Shown: positions 1-46,678 of the stretch, piece by piece | Layout of the letters: the number at the start of each line of letters is the position of its first letter | Numbering within the stretch: position 1 is the first letter of the stretch | IMG/VR virus record: IMGVR_UViG_3300048999_000129 | Coordinates: 1 to 46,678 of that record | From: a virus | Direction: 5' to 3' (one strand) | Length of the DNA stretch: 46,678 nt | Notes under the pieces: model-generated | What the model was told of the DNA's origin: nothing | The model's input: the letters and a program-made list of their open reading frames with translations, nothing else | The model's database searches: none | Program-made: the position numbers and the translations under genes

Positions 1-64
1 AGCAGCTCCGATTGCCTACGGGTAAATCGTCAGGGACCTACCTATCTAGTTCAGTTTTGTACGA

Positions 65-336
65 GGTGACAGGTGATGACACCCTGGTGACGGCCTTAGA
101 GGCACTTTTGTCACCCCAAAAATGCCCTCTGACCTGGGCTTTCTTCTTTCTGGTGACAGGGGTGACAGCTTTTTTACAAAGTCTACGCGTGAGAGGGGGT
201 AGTAGAGGTAGTGGAGAGGCTCCGGCGCTGTGAGCTGTAGGACTTTTGGAAAAAGGTGTCACCCGCGTCATTTCGGACAACTTCGCAGGTCAGAGGCCTA
301 AAATCGGTGACACGAGGTTGTCACCAGGGTGTCACC
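65..336. other. Candidate replication origin: GGTGACA iteron cluster
   Basis: No gene is credible in 1-396. The heptamer GGTGACA occurs on the plus strand at 65, 152, 161 and 306 and on the minus strand (TGTCACC) at 109, 257, 319 and 330, with a variant GGTGACG at 86. Two minus copies sit inside the 9-bp palindrome GGTGTCACC (255 and 328). Short A/T runs (about 117-123, 168-180, 250-254) lie between copies. Clustered repeats in both orientations beside a P4-family primase-helicase gene are what an iteron origin looks like; the P4 alpha protein is known to bind similar repeats of the GGTGAACA type (from memory). Origin function is inference. Bases 1-64 show nothing I can assign. Confidence 0.6.
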
Positions 337-344
337 AGACGCCG

Positions 345-378
345 AAGGGCCCCGCCGGCGTGTGCCAACGGGGCCCTT
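345..378 (-). terminator. Hairpin terminator after the primase gene
   Basis: Perfect 10-bp arms AAGGGCCCCG (345-354) and CGGGGCCCTT (369-378) around a 14-nt loop. It lies just past the stop of the leftward primase gene (397). There is no long U tract on the minus strand, which is common in actinobacterial terminators. It separates primase transcription from the iteron cluster. Confidence 0.7.
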
Positions 379-396
379 ATCGGGTCTAGACCAGAA

Positions 397-2856
397 CTAC
401 GCTTCGTCGAAGAAGGCGCGCTGCTGCAGCGGCTGCAGCTGTAGGTAGAACCCCCGGAAGTGCTTGTTGCGGTCCTTCGGGAAGCCCTTCGTCTCGAGCT
501 CCAGGCTGAGCGCCATCTGCGACATCGGCCGCCCGCCGCGCGACTCGGCCCAGTTGCGGTAGTCGGCGTACAGATTCTTGGACGACTCCAGCGCGTCGGA
601 CTTGGTGGTGCGCTCATCCATCCACTCAGCGACCTCATCCTCGTCGCGGAGGTACTTGGCAGTGTCGGCCAGGACCTGGGCAGGAACTCCCAGCCCACTC
701 GGCCGGCCCGTCTTCCGGTTCGGACCCTGCGTCTCCCGCAGTAGCGTCCACCACTGGACGGCTCCGGCGATGAGCCAGGCCAGCACGCCTTCCTTCTCGG
801 CGGCCAGGATCTTCTCGGCGAGCTCCAGGTCGATCTTCTCGTCCGCGATGGTGATGGGCCAGGTGATCTTGTGGATCCGGCGGTTCGTCGACTTCGAGCT
901 CACGATGTGCGGCAGGTGGTTCGTCGCCATGTGGATCTTGCCGATGATGTTCAGGTCCTTGTTCTCCTGGTAGAGCCGCCGGGCCGTCACCTTGTCGCCG
1001 CCAGTGATGTTCTTGATCAGGACGTCGCTGAGCCGGGCGCCCCGGGCGGTCTCGGACATGAGCAGCGTGCGCGGGCCGGCGAGGCTCGCGACGTGGGTGG
1101 AGTGCTGCTCGTTCTTCGACTCGATCAGGGCCTTCGGGTCGGCCCCGCCCGCGTATCCGCCGAGCACCCGGCCGACGATGTCCATCAGCACTGACTTGCC
1201 GTTGTTGGTCTCGCCGTGGTGGATGAACATCAGCTGCTCGATCGTCGTACCGGTGATCGAATAGCCCATCACGCGCTGCAGGTACTCGCGCACCTCCTGG
1301 TCAGGCATCGACTCGGCCAGGTACTTCTGGAAGAGCGGCGCCTTGGCCTCGGGGTCATACTTGACCGGGGCGGCCGTGGCGATCATCTCGTCCTTCGTGC
1401 CCTTGCGGAGCTCACCCGTGCGGAGATCGACGGTGCCATTGAGCACGCCGAGCAGGTACGGGTCCGAGTCGAACTCGGTCTCGCTCTTGGTCAGCGCCTC
1501 GGACATCTGCGCCGTACGGGCGGCCGCGCTGTACTTGCCCGCCATCTTCTGGCTGGTGACCCAGTTGAAGAACTTCTTCCGGGGAGAGGTCTCCCCCTCG
1601 GCGGCCGTGTCGGCGTAGTGCTCCTCCTCGAGCTGGTAGGCGACGTTCAGCGCTTGGACAGCAGCGTTCTCACCGGCGCCGTCGGACTTCTCCCAGTGGA
1701 CCCCGTTGTACCGGACCCAGACCTTGGCGTCCTGAAGCCAGAAGAGGTTCCCCTTGGCCCACGCGGCGATGCGCTGCGAGTTGCCGTAGTCGTTCTGCTC
1801 GTACTGCGGCCATACCGTGAGCGCCGGCTCCGCTCCGGGAGCGTCACCGGCCTCACCGAAAGGGCGGCTGGGCGAATACGGCTCCTCCTCGAACCAGGCG
1901 TCATCCTCCTTCAGATCGAACGGGGGCGTGCGCGGCGTGACATTCTCGCCCTCGAGCGCTCGGACGAACTTCGACAGCCCGTTACCGAGGGTGAACTTTG
2001 CGTCGTTCGGCAGGTGATCGACCAGGTCGGCCGCAACCTTCTCCGCGTCCACGTTGCACCAGTCGGCCTTCACGAGGCTGGCCAGCGAGGCGGTCAGCGC
2101 GAGCGTGCTCTCCTCCCAGCCGCCGTGACGACCCCGGTAGTCCTCCTCCCAGGTCTTCATCTCGTCGAGCTCGTCGTACGTCGCGGCGATGGCGTTCTCG
2201 ACGTAGGCATCGACCCGCGCCTTGACCCGGTCATCGAGCGCGGCATATGCCTCGGACTCGACGTTGCGCGCCTCGGCGACCTTCCTGGTCAAACCCTCCA
2301 GCCAGGAGGTGGGAAGCCACGGGAGCTCCTCGACGTCCGGCAGTGTCAGGATCGAACGAGCCTCGTGCGCTGAGTGCCAGCGATACTCACCGCCTTCGGG
2401 GTGAATCGAGCCGGGGCCGACCAGGTAGCGATGGCCATGCTGGATGATGTCGACGTCCGGGCCAATGCCGGCCGAGTCGAGGTTTCCATAGAGCTTCGTG
2501 CCAGCGGGAACCTGAAAGAGCCGGATCCCGGACGGAGTCTCGGGGCGCGCGGTCAGACGACCGAGGATCGGGAGCTTGCCGAACATTTCGATGGCGTTCC
2601 GGATCGTGTCGGCGCCGACCTTCTCGTCGTACTGGTCGATGTCGATGCCGATGACGCCGTCGGGCAGCCGGATCGCGATATTGGAGTCTTCGGGGACGGT
2701 TTCGATCCAGGCTTGGATATCAGCGCCCGAGGCCATCGGCGCGAGACTGCCGGTCCAGCCGTCCGGCGGCGGGAACTTCTTGCCGGGAGGGAGAGGTAGC
2801 GGAGAGTAGCCGGACTTCTTCAGCTTGTGAGCTTCTCCGGCGTAGATCATGATCAA
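397..2856 (-). CDS. Bifunctional primase-polymerase / P4-family D5-type helicase
   Basis: An 819-residue protein. The N-terminal part is an archaeo-eukaryotic-type primase-polymerase: GIDID at residues 70-74 supplies the metal-binding acidic pair, with PSGIRLF near 108-114 and GHRYLVGPGSIHP near 141-153 providing the conserved Ser and His. The C-terminal part is a D5_N/P4-type superfamily 3 helicase with Walker A GETNNGKS near 547-555. Known members prime and unwind DNA at phage or plasmid origins; the adjacent iteron cluster suggests a cis target. The start is TTG at 2856, overlapping the upstream TGA by four bases, with AGGAGG about five bases before it; an ATG at 2850 is the alternative but has a long spacing of about 11. 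It is probably co-transcribed with the HTH gene from the leaderless promoter at 3076-3105. Confidence 0.93.
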   Translation of the reverse strand: MIMIYAGEAHKLKKSGYSPLPLPPGKKFPPPDGWTGSLAPMASGADIQAWIETVPEDSNIAIRLPDGVIGIDIDQYDEKVGADTIRNAIEMFGKLPILGRLTARPETPSGIRLFQVPAGTKLYGNLDSAGIGPDVDIIQHGHRYLVGPGSIHPEGGEYRWHSAHEARSILTLPDVEELPWLPTSWLEGLTRKVAEARNVESEAYAALDDRVKARVDAYVENAIAATYDELDEMKTWEEDYRGRHGGWEESTLALTASLASLVKADWCNVDAEKVAADLVDHLPNDAKFTLGNGLSKFVRALEGENVTPRTPPFDLKEDDAWFEEEPYSPSRPFGEAGDAPGAEPALTVWPQYEQNDYGNSQRIAAWAKGNLFWLQDAKVWVRYNGVHWEKSDGAGENAAVQALNVAYQLEEEHYADTAAEGETSPRKKFFNWVTSQKMAGKYSAAARTAQMSEALTKSETEFDSDPYLLGVLNGTVDLRTGELRKGTKDEMIATAAPVKYDPEAKAPLFQKYLAESMPDQEVREYLQRVMGYSITGTTIEQLMFIHHGETNNGKSVLMDIVGRVLGGYAGGADPKALIESKNEQHSTHVASLAGPRTLLMSETARGARLSDVLIKNITGGDKVTARRLYQENKDLNIIGKIHMATNHLPHIVSSKSTNRRIHKITWPITIADEKIDLELAEKILAAEKEGVLAWLIAGAVQWWTLLRETQGPNRKTGRPSGLGVPAQVLADTAKYLRDEDEVAEWMDERTTKSDALESSKNLYADYRNWAESRGGRPMSQMALSLELETKGFPKDRNKHFRGFYLQLQPLQQRAFFDEA

Positions 2857-3068
2857 CGTGCCCTCCTACGGGTGTTGGCTGTCTTCTTCCAGTCCTGGAT
2901 GTCGCTGAGCAGCCAGGCTGGACCCATCTTGAAGGTCCGGATCGGCGCGGGGAAGCCCCGGCTTCGAGTCCAGGACAGGGCGGTCGAGTAGGACAGGTCG
3001 AAGTGAGAGGCGATCTCGGCAAGACCGAGGACGTCGTTCAGGTCGACGATCAGTTTCGGAGTAGTCAT
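2853..3068 (-). CDS. Small helix-turn-helix DNA-binding protein (AlpA/excisionase-like)
   Basis: 71 residues. The segment LAEIASHFDLSYSTALSWTR (about 16-35) is a winged-HTH/MerR-like helix pair, followed by GFPAPIRTFKMGPAWLLSDIQDW, the usual wing of AlpA/excisionase-type proteins; the end is very basic (KKTANTRRRAR). It sits directly upstream of, and overlaps, the primase gene. The ATG at 3068 lies seven bases past a TATCGT box and has no ribosome site, so the message is probably leaderless. It may regulate the divergent promoters or assist replication; there is no integrase here for a real excisionase to serve. HTH fold fairly sure, role unknown. Confidence 0.8.
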   Translation of the reverse strand: MTTPKLIVDLNDVLGLAEIASHFDLSYSTALSWTRSRGFPAPIRTFKMGPAWLLSDIQDWKKTANTRRRAR

Positions 3069-3075
3069 GAGGCTG

Positions 3076-3105
3076 ACGATACACAGTTGTTTATCCGGAT
3101 GCCAA
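3076..3105 (-). promoter_or_regulatory. Leftward promoter for HTH-primase genes
   Basis: On the minus strand TTGGCA (3100-3105), an 18-bp spacer, then TATCGT (3076-3081). Seven bases separate the -10 box from the ATG at 3068, so the transcript should start at or next to the A of the start codon. Its -35 box lies five bases from the -35 box of the opposing promoter. Confidence 0.65.
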
Positions 3106-3110
3106 CTCGT

Positions 3111-3139
3111 TTGACAAAGTGATTTGGCCGAAGTATCTT
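3111..3139 (+). promoter_or_regulatory. Rightward consensus promoter for the helicase gene
   Basis: TTGACA (3111-3116), a 17-bp spacer, TATCTT (3134-3139): the best sigma-70-type match in the window. The ATG of the helicase gene begins seven bases downstream at 3147 with no Shine-Dalgarno sequence, predicting a leaderless mRNA. Confidence 0.75.
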
Positions 3140-3146
3140 TTGACTC

Positions 3147-4733
3147 ATGACTGACACCGAGCTCACTAGACTACTCGCCCACATCGGCTACGACCAGCGC
3201 CCCCAGCAGACTGCTCTCTTCGAGCACCTGAAGACGCTCGACCACGACGGCGTCATCGCCCAGGCCGGCACGGGCGTCGGCAAGTCCATCGCCGTTCTCG
3301 CTGCTGCCGCTCACTTGCATGATCACTACGGCAAGCAGGTCCTGATCGTCACGCCGACGCGCGTGCTCATGGACCAGTACATGAAGTCGGACGCGATCAG
3401 CGCCTCGTCCTGCTTCTGCCTGTCCATCGAAGAGCTCCGGGGCAAGGCCTGGTACGCCTGCGAGCAGGGCGGCGACGGTACGGCGGAGAACGGCGGCTGC
3501 CCGGGATACGAGGGAGGTTGCGAAGCGACCGCCTGGGCCGAAGGGAAGCACTGGTGCGAGTACCGCGACCAGAAGAAGCGCGCCCAGGAAGCCGACATCG
3601 TCATCACGAACACGGACATGCTGATCGTGAACGACCGGCTCGTCCCCGGCGAGTTCTTCGACCCCGAAGGCCCGCTGCTGGTCGACGAGGCGCACCAGCT
3701 CGAGCCGAAGCTGCGCGATTTCTCCGACCGGTCACTCCGTGCGGACTGGCTGCAGAAGTGGAGCGAGGCCGGCGCCGAGCTGTCGCGCTACATCCGCTCG
3801 TTCGGCCGCGACGCCGCCAAGGTCCCGCTCGATGGCCCGATCGCGAACAAACTTCGGGCGTTCATGGAGTCGGTCGACACCCAGGGCGATGCGGGCGTGC
3901 CGGAGCGCGTGAAGAAGATGTACGAGTCGGCGGCCAAGATTCTCGCGCGTGTAAACGTACCCTCCGAGAACGCGCTCGTCTGGTGTGACGGAGAGTCACT
4001 GAAGCTGAGCTGGATTGACATCGCTGCCTCGGCGCGCGAGTTGCTCCAGGCCCGTCCGTTCGGGTTGGTCAGCGCGACGATCCCGAAGTCGATGCCGAGC
4101 TCCCTAGGCGTGGCCGACGCGCGCATCGTGGACGTAGGGCACCCGTTCGACTACGCCAAGCAAGCGACGCTCTCGATCAGCCAGATCAACGGCGCTTACC
4201 AGTACGCCAAGGAACGGTCGAACCTGACCAAACGGGCCGGTGAGCTCGAGGACCAGGTCCTGGCGTCCGGTGGCGGCGCACTGCTGCTCTTCTCCAGCTT
4301 CAAGGACCTGGAGGCGGTATACGAGGAGACCTTCGCCGCCTTCAAGGCGGCCGGCCTGACGATCCTGAAGCAGGACGGCGTGCTCGACAACAAGCTACTC
4401 GGGGAGGCCTTCAAGCGTGACGGCAGCGCAGTACTGTTCGGCTCCGAGAGCTTCGCGACCGGCTTCGACGCGCCCGGCGACGCCCTGCGTTTCGTGGGGA
4501 TCTGGAAGCTGCCGTACCCCGGAAAAGACCCCGTTTCCGAAGCGCTCATGAAGCGATTTTACAATCGCTACAACGACCTGATGCTCACTCGCGTCACCCA
4601 GGCCGTCGGCCGCCTGATCCGTACCACATCCGATAAGGGCCACGTCTGGATCGGCGACTCCCGCGCGGAGGGCAAGATCCTCGGCGACGGCGGCCTGATG
4701 ACCTCTCACCTGAAAGAGTTCCGCCGAGTCTGA
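3147..4733 (+). CDS. DinG/XPD-type iron-sulfur DNA helicase
   Basis: 528 residues. Walker A GTGVGKS at 41-47, DEAH box LLVDEAHQ around 177-184, and motif VI QAVGRLIRT near 485-493. Cysteines C105, C118, C125 and C137 between motifs I and II fit the 4Fe-4S cluster of the XPD/DinG superfamily 2 group, which unwinds DNA 5' to 3'. It faces away from the primase gene across a shared promoter region and is the first gene of the rightward arm, so it is likely an early replication or repair function rather than structural. A copy of GTGTAAACG lies inside it at 3949-3957. Family call is solid; its exact task in the phage is inferred. Confidence 0.88.
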   Translation: MTDTELTRLLAHIGYDQRPQQTALFEHLKTLDHDGVIAQAGTGVGKSIAVLAAAAHLHDHYGKQVLIVTPTRVLMDQYMKSDAISASSCFCLSIEELRGKAWYACEQGGDGTAENGGCPGYEGGCEATAWAEGKHWCEYRDQKKRAQEADIVITNTDMLIVNDRLVPGEFFDPEGPLLVDEAHQLEPKLRDFSDRSLRADWLQKWSEAGAELSRYIRSFGRDAAKVPLDGPIANKLRAFMESVDTQGDAGVPERVKKMYESAAKILARVNVPSENALVWCDGESLKLSWIDIAASARELLQARPFGLVSATIPKSMPSSLGVADARIVDVGHPFDYAKQATLSISQINGAYQYAKERSNLTKRAGELEDQVLASGGGALLLFSSFKDLEAVYEETFAAFKAAGLTILKQDGVLDNKLLGEAFKRDGSAVLFGSESFATGFDAPGDALRFVGIWKLPYPGKDPVSEALMKRFYNRYNDLMLTRVTQAVGRLIRTTSDKGHVWIGDSRAEGKILGDGGLMTSHLKEFRRV

Positions 4734-4742
4734 CCGAACTGA

Positions 4743-4748
4743 TACCCT
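4743..4748 (+). promoter_or_regulatory. Possible -10 box (TACCCT) before gene 4797
   Basis: TGATACCCTG carries an extended -10 (TGN-TACCCT) in the short gap after the helicase gene. The predicted start near 4755 would give a leader of about 42 nt with a ribosome site. No clear -35 box. Confidence 0.35.
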
Positions 4749-4796
4749 GGGGTCGATGGCGTTGAAGGCGACGCCCAGTCGGCCCCAGGAGGTCAC

Positions 4797-5636
4797 ATGT
4801 ACACGATCGTCCTCGCCGCTACTCGGCGAGAAGCAGTGGATTGGGCGCAGCAGAACGGCGTTCCGTTCCGTAGTACCCGATTTGCTCAGGATGCGTCATC
4901 GCTTGCTGGCCGATTCTTCGATCGCATCGTCGAGCTCCCGTCGTTCGCCAAGCGGCGCGACCGGTTCTCCATCAACGCAGCCGTCAAGCGCCTGAAGCGC
5001 ACCCTCCCCAACATCCCTCACGAGGTTCTGGAGTCCTTCACCCCGACCCCGCCCCGCCCTCAGCCGGCCAAGGTGTCGACGCTGACCTGGCTACTCGGTG
5101 ACGTCGAAGCGCAGAACCCGTTCTCCAACGTCCTCCCCGACGCGCCCGAGCTGGTCTCTGACGTGGTCGAGCAGGAGAACCCACTGGTCCAGCCGGGCGA
5201 GGACCCGATCGCAGACCGCAAGGACATGGATCTCGACCTGTCCGCTGAGGAGCTCCGCGAGGTCGGTGCATCCGAGGAAGAGGTCGAGAAGCTCGCCCAG
5301 ATCGACGCGCTGCAGAAGAAGGTCGAGGCTGACCAGGCTACTTCAGAAGTAACTGCAGACGTTACTTCTGAAGCGCCGAAGCGCCGGGGTCGCCGCACGA
5401 ACGAGCAGAAGGCCTACGACGAGGCCAAGGCTGCCGCCGACGCCGCACCGTACGACATCAAGCTGGCCGCTGACTTCGACACGGCCTACGTCGCCCTGCT
5501 CGCCCGTCACCCGGACGACGAGCGTATCGTCGCCGAGCGATCGCGTACGACTGTGGTAGCGGCCGCACTGCCGAAGCTCCTCGAGCCTGAAGCCACTCCC
5601 GGCGTCGCCAGCGGCGCTCCTGACCTGGACTTCTGA
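4797..5636 (+). CDS. Phage protein of unknown function upstream of terminase
   Basis: 279 residues, no family recognised. The first 70 residues (TIVLAATRREAVDWAQQNG then a Phe/Arg-rich stretch) look like a small alpha/beta domain; the middle is Pro-rich (TPTPPRPQPAKV) then strongly acidic, and the C-terminal third is helical, Ala-rich and charged. The ATG at 4797 has AGGAGG six bases upstream. It ends by overlapping the small terminase start (TGATG), so it may belong to the packaging operon. It contains a 33-bp inverted repeat at 5341-5373 written in codons unlike the rest of the gene. Confidence 0.8.
   Translation: MYTIVLAATRREAVDWAQQNGVPFRSTRFAQDASSLAGRFFDRIVELPSFAKRRDRFSINAAVKRLKRTLPNIPHEVLESFTPTPPRPQPAKVSTLTWLLGDVEAQNPFSNVLPDAPELVSDVVEQENPLVQPGEDPIADRKDMDLDLSAEELREVGASEEEVEKLAQIDALQKKVEADQATSEVTADVTSEAPKRRGRRTNEQKAYDEAKAAADAAPYDIKLAADFDTAYVALLARHPDDERIVAERSRTTVVAAALPKLLEPEATPGVASGAPDLDF
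5341..5373. repeat. Perfect 13-bp inverted repeat inside a gene
   Basis: Arms CTTCAGAAGTAAC (5341-5353) and GTTACTTCTGAAG (5361-5373) with a 7-nt loop. The codons used across it (TCA, GAA, GTA, ACT, GCA, GTT, TCT) are rare in this G/C-ending gene, so base pairing or protein binding, not protein sequence, seems to be what is kept. Confidence 0.8.
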
Positions 5637-6133
5637 TGGGCACGCGTGGGCCTGCTCCGAAGCGTGACGCGGAGCGGCGCCGGACCAACGAGCGCCCCGT
5701 CGACACGAAGACCGTCGAGACCGACGACACGTTTACACGCGCTGTCGTGATCCCTGACCCGGACCCGGACTGGCACAAGGTCGCCCGCCGCGTCTGGGAC
5801 AGCTTCCCCGAGTCGGCGACCAGCGTCCTGCTGGAGCCGTCCGACTGGGCGATCCTGTTCCTGGCTTGCGAGGACTTGTCGCGCGAGCTGAAGCCCCGGA
5901 AGGTGCAGATCGGTATCGACGGCGGGGGCGACCCCATCATCGTCGAGGCCAGCCTGCCGATGCCTGGCGCTAAGCTCAACGCGATCCTCAAGCTCATGGG
6001 CAATCTGCTCGCGACCGAGGGCGACCGTCGCCGGCTCCAGATCGAGGTCAACCGTGCCGCTCATCAGAACGCGGGCGAGAAGGGTTCGACCAGCGACGAG
6101 GTCGCGGCACAGCGGAAGAAGCGGCTGGGCTGA
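5636..6133 (+). CDS. Probable terminase small subunit
   Basis: 165 residues starting GTRGPAPKRDAERRRTNE, the basic Gly/Pro/Arg opening typical of P27-like small terminase proteins of actinobacterial phages; later LLEPSDWAILFLACEDLSREL and the helical stretch KLNAILKLMGNLLATEGDRRRLQIEVNR also fit that group. The small subunit recognises phage DNA and hands it to the large subunit. It overlaps the preceding gene by one base and lies two short steps upstream of the large terminase. A minus-oriented GTGTAAACG copy lies at 5730-5738. Confidence 0.72.
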   Translation: MGTRGPAPKRDAERRRTNERPVDTKTVETDDTFTRAVVIPDPDPDWHKVARRVWDSFPESATSVLLEPSDWAILFLACEDLSRELKPRKVQIGIDGGGDPIIVEASLPMPGAKLNAILKLMGNLLATEGDRRRLQIEVNRAAHQNAGEKGSTSDEVAAQRKKRLG

Positions 6134-6134
6134 C

Positions 6135-6431
6135 ATGGACCGATCACGAGATGTATCCACCGCGCTGACCGAGGTCCGCACGGTGCGCAGTCGCGCTCTG
6201 TCCGCCATCGATCGACTCGACGGCGTCTGGGCTGGCGAGGACATCCCCGATCCGGACTATCCGTCGTACGCCGGCTACCAGGGTCCCGGAATGGACAAGC
6301 CGGAGTACGCCGAGTGGCACAAGGGGTACGTCGAGTCGATGATCCGCATGGCCGATCCTGACCACTACGAGATGATCGAAGCGCTACGCAAGGTAGCCGA
6401 GCTCCTCGAGCCCTGGGCCAAGAGGCGCTGA
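6135..6431 (+). CDS. Small protein between terminase genes, unknown function
   Basis: 98 residues, start ATG at 6135 right after the small terminase stop. It has helical ends and a Tyr/Pro/Asp-rich centre (DIPDPDYPSYAGYQGPG). It overlaps the large terminase start by one base (TGATG), so it is translated as part of the packaging block. No family recognised. The ribosome site is weak, which suggests coupling to the upstream gene. Confidence 0.72.
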   Translation: MDRSRDVSTALTEVRTVRSRALSAIDRLDGVWAGEDIPDPDYPSYAGYQGPGMDKPEYAEWHKGYVESMIRMADPDHYEMIEALRKVAELLEPWAKRR

Positions 6432-8347
6432 TGAGCACCCTGGCGATCGAGCCGGGTGTGTTCTGGATCGAGTCCGAGCAGCGGTGGGAGGTCACGCCGT
6501 TCTCAATGGGCCCGGTCTGGACTCCGAACCCGGAATGGGATGGCGTCGACGAAGGCGACCACTGGATCCTGCCTGAGCTCACCCTGGGCTGGCAGATCCT
6601 GAAGTGGGTCGAGGACTCGATCCTCGGTGACGAGGTCGACCCGATCACGAACGAGCGACTGGCCTTCACGCCGACGGCCGAGCAGGCGCGGTTCATCCTC
6701 TGGTGGTACGCCATCGACGAGCGCGGCCGCTTCCTCTACCGCGAGGGCGTGTTCCAGCGGATCAAGGGCCACGGCAAGGACCCCCTCCTCGCCGTCATCG
6801 CCCTGGTTGAGTTGATCGGCCCGTGCCGGTTTCGTGGCTGGGCTACCAGGGACATGCCAGACATCGGCGTCTACGAGAACGACCCGGTCGCCCGCGACAA
6901 CCCCGTCGCGTGGGTGCAGGTCGCGGCCGTCTCGGAGAAGCAGACGAAGAACACCTCCCTGCTCTTCAACTCGATGCTGCGCAAGGAGCTACATAAGAAG
7001 TACGGCTGGGATCCGGGCAAGGTCGTCAGTTACGCCTACAGCGGCGCCCGCCAGATCGAGTGTGTGACCAGCTCCCCGTCGTCGCTGGAAGGCAACCGGC
7101 CCTCGTTCGTCATCATGAACGAGACCCACCACTGGCTGGAGAACAACGACGGCCACGCGATGGCCGAGGCGATCAAGCGTAACGCCACGAAGTCGAAGGG
7201 CGGCCAAGCGCGGCGCCTGGCGATCACCAACGCCTACGACCCCTCGGAGAACTCGGTCGCTCAGCAGCGCCGCGAGAGCTACGAGGAGCAGCTGGCCGGC
7301 CTCGCCTACGACTCCAAGGTCCTGTACGACACCCTGGAGGCGCCGCCCGACGCCCGGATCCGCCCGAAGAAGCTGCACCCCGGCGCCCCAGATCCAACGG
7401 ACGACGAGGTCAAGGCCTACCTGGGCGCCATCGTCAGCGCCGTACGGGGCGACTCGACCTGGCTGGACCTCGAGACCATCCTCGACGACATCATGGACAC
7501 CGACTCCAAGCCGGGCCTGTCGCGACGGTTCTACTTCAACCAGGTGGTCGCGTCCGAGAACGCCTGGGTCGACCCGGCGGCCATTCAGGCGGCGATCGAC
7601 AAGATCGTGGCCGACCAGCGCCGTATCCCCGGCGTGGACGACATCCAGGTCGGCTGGTCGATCGTCATGCCCGAGGACCCGATCGTGGTCTTCTTCGACG
7701 GCTCGAAGTCGGACGACGCCACCGGCCTCGTGGGCTGCCGGATCTCGGACGGCTACTGCTTCACGATCGGTATCTGGTCGCCGCCGGCCCAGAAGGAGCG
7801 AGCGAAGAAGTGGCTCGCTCCGCGTGGCGCCGTGGATCAGCGCGTCCGGGAGATGTTCGAGCGGTTCAACATCCTCGGCTTCTGGGCCGACCCTTCACAC
7901 GCGACGGACGACGAGGACGGCTCGCGTTACTGGGACGACATGATCGACGACTGGATGAAGCGCTACAAGGACAAGCTGGAGGAGAAGACCTGGCCGGTCA
8001 AGGGCGGCCTGCTCGCGCACGCCGTCATGTTCGACATGACCAGTCCGACCAACCAGAAGGCTTTCGTCGGCATGGCCGAGACCACGGTCGAGGACTTCGA
8101 GACGCTCGACCGGCTCGAGGAGTTCGCCCCGATCTTCAAGATCGACGGACACCCGGCCCTGGTGCAGCACCTGCGGAACGCCCGGTCGAACCCGTCGAAC
8201 AAGTGGGGCGTCTCGCTGATGAAGACCAACCGCGAGTCCAAACACAAGATCGACCTCGCCGTGTGCCTGGTCGGCGCCCGTCTGCTACGCCGGGTCTACC
8301 TGAATACCGTCCCCGAAGAGGACACTCGTAGCGGACGGGTCTGGTGA
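6431..8347 (+). CDS. Terminase large subunit
   Basis: 638 residues, the usual size for the packaging motor. The Walker A-like motif is IKGHGKDP (111-118), a deviant form seen in actinophage terminases; the Walker B region is FVIMNETHHW near 225-234 with the catalytic acid in NETH. The C-terminal RNase H-like nuclease shows VVFFDGSKSDD near 419-429, GFWADPSH near 481-489 and a distal HKIDLAV acid near 603-609. Together these pump DNA into the prohead and cut it. It sits upstream of portal, MuF-like, scaffold and capsid genes, the standard order. Confidence 0.95.
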   Translation: MSTLAIEPGVFWIESEQRWEVTPFSMGPVWTPNPEWDGVDEGDHWILPELTLGWQILKWVEDSILGDEVDPITNERLAFTPTAEQARFILWWYAIDERGRFLYREGVFQRIKGHGKDPLLAVIALVELIGPCRFRGWATRDMPDIGVYENDPVARDNPVAWVQVAAVSEKQTKNTSLLFNSMLRKELHKKYGWDPGKVVSYAYSGARQIECVTSSPSSLEGNRPSFVIMNETHHWLENNDGHAMAEAIKRNATKSKGGQARRLAITNAYDPSENSVAQQRRESYEEQLAGLAYDSKVLYDTLEAPPDARIRPKKLHPGAPDPTDDEVKAYLGAIVSAVRGDSTWLDLETILDDIMDTDSKPGLSRRFYFNQVVASENAWVDPAAIQAAIDKIVADQRRIPGVDDIQVGWSIVMPEDPIVVFFDGSKSDDATGLVGCRISDGYCFTIGIWSPPAQKERAKKWLAPRGAVDQRVREMFERFNILGFWADPSHATDDEDGSRYWDDMIDDWMKRYKDKLEEKTWPVKGGLLAHAVMFDMTSPTNQKAFVGMAETTVEDFETLDRLEEFAPIFKIDGHPALVQHLRNARSNPSNKWGVSLMKTNRESKHKIDLAVCLVGARLLRRVYLNTVPEEDTRSGRVW

Positions 8348-8351
8348 CGGG

Positions 8352-8357
8352 TAGCAT
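8352..8357 (+). promoter_or_regulatory. Possible -10 box (TAGCAT) before portal
   Basis: TAGCAT in the 43-bp gap before the portal gene; the predicted start is about 27 nt before the GTG, with GGAGGA in the leader. No -35 match, so weak. Confidence 0.3.
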
Positions 8358-8390
8358 GGCCACAGACGTATCTATCTTCCGGAGGAACTC

Positions 8391-9914
8391 GTGGTAACCA
8401 AGCAAGGCACCGTGCTGGCTCAGGCCCACCTGAATTTTCCGGCATTCCTGCTCCAGCGTGAGCGGACGATCATCCTCGACGCGTGGACGCGCGGCGAGCA
8501 GAACGAGCTGGACGAGAACTTCGGCCTGACCGACACCGACATCGGCCTGCGCTGGTCGCCGGGCGTCTACAAGCCCGAGGGAATCACCGACGAGTACACC
8601 GACCTGGCCAGCCGTAGCGAGACCCCGTGGGCCGGCCTGGTCGTCACGTCCCTGGCCCAGATGATCTACGTGTCCGGCGTACGGCGCTCGGACTCGCAGG
8701 ACAACATGGAGGTCTGGGATACCTGGCAGCGCAACGAGTGGGACGCCTGGCAGATCCCGCTCCACCGCTCGGTCATCGCTCACGGTCTCGCATTCGGCGC
8801 CGTGACGGAGTCCATCGACCCCTTCACGAAGAAGAAGATGGCGCGGATGGAGGCGCACTCGGCCGACAAGATGTCTGCGTTCTTCCAGGACCCCCAGGAT
8901 CAGTGGCCAGCCTTCGCGATCTGGGCCGAGCCGACCAAGGCGCAGAGTGTCTTCGGTGTAAACGAGGGCTGGCGGGTCAAGTTCTACGACGAGACCGCCG
9001 TGCACGAGCTCCTGGTCAAGAACGACGGCCGGGAGATCGCCGACTGGTCCTATGTCACTCACACGGCCCACCCGTTCCCGGTGTGCCCGGTCGTGCGCTA
9101 TGCCAACCGCCTGGACCTCAACGGCCGGGCGACGGGCGAGGTCGAGCCGGTCATCCCGATGCTGCGCCGGATCGACCAGGACACGTTCGACCGCCTGATC
9201 ACCCAGCGCTTCGGCGCCTGGAAGATCCGCTACATCGCTGGCATGGCGAAGCCGTCCAAGGCCTCCGACGCTCAGGCCGAGAAGATGCGGCTCCGGATCG
9301 AGGACCTGCTCATCGCCGAGGACGCCGACACGAAGTTCGGCACGCTCGACGCCTCCGACCTGAAGCAGTTCCTGGACGCCAGCGACTCCGATCTGCGCTC
9401 GCTCGCGGCCATCACCCAGACTCCGCCCCACCACCTGCTCGGCGTTTCGTCGAACCTGCAGGCGGAGGCCCTGGCCGCCGCCGAGGCTGGCCTGCTCCGA
9501 AAGGCCAACGACTTCCGGACGATCTGCGGCGAGGCTCACGAGAAGATGCTGCGCCTGACCGCCTGGGCGAACGGCAACGCGGAGGAGGCCCAGGCCTTCG
9601 ATATGGAGATCCAGTGGCTCGATACCGAGTCGCGCTCACTGGTGCAGACCGTGAACGCCCTGGCCCTGGCCGCGACCGGCCTGAAGATCCCGGTCGAGAT
9701 GCTGTGGGAGGAACTGCCGAACTGGTCGCAGCAGAAGACCGAGCGGGCCAAGGCTCTGATCGAGTCCGGCGACCTGATCGATGCAGTACTGGCGTCGATG
9801 CAGGCTGACCAGGCCGCCGAGGGCGCCAAGAAGATGGCTGACGCGGTCCCGGCGGTCCAGACGGGCGGCTCGGCCAACGACAAGAAGACCACCGGGAAGT
9901 CGGGCAAGCAGTGA
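8391..9914 (+). CDS. Portal protein
   Basis: 507 residues in the position and size range of actinophage portal proteins (the SPP1/gp6-like group). Supporting stretches are SETPWAGLVVTSLAQMIYVSGVR near the N-terminus, PVVRYANRLDLNGRATGEVEPVIP mid-protein and SDLRSLAAITQTPPHHLLG followed by the helical stem. It forms the ring through which DNA enters the head. Start GTG at 8391 with GGAGGA five bases upstream; ends with a four-base overlap into the MuF-like gene. The last 40 residues are low-complexity. A GTGTAAACG copy lies at 8956-8964. Confidence 0.92.
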   Translation: MVTKQGTVLAQAHLNFPAFLLQRERTIILDAWTRGEQNELDENFGLTDTDIGLRWSPGVYKPEGITDEYTDLASRSETPWAGLVVTSLAQMIYVSGVRRSDSQDNMEVWDTWQRNEWDAWQIPLHRSVIAHGLAFGAVTESIDPFTKKKMARMEAHSADKMSAFFQDPQDQWPAFAIWAEPTKAQSVFGVNEGWRVKFYDETAVHELLVKNDGREIADWSYVTHTAHPFPVCPVVRYANRLDLNGRATGEVEPVIPMLRRIDQDTFDRLITQRFGAWKIRYIAGMAKPSKASDAQAEKMRLRIEDLLIAEDADTKFGTLDASDLKQFLDASDSDLRSLAAITQTPPHHLLGVSSNLQAEALAAAEAGLLRKANDFRTICGEAHEKMLRLTAWANGNAEEAQAFDMEIQWLDTESRSLVQTVNALALAATGLKIPVEMLWEELPNWSQQKTERAKALIESGDLIDAVLASMQADQAAEGAKKMADAVPAVQTGGSANDKKTTGKSGKQ

Positions 9915-10738
9915 GTACAACGAAGGCCGGCGCCACGCTGACCCAGGCGCACCGTGTCGCCCAGGCCCGGCACGGTGCGCAGATTGCCGCGCTCGCGCTG
10001 GCTCTCTGGCTCCGTACGGTGAAGACCGACAATCTGGAAGAGACGACCACGACCTGGATGGAGAAGCTGATCACGGCGATCTTCTCCACGCGCAACAAGT
10101 CGGCCAGCACCACGCGGGTCTACTACACCGCGTTCCGCCAACTCGAGATCCCGGAGGTCCCGCGCTTCACCATCCCGGCGACGCCCGAGCTCCTGGTCGA
10201 GCGGGTGGAGACGTCCCTGCGCGTGACCGGGCCGATCGCGTACCAGAAGCGGATCGCCCGGATCAAGGAGCTGGATGACCTGGACCCGCGCGTCGAGAAG
10301 GCGCTGACTGACGACGCGTTCCGCTCAGCGGCCAAGACCTCCTCGGCAGCTGCCGTCCGCCTGGTGCTGGACGGCGGCCGCGAGACGATGCATACCGCTG
10401 CCACCGAGGACCGTTTCGCCCTGGGCTGGGCCCGGGTGACGCAGGCGAACCCCTGCTACTTCTGCGCCATGCTCGCCAGCCGGGGCTTCGACTACGGTAA
10501 GCACGCCTTCGACGACTCGAACAAGCTGTTCGACGGGGCTGGCAAGGCGAAGGTCCACGACTCCTGCCAGTGCACGATGGAGCCGTCCTTCTCGAACAAG
10601 TCGGCGCTCCCCGACCACTCGGCCGAGTGGGAGAAGATCTGGGCCGACAACACGGGCGACGTCTTCGGCGAGGAGAAGGTCCGCAAGTTCCGCGCTGCAT
10701 ACGAGGGCCGGAAATACAAGACCCGTTCCAAGCGCTGA
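9911..10738 (+). CDS. MuF-like minor head protein
   Basis: 275 residues, start GTG at 9911 overlapping the portal stop (GTGA). The C-terminal half carries the Zn-type pattern CYFCAMLASRG (about 182-192) and VHDSCQC (about 216-222), characteristic of the phage Mu gpF/SPP1 gp7 group found next to portal proteins; in actinophages such genes are often called capsid maturation protease. I see no distinct protease motif, so minor head protein is the safer name. Confidence 0.82.
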   Translation: MSTTKAGATLTQAHRVAQARHGAQIAALALALWLRTVKTDNLEETTTTWMEKLITAIFSTRNKSASTTRVYYTAFRQLEIPEVPRFTIPATPELLVERVETSLRVTGPIAYQKRIARIKELDDLDPRVEKALTDDAFRSAAKTSSAAAVRLVLDGGRETMHTAATEDRFALGWARVTQANPCYFCAMLASRGFDYGKHAFDDSNKLFDGAGKAKVHDSCQCTMEPSFSNKSALPDHSAEWEKIWADNTGDVFGEEKVRKFRAAYEGRKYKTRSKR

Positions 10739-10783
10739 GACACGACTTCCTCGAACGAGTGGCAAGGCCTCCAGCTGCCCACA

Positions 10784-10789
10784 TATCCT
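10784..10789 (+). promoter_or_regulatory. Possible -10 box (TATCCT) before scaffold-capsid genes
   Basis: TATCCT followed by GA in the 104-bp gap after the MuF-like gene. The start would fall near 10796, giving a leader of about 47 nt with AGGAGG before the scaffold ATG. A dedicated promoter for the highly expressed head genes is plausible; no -35 match. Confidence 0.4.
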
Positions 10790-10842
10790 GAGTGCAACGG
10801 GTGACCGCAGGTGGTCCCCTTCGACGTCCGTAGGAGGACACC

Positions 10843-11463
10843 ATGGCACTCCCCAAGTTCGAGGACTACAAGGCTCCCTGGGAAGTCGACACTACCGGAA
10901 ACCCGGTCGCTGCCGACGAGCAGGTGCTCGATCCGGCGAAGCTGAAGAAGCATCTCTGGAACATCCTCTCGGACAAGGAGAAGGCTCAGATCGCTCGCGA
11001 CACCAACGCCACCAAGGTAACCGAACTGGAGACCAAGGTGACGGAGCTCGGAAAGGCGAAGCCCGAAGGGGATAAGTCGGCCGAGGGTGCCACGAAGGAG
11101 AACGAGCAGATTGCACAGCTGATGAAGCTCGTGCAGGACATGGGCGAGAAGGTCAAGACTTCCGACCTGAACGCGACGAAGCTGACTGTCATCTCGGCCA
11201 AGGGTCTCGACCCGCAGGCTGACCTGGGATTCTTCGCGAAGCTGGAGACGGCTGAAGAGATCGAGGCGATGGCGGACACGCTGGTCGAGCGAGGGCTGGC
11301 GAAGAAGAAGACCGACGCGACGGACGGCGAGGAGAACGAGGGCAACCCCCTCGGGACGAAGCCGACAGTTCTGAACAACGGCACCCCCCAGGGTGGCGGC
11401 AGCGAAAAGGTCGACGTGGAGGCCTTCCTCGCACAGTACAGCTCCACGAACCCGCTTTTCTGA
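10843..11463 (+). CDS. Scaffolding protein
   Basis: 206 residues, Lys/Glu-rich and largely alpha-helical or coiled-coil (KATKVTELETKVTELGKAK region) with a Gly-rich linker near the C-terminus and a short terminal hydrophobic segment. Position between MuF-like and major capsid genes and the acidic helical make-up are those of phage scaffolds, which guide capsid assembly and then leave. ATG at 10843 with AGGAGG six bases upstream. Confidence 0.85.
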   Translation: MALPKFEDYKAPWEVDTTGNPVAADEQVLDPAKLKKHLWNILSDKEKAQIARDTNATKVTELETKVTELGKAKPEGDKSAEGATKENEQIAQLMKLVQDMGEKVKTSDLNATKLTVISAKGLDPQADLGFFAKLETAEEIEAMADTLVERGLAKKKTDATDGEENEGNPLGTKPTVLNNGTPQGGGSEKVDVEAFLAQYSSTNPLF

Positions 11464-11525
11464 CGAACACCGCAGGTCACCGGCCACGGAGACCGCAGCG
11501 GAACTCTCGACCATAGGAGGTCACC

Positions 11526-12548
11526 GTGGCCGTTCTCAAGGCCAAGCCGCGCAAGGTCGTCCAGTATGCGCTGCCCCTGCTGCAGCGTCAGCTGGTTGCG
11601 CCGTACGTCGTCACCCGTATGTCTGGCGAGGCCTTCAAGGGCGCCAAGGGCGACACCGTCAACATGCGCATTCCGGGCCTGCGAGCCGTCGCCCGTGACT
11701 ACGAGTGGCGCACCCGCAACAACCCGATCGTGCTGGACGACATCGAAGGCCTCGCCTCGATGCCCGTCAAGCTCAACAAGCACGTCTACTCGGCCACCGC
11801 GCTGACGGACGAGCACCTCACGATGGACGAGATCTCGCTGGCCAACGAGGTAGTCGGCCCGCAGACCGAAGCCGTCGCGGCCGACTACGAGGCGAAGGTC
11901 GTGGCCGGTCTCCGGTCCGCAGCCGTCCACTCGGACCTGGTGATCGCGGCCAGCCTCGACGACGCCGACCCGCACCTGCTCGCCATCGAGGCCAAGCGCC
12001 TGATGGACTCCAAGAAGGTCGCCCCGACCGCTGGCCGGGTCTTCCTGGTGGGCTCCGACGTCGCCGCCGCGTTCCTGGCGTCCGACCGACTGAGCCAGTA
12101 CAACTCCACTGGCGAGACCGGCACTCCGGCCCTGCGTGACGCGATCATCGGTCGGCTTGCCGGCTCCGTGGTGATCGAGCACAACGGCCTGAACCCGAGC
12201 GAGGCGTACTACCTCTCTCCGAGCGCTCTGCTCCTGGCCAACCTGTCCCCGGTGATCCCGGCGGGCGCGACGGCCGGTGCGCAGCTCAGCTCGAACGGGT
12301 ACGCGATGCGACTCATCTACGACTACGACTCGAACTACCTTCGGGACCGTTCAGTCGTGTCGAGCTACCTGGGCCTGAACGACGTCCGGGACGAGCGCAC
12401 CGCCGACGGCAAGTGGATCTACGAGGACGGGGACCTGGACGACGACGAGTACCCGACCGGCGTGACTGTGAACCCGGTGGGCACCCGGAAGAATGTTCGG
12501 ATGGTGAAGTTCACCTTCTCGGGCACCGGCTCGGTCCTGACCCCCTGA
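11526..12548 (+). CDS. Major capsid protein
   Basis: 340 residues, HK97-fold type of the P22 coat-like actinophage group: N-terminal LLQRQLVAPYVVTRMSGEAFKGAKGDTVNMRIPG, a central VFLVGSDVAAAFLASDRL helix and a C-terminal beta-rich end. GTG at 11526 with AGGAGG seven bases upstream; strong terminator directly after it. No N-terminal delta domain is evident, agreeing with the separate scaffold gene. Confidence 0.93.
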   Translation: MAVLKAKPRKVVQYALPLLQRQLVAPYVVTRMSGEAFKGAKGDTVNMRIPGLRAVARDYEWRTRNNPIVLDDIEGLASMPVKLNKHVYSATALTDEHLTMDEISLANEVVGPQTEAVAADYEAKVVAGLRSAAVHSDLVIAASLDDADPHLLAIEAKRLMDSKKVAPTAGRVFLVGSDVAAAFLASDRLSQYNSTGETGTPALRDAIIGRLAGSVVIEHNGLNPSEAYYLSPSALLLANLSPVIPAGATAGAQLSSNGYAMRLIYDYDSNYLRDRSVVSSYLGLNDVRDERTADGKWIYEDGDLDDDEYPTGVTVNPVGTRKNVRMVKFTFSGTGSVLTP

Positions 12549-12567
12549 TCTAACTGATCAGCTGATC

Positions 12568-12596
12568 GGCCCCTCCTCCTCGCTGGAGGAGGGGCC
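12568..12596 (+). terminator. Strong terminator after the capsid gene
   Basis: Arms GGCCCCTCCTCC (12568-12579) and GGAGGAGGGGCC (12585-12596), 5-nt loop, then TTTC. A 12-bp palindrome GATCAGCTGATC (12556-12567) abuts its left arm. It should insulate capsid expression from the connector genes. Confidence 0.85.
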
Positions 12597-12603
12597 TTTC
12601 TAG

Positions 12604-12609
12604 TACCCT
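12604..12609 (+). promoter_or_regulatory. Leaderless-type -10 box TACCCT
   Basis: TACCCT then GACCTT then the ATG at 12616: six bases from box to start codon, with no Shine-Dalgarno sequence. It lies immediately after the terminator, so transcription must restart here or read through. Same layout as boxes at 14958 and 16840. Confidence 0.55.
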
Positions 12610-12615
12610 GACCTT

Positions 12616-13116
12616 ATGGCTGACACTCTGGAAACTCTGGCGCACCTCGCTCTCTGGACGGATAAGGATCCGGCCGAGGTCGAGGCGGACCCGCGCGCCC
12701 AGTTCATCATGGAGAAGGCCGACGAACTGGTCATCTCGGCTGCGGGAATTCCTGCTACCTGGACGACGGACGCCACTCTCGTTCCTGCTCGCGCCCGCAC
12801 GATCTCGCTACTCGTTGCCGCTCGGACCTATACCAACTGGCGATCGATCGTTGCGCAGGGCGTCGGCCCGATCTCCGAGACGATGCTGGCCGAGATGGCG
12901 GCTGCGATGCAGCTCACCGAGGCCGAGGCGTCCGAGCTCGAGCAAATGCGACAGGAGGCCGGAGACAGCTTCGGCGGCCTGTGGACCATCACGACCACGC
13001 GCGGCGAGGAGCCGAAGATCGACCAGATCGCCCTGCCGGACAGCTCCGGTTCGGACTGGCTGATCCCGTACGGCAACTCCTGGGAGACCGACGCGCTGAA
13101 CCCGGAGGTATCCTGA
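12616..13116 (+). CDS. Head-tail adaptor (connector) protein
   Basis: 166 residues, mostly alpha-helical in the first 120, in the position of the gp6/gp15-type adaptor that binds below the portal. LVPARARTISLLVAARTYTNW resembles the helix seen in this group. The ATG at 12616 lacks a ribosome site and follows a TACCCT box by six bases, so the message is probably leaderless. The stop overlaps the next start by one base. Confidence 0.65.
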   Translation: MADTLETLAHLALWTDKDPAEVEADPRAQFIMEKADELVISAAGIPATWTTDATLVPARARTISLLVAARTYTNWRSIVAQGVGPISETMLAEMAAAMQLTEAEASELEQMRQEAGDSFGGLWTITTTRGEEPKIDQIALPDSSGSDWLIPYGNSWETDALNPEVS

Positions 13117-14165
13117 TGACTCAGGGCTTTGCAATGGACGTCGACTCGATCGTCGCCGAAGAGCTGCAGGCTCTGAAGACGGATCTCGAGACGCAGATCG
13201 CTGCGATCGTGGGCGGCGGCGACCCTGAAGTTATCACGCAGCTACAGACCGACCTGGCCGCCGTGCAGGACTCCCTCGCCACGATCCAGACCGACATGGC
13301 TTTCAAGGCCGAGCAGTCGGACATCGACACGGCGGTCGCTGGCCTGGCCAGCACGACCACGGTCAACTCCCAGCTGGGCACCAAGGCGGACACCAGTGCT
13401 GTAAACGCCGCCCTGGCCGCCAAGGCTGACGCATCCGCTCTAACCTCCGGGCTTGCCGGCAAGGTATCGACGGCGACGTACGACGCGTTCGTCTCGGCGA
13501 CCAACACGGCCATCGCGGCCAAGGCCAGCCAGACGGCGGTCGACGCGATCACCACGGCCATGGGCACCAAGGCTGACACCAGCGCGGTGAACACGGCACT
13601 GGCCCTGAAGGCCGACGCGTCCGCGCTGGCCTCCGGCCTGGCCGCCAAGCTGAACCAGGTCGCCAACTCGGTCAACGTATCGCCGACCCAGTTCCAGATG
13701 AAGATCGTCCGCGTCGGCGACGCCACGGACGACTCGACCTGGGCCAATGTCTTCGAGCTCTGGTGGACTCCGAACGGTGGCTCCCCGAAGCTGGTCGGCT
13801 GGTACAACGAGTTCGGCGAGTGGCGTGGCATGCCTGGCAAGACCAACACCGTACCGTGGCGCCTGTTCGTCAAGGACCTGATCGCGGACGCCGGCCACAC
13901 CGGCAACATGATGGAGGTCACTGACCATCGCGAGGGCACCCGTACGGCGCTCTTCGCTGTCGGTTCGGACGGCTCGATCACGACACTGGCCAACCTGACC
14001 GTCGGCGGCAACGCCACTGTCGCGGGCACGCTGGTGGTAACTGGTCGAGTTACCGGCGCCAATCTGATGGACTTCAAGGGCTCCTACGCGTCGGCCCCGA
14101 GTACGGTCGGCTGGGCTGCTGGCGCGTTCTGGTGGCTGACGACTGGCGAAACGACCCTTCCGTGA
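13116..14165 (+). CDS. Fibre-like structural protein with collagen-free heptad/Ala repeats
   Basis: 349 residues, start ATG at 13116 (TGATG overlap). Residues about 15-185 are a repeating helical region with units such as TKADTSAVNAALAAKADASAL, typical of trimeric phage fibre shafts; the rest is a beta-type head ending in SAPSTVGWAAGAFWWLTTGE. It lies among head-tail connector genes rather than tail-tip genes, so it may be a head or neck fibre rather than a tail fibre. A 19-bp inverted repeat with odd codons lies at 14036-14054. Confidence 0.7.
   Translation: MTQGFAMDVDSIVAEELQALKTDLETQIAAIVGGGDPEVITQLQTDLAAVQDSLATIQTDMAFKAEQSDIDTAVAGLASTTTVNSQLGTKADTSAVNAALAAKADASALTSGLAGKVSTATYDAFVSATNTAIAAKASQTAVDAITTAMGTKADTSAVNTALALKADASALASGLAAKLNQVANSVNVSPTQFQMKIVRVGDATDDSTWANVFELWWTPNGGSPKLVGWYNEFGEWRGMPGKTNTVPWRLFVKDLIADAGHTGNMMEVTDHREGTRTALFAVGSDGSITTLANLTVGGNATVAGTLVVTGRVTGANLMDFKGSYASAPSTVGWAAGAFWWLTTGETTLP
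14036..14054. repeat. Inverted repeat GGTAACT-N5-AGTTACC
   Basis: Seven-bp arms within the fibre-like gene, written with codons GTA ACT GGT CGA GTT, all unlike the G/C-ending surroundings. Its core matches the inner part of the repeat at 5341-5373 (RGTAACTG N5 GTTACY). Confidence 0.5.
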
Positions 14166-14965
14166 CCGGGGGGCTGATCCGTTTCGACGGCGCGGTCAAC
14201 AAGCAGGGCGGCCAGCTCGTCCGCTGGGATGGAGCGAACCACAAGATCGGCGGCCAGCTCGTCCGCTGGGATGGCGCGAACCACAAGATCATCGGCGCCG
14301 GCGGCGGGGCCGAGCCGGGCCCGCCCGTGTTTGTCGCTGCGACCTCTCAGTCGGCAGCCGGCGGCGCTGGCGTGCCCACAGATGCGACGACGAGCATGCC
14401 CGCAGGCTGGGCGGCTGGTCACCTGGCACTCTTCGCTGCAGTCATCAACGTCTCGACCGGCACCTTCACCCCGCCGACGGGCTGGACGGCCCTGCCCGGT
14501 TCGCCGACTTTGCCTGCTGTGCTCTCCAGCTCGGCGCACTGGTTCGGCTACCGGATCCTTCAGGCTGGTGATGTCGCGCCGAAGTTCACGGGCTCGGCCA
14601 TCGCCAGCAAGTTCAGCGCGATGCTGGGCGTCTGGAGTAACGCGGCGCTGCTGAATCAGGCGCACGCCAGCGAGTCAGTCAACCAGGCCAGCCACGTCGC
14701 TCCGGATGTCGCCGTTGGTGTAAACGACGTCGTCGTCCGGATGTTCATGGAGAAGAGCTCGACCAACATCTCCTGGACCGGCGGGGTGACGACCGATCAC
14801 ACTCTGCGGACCCAGGCCTTCGGGACAGGGTCTGGCGCGTGCTCCTGCGCGATGTTCAGCAAGGCATTCGCCTCGGCGGGCCAGGCCGGGACCGCGACGG
14901 CCACCGCGAGCACGAGCTCTGCTGGTGTCACGATGGCTAGCGTCGCCCTGGCCGGGGTAGCCTGA
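14162..14965 (+). CDS. Fibre or decoration protein with tandem 14-residue repeat
   Basis: 267 residues from GTG at 14162, whose GTGA overlaps the preceding stop; an in-frame GTG at 14132 would add ten residues. Near the N-terminus the unit GGQLVRWDGANHKI occurs twice in direct tandem, encoded by two 42-bp units. The rest is a Thr/Ser/Ala/Gly-rich beta domain of the type seen in actinophage fibre tips, ending STSSAGVTMASVALAGVA. With the preceding gene it forms a fibre-like pair inside the connector cluster. A GTGTAAACG copy lies at 14718-14726. Confidence 0.68.
   Translation: MTGGLIRFDGAVNKQGGQLVRWDGANHKIGGQLVRWDGANHKIIGAGGGAEPGPPVFVAATSQSAAGGAGVPTDATTSMPAGWAAGHLALFAAVINVSTGTFTPPTGWTALPGSPTLPAVLSSSAHWFGYRILQAGDVAPKFTGSAIASKFSAMLGVWSNAALLNQAHASESVNQASHVAPDVAVGVNDVVVRMFMEKSSTNISWTGGVTTDHTLRTQAFGTGSGACSCAMFSKAFASAGQAGTATATASTSSAGVTMASVALAGVA
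14207..14290 (+). repeat. 42-bp tandem direct repeat (two units)
   Basis: Units 14207-14248 and 14249-14290 differ by one base (GGAGCG versus GGCGCG), a silent change. Recent in-frame duplication in a gene for a likely surface protein. Confidence 0.9.
14958..14963 (+). promoter_or_regulatory. Leaderless-type -10 box TAGCCT
   Basis: TAGCCT overlaps the end of the preceding gene and is followed by GATCCT and the ATG at 14970, six bases downstream, with no ribosome site. Closely matches the arrangement at 12604. Confidence 0.5.
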
Positions 14966-14969
14966 TCCT

Positions 14970-15278
14970 ATGGAGGGTACTCAGGAGATCAGCGTCGAGC
15001 CGTGGGTGAAGAACGACCCTCACGGCGATCCGACGTACGGTACGGCGTATCCGATCAAGTCGGTCATCGTCTGGCCGCGCAGTACGGATGAACTGGAGCG
15101 CGGCGGCATCATCGTCGCCGGCTGGAACGTCTACCTGTCGCCCGGCAAGCCGATCCCGACCGCGCGTGACCGCGTCACCTTCGAGGGCAAGAAGTACGAC
15201 ATCGACGGCGTCCCCGGCCCCTACCCGCTGGGCGGCGAGTATCACACGCTCCTGGTGCTGAAGGGTGCGGGATCCTGA
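14970..15278 (+). CDS. Head closure / stopper-like connector
   Basis: 102 residues, beta-rich: VIVWPRSTDELERGG then GWNVYLSPGKPIPTARDRVTFEGKKYDIDGVPGPYPLG, a pattern seen in actinophage head closure proteins. Position after the adaptor block and before the gp10-like gene fits. Leaderless-type start; overlaps the next gene by one base. Confidence 0.7.
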   Translation: MEGTQEISVEPWVKNDPHGDPTYGTAYPIKSVIVWPRSTDELERGGIIVAGWNVYLSPGKPIPTARDRVTFEGKKYDIDGVPGPYPLGGEYHTLLVLKGAGS

Positions 15279-15625
15279 TGCCGGTCAAGGGGATCTACAA
15301 GAAGAACCTGCCCGAGATGCAGAAGTTCATGCTGTCGGAGCAGGCTCGCAAGCCCTGCGTCGAGGTCGCTCAGGCGATCGTCGCCCAGCTGGCTGCCACC
15401 GTCACGCGTTCGAGCGACACCAAGGGCACCCACCTGGCCGACGACTATCACGTCAACGCCCAGTCGGCACCCGTCGTACTGGGCGAGGCTCCGCGTGTCG
15501 GAGCCGAGGTCTACTCCAGCAACGCGGCGGCCGCTCCCGAAGAGTTTGGCGGCCGCAAGAACAAGCCGCGCCGCTGGCTAGGCAAGGCTGGCGCCAAGTA
15601 CCACGTACCCCTGGGAGGCAAGTGA
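15278..15625 (+). CDS. HK97 gp10-like head-tail joining protein
   Basis: 115 residues: helical N-terminal half (LPEMQKFMLSEQARKPCVEVAQAIVAQLA) then a beta half with HVNAQSAPVVLGEAPRVGAEVYSSN and a basic C-terminus ending FGGRKNKPRRWLGKAGAK. The order closure, gp10-like, tail terminator is standard. Start TGATG overlap; end TGATG overlap with the terminator protein gene. Confidence 0.65.
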   Translation: MPVKGIYKKNLPEMQKFMLSEQARKPCVEVAQAIVAQLAATVTRSSDTKGTHLADDYHVNAQSAPVVLGEAPRVGAEVYSSNAAAAPEEFGGRKNKPRRWLGKAGAKYHVPLGGK

Positions 15626-16035
15626 TGAGCAACGTACTGCCGCCCTACAAGAACATCGCCGACGTCCTGTCGGTCCTCCTCCGTTCGCAGTTTCCGTCCG
15701 AGCTGCCAGACGAAGATCACGTCGGCCTAGTGTTCCCGGATGATGAAGACGGACACTTCGTGCGGCTCGAGCGGCTCCCGGCGCCCGGCCGAACGCGACT
15801 CAACGACTACCCGCTGGTGGACGTCGATGTCATCGCTCCGACGTACGCCCAGGCAGAAGCGCTATCTGAGTCGATCAGCATGCTCTTCCTCGGATATCCT
15901 CATAGCATAGCGACACCGACCGGCGTCGCTGTGCTGGACTCGGTCGACGAGACCCGGTCGTTCAGTGAGGTGCCGTACCCCGACTCCTCCTATCGACGGC
16001 TAGCAGCGACTTACCAGTTCTCGCTCCGGCGATAA
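15625..16035 (+). CDS. Tail terminator protein
   Basis: 136 residues. The fold-type pattern of tail terminators is visible: N-terminal helix (NIADVLSVLLRSQF), a strand block RLNDYPLVDVDVIAPTYAQAEALSESI and a C-terminal strand YRRLAATYQFSLRR. Start ATG at 15625 (TGATG overlap with GGAGG seven bases upstream). It lies directly before the major tail gene, the usual position of the protein that caps tail-tube growth. Confidence 0.75.
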   Translation: MSNVLPPYKNIADVLSVLLRSQFPSELPDEDHVGLVFPDDEDGHFVRLERLPAPGRTRLNDYPLVDVDVIAPTYAQAEALSESISMLFLGYPHSIATPTGVAVLDSVDETRSFSEVPYPDSSYRRLAATYQFSLRR

Positions 16036-16057
16036 CCCGAAACGGAAGGTGGCCAAA

Positions 16058-16744
16058 GTGCCTTCGTACGACACTCTGAAGAACAAGCAGCGCGAGCTGA
16101 TCCGCAAGGCACTGGACGGCTCCGTGTTCGTGGCTCCGTTCGCGGACCCGACCGGCGACCCCACGGCCGTGTTCACCAACCTGACGGCCAAGACCGGCAC
16201 CGCGCCGAACGAGGTCATCGACCTGGTGGCGCTCCCGACCGGCTGGGACGACCTGGGCCTGCTGAGCACTGACGGCGTCTCGTTCGCGTCCGACGTCACC
16301 ACGAGTGATGTCCAGTCCTGGGGTTCGGTAACCCCGACCCGGACCGACATCGTCTCCGACACCACGACCCTGACCGTTACCGCGCAGGAGACCAAGGCGC
16401 TCACGATCGGCATCCTCTCGGGTGTCGACGTGGCCTCCCTGACTCCCAACGTGGACACGGGTGAGGTCGCGTTCGCGAAGCCGACCCGGCCGGCTGGCTC
16501 CTACTACCGCCTGTTCTCCCTCGCGGTGGACCTGGCCGATGCTGGCGAGATCTACATCGGCCGCTTCCTGCCGCGCGCGAAGAAGTCCAACCAGGGCGAG
16601 CAGGCCTTCGGCGGTGGCGACGACCCGATCTCCTACCCGTTCACCTTCACGGGTGAGGTCGACGACACGCTCGGCTTCTCCGAGAAGTGGTACTTCGGCG
16701 GCGCTGGCTGGAACGCCATGCTCGCCGAGATGGGCTGGAGCTGA
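16058..16744 (+). CDS. Major tail (tube) protein
   Basis: 228 residues, beta-rich, in the position between tail terminator and tail chaperones. SVTPTRTDIVSDTTTLTVTAQETKALTIGIL and GGGDDPISYPFTFTGEVDDTLGFSEKWYFGGAGW are typical of actinophage tube proteins. Of two in-frame GTG codons, 16058 is preferred because GGAAGG ends eight bases upstream; 16049 would overlap that site. A strong terminator follows. Confidence 0.88.
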   Translation: MPSYDTLKNKQRELIRKALDGSVFVAPFADPTGDPTAVFTNLTAKTGTAPNEVIDLVALPTGWDDLGLLSTDGVSFASDVTTSDVQSWGSVTPTRTDIVSDTTTLTVTAQETKALTIGILSGVDVASLTPNVDTGEVAFAKPTRPAGSYYRLFSLAVDLADAGEIYIGRFLPRAKKSNQGEQAFGGGDDPISYPFTFTGEVDDTLGFSEKWYFGGAGWNAMLAEMGWS

Positions 16745-16779
16745 TCCGGCTGGTCTGACTTCGGTCGGGCTTTCCGAGT

Positions 16780-16820
16780 GGAACCCCACGACTCCCTGGG
16801 CGGGCTGGTCGTGGGGTTCC
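16780..16820 (+). terminator. Terminator after the major tail gene
   Basis: Perfect 13-bp arms GGAACCCCACGAC (16780-16792) and GTCGTGGGGTTCC (16808-16820), 15-nt loop, no long U tract. Confidence 0.8.
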
Positions 16821-16839
16821 TCCATGTCTGGGCATGGTG

Positions 16840-16845
16840 TAGTCT
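16840..16845 (+). promoter_or_regulatory. Leaderless-type -10 box TAGTCT
   Basis: TAGTCT, seven bases (GATGCCT), then ATG at 16853; no ribosome site. Third member of the TANNCTGA family (12604, 14958), again right after a terminator. Confidence 0.5.
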
Positions 16846-16852
16846 GATGCCT

Positions 16853-17074
16853 ATGAGCGAATTCCCGAAATTCTTCAACCACGTCAACCCCACCAAGCCG
16901 AACCGCGTTGCGAACACCCCGGCCGACGAGGTAAACCTCATCGCGCGCGGCTACAAGCAGTCCGAGACCAAGGCGGCCCAGAAGGTCGCCGACGAGACCG
17001 CCGAGGCCGCCAAAAAGGCCGAGGCAGAAGCAGCGGCCAAGAAGGCTGCCAGCTCCAACTCCCGTAACAGCTGA
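16853..17074 (+). CDS. Small Lys/Ala/Glu-rich helical protein
   Basis: 73 residues, no family recognised. N-terminal EFPKFFNHVNPTKPNRVANTPADEVNLIARGYKQ resembles short proteins found before tail chaperones in some actinophages; the C-terminal half is a low-complexity Lys/Ala/Glu helix. ATG 16853 is chosen over ATG 16847 because it lies seven bases past the TAGTCT box, which fits a leaderless message. Confidence 0.6.
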   Translation: MSEFPKFFNHVNPTKPNRVANTPADEVNLIARGYKQSETKAAQKVADETAEAAKKAEAEAAAKKAASSNSRNS

Positions 17075-17094
17075 CCCGGAAAGGCCCGCCCATC

Positions 17095-17409
17095 ATGGCT
17101 GCACGCCCGCTTGACGAAAAGATCGCGATCGACCTCGACGAGCTCGAGTACGATTCGCACGAGCCGTTCCGCTTCAAGCTCGCCGGCCGGGTCATCGAGC
17201 TCGGTGACCCGAACCTGGTCGACTGGAAGATCCTGGCCGCGATGGAGCAGCCGATCGAGCTGCTCAAGCACGTCACCCAGTCCGACGACGACCGGGCCTG
17301 GATCCGCACGCACCCGCTGCCGATCGAAGGCCTTCACCGGCTGATGGACAAGTACGCCGCCCACTTCAAGCTCCCGGAACTGGGAAAAGGCGCCGGCTCT
17401 GTCATCTGA
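17095..17409 (+). CDS. Tail assembly chaperone, short form (gpG-like)
   Basis: 104 residues, ATG at 17095 with GGAAAGG about ten bases upstream. Located between major tail and tape measure genes, where siphoviruses encode chaperones that coat the tape measure during tail assembly. The end of the frame contains the slippery heptamer G GGA AAA (17382-17388), so a fraction of ribosomes should make the long form. Confidence 0.88.
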   Translation: MAARPLDEKIAIDLDELEYDSHEPFRFKLAGRVIELGDPNLVDWKILAAMEQPIELLKHVTQSDDDRAWIRTHPLPIEGLHRLMDKYAAHFKLPELGKGAGSVI

Positions 17410-17894
17410 TCGGGTCCTACCGATCTGACATCGAGGCTGACTTCGCCCGCCACTATCCCGGCAAGGACGTCGGGGAGATGTGGCGGGCGAGGGAGTGGGG
17501 CGACCTGCTGAACCTGATCGATCACCTGCCTCAGAACAGCCACTACTACAACGCGATGATGCACGACCCAGTCCACGCGGAAGCCGTGGCGGACTGGCTG
17601 GCAGCGAACCCTGGCAACGAGACCGAGAAGAGCGGTCCCGGCTGGCAGACCTGGTCGCCGGAGGTCGCTACACTCTCGGACATCAAGGACGAACTTCAGA
17701 TACTCCGCATGACTCTCATCGGTGTAAACGGAGGGAAGCCTGGGAAGTTCGTTCCGACTCCTCGTCCGGACAGCCTGATCGCCGAGGCCAAGGAGAAGGC
17801 AGTCTACAAGCGCAAGATGAAGGTGCATCACATGCTTCGGGCGAAGATGCTCCCGCACAAGTACAACCCGGACGGTACGGAAAAGCGCACCTGA
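17095..17894 (+). CDS. Tail assembly chaperone, frameshifted long form (gpGT-like)
   Basis: A -1 shift at 17382-17388 joins the short chaperone to the downstream frame, which stays open from 17388 to 17894 with no stop. The joined product would be 266 residues (98 plus 168): after the site it reads RRLCHLIGSYRSDIEADF then the region around MWRAREWGDLLNLIDHLP. The downstream frame has an internal ATG at 17478 but no convincing ribosome site, and its recognisable sequence begins before that ATG. This is the lambda G/GT arrangement widely conserved in siphoviruses. A GTGTAAACG copy lies at 17722-17730. Confidence 0.88.
17382..17388 (+). promoter_or_regulatory. Programmed -1 frameshift site GGGAAAA
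   Basis: In the zero frame the heptamer reads G GGA AAA, fitting X XXY YYZ. After slippage the -1 frame continues with AGG CGC CGG and is open to 17894; the zero frame stops at 17407-17409. Confidence 0.88.
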
Positions 17895-17900
17895 TAGACT
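17895..17900 (+). promoter_or_regulatory. Possible extended -10 box (TGA-TAGACT) before tape measure
   Basis: TGATAGACT overlaps the stop of the chaperone gene. The predicted start near 17907 gives a short leader carrying GGAGG before the GTG at 17934. No -35 match. Confidence 0.4.
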
Positions 17901-17933
17901 AGAGCGACGCCCGCTCACGACCTGGAGGATGAA

Positions 17934-20900
17934 GTGCCGTATACCGCTGGCACGATTATTCTCCAGGTCGTTCCGTCGTACCTGGGCTTCCAGGACGAGA
18001 ACAAGAAGATGGCCAAGGCGCTGGCCGACTCGCTCGACGAGAGCCTGGAGCGCGGCGCCGAGTCCGGCGCCAAGAAGGCCTCAGCCAAGATCTCCAAGAT
18101 CCTCGGCGAGGAGACTGGCAAGGGTGCCGAGGAGGCCGGCGACAAGTCGGCCGAGAAGTACGCGGGCGCGTTCCGGACGCGGCTGGAGAAGTCGCTGGCC
18201 AGCATGCAGCGTGAGATCAAGCCCATCGAGCTGAACACCGCGTCGACCAAGACGCTGGCCGAGCTCGACAAGATCAAGGCAGCGCTGAAGTCTCTGTCCG
18301 AGACCGAGATCAAGCCGGGCATGGACGTGCGCGGCCTCCTGGCCGAGGCGGCCAAGGTCGAGGCGGCCCTGGAGTCCATGGGCAAGGACGTCGACATCGA
18401 CGTGCAGTTCGACACCAAGAAGGGCCTGGCCACCTGGCGCTCGTTCGTCCGGGAGGTCGAGGCGCTCAAGCCAAAGATCGACGTCGTTCCGGACTTCCAG
18501 CTCGACAAGATCGAGCGCAAGTTGGGCACGCTGGAGAAGATGATCAAGGACCGCCTATCCCGGGCGGCCTCGTCGCTGGGCGACAGTGTGGACCGCGAGG
18601 TCAGCCAGATCCGCGCCCGGCTCGCCACGCTCGGCACGAAGCAGATCGGCATCGACATCGATGCTGGCGTCGCCATGGCCGAGCTCCAGAAGATCGAGCG
18701 CGAGCTCGCGCACATCGCCGCGACCACCACGAACGTCCAGGTCCACGCGGACGCTACCGAGGCGCTTGTCGAACTGAAGGCCGTCGACTCCTACGCCCGG
18801 AAGCTGAACGGCCTCGAGCCGAACATCAAGCCGAAGGTCGACACCAAGGATGCGACGACCAAGCTCTCCCTGTTCGACCGGCTGCTGAAGAAGGTCGGAC
18901 TGGACGGCCGCGACGTCGCGAACTCGTTCCGCTTCTTCAGCTTCGCCGTCCTGGCTGTAGCTGCGGCCGGCGCTGCCCTTATCCCGATCCTCAGCGTTGC
19001 CGGAGCTGGCATCGCCGGCCTGGGCGTCGCCGCACTTGCCGGCGCTGCAGGTCTCGGTGTGCTGTTCCTCGCCTTCAGGGGAGTCGGCGACGCCATCAAG
19101 GCGCTGAACGATCAGCAGGACAACGCGGCGAAGGAAGAGCAGCAGCGCGCGAAGACGGTAGGCAACGCCGCCCGGCAGGTCGCTGACGCACAGCGCAGTC
19201 TGGTTCGGGCTCGCGAGAACGCCGCCGAGAGCCAGGGCGACGCCGAGCGTCAGCTGAGCCGCACGATCGCCGACACGGCCAAGGCCAACCAGGACGCTGC
19301 TCGCCGTACGGCGGACGCGCGTCGCCAGGCGGCCGAGGACATCGAGTCTGCGATCAAGCGGCAGCAGGACGCCGAGAAGAACGCGACCAACGCCACCAAG
19401 GACGCGACGCAGGCCCAACTGGACCTGAACCAGGCCCGCGTCGAAGCGAAGCAGGACCTGGAAGACCTCGCCGCGCAGCAGCGCCGGAACAACCTGGACG
19501 AGCGCCAGGCTGTAATCGACCTGTTCAACGCGACCGTCCAGAACAACGCGACGCAGGCTGACCCCGGTTCGACGAACCTCGAGAAGGACCAGGCGGACAT
19601 CAACCTCAAGAGCGCGCAACTGCGCCTGGAGGACATCCGCAAGGAGCAGAAGAAGCTCGCCGACGAGCAGAAGAAGGGTGTAAACGGGTCCGACAAGGTC
19701 AAGACGGCCCAAGACAAGCTGACCACCGCGCTCGAGAACCAACTTCAGGCCCAGAAGGATCTGAAGCAGGCCGACAAGGACCTCACTCAGCAGCGCCTGG
19801 ACAGCGCGCAGTCCGTCCAGGATGCGATCACGGCCCAGAACCGCACGTATGCCGACGGTCAGGAATCTATCTCCGACGCCCGCCGGACGCTCGACCGCGC
19901 CGTGGCCGATGGCCAGCAGTCGATCGCCGATGCGCAGCGCAACCTGGTCCAGGCCCAAGAGGACTACACCACCGCACTGACTGAGAGCCGCGCCTCGGCT
20001 CAGCAGGTCGCCGAGGCGATGGGCAAGCTCAGCCCGGCCGGCCAGGCGTTCGCGCTCTTCATCCACAGCATGCGCGACGACTTCCGCGACATCCAGGCCA
20101 TCGCTCAGGAGGGCTTCCTGCCGGGCCTCACCGACGCACTCAAGCTCCTGCTCACGACGTACGGCCCGGAGCTGAAGACCTTCGTCGGCACCATGGCCAA
20201 GCTGTTCGGCGACGGCGCCAAGTTTGCGGCGCAGGTCTTCACCAACAAGGACTGGCAGACCTTCTTTGGCACGATCGCCGCGATCGCCCCGATCATCACC
20301 AAGGACTTCGGCAAGGCGTTCCTGGACTGGCTGGAGGTCTTCGCCAACCTGGCCGTCGGCCTGGCGCCGCTCGCCCTGGACATCTCTGGCAGCATCGTCA
20401 AGTGGTCGGACGCCGTGCTCGCGTGGTCCAAGAGCCCCGAGGGCCACAAGGCGATCACCGACTTCCTGGCCTACGTGAAGTCGGTCGCTCCGGACGTCAA
20501 GGACTTCCTGAAGGCGCTGGCGCTGGCGTTCATCGCGATCGTCAAGGCTGTCGCACCGTTCGCCGACGACATCCTGCGGGCACTCACCTCGTTCCTCAAC
20601 TTCATCGCCAACATGGACCCCAAGGTCCTCGGCGGGATCATCGCCGCAGTGCTCGGCCTGGTCGTCGCCTTCCAGGCGCTGTCCGGCATCATCAGCATCA
20701 TCGCGATCGTAGCTGGCTCGACGATCGGCCTGGTTGTAGTCGCGGTTGTCGCCCTGATCGCGGCGCTGGTCTATTTCTACAACACCAATGACAAGGTCAA
20801 GCAGATCATCGACGCGATCTGGCCGGCGATCCGCTGGCTGATCGAGGAGCAGATCAAGTACACGAAGTTTGCGGTCAACGCCCTGGCCGTCGCGATCCTT

Positions 20901-22892
20901 GCTGTTGCCAGCGCACTGAAGTGGGCCTGGGAGAAGATCTTCAGCCCGATCGTTCACGCGCTCGGTAGCCTGTTCGCTGACGTCTTCGGCGATATCGCCT
21001 GGCTCTGGAATCACGTCCTGGCGCCGATCCTGAAGGCTCTCGGCACGGTGATCCAGGACCTGTGGATCATCTTCGTCCAGCCCGCTCTGAGCGCCATCGG
21101 GACCGCCTTCAAGGGCCTCTTCGACGGTATCAAGTGGATCTGGGATCACACGCTCGGCCCGGTCTTCTCGGCTATCGCTGATAAGCTCGGCATCGACACC
21201 AGCGGCAAGGCTAACGGCGGTGGCCTGGTCGGCGCCTTCACCTCAGCTGTCGGTCTCATCAAGGGCATCTGGGACGGCCTGGTCGACATCTCGAAGAAGC
21301 CGATCGACTTCCTGGTGGGCACGGTCATCAACAAGGGCCTGATCGCTGGGTTCAACTCGCTGGCCGGCCACTTCCCGGGCGTCAAGAACGTCGACCCCAT
21401 CCCGTGGCCGCCGCCGGGCTTCGCCAACGGTACGTCCCGCGTGCCCGACTCCAGTTATGGCACCCGCTTCGGCTACATGCCGGGCCGCGACAACCAGCTG
21501 ATCGCGGTCGGTGGCGGCGAAGCGGTACTGCGGCCCGAGGCGTCGCGCGTCCTGGGCGGCCCATGGGTCGACGAGATCAACAAGCGAGCCAAGCTGTACG
21601 GCACGTCCGGCGTTGCTCGCTTCCTGGGCGGCTTCAAGAACGGCGGCGAGGTCCAGGGTGGCTCCGGCGTCGGCATCTTCGACCGTACGACGTGGCGCGG
21701 CAAGTCGCTGGACTACTACACCATCAAGATCCTCCAGGCGGCCGAAGCGCTGTCAGGCCAGATGGTCCAGATCACCCAGGGCTCCTACTCGACCGCTGTG
21801 GCGGCGTCCGGTTCAACTCACGCCGGCGGCGGCGTCTTCGACCTCCACTGGCCGGGCGGCATCATGGGCAACCAGCTCGTAGCTGCTCTGCGTGCTGCGG
21901 GCGCGGCCGCCTGGCACCGCCTGCCGTCGCAGGGCCCCTGGCCGCACCACATCCACGGTGTAGCTATCGGCGACCCGACCGAGAGCGCGTCGGCGCAGGC
22001 GCAGGTCCGCGACTACCTGAACGGTGGCAACGGCCTGGGCGGCAAGGATGACGGCCCGAACGTCAAGAAGGACAAGGGCCTGCTGGGCAAGCTGCTCGGC
22101 GGCGCCACGGGCCTGCTCGACTGGGTCACCGACGCCATCAGCAACCCGGTCGACTGGCTGAAGGGCAAGATCACCGGCCAGCTCGACAAGCTGACCAGCG
22201 AGTGGGGCGACAACAGCTTCACCCAGATGCTGAAGGCGATCCCCGAGTCGATCATCCAGGGCATGGCCAACATGATCCAGGGCATCATCCCTGGCCTCGG
22301 CGGCGACTCGGGCGGCGGGGACGTCAAGGACATGGTCAAGGGCCTGGCCCAGAGCATGTTCGGATGGACCGGCGGCCAGTGGAACGCGATCGACAAGATC
22401 GTGAGCCAGGAGTCCAGCTGGAACCCGGACGCGCAGAACCCGAGCAGCTCGGCGTACGGACTGTTCCAGTTCCTGGACGGCACCTGGAGCCCGTACGGCA
22501 AGAAGACCAACGATCCCAAGCTGCAGGCCACCTACGGTCTGCAGTACATCAAGGACCGCTACGGCAGCCCGGAGGGCGCTCTCGACTTCCGCAACCAGCA
22601 CGGCTGGTACAGCGACGGCGGCACGGTGCCCGACAACGGCACCATGATGTACGACAACGGTGGCTACCTGCCCCCGGGCGTCACTCAGGTCGTCAACCTC
22701 ACGGGCAAGCCCGAACCGGTCTTCACCTCGAAGCAGTTCGAGGGCATGAAGGGCAACGCTGCTGGCGCGGGAATCGACATCGACATCAACATGAACGGCA
22801 GCAACACCAGCGCTACTGACGTGGCCGATGAGGTACTCTTTGCTGCACGGCGCATTCGCCGTGGCGGCGCTTACGCGGGGAGCAACGGATGA
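17934..22892 (+). CDS. Tape measure protein with M15-like and lytic-transglycosylase-like regions
   Basis: 1652 residues, the longest gene; GTG at 17934 with GGAGG six bases upstream. Long helical and coiled-coil regions (about 1-330 and 390-700), hydrophobic blocks near 330-380 and 890-950, then hydrolase-like parts. Near 1293-1302 GSTHAGGGVFDLHW plus HHIHG near 1338 match the SxHxxGxxxD and HxH pattern of M15-type peptidases. Near 1487-1515 IVSQESSWNPDAQN then AYGLFQFL match soluble lytic transglycosylases with the catalytic Glu in QESSW. Tape measures set tail length; these regions likely help DNA delivery through the cell wall. GTGTAAACG at 19678-19686. The stop overlaps the next ATG (ATGA). 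Confidence 0.95.
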   Translation: MPYTAGTIILQVVPSYLGFQDENKKMAKALADSLDESLERGAESGAKKASAKISKILGEETGKGAEEAGDKSAEKYAGAFRTRLEKSLASMQREIKPIELNTASTKTLAELDKIKAALKSLSETEIKPGMDVRGLLAEAAKVEAALESMGKDVDIDVQFDTKKGLATWRSFVREVEALKPKIDVVPDFQLDKIERKLGTLEKMIKDRLSRAASSLGDSVDREVSQIRARLATLGTKQIGIDIDAGVAMAELQKIERELAHIAATTTNVQVHADATEALVELKAVDSYARKLNGLEPNIKPKVDTKDATTKLSLFDRLLKKVGLDGRDVANSFRFFSFAVLAVAAAGAALIPILSVAGAGIAGLGVAALAGAAGLGVLFLAFRGVGDAIKALNDQQDNAAKEEQQRAKTVGNAARQVADAQRSLVRARENAAESQGDAERQLSRTIADTAKANQDAARRTADARRQAAEDIESAIKRQQDAEKNATNATKDATQAQLDLNQARVEAKQDLEDLAAQQRRNNLDERQAVIDLFNATVQNNATQADPGSTNLEKDQADINLKSAQLRLEDIRKEQKKLADEQKKGVNGSDKVKTAQDKLTTALENQLQAQKDLKQADKDLTQQRLDSAQSVQDAITAQNRTYADGQESISDARRTLDRAVADGQQSIADAQRNLVQAQEDYTTALTESRASAQQVAEAMGKLSPAGQAFALFIHSMRDDFRDIQAIAQEGFLPGLTDALKLLLTTYGPELKTFVGTMAKLFGDGAKFAAQVFTNKDWQTFFGTIAAIAPIITKDFGKAFLDWLEVFANLAVGLAPLALDISGSIVKWSDAVLAWSKSPEGHKAITDFLAYVKSVAPDVKDFLKALALAFIAIVKAVAPFADDILRALTSFLNFIANMDPKVLGGIIAAVLGLVVAFQALSGIISIIAIVAGSTIGLVVVAVVALIAALVYFYNTNDKVKQIIDAIWPAIRWLIEEQIKYTKFAVNALAVAILAVASALKWAWEKIFSPIVHALGSLFADVFGDIAWLWNHVLAPILKALGTVIQDLWIIFVQPALSAIGTAFKGLFDGIKWIWDHTLGPVFSAIADKLGIDTSGKANGGGLVGAFTSAVGLIKGIWDGLVDISKKPIDFLVGTVINKGLIAGFNSLAGHFPGVKNVDPIPWPPPGFANGTSRVPDSSYGTRFGYMPGRDNQLIAVGGGEAVLRPEASRVLGGPWVDEINKRAKLYGTSGVARFLGGFKNGGEVQGGSGVGIFDRTTWRGKSLDYYTIKILQAAEALSGQMVQITQGSYSTAVAASGSTHAGGGVFDLHWPGGIMGNQLVAALRAAGAAAWHRLPSQGPWPHHIHGVAIGDPTESASAQAQVRDYLNGGNGLGGKDDGPNVKKDKGLLGKLLGGATGLLDWVTDAISNPVDWLKGKITGQLDKLTSEWGDNSFTQMLKAIPESIIQGMANMIQGIIPGLGGDSGGGDVKDMVKGLAQSMFGWTGGQWNAIDKIVSQESSWNPDAQNPSSSAYGLFQFLDGTWSPYGKKTNDPKLQATYGLQYIKDRYGSPEGALDFRNQHGWYSDGGTVPDNGTMMYDNGGYLPPGVTQVVNLTGKPEPVFTSKQFEGMKGNAAGAGIDIDINMNGSNTSATDVADEVLFAARRIRRGGAYAGSNG

Positions 22893-23785
22893 TCGACCTG
22901 GCCGATTTTCAGTTCGAGCTGCTGCCTGCCGAGGATGCTCTCGACGGCATCGGCTTCGGCATCGGCCTGGACGTCTCGCTCACCAACGGCGGCTTCGACC
23001 CGGGCGCCGGCAACGTCTCCACGCAGGACACGGACAACGAGACCGACGGCACGACGATGTTCGGCGTCGACAAGTTCCTCGGCGACACCTGGGCCTGGGA
23101 CCTGCACGTCAACCGCCACTCGGTCGCCGATGCGCTCGAGACGCTCCGCGCGTTCCGGCTCGCCTGGCGCGGCCGCGCGACCAAGAAGGTCGTCGGCAAG
23201 CAGATGATCGTCCGGTACTGCCTCGAAGGCGAGACTCGACGCATCTACGGCCGCACCCAGCGCTTCGCCGCGCCGCCGGACAACCAGATCCTGAGCGGCT
23301 ATGTGCCGATCACCTGCGACTTCAAGGCGTCGACTGCGCTGACCTTCGCGGACACTCTGCAGTCGACCGCCATCAACTTCGTGGTCGAGTCCAGCGGCGG
23401 CCTGGTCTTCCCAGCTACCTTCCCCGTGGCCCCACTGCCTGATGGTCAGCGCGAGGGTGGGATTGTCGTCGGCGGTAACGCCCCCGCGTATCCGGAGATC
23501 ACGATCATCGGCCCGATCACGAACCCGTGGGTCCAGTGGGCAGGGCGGAAGTGGACGTTCAACGTCACGGTCCCGTCGGGTCAGCCCTTCGTCGTCGACA
23601 CCCGGCCGTGGAAGCAGACACTCACCCTGAGCGGCGCGAATGTGCCCGGAGCGATGGGTCGCCGGCAGTACATGTACGACATGACCATCGATCCGGGCGG
23701 CCACGAAGTCATCTTCGGCGGCAACTCGGCCGAAGGTACGGCAATCTGCACTTTCGCCTGGCGCGACGCATTCGAAGGCATGTGA
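22889..23785 (+). CDS. Distal tail (Dit-like) protein
   Basis: 298 residues directly after the tape measure gene with a four-base ATGA overlap. The N-terminal IDLADFQFELL..., WAWDLHV and the segment TLRAFRLAWRG, followed by a C-terminal beta domain (NPWVQWAGRKWTFNVTVPSGQPFVVDTRPW), match the minor tail protein found in this slot in actinophages, a distal-tail hub with a galectin-like C-terminal half. It joins tube and tip. Confidence 0.75.
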   Translation: MIDLADFQFELLPAEDALDGIGFGIGLDVSLTNGGFDPGAGNVSTQDTDNETDGTTMFGVDKFLGDTWAWDLHVNRHSVADALETLRAFRLAWRGRATKKVVGKQMIVRYCLEGETRRIYGRTQRFAAPPDNQILSGYVPITCDFKASTALTFADTLQSTAINFVVESSGGLVFPATFPVAPLPDGQREGGIVVGGNAPAYPEITIIGPITNPWVQWAGRKWTFNVTVPSGQPFVVDTRPWKQTLTLSGANVPGAMGRRQYMYDMTIDPGGHEVIFGGNSAEGTAICTFAWRDAFEGM

Positions 23786-23797
23786 CCGATCCGCTGG

Positions 23798-23803
23798 TAT
23801 GCT
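23798..23803 (+). promoter_or_regulatory. Possible extended -10 box (TGG-TATGCT)
   Basis: TGGTATGCTG in the 48-bp gap before the next tail gene; predicted start near 23810, leader with GGAGG before GTG 23834. No -35 match. Confidence 0.4.
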
Positions 23804-23833
23804 GTACCCGACTAACTAATCTGGAGGCACGTC

Positions 23834-24829
23834 GTGGGCTTTGACAATACGGGATGGCTGATCGACGGCGTCCTGACCAAGAGCGAGCTCGCTCGGCGCG
23901 CGCAGTACGCAGCCACGGGCGGAGCTGACGGCGTTGTGGGCGTAGGTGACCTGAAGGTCATCCCCCTGTCCTCGCCCGGCAACGGCGTACGGATCTCTGT
24001 CGGCGGCGCGACCATCCTGAACCGCTACACGACTCCGGTCAATCAGGCGTACGTGGTCAGCAACCCGACTATCGAGACCGTCGACTCGACGCGCATGCCG
24101 CCTAGCAACCCGGCCGTGCGCAGTCACCTCGTCGTCGCTACCGTGGGCGACCCGCAGTACTCCGCCACCGGGCATCCCTGGATGCTCGCGACCGATCCGC
24201 CGGCTGGCCACGCCAACGACTTCCAGTACGTTCGTAGCTGGATCATCCCGAACGTGGCGTCGACGATCACCCGGTTCGAACAGCTCGGCCTGAACTATCC
24301 TGGCCTCGCGCTGGCTCGCCTGGACCTGCCTGCTGGCAGCACGACGTACGACACCTCGGTGATCAAGGATCTCCGCTATCTGTCGCAGCAGCGCTCGCAG
24401 GATGTCCAGTGGACGGCCGACACTGGCGCGTCCGACGTGCTGACCGTGACCACGCCGCTGACCTACGAGTACTGGCCGGACGCGTCGAACCACGCGGTCG
24501 ACATTCCTGCCTGGGCGACCGTCTGCTACATCGACGGCTGGATCAACGGCTTCTACGATTCGACGGCCGACACTACGAAGGCCCGCTTCCGGATCGGCTC
24601 GCAGGCCATCGGCGCCTGGTGCGCGTCGAGCAAGTACAACAACGCGTCCATCGGCCGTCAGGGCGTGAGCATCGGCGGCAAGATCAACATCCCGTCCGGC
24701 TTCCGGGGCACCACGCAAGACTTCCAGATGTCGGCGACGCCGGAAGACGCGGCCAGCCAGGGCGACCTGACCACCGACTCCTGGACCAACTGCATGATCC
24801 ACCTGCGCTTCGTGGAGGAAGCGGTCTGA
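23834..24829 (+). CDS. Minor tail protein
   Basis: 331 residues, start GTG at 23834 with GGAGG eight bases upstream. The N-terminal GFDNTGWLIDGVLTKSELARRAQYAATGGADGVVG is followed by a beta-rich body (GNGVRISVGGATILNRY, NPAVRSHLVVATVGDPQYS) of the kind found in tail-tip or baseplate proteins of actinophages. The stop overlaps the next ATG by one base. I cannot assign a finer role. Confidence 0.75.
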   Translation: MGFDNTGWLIDGVLTKSELARRAQYAATGGADGVVGVGDLKVIPLSSPGNGVRISVGGATILNRYTTPVNQAYVVSNPTIETVDSTRMPPSNPAVRSHLVVATVGDPQYSATGHPWMLATDPPAGHANDFQYVRSWIIPNVASTITRFEQLGLNYPGLALARLDLPAGSTTYDTSVIKDLRYLSQQRSQDVQWTADTGASDVLTVTTPLTYEYWPDASNHAVDIPAWATVCYIDGWINGFYDSTADTTKARFRIGSQAIGAWCASSKYNNASIGRQGVSIGGKINIPSGFRGTTQDFQMSATPEDAASQGDLTTDSWTNCMIHLRFVEEAV

Positions 24830-25956
24830 TGTGGCACTACGAGGCCGAGCGTCTCGATGGTGCTGGTGGCGCTGAGCTCATCGCGAGCGACCTGCCGCTG
24901 CAGAACGTATCCATCACGCAGACGCTGTCCGGACCGGACACGATGACGGCGACGATCTCCCCGGAGGTCGCTCGCCTGGTCGGCGATGATGGGCAGCCCC
25001 TGATGTCGGGCGATTGGTCCACGGCGATCTACGCGATCGAGGACGCCGACATTCGCTGCGGCATCATCCTTGATGAGCCGAGCTTCAATGGTCCGTCGTA
25101 CAAGCTCGAGGGCGGCGGCTTCGCCGGCTACGCCTACGGCATGCCGTACACCGCATCGAATTTCTGGATCCAGATCGACGCTATCGATGCCTTCCGCCAG
25201 ATTTGGACGCATCTGCAGTCGCAGCCGGGCGGGAATCTCGCCATGGAGGTCGACGCGGTAACTCTGTCCGGCAAGAAGATCGGCACTGCGCTCCAGCAGG
25301 GCCAGTTCGATACGGTCTCTGGCCCGCTGACCTACGAGTCCGGCCCGTATCGCCTGGCCTGGTACCAGACCCCCGACCTGGGCGCGGAGATGGACAAGCT
25401 GGTCCAGGACACGCCGTTCGATTGGCGCGAGCGTCACGTTTACACGAACGATGGAAGCCACATCCGCCACTTCCTCGACTTCGGCTACCCGAAGATTGGC
25501 AGGATCCTGACGGATCACCGCTTCGTGATCGGCGAGAACGTCAAGATCCCCGACATCCCTGAGCACGGCAAGAAGTACGCCAACGAGTTCCTGACGCTCG
25601 GCGCTGGCGAAGGCGCGGCCATGATCCGTGGCAGCGCCTCGGTCCCCCGCCGTGGACTGCGCCGCGTCCAGGTGCTCGCCGACAAGTCGATCACCACGCC
25701 GGCGGCAGCCAACACCCGGGCAACGCTCGAGGTCAAGCAGGCTCAGAACATCCGCGAGATCACCAGCCTGGTCCTGTTCGATCACCCGAACGCGCCCGTC
25801 GGCGCCGTGCAGGCCGGTGACGAGCTCTACCTCGAAGGTCGGGTAGACTGGACGGAGGTAGGCATGTGGGTCCGCGTTACTGACCGGACTATCACGCCGA
25901 GCAACCTGGCCTCTGTCTCGCTGACCGTGACTCGCACAGATCGGATGAACGGATGA
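24829..25956 (+). CDS. Tail-hub protein (Gp37-like minor tail protein)
   Basis: 375 residues, ATG at 24829 (TGATG overlap). The features LPLQNVSITQTLSGPDTMTATISPEV, an acidic AGYAYGMPY region and C-terminal AGDELYLEGRVDWTEVGMWVRVTDRTITPSNLASVSLTVTR match the ReqiPepy6 Gp37-like group of siphovirus tail-hub proteins. It probably plugs the tail tube end. A minus-oriented GTGTAAACG copy at 25437-25445 encodes Val-Tyr-Thr here, a different frame from the Val-Asn copies elsewhere. Confidence 0.8.
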   Translation: MWHYEAERLDGAGGAELIASDLPLQNVSITQTLSGPDTMTATISPEVARLVGDDGQPLMSGDWSTAIYAIEDADIRCGIILDEPSFNGPSYKLEGGGFAGYAYGMPYTASNFWIQIDAIDAFRQIWTHLQSQPGGNLAMEVDAVTLSGKKIGTALQQGQFDTVSGPLTYESGPYRLAWYQTPDLGAEMDKLVQDTPFDWRERHVYTNDGSHIRHFLDFGYPKIGRILTDHRFVIGENVKIPDIPEHGKKYANEFLTLGAGEGAAMIRGSASVPRRGLRRVQVLADKSITTPAAANTRATLEVKQAQNIREITSLVLFDHPNAPVGAVQAGDELYLEGRVDWTEVGMWVRVTDRTITPSNLASVSLTVTRTDRMNG

Positions 25957-28706
25957 CCTCCGTAGATGAGCTCGCCGCCCAGCTCGTCGGACTGGAGCGG
26001 AAGGTCTTCGCGATCTCGACCACGCCCCAGCTCGCCTACTCGTCCATCGAGAACGGCGCACTGCGAGCGCACGACGACACGCTCGGCGAGACCATGCTCA
26101 TCGGCCAGCAGTGGGACGGCACCTACGCGCCCGGCGTGACCCGGGGCCCGGTGCCGCCGACTCCGTCCGATCCGCTCGTATCGGACGCTACCGAAGGCCT
26201 CATCATCGGATGGGACGGGACCTTCACCAACGCGACCGTGGCTCCGATGGACTTCCTGCGCGTCGACATCCACATCGGTGCGACGTCAGGCTTCCTGCCC
26301 GACCACAACAACCGGGTCGGCACGATCGCCGCTCCGGCCGGTGGCTCGGTCTCGGTAACGCTCGCCTACGGCACGTACTACGTCAAGCTCGTCTGCTGGT
26401 CGCTGGCCGGTGTCGTGTCCCCCGCGAGCAACCCCATCGAGGGCGACTCCTGGCCGATCGAGGTCAGCACGGACGGCTTCGCTCCGGCCAGCTCTCCGGA
26501 CCCGACCGCCCTGTCCGGCATCGAGGTCATCTCAGTCCGCTGGACTCCGATCACCAACGCCGACCCGGTCCGGTACCAGGTCCACATCTCGACCACGCTG
26601 GGCTTCACACCGGACTCGACCACGCTCGTCGGCACGACGGAGGCGAGCTCGTTCTGGATCAAGGCGCTGCCCGGCCCGGACCCGGCGCCCGGCGACGTCG
26701 ACACGCGCACCCTGCAGTACGACACTGCGTACTACATCCGGATCGTCGCGCTCGATGATGACGGCGCGGCCGCCCCGAGCCTGCAGGCGATCGGCTCCGT
26801 ATTCCAGGTCACGGGCGTCAACCTCGCTGTCGACTCGGTGACGGCCGAGAACATCCTGGCCGGCTCGCTGACTGGTGAGCTCTTCTCGGCGTCCATCGTC
26901 GTGGCTGGCACGTTCAAGTCGGGCGAGACTGGTCAGCGCGTGGAGTGGGGCGCCGCTGGCATCCAGGGCTACAAGTCCGACGGATCGATGATCCTGAACA
27001 TCCCGACCGACGGCAGCACCGCGCTGTTCGACGGCGAGTTCATCATCCGGGGCGCGACCATCACCGGTGGCATCTCGATCCAGAACAGCCAGAACGAGAT
27101 GACCGCCAACTCCAAGATGACCCTGATGCGCGGGATCGTCGGCCCCTCGGCCACGCCTGCCGTCACCGTCGTCTGGGATCAGGTTCGGCCGTCGACCACG
27201 AGTCTGACCGCCGCCCAGAAGACGGGCACCGATCCGCAGTGGGGACTCGGCGGGCCCTTCGACTTCGACGCCTCGGCCGTCAGCAACATCGAGTGGAAGC
27301 CCGCCGAGAGCATGTGGGTCTTCCAGCAGATCCGCCCGAACGGCACGCGCTCCTGGTACTTCAACGCGGACGGTACGCCGAAGGACCGGTACGGCACGGG
27401 CGTCTACTTCTCCGATGTCAAGGACTGGGAGATCTGGTCGACGACCGAGATCTACTCGGGCGCCAAGGCGGGCGTTTACACGATGTTCCGGTTCCTGCCG
27501 TCCGGCACGGACTGGTACGTCAACGGCCCCAACGGCTTCAACCACTACACCCGGCTGAACTCGGGCGGCACGCCCGCCCTGGGCAACAACGGGACCGACT
27601 TCTTCATCGCCGAGACCGTCGGGTCGCACCTGAAGATCAACTATCACTCGATGGCTCCGGATGGGTCGAACCTGCCCGCGCCGTCCACGCAGTACGAGGC
27701 TAACGCTGGTTTCGCTGCGTCGCCGTGCTCGGTCCAGTTCAGTTCGACCGGCTTCGACATCGGCACCGCGCGGTACGCCGTGGCGCAACGCGGCGTCAGC
27801 TACAACGGCCGCCTGCTCGTCCAGTCCGGCACGGGTCCCGGCTCGCTGCTGCCTGGTGGCTCGGGTGGCTGGGCATCGACCACGGTAGACGCGGAGTCCT
27901 GGGAGTCGCCGACCACGAACCGCCGTGGGCAGTTCTGGGACGGCTCGAACTTCTACACGCTCGGCGGGGATGGCCTGCTCAGCAAGCACACCAGCGAGCG
28001 CTGGGACCCGACGGTCACCTCGTCGATCCTCTGGTCGGGCGTCACCTTCAAGGACACGGACGCCGCCGGCACTGGCACGCACGAGACCAAGATGGGTCCG
28101 CTGAAGCAGACGAACCTGAAGCGCCGCTCGAAGCTGCTGTTCATCGCGCCGGCCGTGCCCGACAACGGTGGCGCCGACGACCCCGACAAGGTCCAGTGGT
28201 ACGCGCAGCGCAACGCCACAGCACCCGTCAGTCCCTGGACGAGCATGTGGGCTCAGGGCTCGCCGATCGGCGGCCTGACGGGACCGGCGAGCCTGACGAT
28301 TACCACACTGGCTACGACCGGCACGAATCCGCCTACGGTGAACTCGTTCCCCGCATCGAACCCGGCGCAGTTCACGAACGACGACGGCACCCTGGTCATC
28401 GACGGCGCCGGCCTCGTCAAGCCGAAGACTCTGCAGGTCGGCGCCCTGGGCAACTCGACCAGCGTGCTCCGATGGAATCGCAGCAACGGTACGACGGGCG
28501 CTTCCGGCAGCGGCAATGATGGCCTGCTGACGATCACGCACGGCTGCGGTGTCACGCCGACCGCAATCCTGCTGGGCAACACTGGCTGGTATTGCCGAGT
28601 AACGACTCAAAGCGCCACGACATTCACTGTGGAATTCCGCGCACCGAGCAGCTCTGCACTGGCGATGGGGGTCGCGGTGTCTGTGACCTGGGCGGCCATA
28701 GCCTGA
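25953..28706 (+). CDS. Large tail-tip protein with fibronectin-like domains
   Basis: 917 residues, ATGA overlap with the hub gene. The N-terminal VDELAAQLVGLERKVFAISTTPQL looks like a hub-binding helix. Two FN3-like domains follow (about 85-175 and 185-285; LIIGWDGTFTN, YYVKLVCWSLAG, EVISVRWTPITNADPVRYQVHIS, YYIRIVALDDDGAA), then AVDSVTAENILAGSLTGELFSASIVVAGTF, a common actinophage attachment segment. The rest is beta-rich and likely binds the host surface. A minus-oriented GTGTAAACG copy lies at 27473-27481. Confidence 0.82.
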   Translation: MTSVDELAAQLVGLERKVFAISTTPQLAYSSIENGALRAHDDTLGETMLIGQQWDGTYAPGVTRGPVPPTPSDPLVSDATEGLIIGWDGTFTNATVAPMDFLRVDIHIGATSGFLPDHNNRVGTIAAPAGGSVSVTLAYGTYYVKLVCWSLAGVVSPASNPIEGDSWPIEVSTDGFAPASSPDPTALSGIEVISVRWTPITNADPVRYQVHISTTLGFTPDSTTLVGTTEASSFWIKALPGPDPAPGDVDTRTLQYDTAYYIRIVALDDDGAAAPSLQAIGSVFQVTGVNLAVDSVTAENILAGSLTGELFSASIVVAGTFKSGETGQRVEWGAAGIQGYKSDGSMILNIPTDGSTALFDGEFIIRGATITGGISIQNSQNEMTANSKMTLMRGIVGPSATPAVTVVWDQVRPSTTSLTAAQKTGTDPQWGLGGPFDFDASAVSNIEWKPAESMWVFQQIRPNGTRSWYFNADGTPKDRYGTGVYFSDVKDWEIWSTTEIYSGAKAGVYTMFRFLPSGTDWYVNGPNGFNHYTRLNSGGTPALGNNGTDFFIAETVGSHLKINYHSMAPDGSNLPAPSTQYEANAGFAASPCSVQFSSTGFDIGTARYAVAQRGVSYNGRLLVQSGTGPGSLLPGGSGGWASTTVDAESWESPTTNRRGQFWDGSNFYTLGGDGLLSKHTSERWDPTVTSSILWSGVTFKDTDAAGTGTHETKMGPLKQTNLKRRSKLLFIAPAVPDNGGADDPDKVQWYAQRNATAPVSPWTSMWAQGSPIGGLTGPASLTITTLATTGTNPPTVNSFPASNPAQFTNDDGTLVIDGAGLVKPKTLQVGALGNSTSVLRWNRSNGTTGASGSGNDGLLTITHGCGVTPTAILLGNTGWYCRVTTQSATTFTVEFRAPSSSALAMGVAVSVTWAAIA

Positions 28707-28725
28707 TCCAGTCGCCGTAGGCAAC

Positions 28726-28774
28726 GGGCCCCGGTACCATGGGTGACAACACGTCATCTACGATATCGGGGCCC
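28726..28774 (+). terminator. Hairpin between tail and lysis blocks, with a -10-like box in the loop
   Basis: Arms GGGCCCCG (28726-28733) and CGGGGCCC (28767-28774) flank a 33-nt loop that holds TACCAT (28735-28740) and one stray GGTGACA (28742). It could be a weak terminator or a leader structure that hides the start of the gene at 28780. Confidence 0.5.
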
Positions 28775-28779
28775 TTGTC

Positions 28780-29277
28780 ATGAGCAAGCGTGGATCCTTC
28801 CGGCTCTACAATCCGTTCCGCGCTTACCGGCGTACGCGTCGAGGCAAGCCCAGCAAGCTCTGGACCATGAGCGAGACCGCTCCGTTCCAGGTGCCGTTCT
28901 GCGCCTACTTTTTCATCACCGGCCTGTCGAACCTGCTGACCGGAGTCCTGACTCCCGAGAGCGTCGACCACACCTACCCCGTCTGGCTGGTCATCGCCTG
29001 GTCGGCCTGCGTGACCACTGGGTCCGGCCTGTCACTGGCTGGCCGCTGGTTCGAAGCATTCCGGATGGAGTCCTCCGGCCTGGCCTTCGTACTGGCCTCG
29101 TGCGGTATCTACATTGGGGCAGTGATCTACTTCGCGGGGCTCAAGGGCTCCTTCTCTGCGCTGCCGTACATCGCGATCGCGACCGGCTGTATCATCCGAA
29201 TGCTGGTCATCCGCAAGCATCACAAGGCGCAGCGGTACGCCGGCCAACTCATCGCCAACGGAGACGTGCCCCAATGA
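28780..29277 (+). CDS. Multi-pass membrane protein in the lysis block
   Basis: 165 residues with a basic N-terminus (SKRGSFRLYNPFRAYRRTRRGKPSK) and four hydrophobic segments: about 41-58, 68-88, 100-118 and 123-141. Position just before the endolysin and holin suggests a membrane role in lysis or superinfection control; no family recognised. Ribosome site weak; the start is the first ATG after the hairpin. Confidence 0.7.
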   Translation: MSKRGSFRLYNPFRAYRRTRRGKPSKLWTMSETAPFQVPFCAYFFITGLSNLLTGVLTPESVDHTYPVWLVIAWSACVTTGSGLSLAGRWFEAFRMESSGLAFVLASCGIYIGAVIYFAGLKGSFSALPYIAIATGCIIRMLVIRKHHKAQRYAGQLIANGDVPQ

Positions 29278-29645
29278 TGCCTCTAGAGATTGGCTTCCCG
29301 GAAGTCGGCGGCGCCACGGGGATCCTGGTGGCCTGCCTGTACGCCACTCAACAGCTCGTCACCTTCCTGAACAACCGCCGCACCTCGGAGATCACCGAGG
29401 AAGGCCAGCACGTCACGGCCATGTCGTCGGCGGTCGCGGACGCGGCTACGGCCAACGCCGTCATTCTGCGTGTAAATGAGGCACTCCACGCTGAAGTAGA
29501 CCGTCTGGGCGGCGTCAACCTCGACCTACGCAAGCAGATCACCGAGAAGGATCGGATCATCACCGAGACCCAGGCCGAGGTCGAGCGTCTGATGGGCAAG
29601 ATGGCCGAGCTGTACGCGACGCTGGAAGACCTCAAGAGCAAGTAG
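29274..29645 (+). CDS. Membrane-anchored coiled-coil protein
   Basis: 123 residues from the ATG pair at 29274/29277, overlapping the preceding stop. One N-terminal transmembrane helix (about 13-31) is followed by a long coiled coil (about 35-123) with no zinc or catalytic motif. The layout resembles spanin-like or accessory holin proteins next to endolysins, which is only a guess. GTGTAAATG, a one-mismatch copy of the dispersed 9-mer, lies at 29470-29478. Confidence 0.68.
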   Translation: MMPLEIGFPEVGGATGILVACLYATQQLVTFLNNRRTSEITEEGQHVTAMSSAVADAATANAVILRVNEALHAEVDRLGGVNLDLRKQITEKDRIITETQAEVERLMGKMAELYATLEDLKSK

Positions 29646-29651
29646 TACGCT
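29646..29651 (+). promoter_or_regulatory. Possible -10 box (TACGCT) before the endolysin
   Basis: TACGCT directly after the stop of the preceding gene; the predicted start near 29658 gives a leader of about 36 nt with GGAGGA before ATG 29694. No -35 match. Confidence 0.35.
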
Positions 29652-29693
29652 GGAGGTTGATCCTGCCCGCCATATATCACGGAGGACAATCCT

Positions 29694-30548
29694 ATGGCAA
29701 CCTCACAGAACGGCTGGTCTGCGAACGACATCACGCAGACCGACGTCCAGCTCATCCCCGGTACGTCGCGCAAGCTCCGGCTCCGCAAGGGTGCGGCCGG
29801 CTGGCTCCTGCGCCGGATCGGCACCTTCATCGACCACAACGTCGAGAACATCGACGAGTCGGTCCAGGATGACTGGGGCTATGCCGAGCGTCCGATCCGT
29901 GGCTCGACCACCGAGCTGAGCAACCACGCGTCCGGCACCGCTGCGGACTACAACGCGACCAAGCACCAGCTCGCCGCGACCAACTCCTGGTCGTCGGCCG
30001 AGATGGCCAAGATCCACGCCCACCTGAAGGACTACGTCGACCCGGCCACCGGCAAGAACGTGATCCGCTGGGGCCAGGACTACTCCGGTCGCAAGGACGG
30101 TATGCACTTCGAGATCGTCGGCAGCGCGGCCGCCGTGGCTCGGGTCTACGCCAAGCTCACCAAGGCCACCCCGCCTCCGGCCGGCGACACTCCGGCCAAG
30201 GACGTCACCATCAGCACCTGGTCCATCCGGAACGGCTGCGGCCAGGAAGGCAACAAGGCTCCGGCCATGCGGACCAGCGACACGGCGTTCGGCGACTGCC
30301 GCGCGTTCGTCGCCTGGGCTCGCGCCAAGGGCTGGATCACGACCGACCAGGAGAACGGCTGGGTCGGCGCAGTCACTGGTCACGCGGCCAACCGGCCGAA
30401 CCCGGTGACCATCAACTACACGTACGCCGCGCAGATCCTGACGGACATCGTCCGGCACGTTCAGCGCGCGAACGGCCTGGTGGCGGACGGCGTCTTCGGC
30501 CCGAAGACCGGCGCCGTCATGGCCAAGTCCGGCTACAAGATCGTCTGA
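29694..30548 (+). CDS. Endolysin: M15-family peptidase with C-terminal binding domain
   Basis: 284 residues. The catalytic signature S76-N-H78-A-S-G81-T-A-A-D85 and the distal HFE (H138) are those of zinc D-Ala-D-Ala carboxypeptidase/L-Ala-D-Glu peptidases (VanY/M15). The C-terminal part from about 240, ILTDIVRHVQRANGLVADGVFGPKTGAVMA, looks like a PG_binding_1 repeat that anchors the enzyme to peptidoglycan. It has no signal peptide, so it needs the holin encoded next. ATG 29694 with GGAGGA eight bases upstream. Confidence 0.9.
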   Translation: MATSQNGWSANDITQTDVQLIPGTSRKLRLRKGAAGWLLRRIGTFIDHNVENIDESVQDDWGYAERPIRGSTTELSNHASGTAADYNATKHQLAATNSWSSAEMAKIHAHLKDYVDPATGKNVIRWGQDYSGRKDGMHFEIVGSAAAVARVYAKLTKATPPPAGDTPAKDVTISTWSIRNGCGQEGNKAPAMRTSDTAFGDCRAFVAWARAKGWITTDQENGWVGAVTGHAANRPNPVTINYTYAAQILTDIVRHVQRANGLVADGVFGPKTGAVMAKSGYKIV

Positions 30549-30562
30549 CAAGGAGTTCCACC

Positions 30563-30919
30563 GTGTCCAAGTTCCTCACCCGCCTCAACCAAGAGCCGGC
30601 TGCGTTCGTCGGCCTGGTCAGCGCGTTCATCGCCGTGCTGGTCGGCTTCCAGCTCGGCCTGACCAGCACGACCGGCGCTCTCGTTCTGGCGGCCGTCCAG
30701 GCCCTGCTCGGCGTCTACCTGGCCCGCAAGGTCAAGGAGACCCTGTTCGCAGCGATCACCCAGGCTGCCCAGGTCCTGCTCACGCTTGCCGTGGGCTTCG
30801 GCGCTCCGATCACCGACAACCAGGCTCTGCTGCTGGTCGGCGCGGTGACCGCCTTCACGGGTCTGTTCATCCAGCGCGTGCAGATGAATCCGGTGGAGGG
30901 CAGCCCTACGGCTGTCTGA
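30563..30919 (+). CDS. Holin
   Basis: 118 residues with three hydrophobic segments (about 13-31, 37-53, 63-80) plus a fourth near 87-104 and a charged start (SKFLTRLNQEPA). It follows the endolysin by 14 bases; GTG at 30563 has AAGGAG seven bases upstream. Holins open the inner membrane at a set time to release endolysin. Family assignment rests on size, topology and position. Confidence 0.8.
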   Translation: MSKFLTRLNQEPAAFVGLVSAFIAVLVGFQLGLTSTTGALVLAAVQALLGVYLARKVKETLFAAITQAAQVLLTLAVGFGAPITDNQALLLVGAVTAFTGLFIQRVQMNPVEGSPTAV

Positions 30920-30937
30920 CCCAACGAGCGATTCAAG

Positions 30938-30964
30938 CGGCCCGGGACCTTGCGTCCCGGGCCG
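30938..30964 (+). terminator. Terminator after the holin
   Basis: Arms CGGCCCGGGAC (30938-30948) and GTCCCGGGCCG (30954-30964) with a 5-nt loop, then TTCTGC. Confidence 0.85.
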
Positions 30965-30984
30965 TTCTGCGTCACGCTTGGAGG

Positions 30985-32139
30985 ATGGCATACACAGGAG
31001 ATTTCCACGTCGCGCTCGACGCGTCGATCGAGAGCTTCATCAAGACCACGGTCGAGAACGCCGTGGCCACCGTCCAGGAAGAGCTGGACAACGCCGTTCA
31101 GGCCCGCGATTCTGTGCTGGCTCAGCTCGCAACGACCCAGGACAGCAACGCCCTGCTGGTCTCGCAGAACCAACAGCTCCAGGCGCGCGTCGCTGGCCTG
31201 AACTCCCAGGTCGACTCCCTGCTCGCGCGCATCGCTGAGCTCGAGGCTCAGCTTCCCGACGTGAAGCCGGAGACCAAGGTCGGCGCGGCCGCCACGGCCA
31301 AGCCCGGCCAGACGTACCCGGCTGGTATCCACTCGGATACGGGCGAGTGGCTGCGCCTGCAGACCCTGGTCGGCAAGCCGCTCCTGTCCCGGCGCACGTT
31401 CGAGGCGACGCCGGCGAGCTTCAGCGCGCTCAAGGCGGCGCAGGCGCTCGGCGACCCGGAGACCATCCACGTCATCAGCTTCAAGCCGTCCGTCGACACC
31501 GTGGGCAGCGCTGGCTGGCTCGGCTGGGCCGAAGGCCTGATCAACTCGTTCCCGGCGGCCGACGACGTCAAGGACCGCGAGTGGGTCTTCACCGTGCAGC
31601 ACGAGGCCTCGGCCAAGCCGCTGGACATCGCCAAGTTCAAGGCCTGCTTCCGCGCGTTCGCTGACGTGGTGAGCCGGCTCAAGGGCGCTCGACGCATGTC
31701 GATGGCGTGGGTCGAGACCGGCTGGCTCGGCGTACCGGCCAACACCAGCGCCAACTCGGACCTGGCCACCTGGTACCCGGGCGACGACGTGGTCGACATC
31801 ATCGCGCCGGACCCCTACAACCTGAACGGCGCGAAGTACTACGCCTTCAACGCGACCGACATCGTCGGCGCCCAGCAGGCCTACGATTTCGCCAAGGCTC
31901 ACGGCAAGCGCTTCGGCATCTCGGAGTGGGGCTGCAACGACACCACGGCCAGCAACCGGGCCAAGTTCATCACCGACGGCACCGCCTGGGCGAAGTCGCT
32001 CGGCCGAGCGGACGGCGACACCGGTCCGGTCTGCGAGTTCCTCTGCTGGTTCCACAGCGACGTCCCGACGACCGACACCAACGACTTCTTCCTGGACAGC
32101 TCGGCGGCCAGCCTGAACGCCTACAAGGCCACCGTCTGA
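30985..32139 (+). CDS. GH26-like glycoside hydrolase with N-terminal coiled coil
   Basis: 384 residues. Residues about 1-90 are a coiled coil (VENAVATVQEELDNAVQARDSVL...). The rest fits a TIM-barrel hydrolase of the GH26 type: a Glu after the strand in WVFTVQHEAS (about 201-210), VVDIIAPDPYNLNG near 270-283, and the second Glu in RFGISEWGCN (about 311-320). Such proteins in actinophages are usually virion-bound cell-surface polysaccharide hydrolases. GGAGG lies directly against the ATG at 30985, an unusually short spacing, suggesting low translation. Catalytic assignment is by pattern only. Confidence 0.75.
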   Translation: MAYTGDFHVALDASIESFIKTTVENAVATVQEELDNAVQARDSVLAQLATTQDSNALLVSQNQQLQARVAGLNSQVDSLLARIAELEAQLPDVKPETKVGAAATAKPGQTYPAGIHSDTGEWLRLQTLVGKPLLSRRTFEATPASFSALKAAQALGDPETIHVISFKPSVDTVGSAGWLGWAEGLINSFPAADDVKDREWVFTVQHEASAKPLDIAKFKACFRAFADVVSRLKGARRMSMAWVETGWLGVPANTSANSDLATWYPGDDVVDIIAPDPYNLNGAKYYAFNATDIVGAQQAYDFAKAHGKRFGISEWGCNDTTASNRAKFITDGTAWAKSLGRADGDTGPVCEFLCWFHSDVPTTDTNDFFLDSSAASLNAYKATV

Positions 32140-32321
32140 TGACCAAGATCACCGACGGCCACACCTGCCGGACCTTCCTCGTGAAGAAGACGGCCGGTCG
32201 GCGGTGGCGCTGTGGTGGATGCGGGGCGCTGTGGGTCTGCAAGCAGACCACCCGTACGACGATCCTCGGTCGGAAGATCACCGACCTCTACTGGCTCATG
32301 ACGAAGAGCGGGAAGCTCTGA
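32139..32321 (+). CDS. Small zinc-ribbon-like protein
   Basis: 60 residues, TGATG overlap with the hydrolase gene. It carries CGGCGALWVC (about 25-34), a CxxC plus C pattern, and a basic C-terminal half. It may bind metal or nucleic acid; function unknown. Last rightward gene before the convergent arm. Confidence 0.65.
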   Translation: MTKITDGHTCRTFLVKKTAGRRWRCGGCGALWVCKQTTRTTILGRKITDLYWLMTKSGKL

Positions 32322-32344
32322 GAGCCGATCTGCGAGCATAACAA

Positions 32345-32376
32345 GGCCCGGCCTCCCCTACTCCGGAGGCCGGGCC
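32345..32376. terminator. Bidirectional terminator between convergent arms
   Basis: Arms GGCCCGGCCTCC (32345-32356) and GGAGGCCGGGCC (32365-32376), 8-nt loop, then TTC on the plus strand. It separates the rightward late arm from the leftward arm. Confidence 0.88.
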
Positions 32377-32386
32377 GTTCGCTGTC

Positions 32387-33268
32387 CTAGCCGCGCTGGC
32401 GTGCTCGCTTGGCAGCGATATCAGCCTCTCGCTCGCGGGCCAGGCGCAGGCGGATCTCCCACACCTGTGGGTCGAGTCGATCTGGCACCGCATGGAAGAT
32501 GTCCCGTGGCCCCTCGTAGCCCTCAGGGAAGCGCCAGAAGTCCCGGTCGGAGTAGTGATTCTCCCAGCACGCGCGCGCCCGGCGCTCCAGGGCTTCCTGA
32601 GCCATCTTCGCGGAGACCTCGGCCGACTGCATCGCCGCTGGCATGATCGTGCTCGCGATCCCGCGTGTGGTCGGCCCCGCAGTCGCCACCTCGACCGGCA
32701 TGGGCAGGCCGGCCCGCATCCTCTCGTACGGCGGAGACTCGAGGTAGGTCACGATCCGTCGAGCCATAGCCAGGTCCTTGATGTTGCCCAGGACGTCATG
32801 GTTGCAGGATCGCTCACCGGAGCAGAGCAGACCGCGCACAATGTCGGTCTCGTGGTCGTGGTCGACGGCCAGGCGCCTCTTGAGCGGCCGCTTCCGGCAG
32901 ATGTAGCAGCGCCCCTCCTGGTAGTTGTAGATCGCCAGGTAGGTGTCGTACGAGATCTTGTACGTGCTGGCCAGGTGCGAGCTGTAGTTCGCGTGGCTCT
33001 GGCAGGCACGGCACTTGGCGCCCTGGGTGTACCAGATGGGCACCATGAACTGGCAGCCCGAGCAGAAGCGACGTCCGGCCGGCCAGGCGGAAGCGGGTAC
33101 GGTCGCGCGGACCTCGTGAGACTTCAGCGCGAGCTTGCGCCGCGACATGGCGTACTCGATCTGCTCGTCGATCGGTAGCCGCTCGACCTTGTGCCAGTAG
33201 CAGAAGTGCGACGGCAAGTCCTTCTTGCCGTCGCATCCTGGCTGTTTACACGGTTTCGGAGCTGGCAT
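32387..33268 (-). CDS. Recombination endonuclease VII
   Basis: 293 residues. A His-Me (endonuclease VII) core lies at about 121-163: CYICRKRP, DHDHETDIVRGLLC and CNHDVLGNI, with the metal-binding and catalytic residues in DHDHE. Extra N-terminal Cys/His clusters (CKQPGCDG..HFCYWH; CSGCQ..CRACQSH) look like zinc fingers. The enzyme resolves branched DNA before packaging. ATG at 33268 is chosen because GGAG lies seven bases upstream; an earlier start at 33286 has no site. It overlaps the preceding gene by 23 bases and contains a one-mismatch dispersed 9-mer at 33243. Confidence 0.9.
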   Translation of the reverse strand: MPAPKPCKQPGCDGKKDLPSHFCYWHKVERLPIDEQIEYAMSRRKLALKSHEVRATVPASAWPAGRRFCSGCQFMVPIWYTQGAKCRACQSHANYSSHLASTYKISYDTYLAIYNYQEGRCYICRKRPLKRRLAVDHDHETDIVRGLLCSGERSCNHDVLGNIKDLAMARRIVTYLESPPYERMRAGLPMPVEVATAGPTTRGIASTIMPAAMQSAEVSAKMAQEALERRARACWENHYSDRDFWRFPEGYEGPRDIFHAVPDRLDPQVWEIRLRLAREREADIAAKRARQRG

Positions 33269-33569
33269 TCTGGAGCTCCAGGTCACAGCGCCGTACGATC
33301 TGGACGAACATCGCGGCCGCCTGGATCGCCTCGGCCCGCACCAGTGCCGGGTCTTCCTCGGCGAAGCACTCGAAGACCTCCTCGGCTGCGATATGCATCC
33401 AGGTCACCGTGTTGGATCGCGACGCCAGCTCGGTCGACTCTTTCGCCCGCTGGGCGGCCTCGGCATAGATCAAACTGGTTCCCAGGGGGAGGTGCATCTG
33501 TTCGCCGTGCAGATCTGTCGACCGGTGCACCTCGGCCTCGATCTCGTCCAGGATGTCGTTGTACTCCAT
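33246..33569 (-). CDS. MazG-like nucleotide pyrophosphohydrolase-related protein
   Basis: 107 residues. TVTWMHIAAEEVFECFAEEDPALVRAEAIQAAAMFVQIV shows the EExxE and downstream E helices of the MazG-like all-alpha NTP pyrophosphatase superfamily, in the form common to Streptomyces proteins where Gln-Ala replaces the usual acidic pair. Such enzymes cleave non-canonical or excess NTPs. It sits with other nucleotide-pool genes. The loss of the second acidic site could mean altered activity. Confidence 0.6.
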   Translation of the reverse strand: MEYNDILDEIEAEVHRSTDLHGEQMHLPLGTSLIYAEAAQRAKESTELASRSNTVTWMHIAAEEVFECFAEEDPALVRAEAIQAAAMFVQIVRRCDLELQNASSETV

Positions 33570-33590
33570 GATGCTCCTCTCGAAAGGGCG

Positions 33591-33622
33591 GAGCCCGTAC
33601 CCGGGGTGGTGGGTACGGGCTC
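33591..33622 (-). terminator. Terminator after the SSB-like gene
   Basis: Arms GAGCCCGTACCC (33591-33602) and GGGTACGGGCTC (33611-33622), 8-nt loop; on the minus strand it follows the stop at 33651. Confidence 0.85.
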
Positions 33623-33650
33623 CTGGAAGGTTCTGAGCGTCAGAGGTCGC

Positions 33651-34295
33651 TCAGAACGGGGGCTCCTCGACCGGAGCGTTGGCCGCCGTGGCCGACTCGG
33701 TCTCGTCCTGGACGGGCTTGGTGTCCTGGACCTTCGAGGCCGCCGGCTTGTCAGCCTTGGCCTCGCTCTTGCTGCCGCCGTCGAACTCCTCGAAGGGGTC
33801 GACCTCGGCGTCCTTCACCGGCGGCTTGTACTTCGCGGCGTGCTTCTTCAGGGGATTGCCCTTGCCGGTGTCCTCGAGCTCGACGATCTTGACGCCGAAC
33901 CAGCCGCCGATCTCGACCTTCCGGACGTCCGCCGCATGGATCGCGTCGCCGAGCGCCGAGTAGATGTTGGTGTACTTCGGCACGTAGATCGCGCGCTTGC
34001 CGTCGTCGAGCGACGGGTCCTTCGGCGAGCCGTCCTTCTCGGTCGGGACCTTGGAGACCTTCTCCCAGTTCCGCGACTCGGTCTGCAGGATGATCCGCAG
34101 CTGCTTGCGCGGGGTGCCGTCGTCGTTCAGCTCGACCTCGTTGGTGCCGAACTTGGTCTTGTCGACCTGGCGCTTGTCGACGACCTCGCCCTGGACGAAG
34201 TCGTTCAGGTCCTTGAGCTTGGCGCTCGGTGCGCCGGTCCGCTCCGCGTCGTCGAAGTAGTCGTCGTCGTTCGCGGAGGTGTTGTTCTCGGTCAT
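33651..34295 (-). CDS. SSB-like protein with acidic PPF tail
   Basis: 214 residues. The N-terminal 130 residues are beta-rich (FVQGEVVDKRQVDK, KQLRIILQTESRNW, KVEIGGWFGVKIVELED), consistent with an OB-type fold, followed by a long acidic, disordered tail ending PVEEPPF. Actinobacterial single-stranded-DNA-binding proteins end in a similar acidic D/E-PPF that recruits partners. Fold assignment is inference from layout and tail. AGGAGG lies seven bases before the ATG at 34295. Confidence 0.6.
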   Translation of the reverse strand: MTENNTSANDDDYFDDAERTGAPSAKLKDLNDFVQGEVVDKRQVDKTKFGTNEVELNDDGTPRKQLRIILQTESRNWEKVSKVPTEKDGSPKDPSLDDGKRAIYVPKYTNIYSALGDAIHAADVRKVEIGGWFGVKIVELEDTGKGNPLKKHAAKYKPPVKDAEVDPFEEFDGGSKSEAKADKPAASKVQDTKPVQDETESATAANAPVEEPPF

Positions 34296-34327
34296 GTGAG
34301 CCTCCTACGGCATCGAGTTCCCGGACA

Positions 34328-34357
34328 ATTCCTGACCGGGTGCCACTACATTCCTGA
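34328..34357. repeat. Direct repeats ATTCCTGA upstream of the SSB-like gene
   Basis: ATTCCTGA at 34328 and 34350, 22 bp apart (about two helical turns), in the gap before the leftward SSB-like gene; a short 6-bp stem (34366-34383) next to them may terminate the upstream transcript. Possible operator; weak. Confidence 0.35.
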
Positions 34358-34395
34358 GTGGTTGTGCCAGCTGACCGGCTGGCGCGGTACTGATA

Positions 34396-35004
34396 CTACT
34401 CTCCGAAGTTGCCCTGGTCAACTGCTCCCACGGAGCGATTGTGCCAGCGTTGCAGACTGTCGCGGTGCTTCTGGCGAGCGATCTCGCCCTCGTCGAGATC
34501 GTCTTCCCGCTGGTCGACTTGCTTGGCGCGATCAAGCTCCGACGAGCCCACCACAACCTTCGGGGGCTGCGTACGGGACAGCGACTTGCGGACTTCGGCG
34601 AGGAAGTTACTGGAGTCGAGCTTCGGAACGTTGATCTCGATCGCCGGGCTCGTCTTCTGAGCGATCCGCCAGCGGAAGTACTCGACGGCCTGTGTGTTGA
34701 ACCAGACCGCAGCGGCGTGATCCTCGTCGGTCTCGCCAGCCAGGAGCTGCATCGTGTGGCGCAGCAGGGAGTCCTTGGCGCGCTCGAGCTCCTCCTCGGA
34801 GTCGCCGTCTTCCCAGTTCCGGTCCTCGTACTTATCGGCGCCCCGGGCCAGTAGGCCGGCGTACCGCGTGAGCATCTGCTCCTCGTACGGCTGCAACTTG
34901 GTCACCATGAGCGCGAAGCGCGGCTTGCCGTCCTGAGTGTCGCGGCGCATGCCGGAGGCGTACTCCGCGTGCTGGCCGGAGTCCTTCGTGGTGAACTCAG
35001 CCAT
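34396..35004 (-). CDS. DUF5664 / dATP-dGTP diphosphohydrolase-like protein
   Basis: 202 residues. Residues about 25-115 carry the DUF5664 pattern: GKPRFALM, RYAGLLARGADKYEDRNWEDG, ERAKDSLLRHTMQLLAGETDEDHAAAVWFNTQAVEYF. This group, now named after the N-terminal domain of dATP/dGTP diphosphohydrolase, is related to MazZ of 2-aminoadenine (Z) phages, but many members lie in ordinary phages and no purZ homologue is visible here. The C-terminal 80 residues are a charged, probably disordered extension. ATG 35004 with GGAAGG six bases upstream; overlaps the previous gene by eight bases. Confidence 0.72.
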   Translation of the reverse strand: MAEFTTKDSGQHAEYASGMRRDTQDGKPRFALMVTKLQPYEEQMLTRYAGLLARGADKYEDRNWEDGDSEEELERAKDSLLRHTMQLLAGETDEDHAAAVWFNTQAVEYFRWRIAQKTSPAIEINVPKLDSSNFLAEVRKSLSRTQPPKVVVGSSELDRAKQVDQREDDLDEGEIARQKHRDSLQRWHNRSVGAVDQGNFGE

Positions 35005-35359
35005 TAGTCACCTTCCCGAGCGCCTCACAGGTCGCCTCGTCGTAGTCGTTAACGTGCCCGTGGTCGGAGTGATCTTCTTCCGGCTCCTCCTCTTCTTCCA
35101 TGTCGAGTATCGGCAGCGCCGTGCCGGCCGATGCGATCAGGATGGCCGCGTTCGTAGCCGAGTCCTGATTCTCGGTGTCGTAGGTCAGGACCAGCTCGGC
35201 GGCGCTGTCGCCCTCGCCCAGCTTCAGGATGACCATCTTCTCCGAACCGTTCCACTGGATGTCGCCATCGGCCTCGACCTGGATGTCTTCGCCGTTGGGC
35301 GGGGGTGGGGTGTCCAGATCGACTGACGTGACGACGATGTCGTCGTCGAGTTTACTCAC
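34997..35359 (-). CDS. Acidic phage protein, unknown function
   Basis: 120 residues, GTG at 35359 with AAGGAGG six bases upstream. Very acidic (MEEEEEPEEDHSDHGH run near 88-103) with a central beta-like part (EKMVILKLGEGDSAAELVLTY). No family recognised. Coupled to both neighbours by short overlaps. Confidence 0.65.
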   Translation of the reverse strand: MSKLDDDIVVTSVDLDTPPPPNGEDIQVEADGDIQWNGSEKMVILKLGEGDSAAELVLTYDTENQDSATNAAILIASAGTALPILDMEEEEEPEEDHSDHGHVNDYDEATCEALGKVTNG

Positions 35360-35933
35360 TTGCGGCCTCCTTGATGATGTCGACGTACTGGCTCACGGTT
35401 GCAAGCCTATGTGTACCAGCTTCGGCCTCCTGATTCCAGGGCCTGTCCAGCAGGTAAGACTGAGCCATGGTGCGCTCGGCGATCTCCTGCCAGTTCCGGA
35501 CATGATCGTCCAGGAAGTACTCGATACCCCGGAGGTTGACCACGTCGCCCTTTACGGACGAATAGCTCAGCGAAGCGTGGGGGACGGCATACTCGATCAG
35601 CCAGCCCTCGGTGTGCTCCTCGACGATGTCCTTCTCGCCCATAAAGCCACGAGCCGTCACCAGGTGAATCTCGTGACCATCCCAGGCCAGCTCACGCACG
35701 GCGCGTAGGGCATCCTCGTCAGGTACGACGTCCCTGTAGAGCCATCCCATCCGGGTGGCGTGGTTGATGACCTCGCTCCACTCCTCGCGGGAGCAGCCGT
35801 ACTCGTCGTACGGGTTCCAGCTGGTCGGCGTCACTCCGTTGGTGATGCCGGCCTTCTCAGCGATGACGTGCATCGCCTGGTAGGTGTGCAGGAAGACGTC
35901 GTCGATGTCGAACCCGACCTTGAACTTCTTCAC
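35352..35933 (-). CDS. HAD-family 5'(3')-deoxyribonucleotidase-like protein
   Basis: 193 residues from GTG 35933, which overlaps the upstream TGA (GTGA) and has GGGAG eight bases before it; ATG 35948 is the alternative. HAD motif I is FDIDD (8-12, nucleophile D9 and acid D11), motif II LVTARG, motif III/IV FLDDHVRN. It resembles the 5' nucleotidase, deoxy (NT5C) group that removes phosphate from dNMPs, fitting a nucleotide-pool role beside MazG-like and DUF5664 genes. Confidence 0.8.
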   Translation of the reverse strand: MKKFKVGFDIDDVFLHTYQAMHVIAEKAGITNGVTPTSWNPYDEYGCSREEWSEVINHATRMGWLYRDVVPDEDALRAVRELAWDGHEIHLVTARGFMGEKDIVEEHTEGWLIEYAVPHASLSYSSVKGDVVNLRGIEYFLDDHVRNWQEIAERTMAQSYLLDRPWNQEAEAGTHRLATVSQYVDIIKEAASE

Positions 35934-36130
35934 GGCGTCTGCTCCCATCGAGTTACATGGCCCCAGGTCTCGAAGCTCCCTTCGAGCCAGACCTTCAGGG
36001 CGACAGTGTCTTCTTCCTTGGCGAGCGCGGCCGCTCTCTCGGGGTCTTGGGTCGCGTGGAAAAGCACCTGGTCGCGAATTTTTGAGTCTGGGATCGGGAT
36101 GATCCAGAGATGCTTGCTTGTGTCGATCAT
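35930..36130 (-). CDS. Small phage protein, unknown function
   Basis: 66 residues, ATG at 36130 overlapping the upstream TGA (ATGA). Sequence KHLWIIPIPDSKIRDQVLFHATQDPERAAALAKEEDTVALKVWLEG suggests a small alpha/beta unit. No family recognised. Confidence 0.6.
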   Translation of the reverse strand: MIDTSKHLWIIPIPDSKIRDQVLFHATQDPERAAALAKEEDTVALKVWLEGSFETWGHVTRWEQTP

Positions 36131-37188
36131 GCCTCGCCCTCCAGTTCGTCGCGGCGTACGCGGGCCGCCTCAGTATGTGCGTCCGACCAGATCGGCCGGA
36201 ACTGCTTCCAGATCGCCTTGAGCTCGCCAGTGGTTGGCGCCGTCTTGACCCTGCCCAGTACGGCGGCCTCGGCCAGTTCCTTGGCGGCCTTGCCCTTGAC
36301 GTGCTTCAGCCGCTTCGACTGCATCACCTTGCCGGACTCGGATGCGCGAGCGTCGCGGACCTGGGCGGCCAGCTTGCACTGCTCGTAGCCCCACTCGACG
36401 TCGACCTCGGAGACCTTCACCTCGCCGGCTCCACCATCCACGGCAGCCTTCACGCTGACCAGGAGCGCGAACTCCTGGTTGACCGTGCCCGTGATGCCGT
36501 ACATCTTCTCGACGTACTCCTCGAGCGACATGCGCTCGCCGGTCAACGGGTTGTAGACCTTCGACCGCGAGTAGTTGGCGAACTGGCAGCCGAAGCCCAG
36601 GTTATTCTGGTTCCGGCCGTTCTTGGTGTCGCCGATGATCAGCCCGAAGATCGGGTGCCAGAACAGGTGGTCGAACGTTCCGGCCACGCGGAGCTCGTCG
36701 TTGACCACGAAGATCTCGGAGCCGCACCGGATGATGCCGTTGATGGCCAGCCACTCGTTGAACGCAGCGTGCTCGGTGATGACCGAGATCGGGACAAAGC
36801 CCTCATAGTCCTGCTCGGTGACGGCGTGGACCACGGTGCCCCGGTCGGCGCGCTCGGAGATCTTCACCGCGTCGAGCAGGCGGGTGATGATGTCCATCAG
36901 CCTGCGCTTAGATGCCGACTTGGTCTTCGCGTCCGGCTCGTCGAAGCCAGTGGTGTAGGGCTCGACCGCGCACATGTCGGCCAGGTCCCGCCGGCGGCCG
37001 AGCGCGACGGCCAGGTTGCACAGCTGCCACTCGGTCAGGAACGAATTGTCGGTCAGGTAGTCGCCGAGCGAGCTGGCCCGGGTGTACTCCAGGCGCGTTC
37101 CGTCCGGCTGAAGGATCAGCGGGTTGCCGTTGCCGGCCCGCTCGACCTCATCGGTCTCGTCGAAGAAGTCGTCTCCGTCATCACTCAC
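36127..37188 (-). CDS. Cas4/RecB-like PD-(D/E)XK nuclease
   Basis: 353 residues. The nuclease core runs from about 115: RGTVVHA (H121), E158 in SEIF, AGTFDHLF (D173), LIIGDTKNG (D187-x-K189) and CQFANYS (Q202, Y206). This order of His, Asp, DxK and QxxxY is diagnostic of the RecB/Cas4 group, which processes DNA ends. I do not see the four-cysteine Fe-S set of true Cas4. Likely works with the SSB-like protein in recombination. Starts in a four-base overlap with the preceding gene. Confidence 0.85.
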   Translation of the reverse strand: MSDDGDDFFDETDEVERAGNGNPLILQPDGTRLEYTRASSLGDYLTDNSFLTEWQLCNLAVALGRRRDLADMCAVEPYTTGFDEPDAKTKSASKRRLMDIITRLLDAVKISERADRGTVVHAVTEQDYEGFVPISVITEHAAFNEWLAINGIIRCGSEIFVVNDELRVAGTFDHLFWHPIFGLIIGDTKNGRNQNNLGFGCQFANYSRSKVYNPLTGERMSLEEYVEKMYGITGTVNQEFALLVSVKAAVDGGAGEVKVSEVDVEWGYEQCKLAAQVRDARASESGKVMQSKRLKHVKGKAAKELAEAAVLGRVKTAPTTGELKAIWKQFRPIWSDAHTEAARVRRDELEGEA

Positions 37189-37589
37189 AGGAGCCCTGCT
37201 TTCCTGGCCCTGGTCAGGGCCTTGTCGTAGGTGGCGACGCTCATGTTCGAGAGTCGGGCGAGCGTCTTCTTGTCCGTGGTCCTGCGGCGGTAGATCTTCA
37301 GGTCCTCGACGAACTCACTCGTGGTGGCGTAGGTGCGAGGGAAGTCCAAAATCGCGTCGGGGTCGGTCTTGTGCAGGTGGTTGTAGCAGCTCCGGCAGAT
37401 CCCGCGCGAGCATTGCGGGGTGAAGTCCTTCTTCAGGAGCTTCCGATCCTCGACCGACAGCGCCTGCCAGCTTGTGAGCTTGACCATGTCGCGTTTACAC
37501 CGCGCGCAGGCCTTCTCGGTGAAATCCACCGCAGCGATCTCGATGCGCTCGGACTCCAGTGACTCACCAAGGAATGACGATCTATACAC
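37185..37589 (-). CDS. Zn-finger plus HTH protein
   Basis: 134 residues from GTG 37589, chosen because AAGGAGG lies seven bases upstream; an upstream ATG at 37631 has no site. Cys pairs CARCKRD and CSRGICRSCYNHLH (about 29-75) form a likely zinc site; the C-terminal NMSVATYDKALTRARKAGLL looks like a HTH recognition helix. Probably binds DNA; may regulate this arm. It has its own promoter at 37628-37656 and a dispersed 9-mer copy at 37492-37500 that encodes Cys-Lys-Arg of its own zinc motif. Confidence 0.72.
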   Translation of the reverse strand: MYRSSFLGESLESERIEIAAVDFTEKACARCKRDMVKLTSWQALSVEDRKLLKKDFTPQCSRGICRSCYNHLHKTDPDAILDFPRTYATTSEFVEDLKIYRRRTTDKKTLARLSNMSVATYDKALTRARKAGLL

Positions 37590-37627
37590 AGTTAGGCCTC
37601 CTTGCGAGTCGTTTATGCGATGCTCCG

Positions 37628-37656
37628 ACAATAGGACACCCTCTAGCTGCTAGCAA
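37628..37656 (-). promoter_or_regulatory. Leftward promoter for the Zn-HTH gene
   Basis: Minus strand TTGCTA (37651-37656), 17-bp spacer, TATTGT (37628-37633) in the 75-bp gap between genes, followed by a leader with AAGGAGG. Confidence 0.55.
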
Positions 37657-37664
37657 TGGGCATC

Positions 37665-38171
37665 TCAGCTGGTGGGACGTATGACAATCCAGGGGGGCGG
37701 CCGCCAATCCGGCATCCACTCCTCGGCCGTCTTGGCAAACTTCCCGCCGGGCCCGTTATTGCAGGTTGCACACGCTGGCACCACGTTGCTGACGTCATGC
37801 CAGCCTCCGCGTGACAGAGGGATGACGTGCTCTTCTTGCAGATCCCGGCCTGACTTACAGTAGGCACACCGATGGTTCGACCATGCCAAGATCTGATCCC
37901 ACTGCTCCGAGCTGACCCCGTCGCCTGGAGAGGATAACTTCCGAGCCCGTCGCGTTTGGTGGTGGACTCTGGCCTTATCCGGATTGTTGGAACGCCAACG
38001 TCGCGACGACTCAGCCCGAGCAAGTCGTCGCGACGGTTTGATTGAGCGTTCAGCCCCTAGCCCCGTGACCTGGAGGCGGATACGCTCCATCTTCCTAGCG
38101 CATGATTGCGAGCAGTACCGAGCATCTGACCGACGGTTCTCGATCGGGCCTCTGCACTGCTCGCAGATCAT
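37665..38171 (-). CDS. HNH endonuclease
   Basis: 168 residues. The HNH core is CAYCKSGRDLQEEHVIPLSRGG, then DVSNVVPACATCNNGPGGK (about 101-142): two Cys pairs plus the EH and N residues. The N-terminal CEQC...YCSQSCARKMER is a second zinc knuckle. Such enzymes act in packaging cleavage or homing. ATGA overlap with the previous gene. Not next to terminase, so homing or repair use is as likely. Confidence 0.85.
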   Translation of the reverse strand: MICEQCRGPIENRRSDARYCSQSCARKMERIRLQVTGLGAERSIKPSRRLARAESSRRWRSNNPDKARVHHQTRRARKLSSPGDGVSSEQWDQILAWSNHRCAYCKSGRDLQEEHVIPLSRGGWHDVSNVVPACATCNNGPGGKFAKTAEEWMPDWRPPPWIVIRPTS

Positions 38172-38791
38172 CAGGCCTTCTTGCCCCGGCGGAACGGAGA
38201 GCCGAGCGGCAGGAGAGCCTCGTACTCCTTGTAGATGTCCTCGCGGAGATCCTTGCCGCGAGGCTGGCCGGCCAGGAACCGAGCGGCCCGGCGATCATCG
38301 GCGCGATCCTGTGCCGCCTGACGCTGGTCCGCCTTCTTCAGCTCGACCTGCTCGTACGACGGAAGGGCCTCGATGCGCGCCTGATCGCGGTTGACGTTCT
38401 CCCACATCGCCGGACTGACCTGCACGACCCCGTTCAGGATGCGATCGCGCTGAGCGTTGTCGGCCTGGTGCTGCCAGTCCGTACGGCGACCCCGGTTGTG
38501 GTTCCGGCTGGCGACGCGGGCCTCGGCGGCCGAGCGACGCTGCTGGGCCCGGCGGATCGTCCGGAGTTGGCTGCCGGAGTAGCCCTCGGTCGGGTAGCCG
38601 TACTTCGGGTCCACCGGGCCGATCCAGGGGTTGCCCGGGTCGGTGATGACTCCGTGCTTGTCCATGGTGGGCGGGGTGCCCGGTGCCGGGACGGTCGAGT
38701 CGACGTCCTTGCGGCCGAACAGGCTACCGAAGCGGCGCCGGACCTTGCCGGGCTCGACGTCGTGGTTGCTGGGCGTGGGATCTACGGACAT
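38171..38791 (-). CDS. Arg/Gln-rich phage protein, unknown function
   Basis: 206 residues, ATG 38791 with GGAGG six bases upstream. Basic N-terminus (GKVRRRFGSLFGRKD), Pro/Gly middle, then a long charged helix (RTIRRAQQRRSAAEARVASRN) and a C-terminal Arg-rich tail. No family recognised. Confidence 0.65.
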   Translation of the reverse strand: MSVDPTPSNHDVEPGKVRRRFGSLFGRKDVDSTVPAPGTPPTMDKHGVITDPGNPWIGPVDPKYGYPTEGYSGSQLRTIRRAQQRRSAAEARVASRNHNRGRRTDWQHQADNAQRDRILNGVVQVSPAMWENVNRDQARIEALPSYEQVELKKADQRQAAQDRADDRRAARFLAGQPRGKDLREDIYKEYEALLPLGSPFRRGKKA

Positions 38792-38826
38792 GTGTTACCT
38801 CCAGTTGACTGGGCTTTCGGGTACCG

Positions 38827-38973
38827 CTACGGCAGGTTGCTGACGATCGTCTCGATGAACCAGATGCAGCCGGCGACGATCACTCCTGTTACTCCGGCCA
38901 TGATGGCCAGGAAGCAGTAGAGCGCAACCGCCCGGATCTGCAAGGCTTGCTCCTCTTGCTTCTCGGTGTTCAT
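38827..38973 (-). CDS. 48-residue single-pass membrane protein
   Basis: ATG at 38973 with AAGGAGG six bases upstream; TAG at 38827. An N-terminal charged stretch (NTEKQEEQ) precedes one hydrophobic helix at about 15-37 and a short tail. Size and topology suggest a small membrane effector. Function unknown. Confidence 0.6.
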   Translation of the reverse strand: MNTEKQEEQALQIRAVALYCFLAIMAGVTGVIVAGCIWFIETIVSNLP

Positions 38974-38974
38974 T

Positions 38975-39220
38975 TCATACCTCCTTCGCGTCGAGCTTCT
39001 CGGCGACCAGCGCGACCGCGTCAGCCATGCTCCACTCCATGATGGTGACCGGAGTGTCGTCCGCTGGCCAGGGGATCTTGCCTTCGATGCCGTTCTTGTC
39101 CCGGAGCTTAGCGGTCGGGCCGGCGAAGATCAAGTCCTCGACCTTCCAGGTCCGGCCGGTCTTGTCCTTGACGTACGCACCGACCCAGACTTCCTTCCAG
39201 ATGCCGGGTCGGGCGATCAT
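38975..39220 (-). CDS. Small phage protein, unknown function
   Basis: 81 residues with beta-type pattern (KEVWVGAYVKDKTGRTWKVEDLIFAGPTAKLRDKNG), like small SH3-type barrels. ATGA overlap with the preceding gene. No family recognised. Confidence 0.62.
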   Translation of the reverse strand: MIARPGIWKEVWVGAYVKDKTGRTWKVEDLIFAGPTAKLRDKNGIEGKIPWPADDTPVTIMEWSMADAVALVAEKLDAKEV

Positions 39221-39438
39221 CCGTGGACCAGAGACTCGTCGTGGATGTGCTCCTCGAAGCTGGCCACCGCACGCGCCTTGGACGCCTTCACCTTCTCGAG
39301 GTCCGCCCGCAGGCGCGGAGATTCCGGGTGGCGGATCAGCTGTCGAGCCGCCACCGCGACGTCACCTTGCTCCATCCGGATCGCGTTCTTCTTCCGGGCG
39401 CAGCACTGCGGGAGCTTCTCTTCAGGCACCAGCGACAC
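39217..39438 (-). CDS. Small helical phage protein, unknown function
   Basis: 73 residues from GTG 39438 (GTG 39429 is the alternative); it overlaps the upstream RNA-ligase gene by 17 bases. Charged and helical (RLRADLEKVKASKARAVASFEEHIHD) with a CC pair near residue 12. Start uncertain because no clear ribosome site is seen. Confidence 0.5.
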   Translation of the reverse strand: MSLVPEEKLPQCCARKKNAIRMEQGDVAVAARQLIRHPESPRLRADLEKVKASKARAVASFEEHIHDESLVHG

Positions 39439-40084
39439 CGACTCGGACGTAGTCCGCCTTCGTCTGACCCTTCGGGCCCGTGTCCTCGACGAACGCCTTG
39501 AACGTGGTTCCGGCGCCAGCGTGGTAGACCACGACTCCCTCGGGGTTCATGAAGCCGGGCGCGGCCTCGGAGCCACCCTCGCGCAGGTCGGCCAGAATGG
39601 CTTCGATCATGGCGACGTCGAACGGACCGGAGTAGAGGTGAGGCACCGTGCGGACCTGATGGTCGATTCCAGCCCACTCCAGCGAGGGCTTCCACCCCTC
39701 GATGATTGCTGGGTAGCGGTTCACGTTGAACAGGCTGAAGACCTTGTGGTCCATGCCGTACCTGCGCTGAACTCCGCTACCCCACCACTCGCCGTAGTGG
39801 TGGCCGGGACCGAGCATGGCGGCCAGGATCGCTGCGTTCGCGAACGCCCAGGCGGCGAAGCCAGCGTTATCTTCCCCCGGCCGGATCAGCTTGTTCCGCG
39901 ACTGCGCACCGACCAGGTAGCTGCCGTCACCGAGCTCGACCTTGGCGACCATGTCGGCGTCGTAGCTGGCGCCGTGCTCGAGTTTCTGGACGATGACGGC
40001 CGCGTTCGTGCCGTCGATCTTCTCGGTGACGACCATGTCCTTCTTCAGCCGGGGGATCTTCGGCCACGCCTTGAACTCGATCAT
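39422..40084 (-). CDS. RNA ligase (PF09414-type)
   Basis: 220 residues from ATG 40084 (ATGA overlap, AAGGGA eight bases upstream). Nucleotidyltransferase motifs in order: I EKIDG with lysine K22, Ia SRNK (62-65), III GEWWGSGVQRRYG (98-110), IV PEGVVV (181-186), V TFKAF with K196. These fit the compact RNA ligase group common in phages. It would seal 3'-OH/5'-phosphate RNA ends after AMP transfer to K22. A second RNA ligase of another family is encoded at 45140. No extra C-terminal domain. Confidence 0.88.
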   Translation of the reverse strand: MIEFKAWPKIPRLKKDMVVTEKIDGTNAAVIVQKLEHGASYDADMVAKVELGDGSYLVGAQSRNKLIRPGEDNAGFAAWAFANAAILAAMLGPGHHYGEWWGSGVQRRYGMDHKVFSLFNVNRYPAIIEGWKPSLEWAGIDHQVRTVPHLYSGPFDVAMIEAILADLREGGSEAAPGFMNPEGVVVYHAGAGTTFKAFVEDTGPKGQTKADYVRVGVAGA

Positions 40085-40569
40085 CAGTTGGATCCCTTCG
40101 GGGTAGCCGAGACGTACTTGCAGTCGAAGCCGGCGACCGAGCCGAAGTCGTACGACTTCTTGCACTTGATGACCAGCGTGTCGCCGGGCTTCAGTAGGGC
40201 GGCCCGCGTGTCAGTGACGCCGTATTCCTGGTTGCTGCCCTTGAATCGGACCACGATCTTCTCCTCCATGCTCTTCTCGCCGCTCGGCAGGAGTCGCCGA
40301 CCGACCTCGGAGACCTCGCCGGTCTTCGGCTTGTACTTGTGGTAGTCCGAGCCGCCCGTCGGGTAGAAGCCCCAGGGCGTCATGAAGAATGCGGTCAGCA
40401 GCATGCCGATCAGACCGACCGTGATGCCGGCGCCCATCCAGAAGCCGTACTCGCCGGGCTCAGCGAAGGCGAGCCGGAAGCAGGCGATGGTCGCGGCCAG
40501 GATCAGCAGGAGCAGGATGATCGCGATCGGTCCGCCGATGATCCAGCCCAGACTCCAGGATTCCGTCAT
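40084..40569 (-). CDS. Two-pass membrane protein
   Basis: 161 residues from ATG 40569 (AGAGGTG about six bases upstream). Two transmembrane helices, about 9-35 and 43-64, then a soluble beta-rich C-terminal domain (EEKIVVRFKGSNQEYGV, LLKPGDTLVIKCKKS). Overlaps the RNA ligase start by one base. The long upstream gap with operator-like palindromes suggests its transcript is separately controlled. Function unknown. Confidence 0.7.
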   Translation of the reverse strand: MTESWSLGWIIGGPIAIILLLLILAATIACFRLAFAEPGEYGFWMGAGITVGLIGMLLTAFFMTPWGFYPTGGSDYHKYKPKTGEVSEVGRRLLPSGEKSMEEKIVVRFKGSNQEYGVTDTRAALLKPGDTLVIKCKKSYDFGSVAGFDCKYVSATPKGSN

Positions 40570-40680
40570 GTGGCACCTCTTTCGTTCGGGGTTAGTGGCT
40601 AACGAGGTAGACACTAACGGACCTAGCGACGGACACGCAAGGCAGTGTCCATATAGCGAGATGCAACCTTCTCGATACGA

Positions 40681-40724
40681 TGTCGTCGTACGACGACATT
40701 CCAATATGTCTTCGTACGACGACA
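40681..40724 (-). promoter_or_regulatory. Two tandem 18-bp palindromes (operator-like)
   Basis: TGTCGTCGTACGACGACA (40681-40698) is a perfect palindrome; TGTCTTCGTACGACGACA (40707-40724) has one mismatched position. Centres are 26 bp apart. On the minus strand TTGGAA lies between them with GTATCG beyond the first palindrome, a candidate promoter the operator would cover. Typical site for a dimeric repressor upstream of the membrane protein and RNA ligase genes. Confidence 0.7.
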
Positions 40725-40726
40725 AA

Positions 40727-40754
40727 GGCCCCGCCCTCCGAAGAGGACGGGGCC
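40727..40754 (-). terminator. Terminator after gene 40771
   Basis: Arms GGCCCCGCCCTC (40727-40738) and GAGGACGGGGCC (40743-40754), 4-nt loop, one imperfect pair. It abuts the palindromes and ends the upstream transcript. Confidence 0.7.
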
Positions 40755-40770
40755 ACCAGGGCTGGCAAGC

Positions 40771-41010
40771 TCAGCCGTGGTACTCCTTGTCAGGCTTGGC
40801 GGCGTGCTTCTGCGCTTCCTTGCGCGACGCCTTCTCGTCCTCGTCCGTCCAGTTGGTCGGACGGTTAGTCGGGCCGGCCTCGGGAAGACCGAGCGCGGCG
40901 TTGGACGACAGGAACGGGTTCACGAAGTCTTCGTGGTTCGGGTCGGCCTTCGGGTCGAGACTGGGCTGCGCGCCATACGAACGTGCGCCCGGCTCACGGT
41001 TGTCAGCCAT
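40771..41010 (-). CDS. Small charged phage protein, unknown function
   Basis: 79 residues, ATG 41010 with GGAGG nine bases upstream. Probably disordered: Pro/Asn/Asp-rich first part, Lys/Glu-rich end. No family recognised. Shares its transcript with the Ig-like protein gene upstream. Confidence 0.6.
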   Translation of the reverse strand: MADNREPGARSYGAQPSLDPKADPNHEDFVNPFLSSNAALGLPEAGPTNRPTNWTDEDEKASRKEAQKHAAKPDKEYHG

Positions 41011-41050
41011 TGCGGGTTACCTCCAGGGTTGTGAGTGGTCGGGCGGGTGA

Positions 41051-41533
41051 TCAGGCGTAGGTGTAGCCGTTGGTCTTGGTCGCGGCGCCGTCCGGGTCGG
41101 TGACCACGACGTTGACCGCACCGGCAGCGTGAGCAGGCGTGGTGACGCGGATGGTCTGGTCGTCCACGATGGTGAGCGCCGTACCGGCCGTGCCGCCGAA
41201 GGTAACGCCCGTGACGTCGGTCAGGTTGTCGCCCGCGATCTCGACCACGGTGCCGCCGGCCACAGCGCCATTCGCAGCGCCGGAGACGCGTACGACGGTG
41301 GAGACCTCGGGCGCGGCGAGCTGGCCGGAGAGCTTGTACGGCTGGCCGGGCGCTTCGCGGTTGATGTTCAGGCGCGGGTCGTCCTTGACGAGCGTGCCAC
41401 GCTGCATGGTGTGGTCGACGGGGCTGGACACCGCTCGCGCGTAGCCCTCGGCCAGGTAGAACGGCTCGAGCGGGCCGGTGTAGGTGGCGCCGACCGCCAG
41501 GCCTCCGACCTCGCTGGTGAGTACTACGGACAT
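41051..41533 (-). CDS. Ig-like IPT/TIG-domain protein
   Basis: 160 residues from ATG 41533 (GGAGG five bases upstream). Residues about 80-160 form an IPT/TIG immunoglobulin-like domain: GTVVEIAGDNLTDVTGVTFGGTAGTALTIVDDQTIRVTTPAHAAGAVNVVVTDPDG. The N-terminal half (LEPFYLAEGYARAVSSPVDHT) looks like a capsid- or partner-binding arm. Such domains decorate phage heads or tails, yet this gene lies far from the structural genes. Role as decoration is inference. Confidence 0.75.
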   Translation of the reverse strand: MSVVLTSEVGGLAVGATYTGPLEPFYLAEGYARAVSSPVDHTMQRGTLVKDDPRLNINREAPGQPYKLSGQLAAPEVSTVVRVSGAANGAVAGGTVVEIAGDNLTDVTGVTFGGTAGTALTIVDDQTIRVTTPAHAAGAVNVVVTDPDGAATKTNGYTYA

Positions 41534-41573
41534 GCTGGCCTCCAGGCCTGAGTGGGTACGTGTCCTTCTCAGC

Positions 41574-41903
41574 CTACCGTAGCCGACGGCCGGGGTGCGC
41601 GTCACGTCGGAGACTCTTCTTCGGTGCCTTCTTGGCCGCCCAGGCGTCGTGCCCCTGGCCGGCCGTCTTCTGGTCGTGGTGGAACTCGCAGAGCAGACGC
41701 AGTTTGGCCAGGCTGTGGTCGTCCTTGTGACCGGTGTGGTCGACGTCGACGCCGGGGTCTGGGCAGCGCTTGCCCGACCGGGGCAGCTTCGCCTCGCACT
41801 GCTCGATCCCGAGCGGCGAGGTCTTCTTGGCCCGATGCTTCACGGCCTTGACGAGGGAGTGCCAGTTTGGCGGGAGCTGGCGTCCCTCGTCACCCCAGGT
41901 CAT
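41574..41903 (-). CDS. HNH endonuclease (small)
   Basis: 109 residues. PNWHSLVKAVKHRA, then CEAKLPRSGKRCPDPGVDVDHTGHKDDHSLAKLRLLCEFHHD (about 36-80) shows two Cys, the DH pair and HH/N of a compact HNH nuclease; the tail is basic. Start ATG 41903 with AAGGA seven bases upstream, also overlapping the preceding stop (ATGA). Actinophage HNH genes often sit by terminase and help packaging cleavage; this one does not. Confidence 0.8.
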   Translation of the reverse strand: MTWGDEGRQLPPNWHSLVKAVKHRAKKTSPLGIEQCEAKLPRSGKRCPDPGVDVDHTGHKDDHSLAKLRLLCEFHHDQKTAGQGHDAWAAKKAPKKSLRRDAHPGRRLR

Positions 41904-42007
41904 CGCGGTCCTTCGCTGACCTCATGCCAGACCAGGCAGTCATCGCTCGGCGGTTTGAATACGGGGACTCCATACCACCAGCGATACATCCGCTTCAGCC
42001 AGGTCAT
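41900..42007 (-). CDS. 35-residue protein in an ATGA chain
   Basis: TWLKRMYRWWYGVPVFKPP followed by SDDCLVWHEVSEGPR. ATG 42007 overlaps the upstream TGA and its own TGA overlaps the HNH ATG at 41903, so it is embedded in a coupled chain. Aromatic and basic; function unknown. Confidence 0.5.
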   Translation of the reverse strand: MTWLKRMYRWWYGVPVFKPPSDDCLVWHEVSEGPR

Positions 42008-42195
42008 CGGGCCGGGTGTTCTACAGCGATGACGTGCTCGGCACGGATCGCGACGTTCTGATCCCCATCCGGACCTTGCCCGGCGAACCGGATCCAGCAT
42101 GCCTGCGGGTTGAACATCGCCTCGATCTGTTCCACGGTCGACGTGGTCTCGACGATCGGCGTGCTGCCGTCGATCATGTAGAACTTGATCCTCAT
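42004..42195 (-). CDS. Small beta-type phage protein
   Basis: 63 residues, KFYMIDGSTPIVETTSTVEQIEAMFN...NVAIRAEHVIAVEHP, probably a small alpha/beta unit. ATGA overlaps on both sides. No family recognised. Confidence 0.6.
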   Translation of the reverse strand: MRIKFYMIDGSTPIVETTSTVEQIEAMFNPQACWIRFAGQGPDGDQNVAIRAEHVIAVEHPAR

Positions 42196-42443
42196 CGCTT
42201 CCCCTCTCGGATCGCGGCCGCCACCTTGCGGGCAGTCGTCTCGGCGACCCAGAACTCCTGAGCCGTAATGCGCGCCTCCTCGGCCTGCTCGCCTCGGAAC
42301 ATGTAGTCCAGGCTGAGTGATTGGTTGGCCCAGAATAGCTTGCGCTCAGCGTAGTGGTCGGCCATCGCGTCCCAGCGTCGGGCTCGAGACTCGCGCCTTC
42401 CGCTTCGCCTGAACAGGCTTGCAAGCCGGGAGAGCTTTACCAC
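42192..42443 (-). CDS. Basic helical phage protein overlapping the upstream gene
   Basis: 83 residues from GTG 42443, with GGAGG seven bases upstream. N-terminus very basic (KLSRLASLFRRSGRRESRARR), then amphipathic helices. Its first 98 bases also encode the end of the 74-residue membrane protein in another frame. No family recognised. Confidence 0.6.
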   Translation of the reverse strand: MVKLSRLASLFRRSGRRESRARRWDAMADHYAERKLFWANQSLSLDYMFRGEQAEEARITAQEFWVAETTARKVAAAIREGKR

Positions 42444-42570
42444 GGCGGGACCTCCACTTCGTCAGGGACCTGTCATAGATCATACGGCTGAACCAGCCGA
42501 GACAGACCAGCCCGAAGGCTGGCCATAGCGTGAGCGCGACCTGAGCAACTCCCCCGAGTAGTCCGGTCAT
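42346..42570 (-). CDS. Small membrane protein with basic tail
   Basis: 74 residues from ATG 42570, overlapping the SprT-like gene stop (ATGA). One hydrophobic helix (about 5-24, GGVAQVALTLWPAFGLVCLGW), then a basic tail that overlaps the next gene for 98 bp. Function unknown; the long overlap makes the C-terminal end less certain. Confidence 0.55.
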   Translation of the reverse strand: MTGLLGGVAQVALTLWPAFGLVCLGWFSRMIYDRSLTKWRSRRGKALPACKPVQAKRKARVSSPTLGRDGRPLR

Positions 42571-43208
42571 GTCTTTTTCACCTCCTGCTCGAGCTCCTCG
42601 AAGTGCAGCGGGCATTCCGGGATTCCCTTGTCGATCCACAGCTGCGTCGTACGGACGTTGTAGCCGCAGGTCTCGACCTTGCCGGGCTCGTTCTCGACGG
42701 GGTGCTTGCAGGAGAGCTTGAGCATCCGCGCCTTCTGCTTCTTCTGCTTGAGTTCGCCGATGTTCAGCGCCGCGCCCGGGTACTCGCCGAGCTCGGCCAG
42801 GATCGGCTGGAGGATCTCGATCAGCGCCTCGCTGCCCGTAGCCGTCGTGTATGGCGCGGTGAGACCCATCTGGCTGACCAGCTTCCGGAACCGGCCAGTG
42901 TGACCCGACTCGCAGTCGTCGATCGCGTGAGCGACCTCGTGGATCAAGGTGAGCAGGATCTGCTCCGCCTGGTCGGCGCCGAGTGCGGGCGAGATGAAGA
43001 TCTGCGAGATCCCGTCGCTGGCCGCCTTGGAGTGGAAACAGACGCCGCGTGCGATCCGGGCCTTGGTGACGCTGAAACCGACGCCGACTACGACGGGCGG
43101 GACTCGCACCGGCTCGCCGTCTTCCTTTGTCTTGGCGTAGAGGTCGGTGATGTGCACCAACGCTTCGGCCAGCCATGCTTCTCGTGACGGTACGATGTGC
43201 TCGTTCAT
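42567..43208 (-). CDS. SprT-like zinc metalloprotease
   Basis: 213 residues from ATG 43208 with AGGAGG four to five bases upstream. HEVAH (90-94) with SGHTGRF (H103) is the SprT/Spartan-type HExxH...H site. A C-terminal Cys set (LSCKHP, TCGYNV, CPLHF, about 165-205) fits the SprT zinc ribbon. Family members cleave DNA-protein crosslinks; a phage version could clear proteins from replicating DNA. The leader carries a GTGTAAACG copy at 43226-43234. Confidence 0.82.
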   Translation of the reverse strand: MNEHIVPSREAWLAEALVHITDLYAKTKEDGEPVRVPPVVVGVGFSVTKARIARGVCFHSKAASDGISQIFISPALGADQAEQILLTLIHEVAHAIDDCESGHTGRFRKLVSQMGLTAPYTTATGSEALIEILQPILAELGEYPGAALNIGELKQKKQKARMLKLSCKHPVENEPGKVETCGYNVRTTQLWIDKGIPECPLHFEELEQEVKKT

Positions 43209-43245
43209 ACAACCTCCTGGGCTAGGTGTAAACGACAATGCTGTG

Positions 43246-43251
43246 AGCGTA
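43246..43251 (-). promoter_or_regulatory. Possible -10 box (TACGCT) before the SprT-like gene
   Basis: Minus strand TACGCT, with a predicted start near 43239 just upstream of the GTGTAAACG word in the leader. It lies against the terminator hairpin at 43259-43284. No -35 match. Confidence 0.4.
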
Positions 43252-43258
43252 TAGCAAA

Positions 43259-43284
43259 AGACGGGGCCCGTATAGACCCCGTCT
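43259..43284 (-). terminator. Terminator with U tract after gene 43296
   Basis: Arms AGACGGGG (43259-43266) and CCCCGTCT (43277-43284); on the minus strand the right arm is followed by TTTT, and outer ATAGC/GCTAT pairs extend the stem. Best rho-independent terminator of the leftward arm. Confidence 0.85.
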
Positions 43285-43295
43285 CGCTATATGGA

Positions 43296-43487
43296 CTACC
43301 TCTTCTTTTTCTTCTTGGCCGCCTTGGCTGCCTTGGCCGCGTCGTCCTTGATCTTCTGGCGGGCCGCTTCCGCCTTCCGGCCAGCCTGGAACGCCCGCAG
43401 AGCCTCCTTCTTCTGTGCGCGCTCCTTGGCCTTCTTCTGGCGCTGCAGACGCTTGATCTCGTCCTCGTCGCCACCGAAAATACCCAT
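43296..43487 (-). CDS. 63-residue Lys/Ala-rich helical protein
   Basis: ATG 43487 overlaps the preceding stop by one base (TGATG); GTG 43490 is an alternative start. After GIFGGDEDE the whole chain is a Lys/Arg/Gln/Ala helix ending KKKKKR. It is one of three such small basic proteins around the kinase-phosphatase gene. Likely nucleic-acid binding; inference. Confidence 0.6.
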   Translation of the reverse strand: MGIFGGDEDEIKRLQRQKKAKERAQKKEALRAFQAGRKAEAARQKIKDDAAKAAKAAKKKKKR

Positions 43488-43606
43488 CACTTACCGCCCT
43501 TCTTGGCATCCTTCTCGGCCTGGATTCGTTTGGCCTCTTCGGCGACCTTGCGGCGCCGCTCGGCCTTCTCTTGCTCCAACTTCTTGAACCGTTCGTCGTC
43601 GGCCAT
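43487..43606 (-). CDS. 39-residue Lys/Glu-rich helical protein
   Basis: ATG 43606 overlaps the kinase-phosphatase stop (ATGA). Sequence ADDERFKKLEQEKAERRRKV then a further charged helix ending KKGGK; a single amphipathic helix. Function unknown. Confidence 0.55.
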   Translation of the reverse strand: MADDERFKKLEQEKAERRRKVAEEAKRIQAEKDAKKGGK

Positions 43607-44565
43607 CAGAACGGGCCCGGCGCGACCTGGAGACAGGTGATCCCCAGCGATCGCCACATCTCGACGACCTGGTCGCGGTCGTCCAGCACGAACTGGACGT
43701 CGTAGTAGTCGCGGATATGCTCGTCGAACAGCGCCAGTTTGACCACCGAGTCCTTCGGCTGCTGCACGCCGTCCGGCAGTTCCGGGCGCATGTAGAGCGG
43801 GTAGACCTCGGGGTTGTAACCCAGCGAACTCAGCCACTTCTCGGTCTGCGGGCGGCAACTCTCGACCCGGCCGGACATGAAGATGACCTCCAGGTCCTGC
43901 CTGGTCCAGCGACTGAAGCCAGTAACCACCCAGTCGACCAGGTCCACGATCGGCCGGTTGGGCAGGTCCTCGCCGACGCGGTGGTACTCGTGCGGGCCCC
44001 GGCCGTTCATCAACGCGAAGGTCCCATCGAGATCGACGATGATCGCCGACGGGCGGCCCGGGACCGGCACGTACGCACGGCCGAGGTCCACGCCGCCTTC
44101 CGGCTTCGGTGGGTTGGCAGGCATCGGCAGCGGGTAGGGCTTGCCAGCCACGAAGCGGGCCTGCTTCAGGATGACGCCCTTACCGACGCGCTCTTCGACC
44201 GGCCGATCGGCGTCGCGCTGGATGCACTCGGCGACCGGGACGTTGGTCAGGTCGACGACGTCGAAGTCAGCTCCGACCGACTCGGCGATGGCCAGCCAGC
44301 GGCGAGCGTACTGCTGCCGAAGGTTCATGTCGTCCACGATCACGTCGCGGCCGGCCTCCAGGAGTTTCCGGACCGTCGACTCCTGGGCGCTGGTGATGAC
44401 GTTCTCGGTGGCCTGGTCGTAGGCGTACGTTCCCCACGGCGCCAGCATGCGGCGCAGGTCGTCCCGGTTGACCCGGTTGCGGCCGGGGGCCTCGGTGATC
44501 CAGCGCTTGGCGTAGGTGGTCTTGCCGGAGCCGGGCAGTCCCCGGGTGATGGTCAGCGTGCTCAT
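43606..44565 (-). CDS. Polynucleotide 5'-kinase / 3'-phosphatase (T4 Pnkp-like)
   Basis: 319 residues from ATG 44565. N-terminal kinase: GLPGSGKTT (9-17; K15, T16) and RVNRDDLRR with D35 and R38, at the same numbers as T4 Pnkp K15, S16, D35, R38. C-terminal HAD phosphatase: VDLDGT with D178 and D180 and a distal FVLDDRDQV. T4 Pnkp converts 2',3'-cyclic-phosphate/5'-OH tRNA breaks to ligatable ends. With the RNA ligase at 45140 it forms a repair pair. Residues 37-170 show the usual kinase lid and linker. ATGA overlap with gene 44562. Confidence 0.92.
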   Translation of the reverse strand: MSTLTITRGLPGSGKTTYAKRWITEAPGRNRVNRDDLRRMLAPWGTYAYDQATENVITSAQESTVRKLLEAGRDVIVDDMNLRQQYARRWLAIAESVGADFDVVDLTNVPVAECIQRDADRPVEERVGKGVILKQARFVAGKPYPLPMPANPPKPEGGVDLGRAYVPVPGRPSAIIVDLDGTFALMNGRGPHEYHRVGEDLPNRPIVDLVDWVVTGFSRWTRQDLEVIFMSGRVESCRPQTEKWLSSLGYNPEVYPLYMRPELPDGVQQPKDSVVKLALFDEHIRDYYDVQFVLDDRDQVVEMWRSLGITCLQVAPGPF

Positions 44566-44765
44566 GGAAGAATCAGGTCCTCTCTGATCAGCTCGAGAGC
44601 CTTCTCTCGAGCGACATGGTCGGTGGAGATCCGTTCCTCGGCGACCGCGACGCGGTCCTCGATCGGGATGGTGTGCCACGGACTACGGTAGTCGCGCTCG
44701 ATCTGCCTGGCAATAGCCCGTCCCACCATCTGGGCAACTACGGCCAAAGCCGCACTGTCATCCAT
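44562..44765 (-). CDS. Small helical protein before the kinase-phosphatase
   Basis: 67 residues, ATGA overlaps on both sides. SAALAVVAQMVGRAIARQIERDY...AVAEERISTDHVAREKALELIREDL: two helices, acidic C-terminal half. No family recognised. Confidence 0.58.
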   Translation of the reverse strand: MDDSAALAVVAQMVGRAIARQIERDYRSPWHTIPIEDRVAVAEERISTDHVAREKALELIREDLILP

Positions 44766-44947
44766 CAGGCCGGGCCGTGCTTGAGATGGCGGCCGCGCTT
44801 GCCGCAGCGCTTCTCGATCCCCTTGTACTTGTAGGACGCTCCGCAGACTGGCGCCTTGGGATCCGACAGATCGCCGGAGCGGGGCAGCTTCGGGCCGATC
44901 ATCGGCTTGCGAGGATTGCCCCGGCCGCGCTTCTTTTCGTCGGCCAT
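44765..44947 (-). CDS. Small basic protein with Cys/His pattern
   Basis: 60 residues. N-terminus basic (ADEKKRGRGNPRKP), then PVCGASYKYKGIEKRCGKRGRHLKHGPA with two Cys and two His that could hold zinc. Probably nucleic-acid binding. ATGA overlaps on both sides. Confidence 0.58.
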   Translation of the reverse strand: MADEKKRGRGNPRKPMIGPKLPRSGDLSDPKAPVCGASYKYKGIEKRCGKRGRHLKHGPA

Positions 44948-45138
44948 CAGCTCAGCCAGCCCTTCTTCTCGGCCTGCTTGGCGGCGCGCTTGGCCTGTCG
45001 TTCAGCCTTCGCGGCATCCTGCTTGGCCTTCTTCTCCTCGGCCTTCCAGTGAGAGCCGGTCTGGCCGCGCCGGACGTTCGTCTGGGCGTTGTACTCGCGC
45101 TGACCGTCGCCAGCGCCTGTCCGTGGTCCGATTCGCAC
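44947..45138 (-). CDS. 63-residue Lys/Ala/Glu-rich protein next to RNA ligase
   Basis: GTG 45138 with AAGGAGG six bases upstream, one base after the RNA-ligase stop. N-terminal third is Arg/Gly/Asn-rich, the rest a basic Lys/Ala/Glu helix ending KKGWLS. Third of the small basic proteins in the RNA-repair block. Function unknown. Confidence 0.6.
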   Translation of the reverse strand: MRIGPRTGAGDGQREYNAQTNVRRGQTGSHWKAEEKKAKQDAAKAERQAKRAAKQAEKKGWLS

Positions 45139-45139
45139 G

Positions 45140-46315
45140 TCAGTCCTCCTTCGGAGCGTTCGATGGGGTGAGGCCGGCCTCGGGCTTGGCCTGCGCCCAG
45201 AGCTTGGCCTTGATGTCCTTGCCGTCGAGCAGGGCCCAGTAGGCCCACTGGTCGTCGCCAGCCATCGCGAACAGCGGAGCCAGGGCGGCACGCTCAGTGC
45301 GACTGACCGACCACTCCTCGTCGACCAGGTTGATGACGCCTGCCTTGAAGGCCTCGTTCATCATCGCCTGGTAGCTGACCTTGAAGTTCGACCAGCGACG
45401 CTTCACGCCGAGCTCCAGTCGAGTCCAGACCTCCATGACCCAGGGATGGAATTCGTCCGGCAGCGGCTCGATGGTGGCCGCGAGGGTCTCGCCAGCGACG
45501 ATCGCCTCCCAGACGCGCCGCTCGGACAGACCGGTGACGAGGCGGTGCAGCCGGACGTAGTCCTCCTGCTTCAGCTTCACCATCTTCTTGCCGCCTTCGG
45601 TCGCGATGACCATGCCTTCGCGGTTCTCGCGGGGCGAAGCGACCAGGGCGTCGGCCAGCGTCGTACGCGCGTCCAGCAGCTGCACGGTAGGGCCTACCCA
45701 GCCGAGGTGTCGCTGCGCCGCGAACGGGTCGTAGACGTAGCCGTCTTCCAGGTCGACCGAGCCCAGCAGGAACAGGTCGTCCCGGCCACGGTAGTCGACG
45801 ACGATCCGGTTCTCGGGGTAGATGATCTCGAACAGGAATGTCTCGTCGTCGGCCGAGTGGTGCTTCTCGCGCGGGTCCTCGGGGCCGGACAGGTCGTCGT
45901 ACTTGGTCTGGAGCAGGCGCGTCGCATGGAGCGCCTGGCCGGAAGTAAAACTGCCCCGCGTCGCGATGGACAGCGTGCCGGAGTTCGGCTGCCGATAGAG
46001 GATGCCGAGCGACCCGTCGAGCTTGTCGAGCGTGTAAACGGTCTCCGCCAGACCGATCTGGTCGGCGCCGGCCTGGCCGTGGTTCCAGAACTTCCGGAAC
46101 GGCCGGGCCACGATCTCGCCGTTGTCGGTGTTCCAGATCAGGCCACGGCAGTGGTTCAGCGCGGGGACCTGAGCGAAGATCTCGGGCTTGACCTGCGCCC
46201 GATCGGTGTAGTTCAGCAGGCGCAGCGGTTCGTGCGGGTGCTCGACCTCGCGGACGTACTTGTTCTCCATCAGCCAGGCGAGCTCGTCCATCGGCGCCAG
46301 ATCGTACAAGTGCAT
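45140..46315 (-). CDS. RNA ligase (T4 Rnl1-like)
   Basis: 391 residues, ATG 46315 with AGGAGG five bases upstream. Motif I KLDGS (98-102), nucleophile K98 (T4 Rnl1 K99); upstream RPFRKFWNHGQ (71-81) is the Rnl1-type substrate segment; LFEIIYPENRIVVDY (161-175) is motif III, EGMVI (233-237) motif IV, KMVKLK (244-249) motif V. The C-terminal 140 residues match the all-helical Rnl1 tail. T4 Rnl1 joins cut tRNA anticodon loops after Pnkp healing. First gene of the leftward arm; a GTGTAAACG copy at 46032 encodes Val-Tyr-Thr in antisense frame. Confidence 0.9.
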   Translation of the reverse strand: MHLYDLAPMDELAWLMENKYVREVEHPHEPLRLLNYTDRAQVKPEIFAQVPALNHCRGLIWNTDNGEIVARPFRKFWNHGQAGADQIGLAETVYTLDKLDGSLGILYRQPNSGTLSIATRGSFTSGQALHATRLLQTKYDDLSGPEDPREKHHSADDETFLFEIIYPENRIVVDYRGRDDLFLLGSVDLEDGYVYDPFAAQRHLGWVGPTVQLLDARTTLADALVASPRENREGMVIATEGGKKMVKLKQEDYVRLHRLVTGLSERRVWEAIVAGETLAATIEPLPDEFHPWVMEVWTRLELGVKRRWSNFKVSYQAMMNEAFKAGVINLVDEEWSVSRTERAALAPLFAMAGDDQWAYWALLDGKDIKAKLWAQAKPEAGLTPSNAPKED

Positions 46316-46394
46316 CGGGACCTCCTAGTTGTCGTGGTGGGAATAGTCTTGCGGAAGCGCAACACTTCGGCAAGAGGGTGTCCACAGAATGAGA

Positions 46395-46439
46395 CAGGCC
46401 CCGCCGGGCATCCTTTCGGATCCGGCCCGGCGGGGCCTG
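46395..46439 (-). terminator. Terminator between tRNA genes and RNA ligase
   Basis: Perfect 15-bp arms CAGGCCCCGCCGGGC (46395-46409) and GCCCGGCGGGGCCTG (46425-46439), 15-nt loop. Ends leftward transcription from the tRNA genes. The rest of 46316-46532 holds no gene; a small inverted repeat TTGCG/CGCAA lies at about 46350-46363. Confidence 0.82.
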
Positions 46440-46532
46440 AATGCGATGATTACGGCGTGCGCCTGCCGGCCCGTCCTAGTTTCTCGTCCACCGTGAGGTG
46501 GGGTTTCAGCGATCTATCCGGGCTGTCACTGC

Positions 46533-46609
46533 TGGTAGGCCCCCAGGGACTCGAACCCTGAACCCCCGGATTAAGAGTCCGGTGCTCTAGCCAATTGAGC
46601 TAGGGGCCC
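46533..46609 (-). tRNA. tRNA-Lys (anticodon CTT)
   Basis: 77 nt on the minus strand. Acceptor GGGCCCC pairs with GGGGCCT; D-arm TAGCTCAATTGGCTAGAGC; anticodon arm CCGGA-CTCTTAA-TCCGG with anticodon CTT; T-arm CAGGG-TTCGAGT-CCCTG. Discriminator A and an encoded CCA (TGG on plus at 46533). It reads AAG, the main Lys codon in this genome. Confidence 0.93.
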
Positions 46610-46652
46610 AACGGTCGGTTTGTCAGCGACAGGCCATCCGACCAAAACCTTG

Positions 46653-46678
46653 CTCCGGAGACAGGGCTCGAACCTGTG
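46653..46678 (-). tRNA. Partial tRNA, cut by the window end
   Basis: Minus strand ACAGG-TTCGAGC-CCTGT T-arm (46661-46677) followed by CTCCGGA acceptor 3' strand (46654-46660) and discriminator G. The anticodon lies beyond 46678, so its identity is unknown. No CCA is encoded at its 3' end, unlike the Lys gene. Confidence 0.8.

Follow-up and report, generated by a model that had tools for sequence, protein, structure and literature searches.

The 272 bp at positions 65-336 of the window, which is the whole 46,678-nt stretch of viral DNA that was analysed, very probably constitute a replication origin with a self-encoded initiator. The initiator would be the product of the adjacent primase-helicase gene, binding short repeats (iterons) by a C-terminal winged helix. 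Six features of the sequences and their comparison point to this reading: the clustering of the repeats, their position, their layout, the AT-rich centre, the covariation of the iteron word with the C-terminus of the primase-helicase, and the independence of that word from the AEP primase domain. The initial annotation had proposed an iteron origin read by a neighbouring P4-type primase. The iteron origin and its reading by the adjacent primase-helicase are strongly supported by position, layout and C-terminal covariation, and the assignment of the primase to the P4 type is not supported.

The repeat cluster

Eight exact copies of GGTGACA are found at the positions given in the initial annotation, four on the plus strand (65-71, 152-158, 161-167 and 306-312) and four on the minus strand (109-115, 257-263, 319-325 and 330-336). 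The copies at 152-158 and 161-167 form an inner pair, 9 bp apart. The variant GGTGACG reported at position 86 is present (86-92, plus strand), and a second variant with one mismatch, GATGACA, lies within GGTGATGACACC at 75-81 (plus strand). The single exact copy outside the cluster is at 28742 on the plus strand, as had also been reported. No second GGTGACA cluster was found in the window, which probably lacks part of the genome.

The count of GGTGACA over the whole window is unremarkable, with 9 observed and 6.1 expected. Its clustering is extreme and far beyond chance. When any 7-mer was counted on both strands within 272 bp, the densest reached 8 copies in the window, whereas none exceeded 5 copies in any of 100 dinucleotide shuffles, and the runner-up cluster in the window itself has 5 copies in 350 bp. 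The claim that 65-336 holds no gene was borne out: no convincing gene lies there, the sole ORF of at least 80 aa is an 80-aa ORF with a TTG start at 38-280, and the conservation of the stretch across relatives is not of the coding type. An Rfam search of positions 1-3200 gave no match. The GC skew, which the initial annotation had named as a check, gave no clear origin mark, as is expected where skew follows transcription.

The primase-helicase gene and its neighbours

The cluster adjoins an AEP-helicase gene, as the initial annotation stated, and its position relative to that gene is corrected here. Because the gene (397-2856) is encoded on the minus strand, the repeats are downstream of it. 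They lie just 3' of the stop codon, with a G+C-rich, terminator-like hairpin in between (345-378, minus strand; arms 345-359 and 364-378). The product has 819 aa from a TTG start, with an alternative ATG start at 2850, and combines an AEP primase-polymerase, a D5_N-SF3 helicase and a C-terminal winged helix. The Pfam domains (PF09250, PF08706 and PF19263) are Prim-Pol/AEP at residues 12-174, D5_N at 362-515 and DUF5906/SF3 at 547-660, and the top PHROG match is phrog_1156, DNA primase. The full-length protein matches AsfvPrimPol by profile and by fold, and the D5 and C962R helicases match it by profile, which indicates a D5/SF3-type AAA+ helicase.

The proposed iteron reader is encoded at 433-639 (minus strand), an assignment based on an AlphaFold2 model, Foldseek, Pox_D5 matches and domain covariation. 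The model of residues 690-819 is a winged helix, with a pLDDT of about 82-93 over model residues 51-120 of 130. Its nearest solved structures in Foldseek were the RFX winged helix and AsfvPrimPol, followed by the origin-binding domain of P4 (1KA8), a weaker match with E values of 0.6 by fold and 0.24 by profile. Pox_D5 domain matches were found in the primases of L009 and L028, two relatives of the window phage. The designation "P4-type primase" fails at the N-terminus, which is a Prim-Pol/AEP domain (PF09250), whereas that of P4 alpha is a Toprim domain (PMC4234260). Only the SF3 helicase and the C-terminal winged helix are P4-like.

Directly upstream of the primase gene, and overlapping its start, is a gene for a 71-aa protein with a weak HTH_17 match (2853-3068, minus strand), which is kept in relatives. 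A divergent gene for an SF2-type helicase (DEAD and Helicase_C_2; 3147-4733, plus strand) is syntenic in relatives. The window also encodes a terminase, portal, major head protein and tape measure; the phage is not a satellite or an SCC element.

Several genes elsewhere in the window were recorded. A polynucleotide kinase-phosphatase (43606-44679), a T4-type RNA ligase (45140-46315) and a tRNA-Lys gene (46533-46609), all on the minus strand, are close together and look like a T4-like tRNA repair set, and a further tRNA-like sequence near them is interrupted by the contig end. PADLOC returned no match for the RNA-repair genes or the HTH protein. A recombination endonuclease VII family protein (PF02945) is encoded at 32387-33286 (minus strand).

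The same position in relatives

A search with the window primase alone found no close relatives, and an alignment of seven sequences was too divergent to use. Syntenic IMG/VR contigs were recruited through terminase and helicase queries. The family considered here consists of the members whose sequence covers the gap: the window, L009, L010, L028, L012, L013, L014, L018, L011 and L026. In all ten, a repeat cluster follows closely on the 3' side of the primase stop. The comparison of this gap in related phages, which had been suggested in the initial annotation, thus finds the cluster kept and the words different: GGTGACA, TATGGAGC, GTGGAGGGT, AGTGACCCAA, TGTGACACC (four loci) and GTGTGCCACC (two loci). 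For example, the flanks and spacers of the window and L009 align, but the repeats are replaced by a wholly different word, so all sites changed together.

Seven more distant AEP-helicase loci (L044-L048, L050 and L052) have arrays of 10-14 sites, the first of them 10-32 bp past the primase stop. Cultured phages with a cluster at the 3' end of the primase gene are Labelle (GTGTTACA), Madruga (CTGAAAC), Hawkeye (GCGGAAC), Nocardia phage P3.1 (twelve GGTTAC), Jalebi (GGTAACCG) and Bacillus phage A9Y (GGGTTAA). No repeat cluster was found beside the related primases of L003, L004, L008, TM4, Clayda5 and Visconti. Thus, an iteron cluster 3' of the primase is common and not universal. These loci extend the placement of iterons 3' of the initiator gene to a group of tailed actinophages, and no published description of primase-linked origins was found for these phages in the literature searched.

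Two other arrangements were observed. In L023, repeats (CAAGACACA) and two copies of the conserved box described below lie 5' of the primase rather than 3' (65-342). In L019, a ACTGAACG repeat cluster is downstream of the helicase gene (2113-2400), and the primase is off the contig.

The domain that probably reads the iteron word

Pairs of loci in which the domains have been exchanged are the most informative. L012 and L013 are 15% identical in the AEP domain and 82% identical in the C-terminus, and share the same iteron. L011 and L026 likewise share an iteron, with 17% identity in the AEP domain and 71% in the C-terminus. The reverse is seen for L012 and L026, which are 81% identical in the AEP domain, 40% in the C-terminus, and differ in their iteron. 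In Mantel tests over 10 loci, C-terminal identity was the best correlate of iteron similarity (r 0.64, p 0.002) and AEP identity the weakest (r 0.19, p 0.053). Identity in the linker and in the helicase domain also tracks iteron similarity (r 0.56 and 0.59, 10 loci), and the swap pairs therefore carry more of the argument than the Mantel test does.

The cultured sister phages Madruga and Labelle provide a further case. Their primases are nearly the same in the AEP region and most of the helicase: identity is 98-100% in residues 1-240 and 301-420, 100% in 601-720 and 93% in 721-780. Identity falls in the C-terminus to 61% over 781-840 and 46% over 841-900, and the iterons differ; there is also a second, milder dip (74-88%) at 421-600. 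At the level of sequence, these comparisons show that the iteron word follows the C-terminal domain and not the AEP primase domain. They provide sequence-level evidence for which domain of an AEP-SF3 primase-helicase reads the origin, and as natural cases they are unusually clear evidence that reader and sites switch in a coordinated way. Both phages were cultured on M. smegmatis, which makes the recognition code directly testable. Concerted switching also poses the problem of how specificity can change jointly in an initiator and at ten or more sites.

Layout of the sites and the AT-rich centre

L010 and L028 have twelve sites, in the order F F F R - F F on one side of the centre and R R - F R R R on the other. 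Most of this order is retained in the window and L009. The window falls short of the full mirror layout, with 10 sites instead of 12, and one of its inner sites is too degenerate to be counted. In each of these four loci, the members of the inner pair lie 8-9 bp from one another. Among the outgroup loci, the spacings of L045 are exactly mirrored (10,11,12,12,21,9 and then 9,21,12,12,11,10) and L046 has 6+6 sites. The four TGTGACACC loci and the two GTGTGCCACC loci have a related, less symmetric order. The central spacer of the window (168-254), a candidate unwinding element, has a GC content of 0.51, and values this low or lower occur in 0.6% of windows. In all 12 loci checked, the GC of the central spacer is in the lowest 0.2-1.9% of windows. 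A mirror layout with an AT-rich centre would suit an unwinding element around which two hexamers are loaded.

The sites are accompanied by a conserved box, CTCTGACCTG, at 127-136 (plus strand), with a second copy at 286-295 (minus strand; CAGGTCAGAG on the plus strand). These are its only occurrences in the window. The box is conserved in all ten family members, each of which has one or two copies of it or of a one-base variant, and unlike the iterons it hardly changes across the family.

An origin recognised by structure is very unlikely. In this reading a large stem-loop or cruciform would be the functional element, as proposed for pRN1, and the repeats would merely reflect its stem. Positions 30-396 of the window do fold as one giant hairpin (z -7.0), as do the corresponding regions of L010 and L028 (z -7.4 and -11.2), and a stem-loop lies 3' of the gene for pRN1 ORF904, a protein with the same domain order (PMC4234260). 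However, L012, L013 and L018 keep their iterons with no whole-region hairpin signal (z 0.3, -0.7 and -1.1), L009 keeps them with a weak one (z -2.2), and the two boxes of L009 and L028 are direct rather than inverted. The stem-loop was thus rejected as a family-wide element, since the hairpin is missing in L012, L013 and L018 and the conserved element is the iterons.

A probable genome end beside the proposed origin

The contigs of the window, L009, L014 and L026 have the same first base, all starting AGCA[GA]CTC. L010, L028, L012, L018 and L011 read on through a conserved ACCG[GA]TC[TG]GCAT just before that motif. The shared start and the relatives that read through it suggest a physical terminus (cos) at position 1 of the window, beside the origin. 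The left-end block at 1-30, AGCAGCTC...TACGGGTAAAT, is conserved in L009, L010 and L028 and is the probable genome end on the cos side. The contigs of the longest relatives reach 59-62 kb, so about 14 kb of the right end of the window is probably missing.

With the cluster only 65-336 bp from this probable end, the repeats could instead be cosB-like packaging sites for the small terminase subunit, and many other actinophage contigs have the CTCTGACCTG box upstream of terL. This reading is very unlikely, slightly more so than the structural one, and the covariation of the iteron word with the primase C-terminus speaks against it. In addition, the cluster of Nocardia phage P3.1 follows the primase in the middle of a 66.6-kb circular record, and the outgroup clusters begin 10-32 bp after the primase stop.

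The small HTH protein was considered as the iteron reader and rejected as unlikely: the protein and its L009 counterpart have 89% identity and share their recognition helix, yet the iterons differ. Its gene beside the primase, and the fact that operators are typically short inverted repeats, would fit an operator cluster, bound by a repressor or some other regulator of transcription close to where the primase operon ends. This is the least probable of the alternatives, given that completely different iterons accompany an unchanged recognition helix, that the cluster is downstream of the nearest gene and around an AT-rich centre, and that relatives carry phased mirror arrays of 10-14 sites.

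The conserved box in Actinomycetota

A 17-bp form of the box, CTCTGACCTGCGGTTTT, extends CTCTGACCTG by CGGTTTT. The 396 unselected Actinomycetota genomes scanned contain it 17 times, and the reversed control string 0 times. No occurrence was found in 298 unselected Pseudomonadota. A scan of GTDB contigs gave at least 117 stretches with CTCTGACCTGCGGTTTT, and among those listed nearly all are from Actinomycetota. The 17-bp box is therefore strongly over-represented in Actinomycetota and their phages. Its sampled contexts (loci in L059-L319) include dnaA, recR, radA, disA, tyrosine integrases, Prim-Pol genes, the 3' ends of tRNA genes and, in phages, positions upstream of terL. In the literature, the sequence of the box gave incidental matches only, such as a primer or a promoter sequence.

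One tentative explanation, which we consider rather unlikely, is that CTCTGACCTG/CTCTGACCTGCGGTTTT serves for the docking of a DNA-binding factor that is conserved in Actinomycetota, acts at replication and repair loci of the chromosome (dnaA, recR and radA/disA) and at mobile-element junctions, and was recruited by actinophage origins beside their fast-switching iterons. Another reading is an att- or packaging-associated site. A conserved box of this kind points to a possible unrecognised host factor. Six Streptomyces or related loci (L190, L217, L236, L252, L272 and L284) have a Prim-Pol gene beside the CTCTGACCTGCGGTTTT box, several with CTTCAGTCGCT repeats around it; the loci with these repeats are possible iteron origins of integrative elements.

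Proposed mechanism and comparison with known systems

For an iteron origin with its own initiator, we infer iteron binding, hexamer loading, melting and the direction of replication as follows. The C-terminal winged helix of the primase-helicase would bind the GGTGACA iterons. The sites, mostly phased at about 9-12 bp, would form two roughly mirror-image half-sites of about six, separated by an AT-rich spacer of 80-100 bp. Each half-site may load one helicase hexamer, probably giving two hexamers in all, after which the spacer would melt and the fused primase would start bidirectional synthesis. The origin specificity of the phage could switch by a joint change of domain and iteron word, because the recognition domain is encoded immediately beside its sites.

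The closest solved structures by sequence and fold are ASFV C962R PrimPol and poxvirus D5, and AsfvPrimPol was solved as a hexamer and a dodecamer. In contrast to the phage studied here, these belong to eukaryotic viruses, and their identity to the window protein is low. We know of no iteron origin in either.

The pRN1 ORF904 protein and the replicon of phage BIP-1 also combine AEP, SF3 and winged helix in one protein, with a gene for a small DNA-binding protein upstream and the origin 3' of the gene (PMC4234260). Recognition of a stem-loop without iterons has been proposed for them (PMC4234260), whereas here iterons are present in every family member and the stem-loop is not family-wide.

P4 alpha has a Toprim primase and a winged helix that binds origin repeats (PMC4234260). 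It shares the order primase-SF3 helicase-winged helix with the window protein, and the weak fold match to 1KA8. The two differ in the primase domain (AEP here, Toprim in P4), and no second crr-like region was identified here. The initial annotation gave GGTGAACA as the P4 iteron, for which no confirmation was found in the literature searched. Even a match to it would say little, given how completely the word differs among close relatives.

The nearest parallels are SaPI Rep and SCCmec Cch2, in which the C-terminal domain reads iterons directly 3' of its own gene (PMC7581432). As here, they have a helicase initiator with a C-terminal DNA-binding domain and short iterons directly 3' of the gene, and two hexamers have been proposed (PMC7581432). 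In SaPI5 Rep, primase and helicase are also fused. The present module differs in its carrier, a tailed actinophage that encodes terminase and capsid proteins of its own, in its extra conserved CTCTGACCTG box, and in words that switch between near relatives. By analogy, the origin-initiator module of the window in all likelihood works like those of SaPI Rep, Cch2 and P4 alpha. It is a known kind of initiator-origin module in a new variant form.

Follow-up and report, generated by a model that had tools for sequence, protein, structure and literature searches.

A short word dispersed through phage genomes accompanies a SprT-like metalloprotease gene, its candidate binder

Introduction

The stretch of DNA analysed here (the window) is an incomplete virus contig of 46.7 kb, whose near relatives G002, G004, G010 and G020 measure 59-62 kb. 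It codes for a primase-helicase, a helicase, a terminase, a portal protein, a T4-like polynucleotide kinase, RNA ligases, an exonuclease and an endonuclease VII, and the nine-base word GTGTAAACG is scattered along its whole length at about one copy per 4 kb. What kind of signal is this word, and what reads it? Repressor-stoperator systems, known from cluster A mycobacteriophages (L5 gp71, TipsytheTRex), Rhodococcus cluster CA phages and the Streptomyces R4 group (PMC9283540, PMC13313380, PMC5721134), offer one model; our literature search found no description of the word or of a link between it and SprT-like proteins.

Abundance and form of the word

The initial annotation had reported 11 exact and three one-mismatch copies, on both strands, and all of them are where it had placed them (Table 1). 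The trinucleotide Markov expectation for exact copies is 0.02, and the 14 copies with up to one mismatch compare with a dinucleotide-shuffle mean of 4.06 and a maximum of 9. No other 9-mer in the window comes near its over-representation, at 10^-26 versus about 10^-13 for the next ones, which overlap it. Its excess had been claimed beforehand, with a 9-mer count and a codon-preserving shuffle named as the check; in 300 such shuffles, which kept every protein and the codon pool of the genome, exact copies averaged 1.17 and never exceeded 3, so codon use fails to account for the 11 observed.

The core GTGTAAAC occurs 12 times in the window, preceded by C or G and nearly always followed by G. With its usual flank the word reads CGTGT/AAACG, one base off the palindrome CGTTTAAACG, which is the form used by relatives; the strict asymmetry first ascribed to it is therefore not upheld. 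Across phages the general form is YGTKTAAACR, a near-palindrome of 8-10 bp, written in this degenerate way because the AT-rich locus L151 carries TGTTTAAACA. Ten of the 11 exact window copies lie inside genes. Gene boundaries are not enriched (2 of 12 copies, 1.7 expected), and the in-gene copies are split into seven sense and four antisense, orientation being mixed in other phages too. An RNA hairpin (CGU-GUAA-ACG, with a GNRA loop) was rejected, since in half of the window copies G takes the place of C in the first pair, and both strands carry copies. The class of explanation offered at the outset, a DNA-level signal that is plausibly a repeated operator or stoperator for a phage DNA-binding protein, is right.

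Table 1. Positions of the word copies and of the SprT-like locus in the window
Feature	Position	Strand	Basis or remark
Word copy in helicase gene	3949..3957	+	Sequence scan
Word copy in small terminase gene	5730..5738	-	Sequence scan
Word copy in portal gene	8956..8964	+	Sequence scan
One-mismatch copy CTGTAAACG	13399..13407	+	Kept in G014
Word copy in gene 14162-14965	14718..14726	+	
Word copy	17722..17730	+	Kept in G014; ordinary codons instead in word-free G001
Word copy in 1652-aa ORF (probable tape measure)	19678..19686	+	Kept in G014
Word copy in gene 24829-25956	25437..25445	-	
Word copy in gene 25953-28706	27473..27481	-	Kept at homologous codons in G002
One-mismatch copy GTGTAAATG	29470..29478	+	
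One-mismatch copy GTGTAAACA near endonuclease VII gene start	33243..33251	-	Kept in G004 and G010
Word copy in gene 37185-37589	37492..37500	-	
C-terminal KQxxR and zinc ribbon (C167, C181, C199, H202), proposed sequence-reading domain	42570..42740	-	Alignments
SprT-like metalloprotease gene, 213 aa, proposed word binder	42567..43208	-	phrog_6361; Pfam SprT-like in 38/49 relatives
HEVAH (HExxH) active-site codons	42927..42941	-	Motif, alignment
Sole non-coding exact copy, in SprT-like gene leader	43226..43234	+	Transcribed strand reads CGTTTACAC
GC-rich hairpin GACGGGG...CCCCGTC then TTTT, terminator-like	43259..43282	-	Read by eye, under scan threshold
Word copy in RNA ligase gene 45140-46315	46032..46040	+	

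Turnover among close relatives

The same word is found in 15 of 27 terminase relatives of the window. It is absent from G001 (terminase 85% identical), a 25-kb fragment that leaves uncovered the region expected to hold the SprT-like gene, and from G020 (terminase 72% identical), which at 61 kb is nearly complete and in which a profile search found no SprT-like gene. Codons for a GVNG stretch read GGTGTAAACGGA in the window and G014 and GGCGTCAACGGT in G001. Ordinary codons for the same residues in relatives, which the initial annotation had named as grounds for refuting a DNA-level signal, thus do occur; the signal still stands, because the near-complete G020 lacks word and SprT-like gene alike. 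As word-free relatives use ordinary codons at homologous sites, the word is an added DNA-level constraint with fast turnover. Copy positions, whose retention had been proposed as a further check, have mostly turned over, exact retention being confined to 17722 and 19678 (in G014) and 27473 (in G002), and conservation of sites by descent was rejected. A primase search of IMG/VR returned no matches; for unannotated records, gene calls were made in this analysis.

The word follows a SprT-like gene

The word recurs in phages of Arthrobacter, Microbacterium, Streptomyces, Pseudanabaena, Acinetobacter and Burkholderia, on unrelated backbones and in up to 36 copies (YGTKTAAACR) per genome. Its presence depends on that of a SprT-like gene, which the initial annotation had not named. 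When phages with this gene were fetched irrespective of the word, it proved to be the top or a leading over-represented word in most of them, with 36 copies in LazerLemon (0.019 expected), 30 in Honk, 19 in UtzChips, 17 in KeAlii, 14 in Mabodamaca and nine each in Liebe and 4A; the palindromic CGTTTAAACG is found 11 times in cyanophage Pan1, eight times in Acinetobacter phage Alexa, three times in Burkholderia phage Mica and once in E. coli phage ep3. The SprT-like protein is the only window protein common to all 14 word-bearing genomes, and the proteobacterial phages, Pan1 and LazerLemon have almost nothing else in common with the window. When only records at least about 35 kb long are counted, the word is present in 15 of the 18 that have the gene and in none of the 10 that lack it (Fisher p = 2e-5, a value that is not fully independent, because the records are related to varying degrees); here ep3, with its single leader copy, counts as word present and Franklin22, with one stray copy, as absent. 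The same pattern of word and gene was seen in a further 80 IMG/VR and six genome loci.

The three exceptions that have the gene and lack the word, Armstrong (0 copies), Franklin22 (1 copy) and Epa5, have a changed zinc ribbon, which reads SRSGKSIK...EDFVVSIS or is devoid of cysteines. Together with locus L164, which combines an Armstrong-type ribbon with absence of the word, they have lost QxTR and CGYxVR. Where the ribbon has KCxC, the word form tends to be GTTTAAAC and not GTGTAAAC (Mann-Whitney p = 3e-7); this is suggestive of a co-variation in specificity, confounded by G+C, and was not significant in a phylogenetic pair test, for which only two independent pairs were available.

The word is confined to phage DNA, the copies in host chromosomes being concentrated in prophages. 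In Pseudarthrobacter siccitolerans, 32 of 38 copies lie in C25:130-165 kb, C28:53-79 kb and C29; in Arthrobacter sp. EPSL27, 22 of 26 lie in phage-like stretches (15 in C1:170-198 kb, seven in C4:1366-1385 kb), and in B2a2-09, 10 of 30 lie on C67 in a single orientation. Outside phage-like stretches, these three Arthrobacter-group genomes hold few copies, about as many as of the reversed control word, and a host signal was rejected as the explanation.

The SprT-like protein and other candidate binders

H90, E91, H94 and the third ligand H103 are invariant in 49 SprT-like relatives, and the C-terminal zinc ribbon follows the pattern KKQxTR..C..CGYxVRTTxKW..G.P.CPCG. The window protein scores 20.7 bits (E 4e-4) with the PF10263 profile, against a curated cut-off of 25.6, and 38 of the 49 relatives match at E<=0.01 (best 2e-7). 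Relatives were found in 163 phage records, chiefly of Arthrobacter and Microbacterium phages; the best are about 40% identical and carry a SprT-like annotation. An AlphaFold2 model (pLDDT 94) gave no significant Foldseek match in the PDB (E<=0.001), and its best viral match was the SprT of a Bordetella phage; the tie to SPRTN thus comes from sequence profile and motif, not from the fold search. No helix-turn-helix (HTH) was found in the protein.

The two HTH genes initially put forward as sources of the binder do not fit. The one at 2853-3068 is absent from word-bearing Azeevirinae, Streptomyces and proteobacterial phages, and G001, word-free over its 25 kb, encodes a product 88% identical to that of the window; the 37185 product is not common to the word-bearing genomes. 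No repressor family matched among the window proteins scanned, and the distribution of small HTH-like proteins does not follow that of the word. A sigma-like 'DNA binding protein' of Azeevirinae was likewise rejected, being present in Armstrong (0 copies) and Franklin22 (1 copy) and absent from the window, G002, LazerLemon, Alexa and Mica.

Sites in leaders, promoters and gene boundaries

The copy at 43226 had been assigned to a 5' leader, and this holds, with the owner now identified as the minus-strand gene starting at 43208, since genes of the right arm run on the minus strand. It sits between the hairpin, which lies directly upstream, and the AGGAGG ribosome site of the SprT-like gene, and a site occupies the same place in G002 (GTTTAAACG), G004 (GTGTAAACG) and G010 (GTGTAAACA). 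No sigma-70-like promoter was recognised at the window leader site. Of 85 loci, 50 have a site in the 200 bp preceding the SprT-like gene, compared with 7.8 expected from each locus's own density. Where promoters are recognisable at these loci, sites overlap the spacer, -35, -10 or start point, with promoter elements covered in L170 (TTGACA-GGACGTGTAAACGGAG-TAGAGT), L154 (TTGACA-ACGCGTTTAAACATGG-TATATT), L099 and L179 (TAGACT/GTTTACAC) and UtzChips (TTGCGC-17-TAAACT). Such a position over the promoters of the SprT-like gene is as expected of an autoregulator.

In UtzChips the leaders of gp70, gp71 and gp73 each have a site at -24 from the start codon. Sites of temperate relatives gather at gene boundaries (25 of 33 in Honk, 7.4 expected), a placement also met in UtzChips, Mabodamaca and KeAlii. 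Many sites supply the stop codon as GTG-TAA, among them, from site positions set against annotations, 4722, 13105, 37592 and 47905 in LazerLemon and 19110, 39803, 45021 and 46164 in UtzChips.

Proposed role and alternatives

We propose, with a probability of about 0.6, that the SprT-like protein is the binder of the word, keeps its own gene repressed and serves genome-wide as a repressor with stoperators. The C-terminal zinc ribbon would most likely read the word. On its own leader copy the protein would limit its own expression, and on promoters and the many other sites it would act as a repressor with stoperator-like roadblocks, which may block elongation. The metalloprotease site would probably serve as a switch, through self-cleavage or cleavage of a bound partner. 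Binding has good support from the genomic data; that it takes place physically, and that repression and this role of proteolysis go with it, we infer. A wider claim, possible and in our view rather doubtful, is that a sequence-specific repressor and a zinc metalloprotease united in a single polypeptide, working at dispersed YGTKTAAACR operators in phages of at least three bacterial phyla and inactivating itself by proteolysis when triggered by DNA, would form a new immunity or master-regulator class.

The sites might instead dock the protease on phage DNA, from which it would remove proteins that are bound or crosslinked (nucleoid or defence proteins of the host, or repair intermediates), with autoregulation secondary and no part in lysogeny. 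We consider this unlikely; it would suit the invariant HExxH and third histidine, the dispersed in-gene placement in the window and the example of eukaryotic SPRTN, a protease that is activated by DNA and has zinc and basic regions that bind it (PMC12279946). The gene also occurs in lytic-looking phages: no integrase is annotated in LazerLemon genes 1-77, and none was found in the window or in those accessory genes of G002, G004 and G010 that were scanned, so the window and G002-group phages may be lytic and have no use for an immunity repressor. Docking does not, however, predict that temperate relatives should have sites over promoter elements and at gene boundaries, nor the constant -24 site in UtzChips. 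That a different phage or host regulator binds the word, the SprT-like gene being merely its most conserved target, is improbable. Leader placement alone would fit such a regulator, and not every copy can be linked to SprT expression, but the word-bearing genomes have no second window protein in common, the distributions of the Azeevirinae protein and of HTH 2853 mismatch that of the word, and loss of the word accompanies change of the SprT ribbon; moreover, the hosts span actinobacteria, cyanobacteria and proteobacteria, and host chromosomes outside phage-like stretches stay near the control level.

A mark for replication or recombination, among the readings first offered, or one for packaging (Chi-like, origin iteron or pac) would account for the genome-wide spread at about one copy per 4 kb. 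We regard it as very improbable: origin iterons are different words, in separate arrays beside the primase gene that differ between phages while the word is constant, and a Chi read by the host would mark host chromosomes, which this word does not. Chance or a codon-usage artefact, refuted by the shuffles and by independent recurrence in unrelated phages, has virtually no prospect of being right.

Relation to known systems

The proposed repressor resembles cluster A-type systems in having roughly 10-40 copies of one short word genome-wide, with copies over promoters and, in temperate members, in intergenic or gene-end positions, and in that a phage-encoded binder is expected. Cluster A-type stoperators, by contrast, are asymmetric, 13-14 bp long and intergenic or overlapping gene termini, whereas the near-palindrome described here has an orientation untied to transcription; their repressor joins an HTH to a stoperator domain, unlike the candidate SprT-like metalloprotease with its zinc ribbon. 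Most window copies lie in genes and in mixed orientation, a pattern that is unlike classical stoperators and speaks against the repressor model, as do the negative searches for an HTH in the protein, for a PDB match and for a sigma-70-like promoter at the window leader. In pairs such as ImmR/ImmA and IrrE/DdrO, a metalloprotease is coupled to a regulator that binds DNA at its operators; in the present case a single polypeptide would be both protease and proposed DNA reader, and no separate repressor emerged among the proteins scanned. SPRTN unites protease and DNA-binding regions, the latter of zinc and basic type, and undergoes self-cleavage (PMC12279946). The phage protein is similar in that its metalloprotease region (HExxH...H) precedes a small zinc-binding part and a stretch of basic residues, and in a presumed link of its function to DNA, but SPRTN reads DNA structure, not sequence (PMC12279946), whereas a specific dispersed word accompanies the phage protein. 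If the proposal is true, phage repressors would come to include a metalloprotease-fused regulator, and a family annotated only as 'SprT-like protease' or 'unknown' would gain a function.

Cluster AZ phages are temperate and homoimmune, "lacking identifiable repressors", and immune lysogens were likewise suggested by the same authors for cluster EH Microbacterium phages (PMC8758107). The AZ/EH members (Azeevirinae and kin, such as KeAlii and Honk) that we searched for the word have the SprT-like gene and 9-30 word copies. They differ from the window in their backbone (shared structural proteins are only distantly similar), a serine integrase and sites mostly at boundaries. In these clusters the SprT-like protein and the word are a candidate immunity protein and its operators, a pairing that also occurs in unrelated phages. 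With candidate protein and operators named, the missing-repressor question in cluster AZ can be tested with one gene and one probe.

Additional features of the window and related loci

Iterons lie in the non-coding DNA that follows the primase gene on its 3' side (see table), and in related viruses the equivalent place holds different ones: TATGGAG in the 25-kb fragment G001, GTGACCCAA in G020 and GGTGTCACA in G004 and G010, while CAAGACACA lies in a non-coding stretch of G015's own. Different iterons at the same place suggest a replication origin that would be read by the primase, with a fast-changing specificity.

The SprT-like protein of locus L155 has QSTW in place of QxTR, and the leader of its gene (upstream of 3652) contains CGTATAAACG, a combination that may reflect shifted specificity. 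In the proteobacterial phages Alexa and Mica, a small RNA polymerase alpha-subunit-like protein (Alexa_054 and gp66, respectively) is encoded near the SprT-like gene and is a possible transcription partner. In Arthrobacter sp. EPSL27, seven word copies in a single orientation form a second cluster (G029 C4:1365979-1384732), which is probably another prophage.

A T4-like RNA repair set spans 39422-46315 of the window, and beside tRNA-Lys (CTT) the contig end cuts what appears to be a second tRNA.

Coordinates of features in the window and in two SprT-like gene loci of proteobacterial phages
Feature	Location	Remark
GGTGACA/TGTCACC iterons (n=8)	window 65-336	non-coding
Additional kinase-like gene	window 35352-35933	in addition to RNA repair set
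Second RNA ligase	window 39422-40084	RNA repair set
Polynucleotide kinase/phosphatase	window 43606-44565	RNA repair set
RNA ligase	window 45140-46315	RNA repair set
tRNA-Lys (CTT)	window 46533-46609	
RNA polymerase alpha-subunit-like gene	L058 242-451	
RNA polymerase alpha-subunit-like gene	L059 398-616
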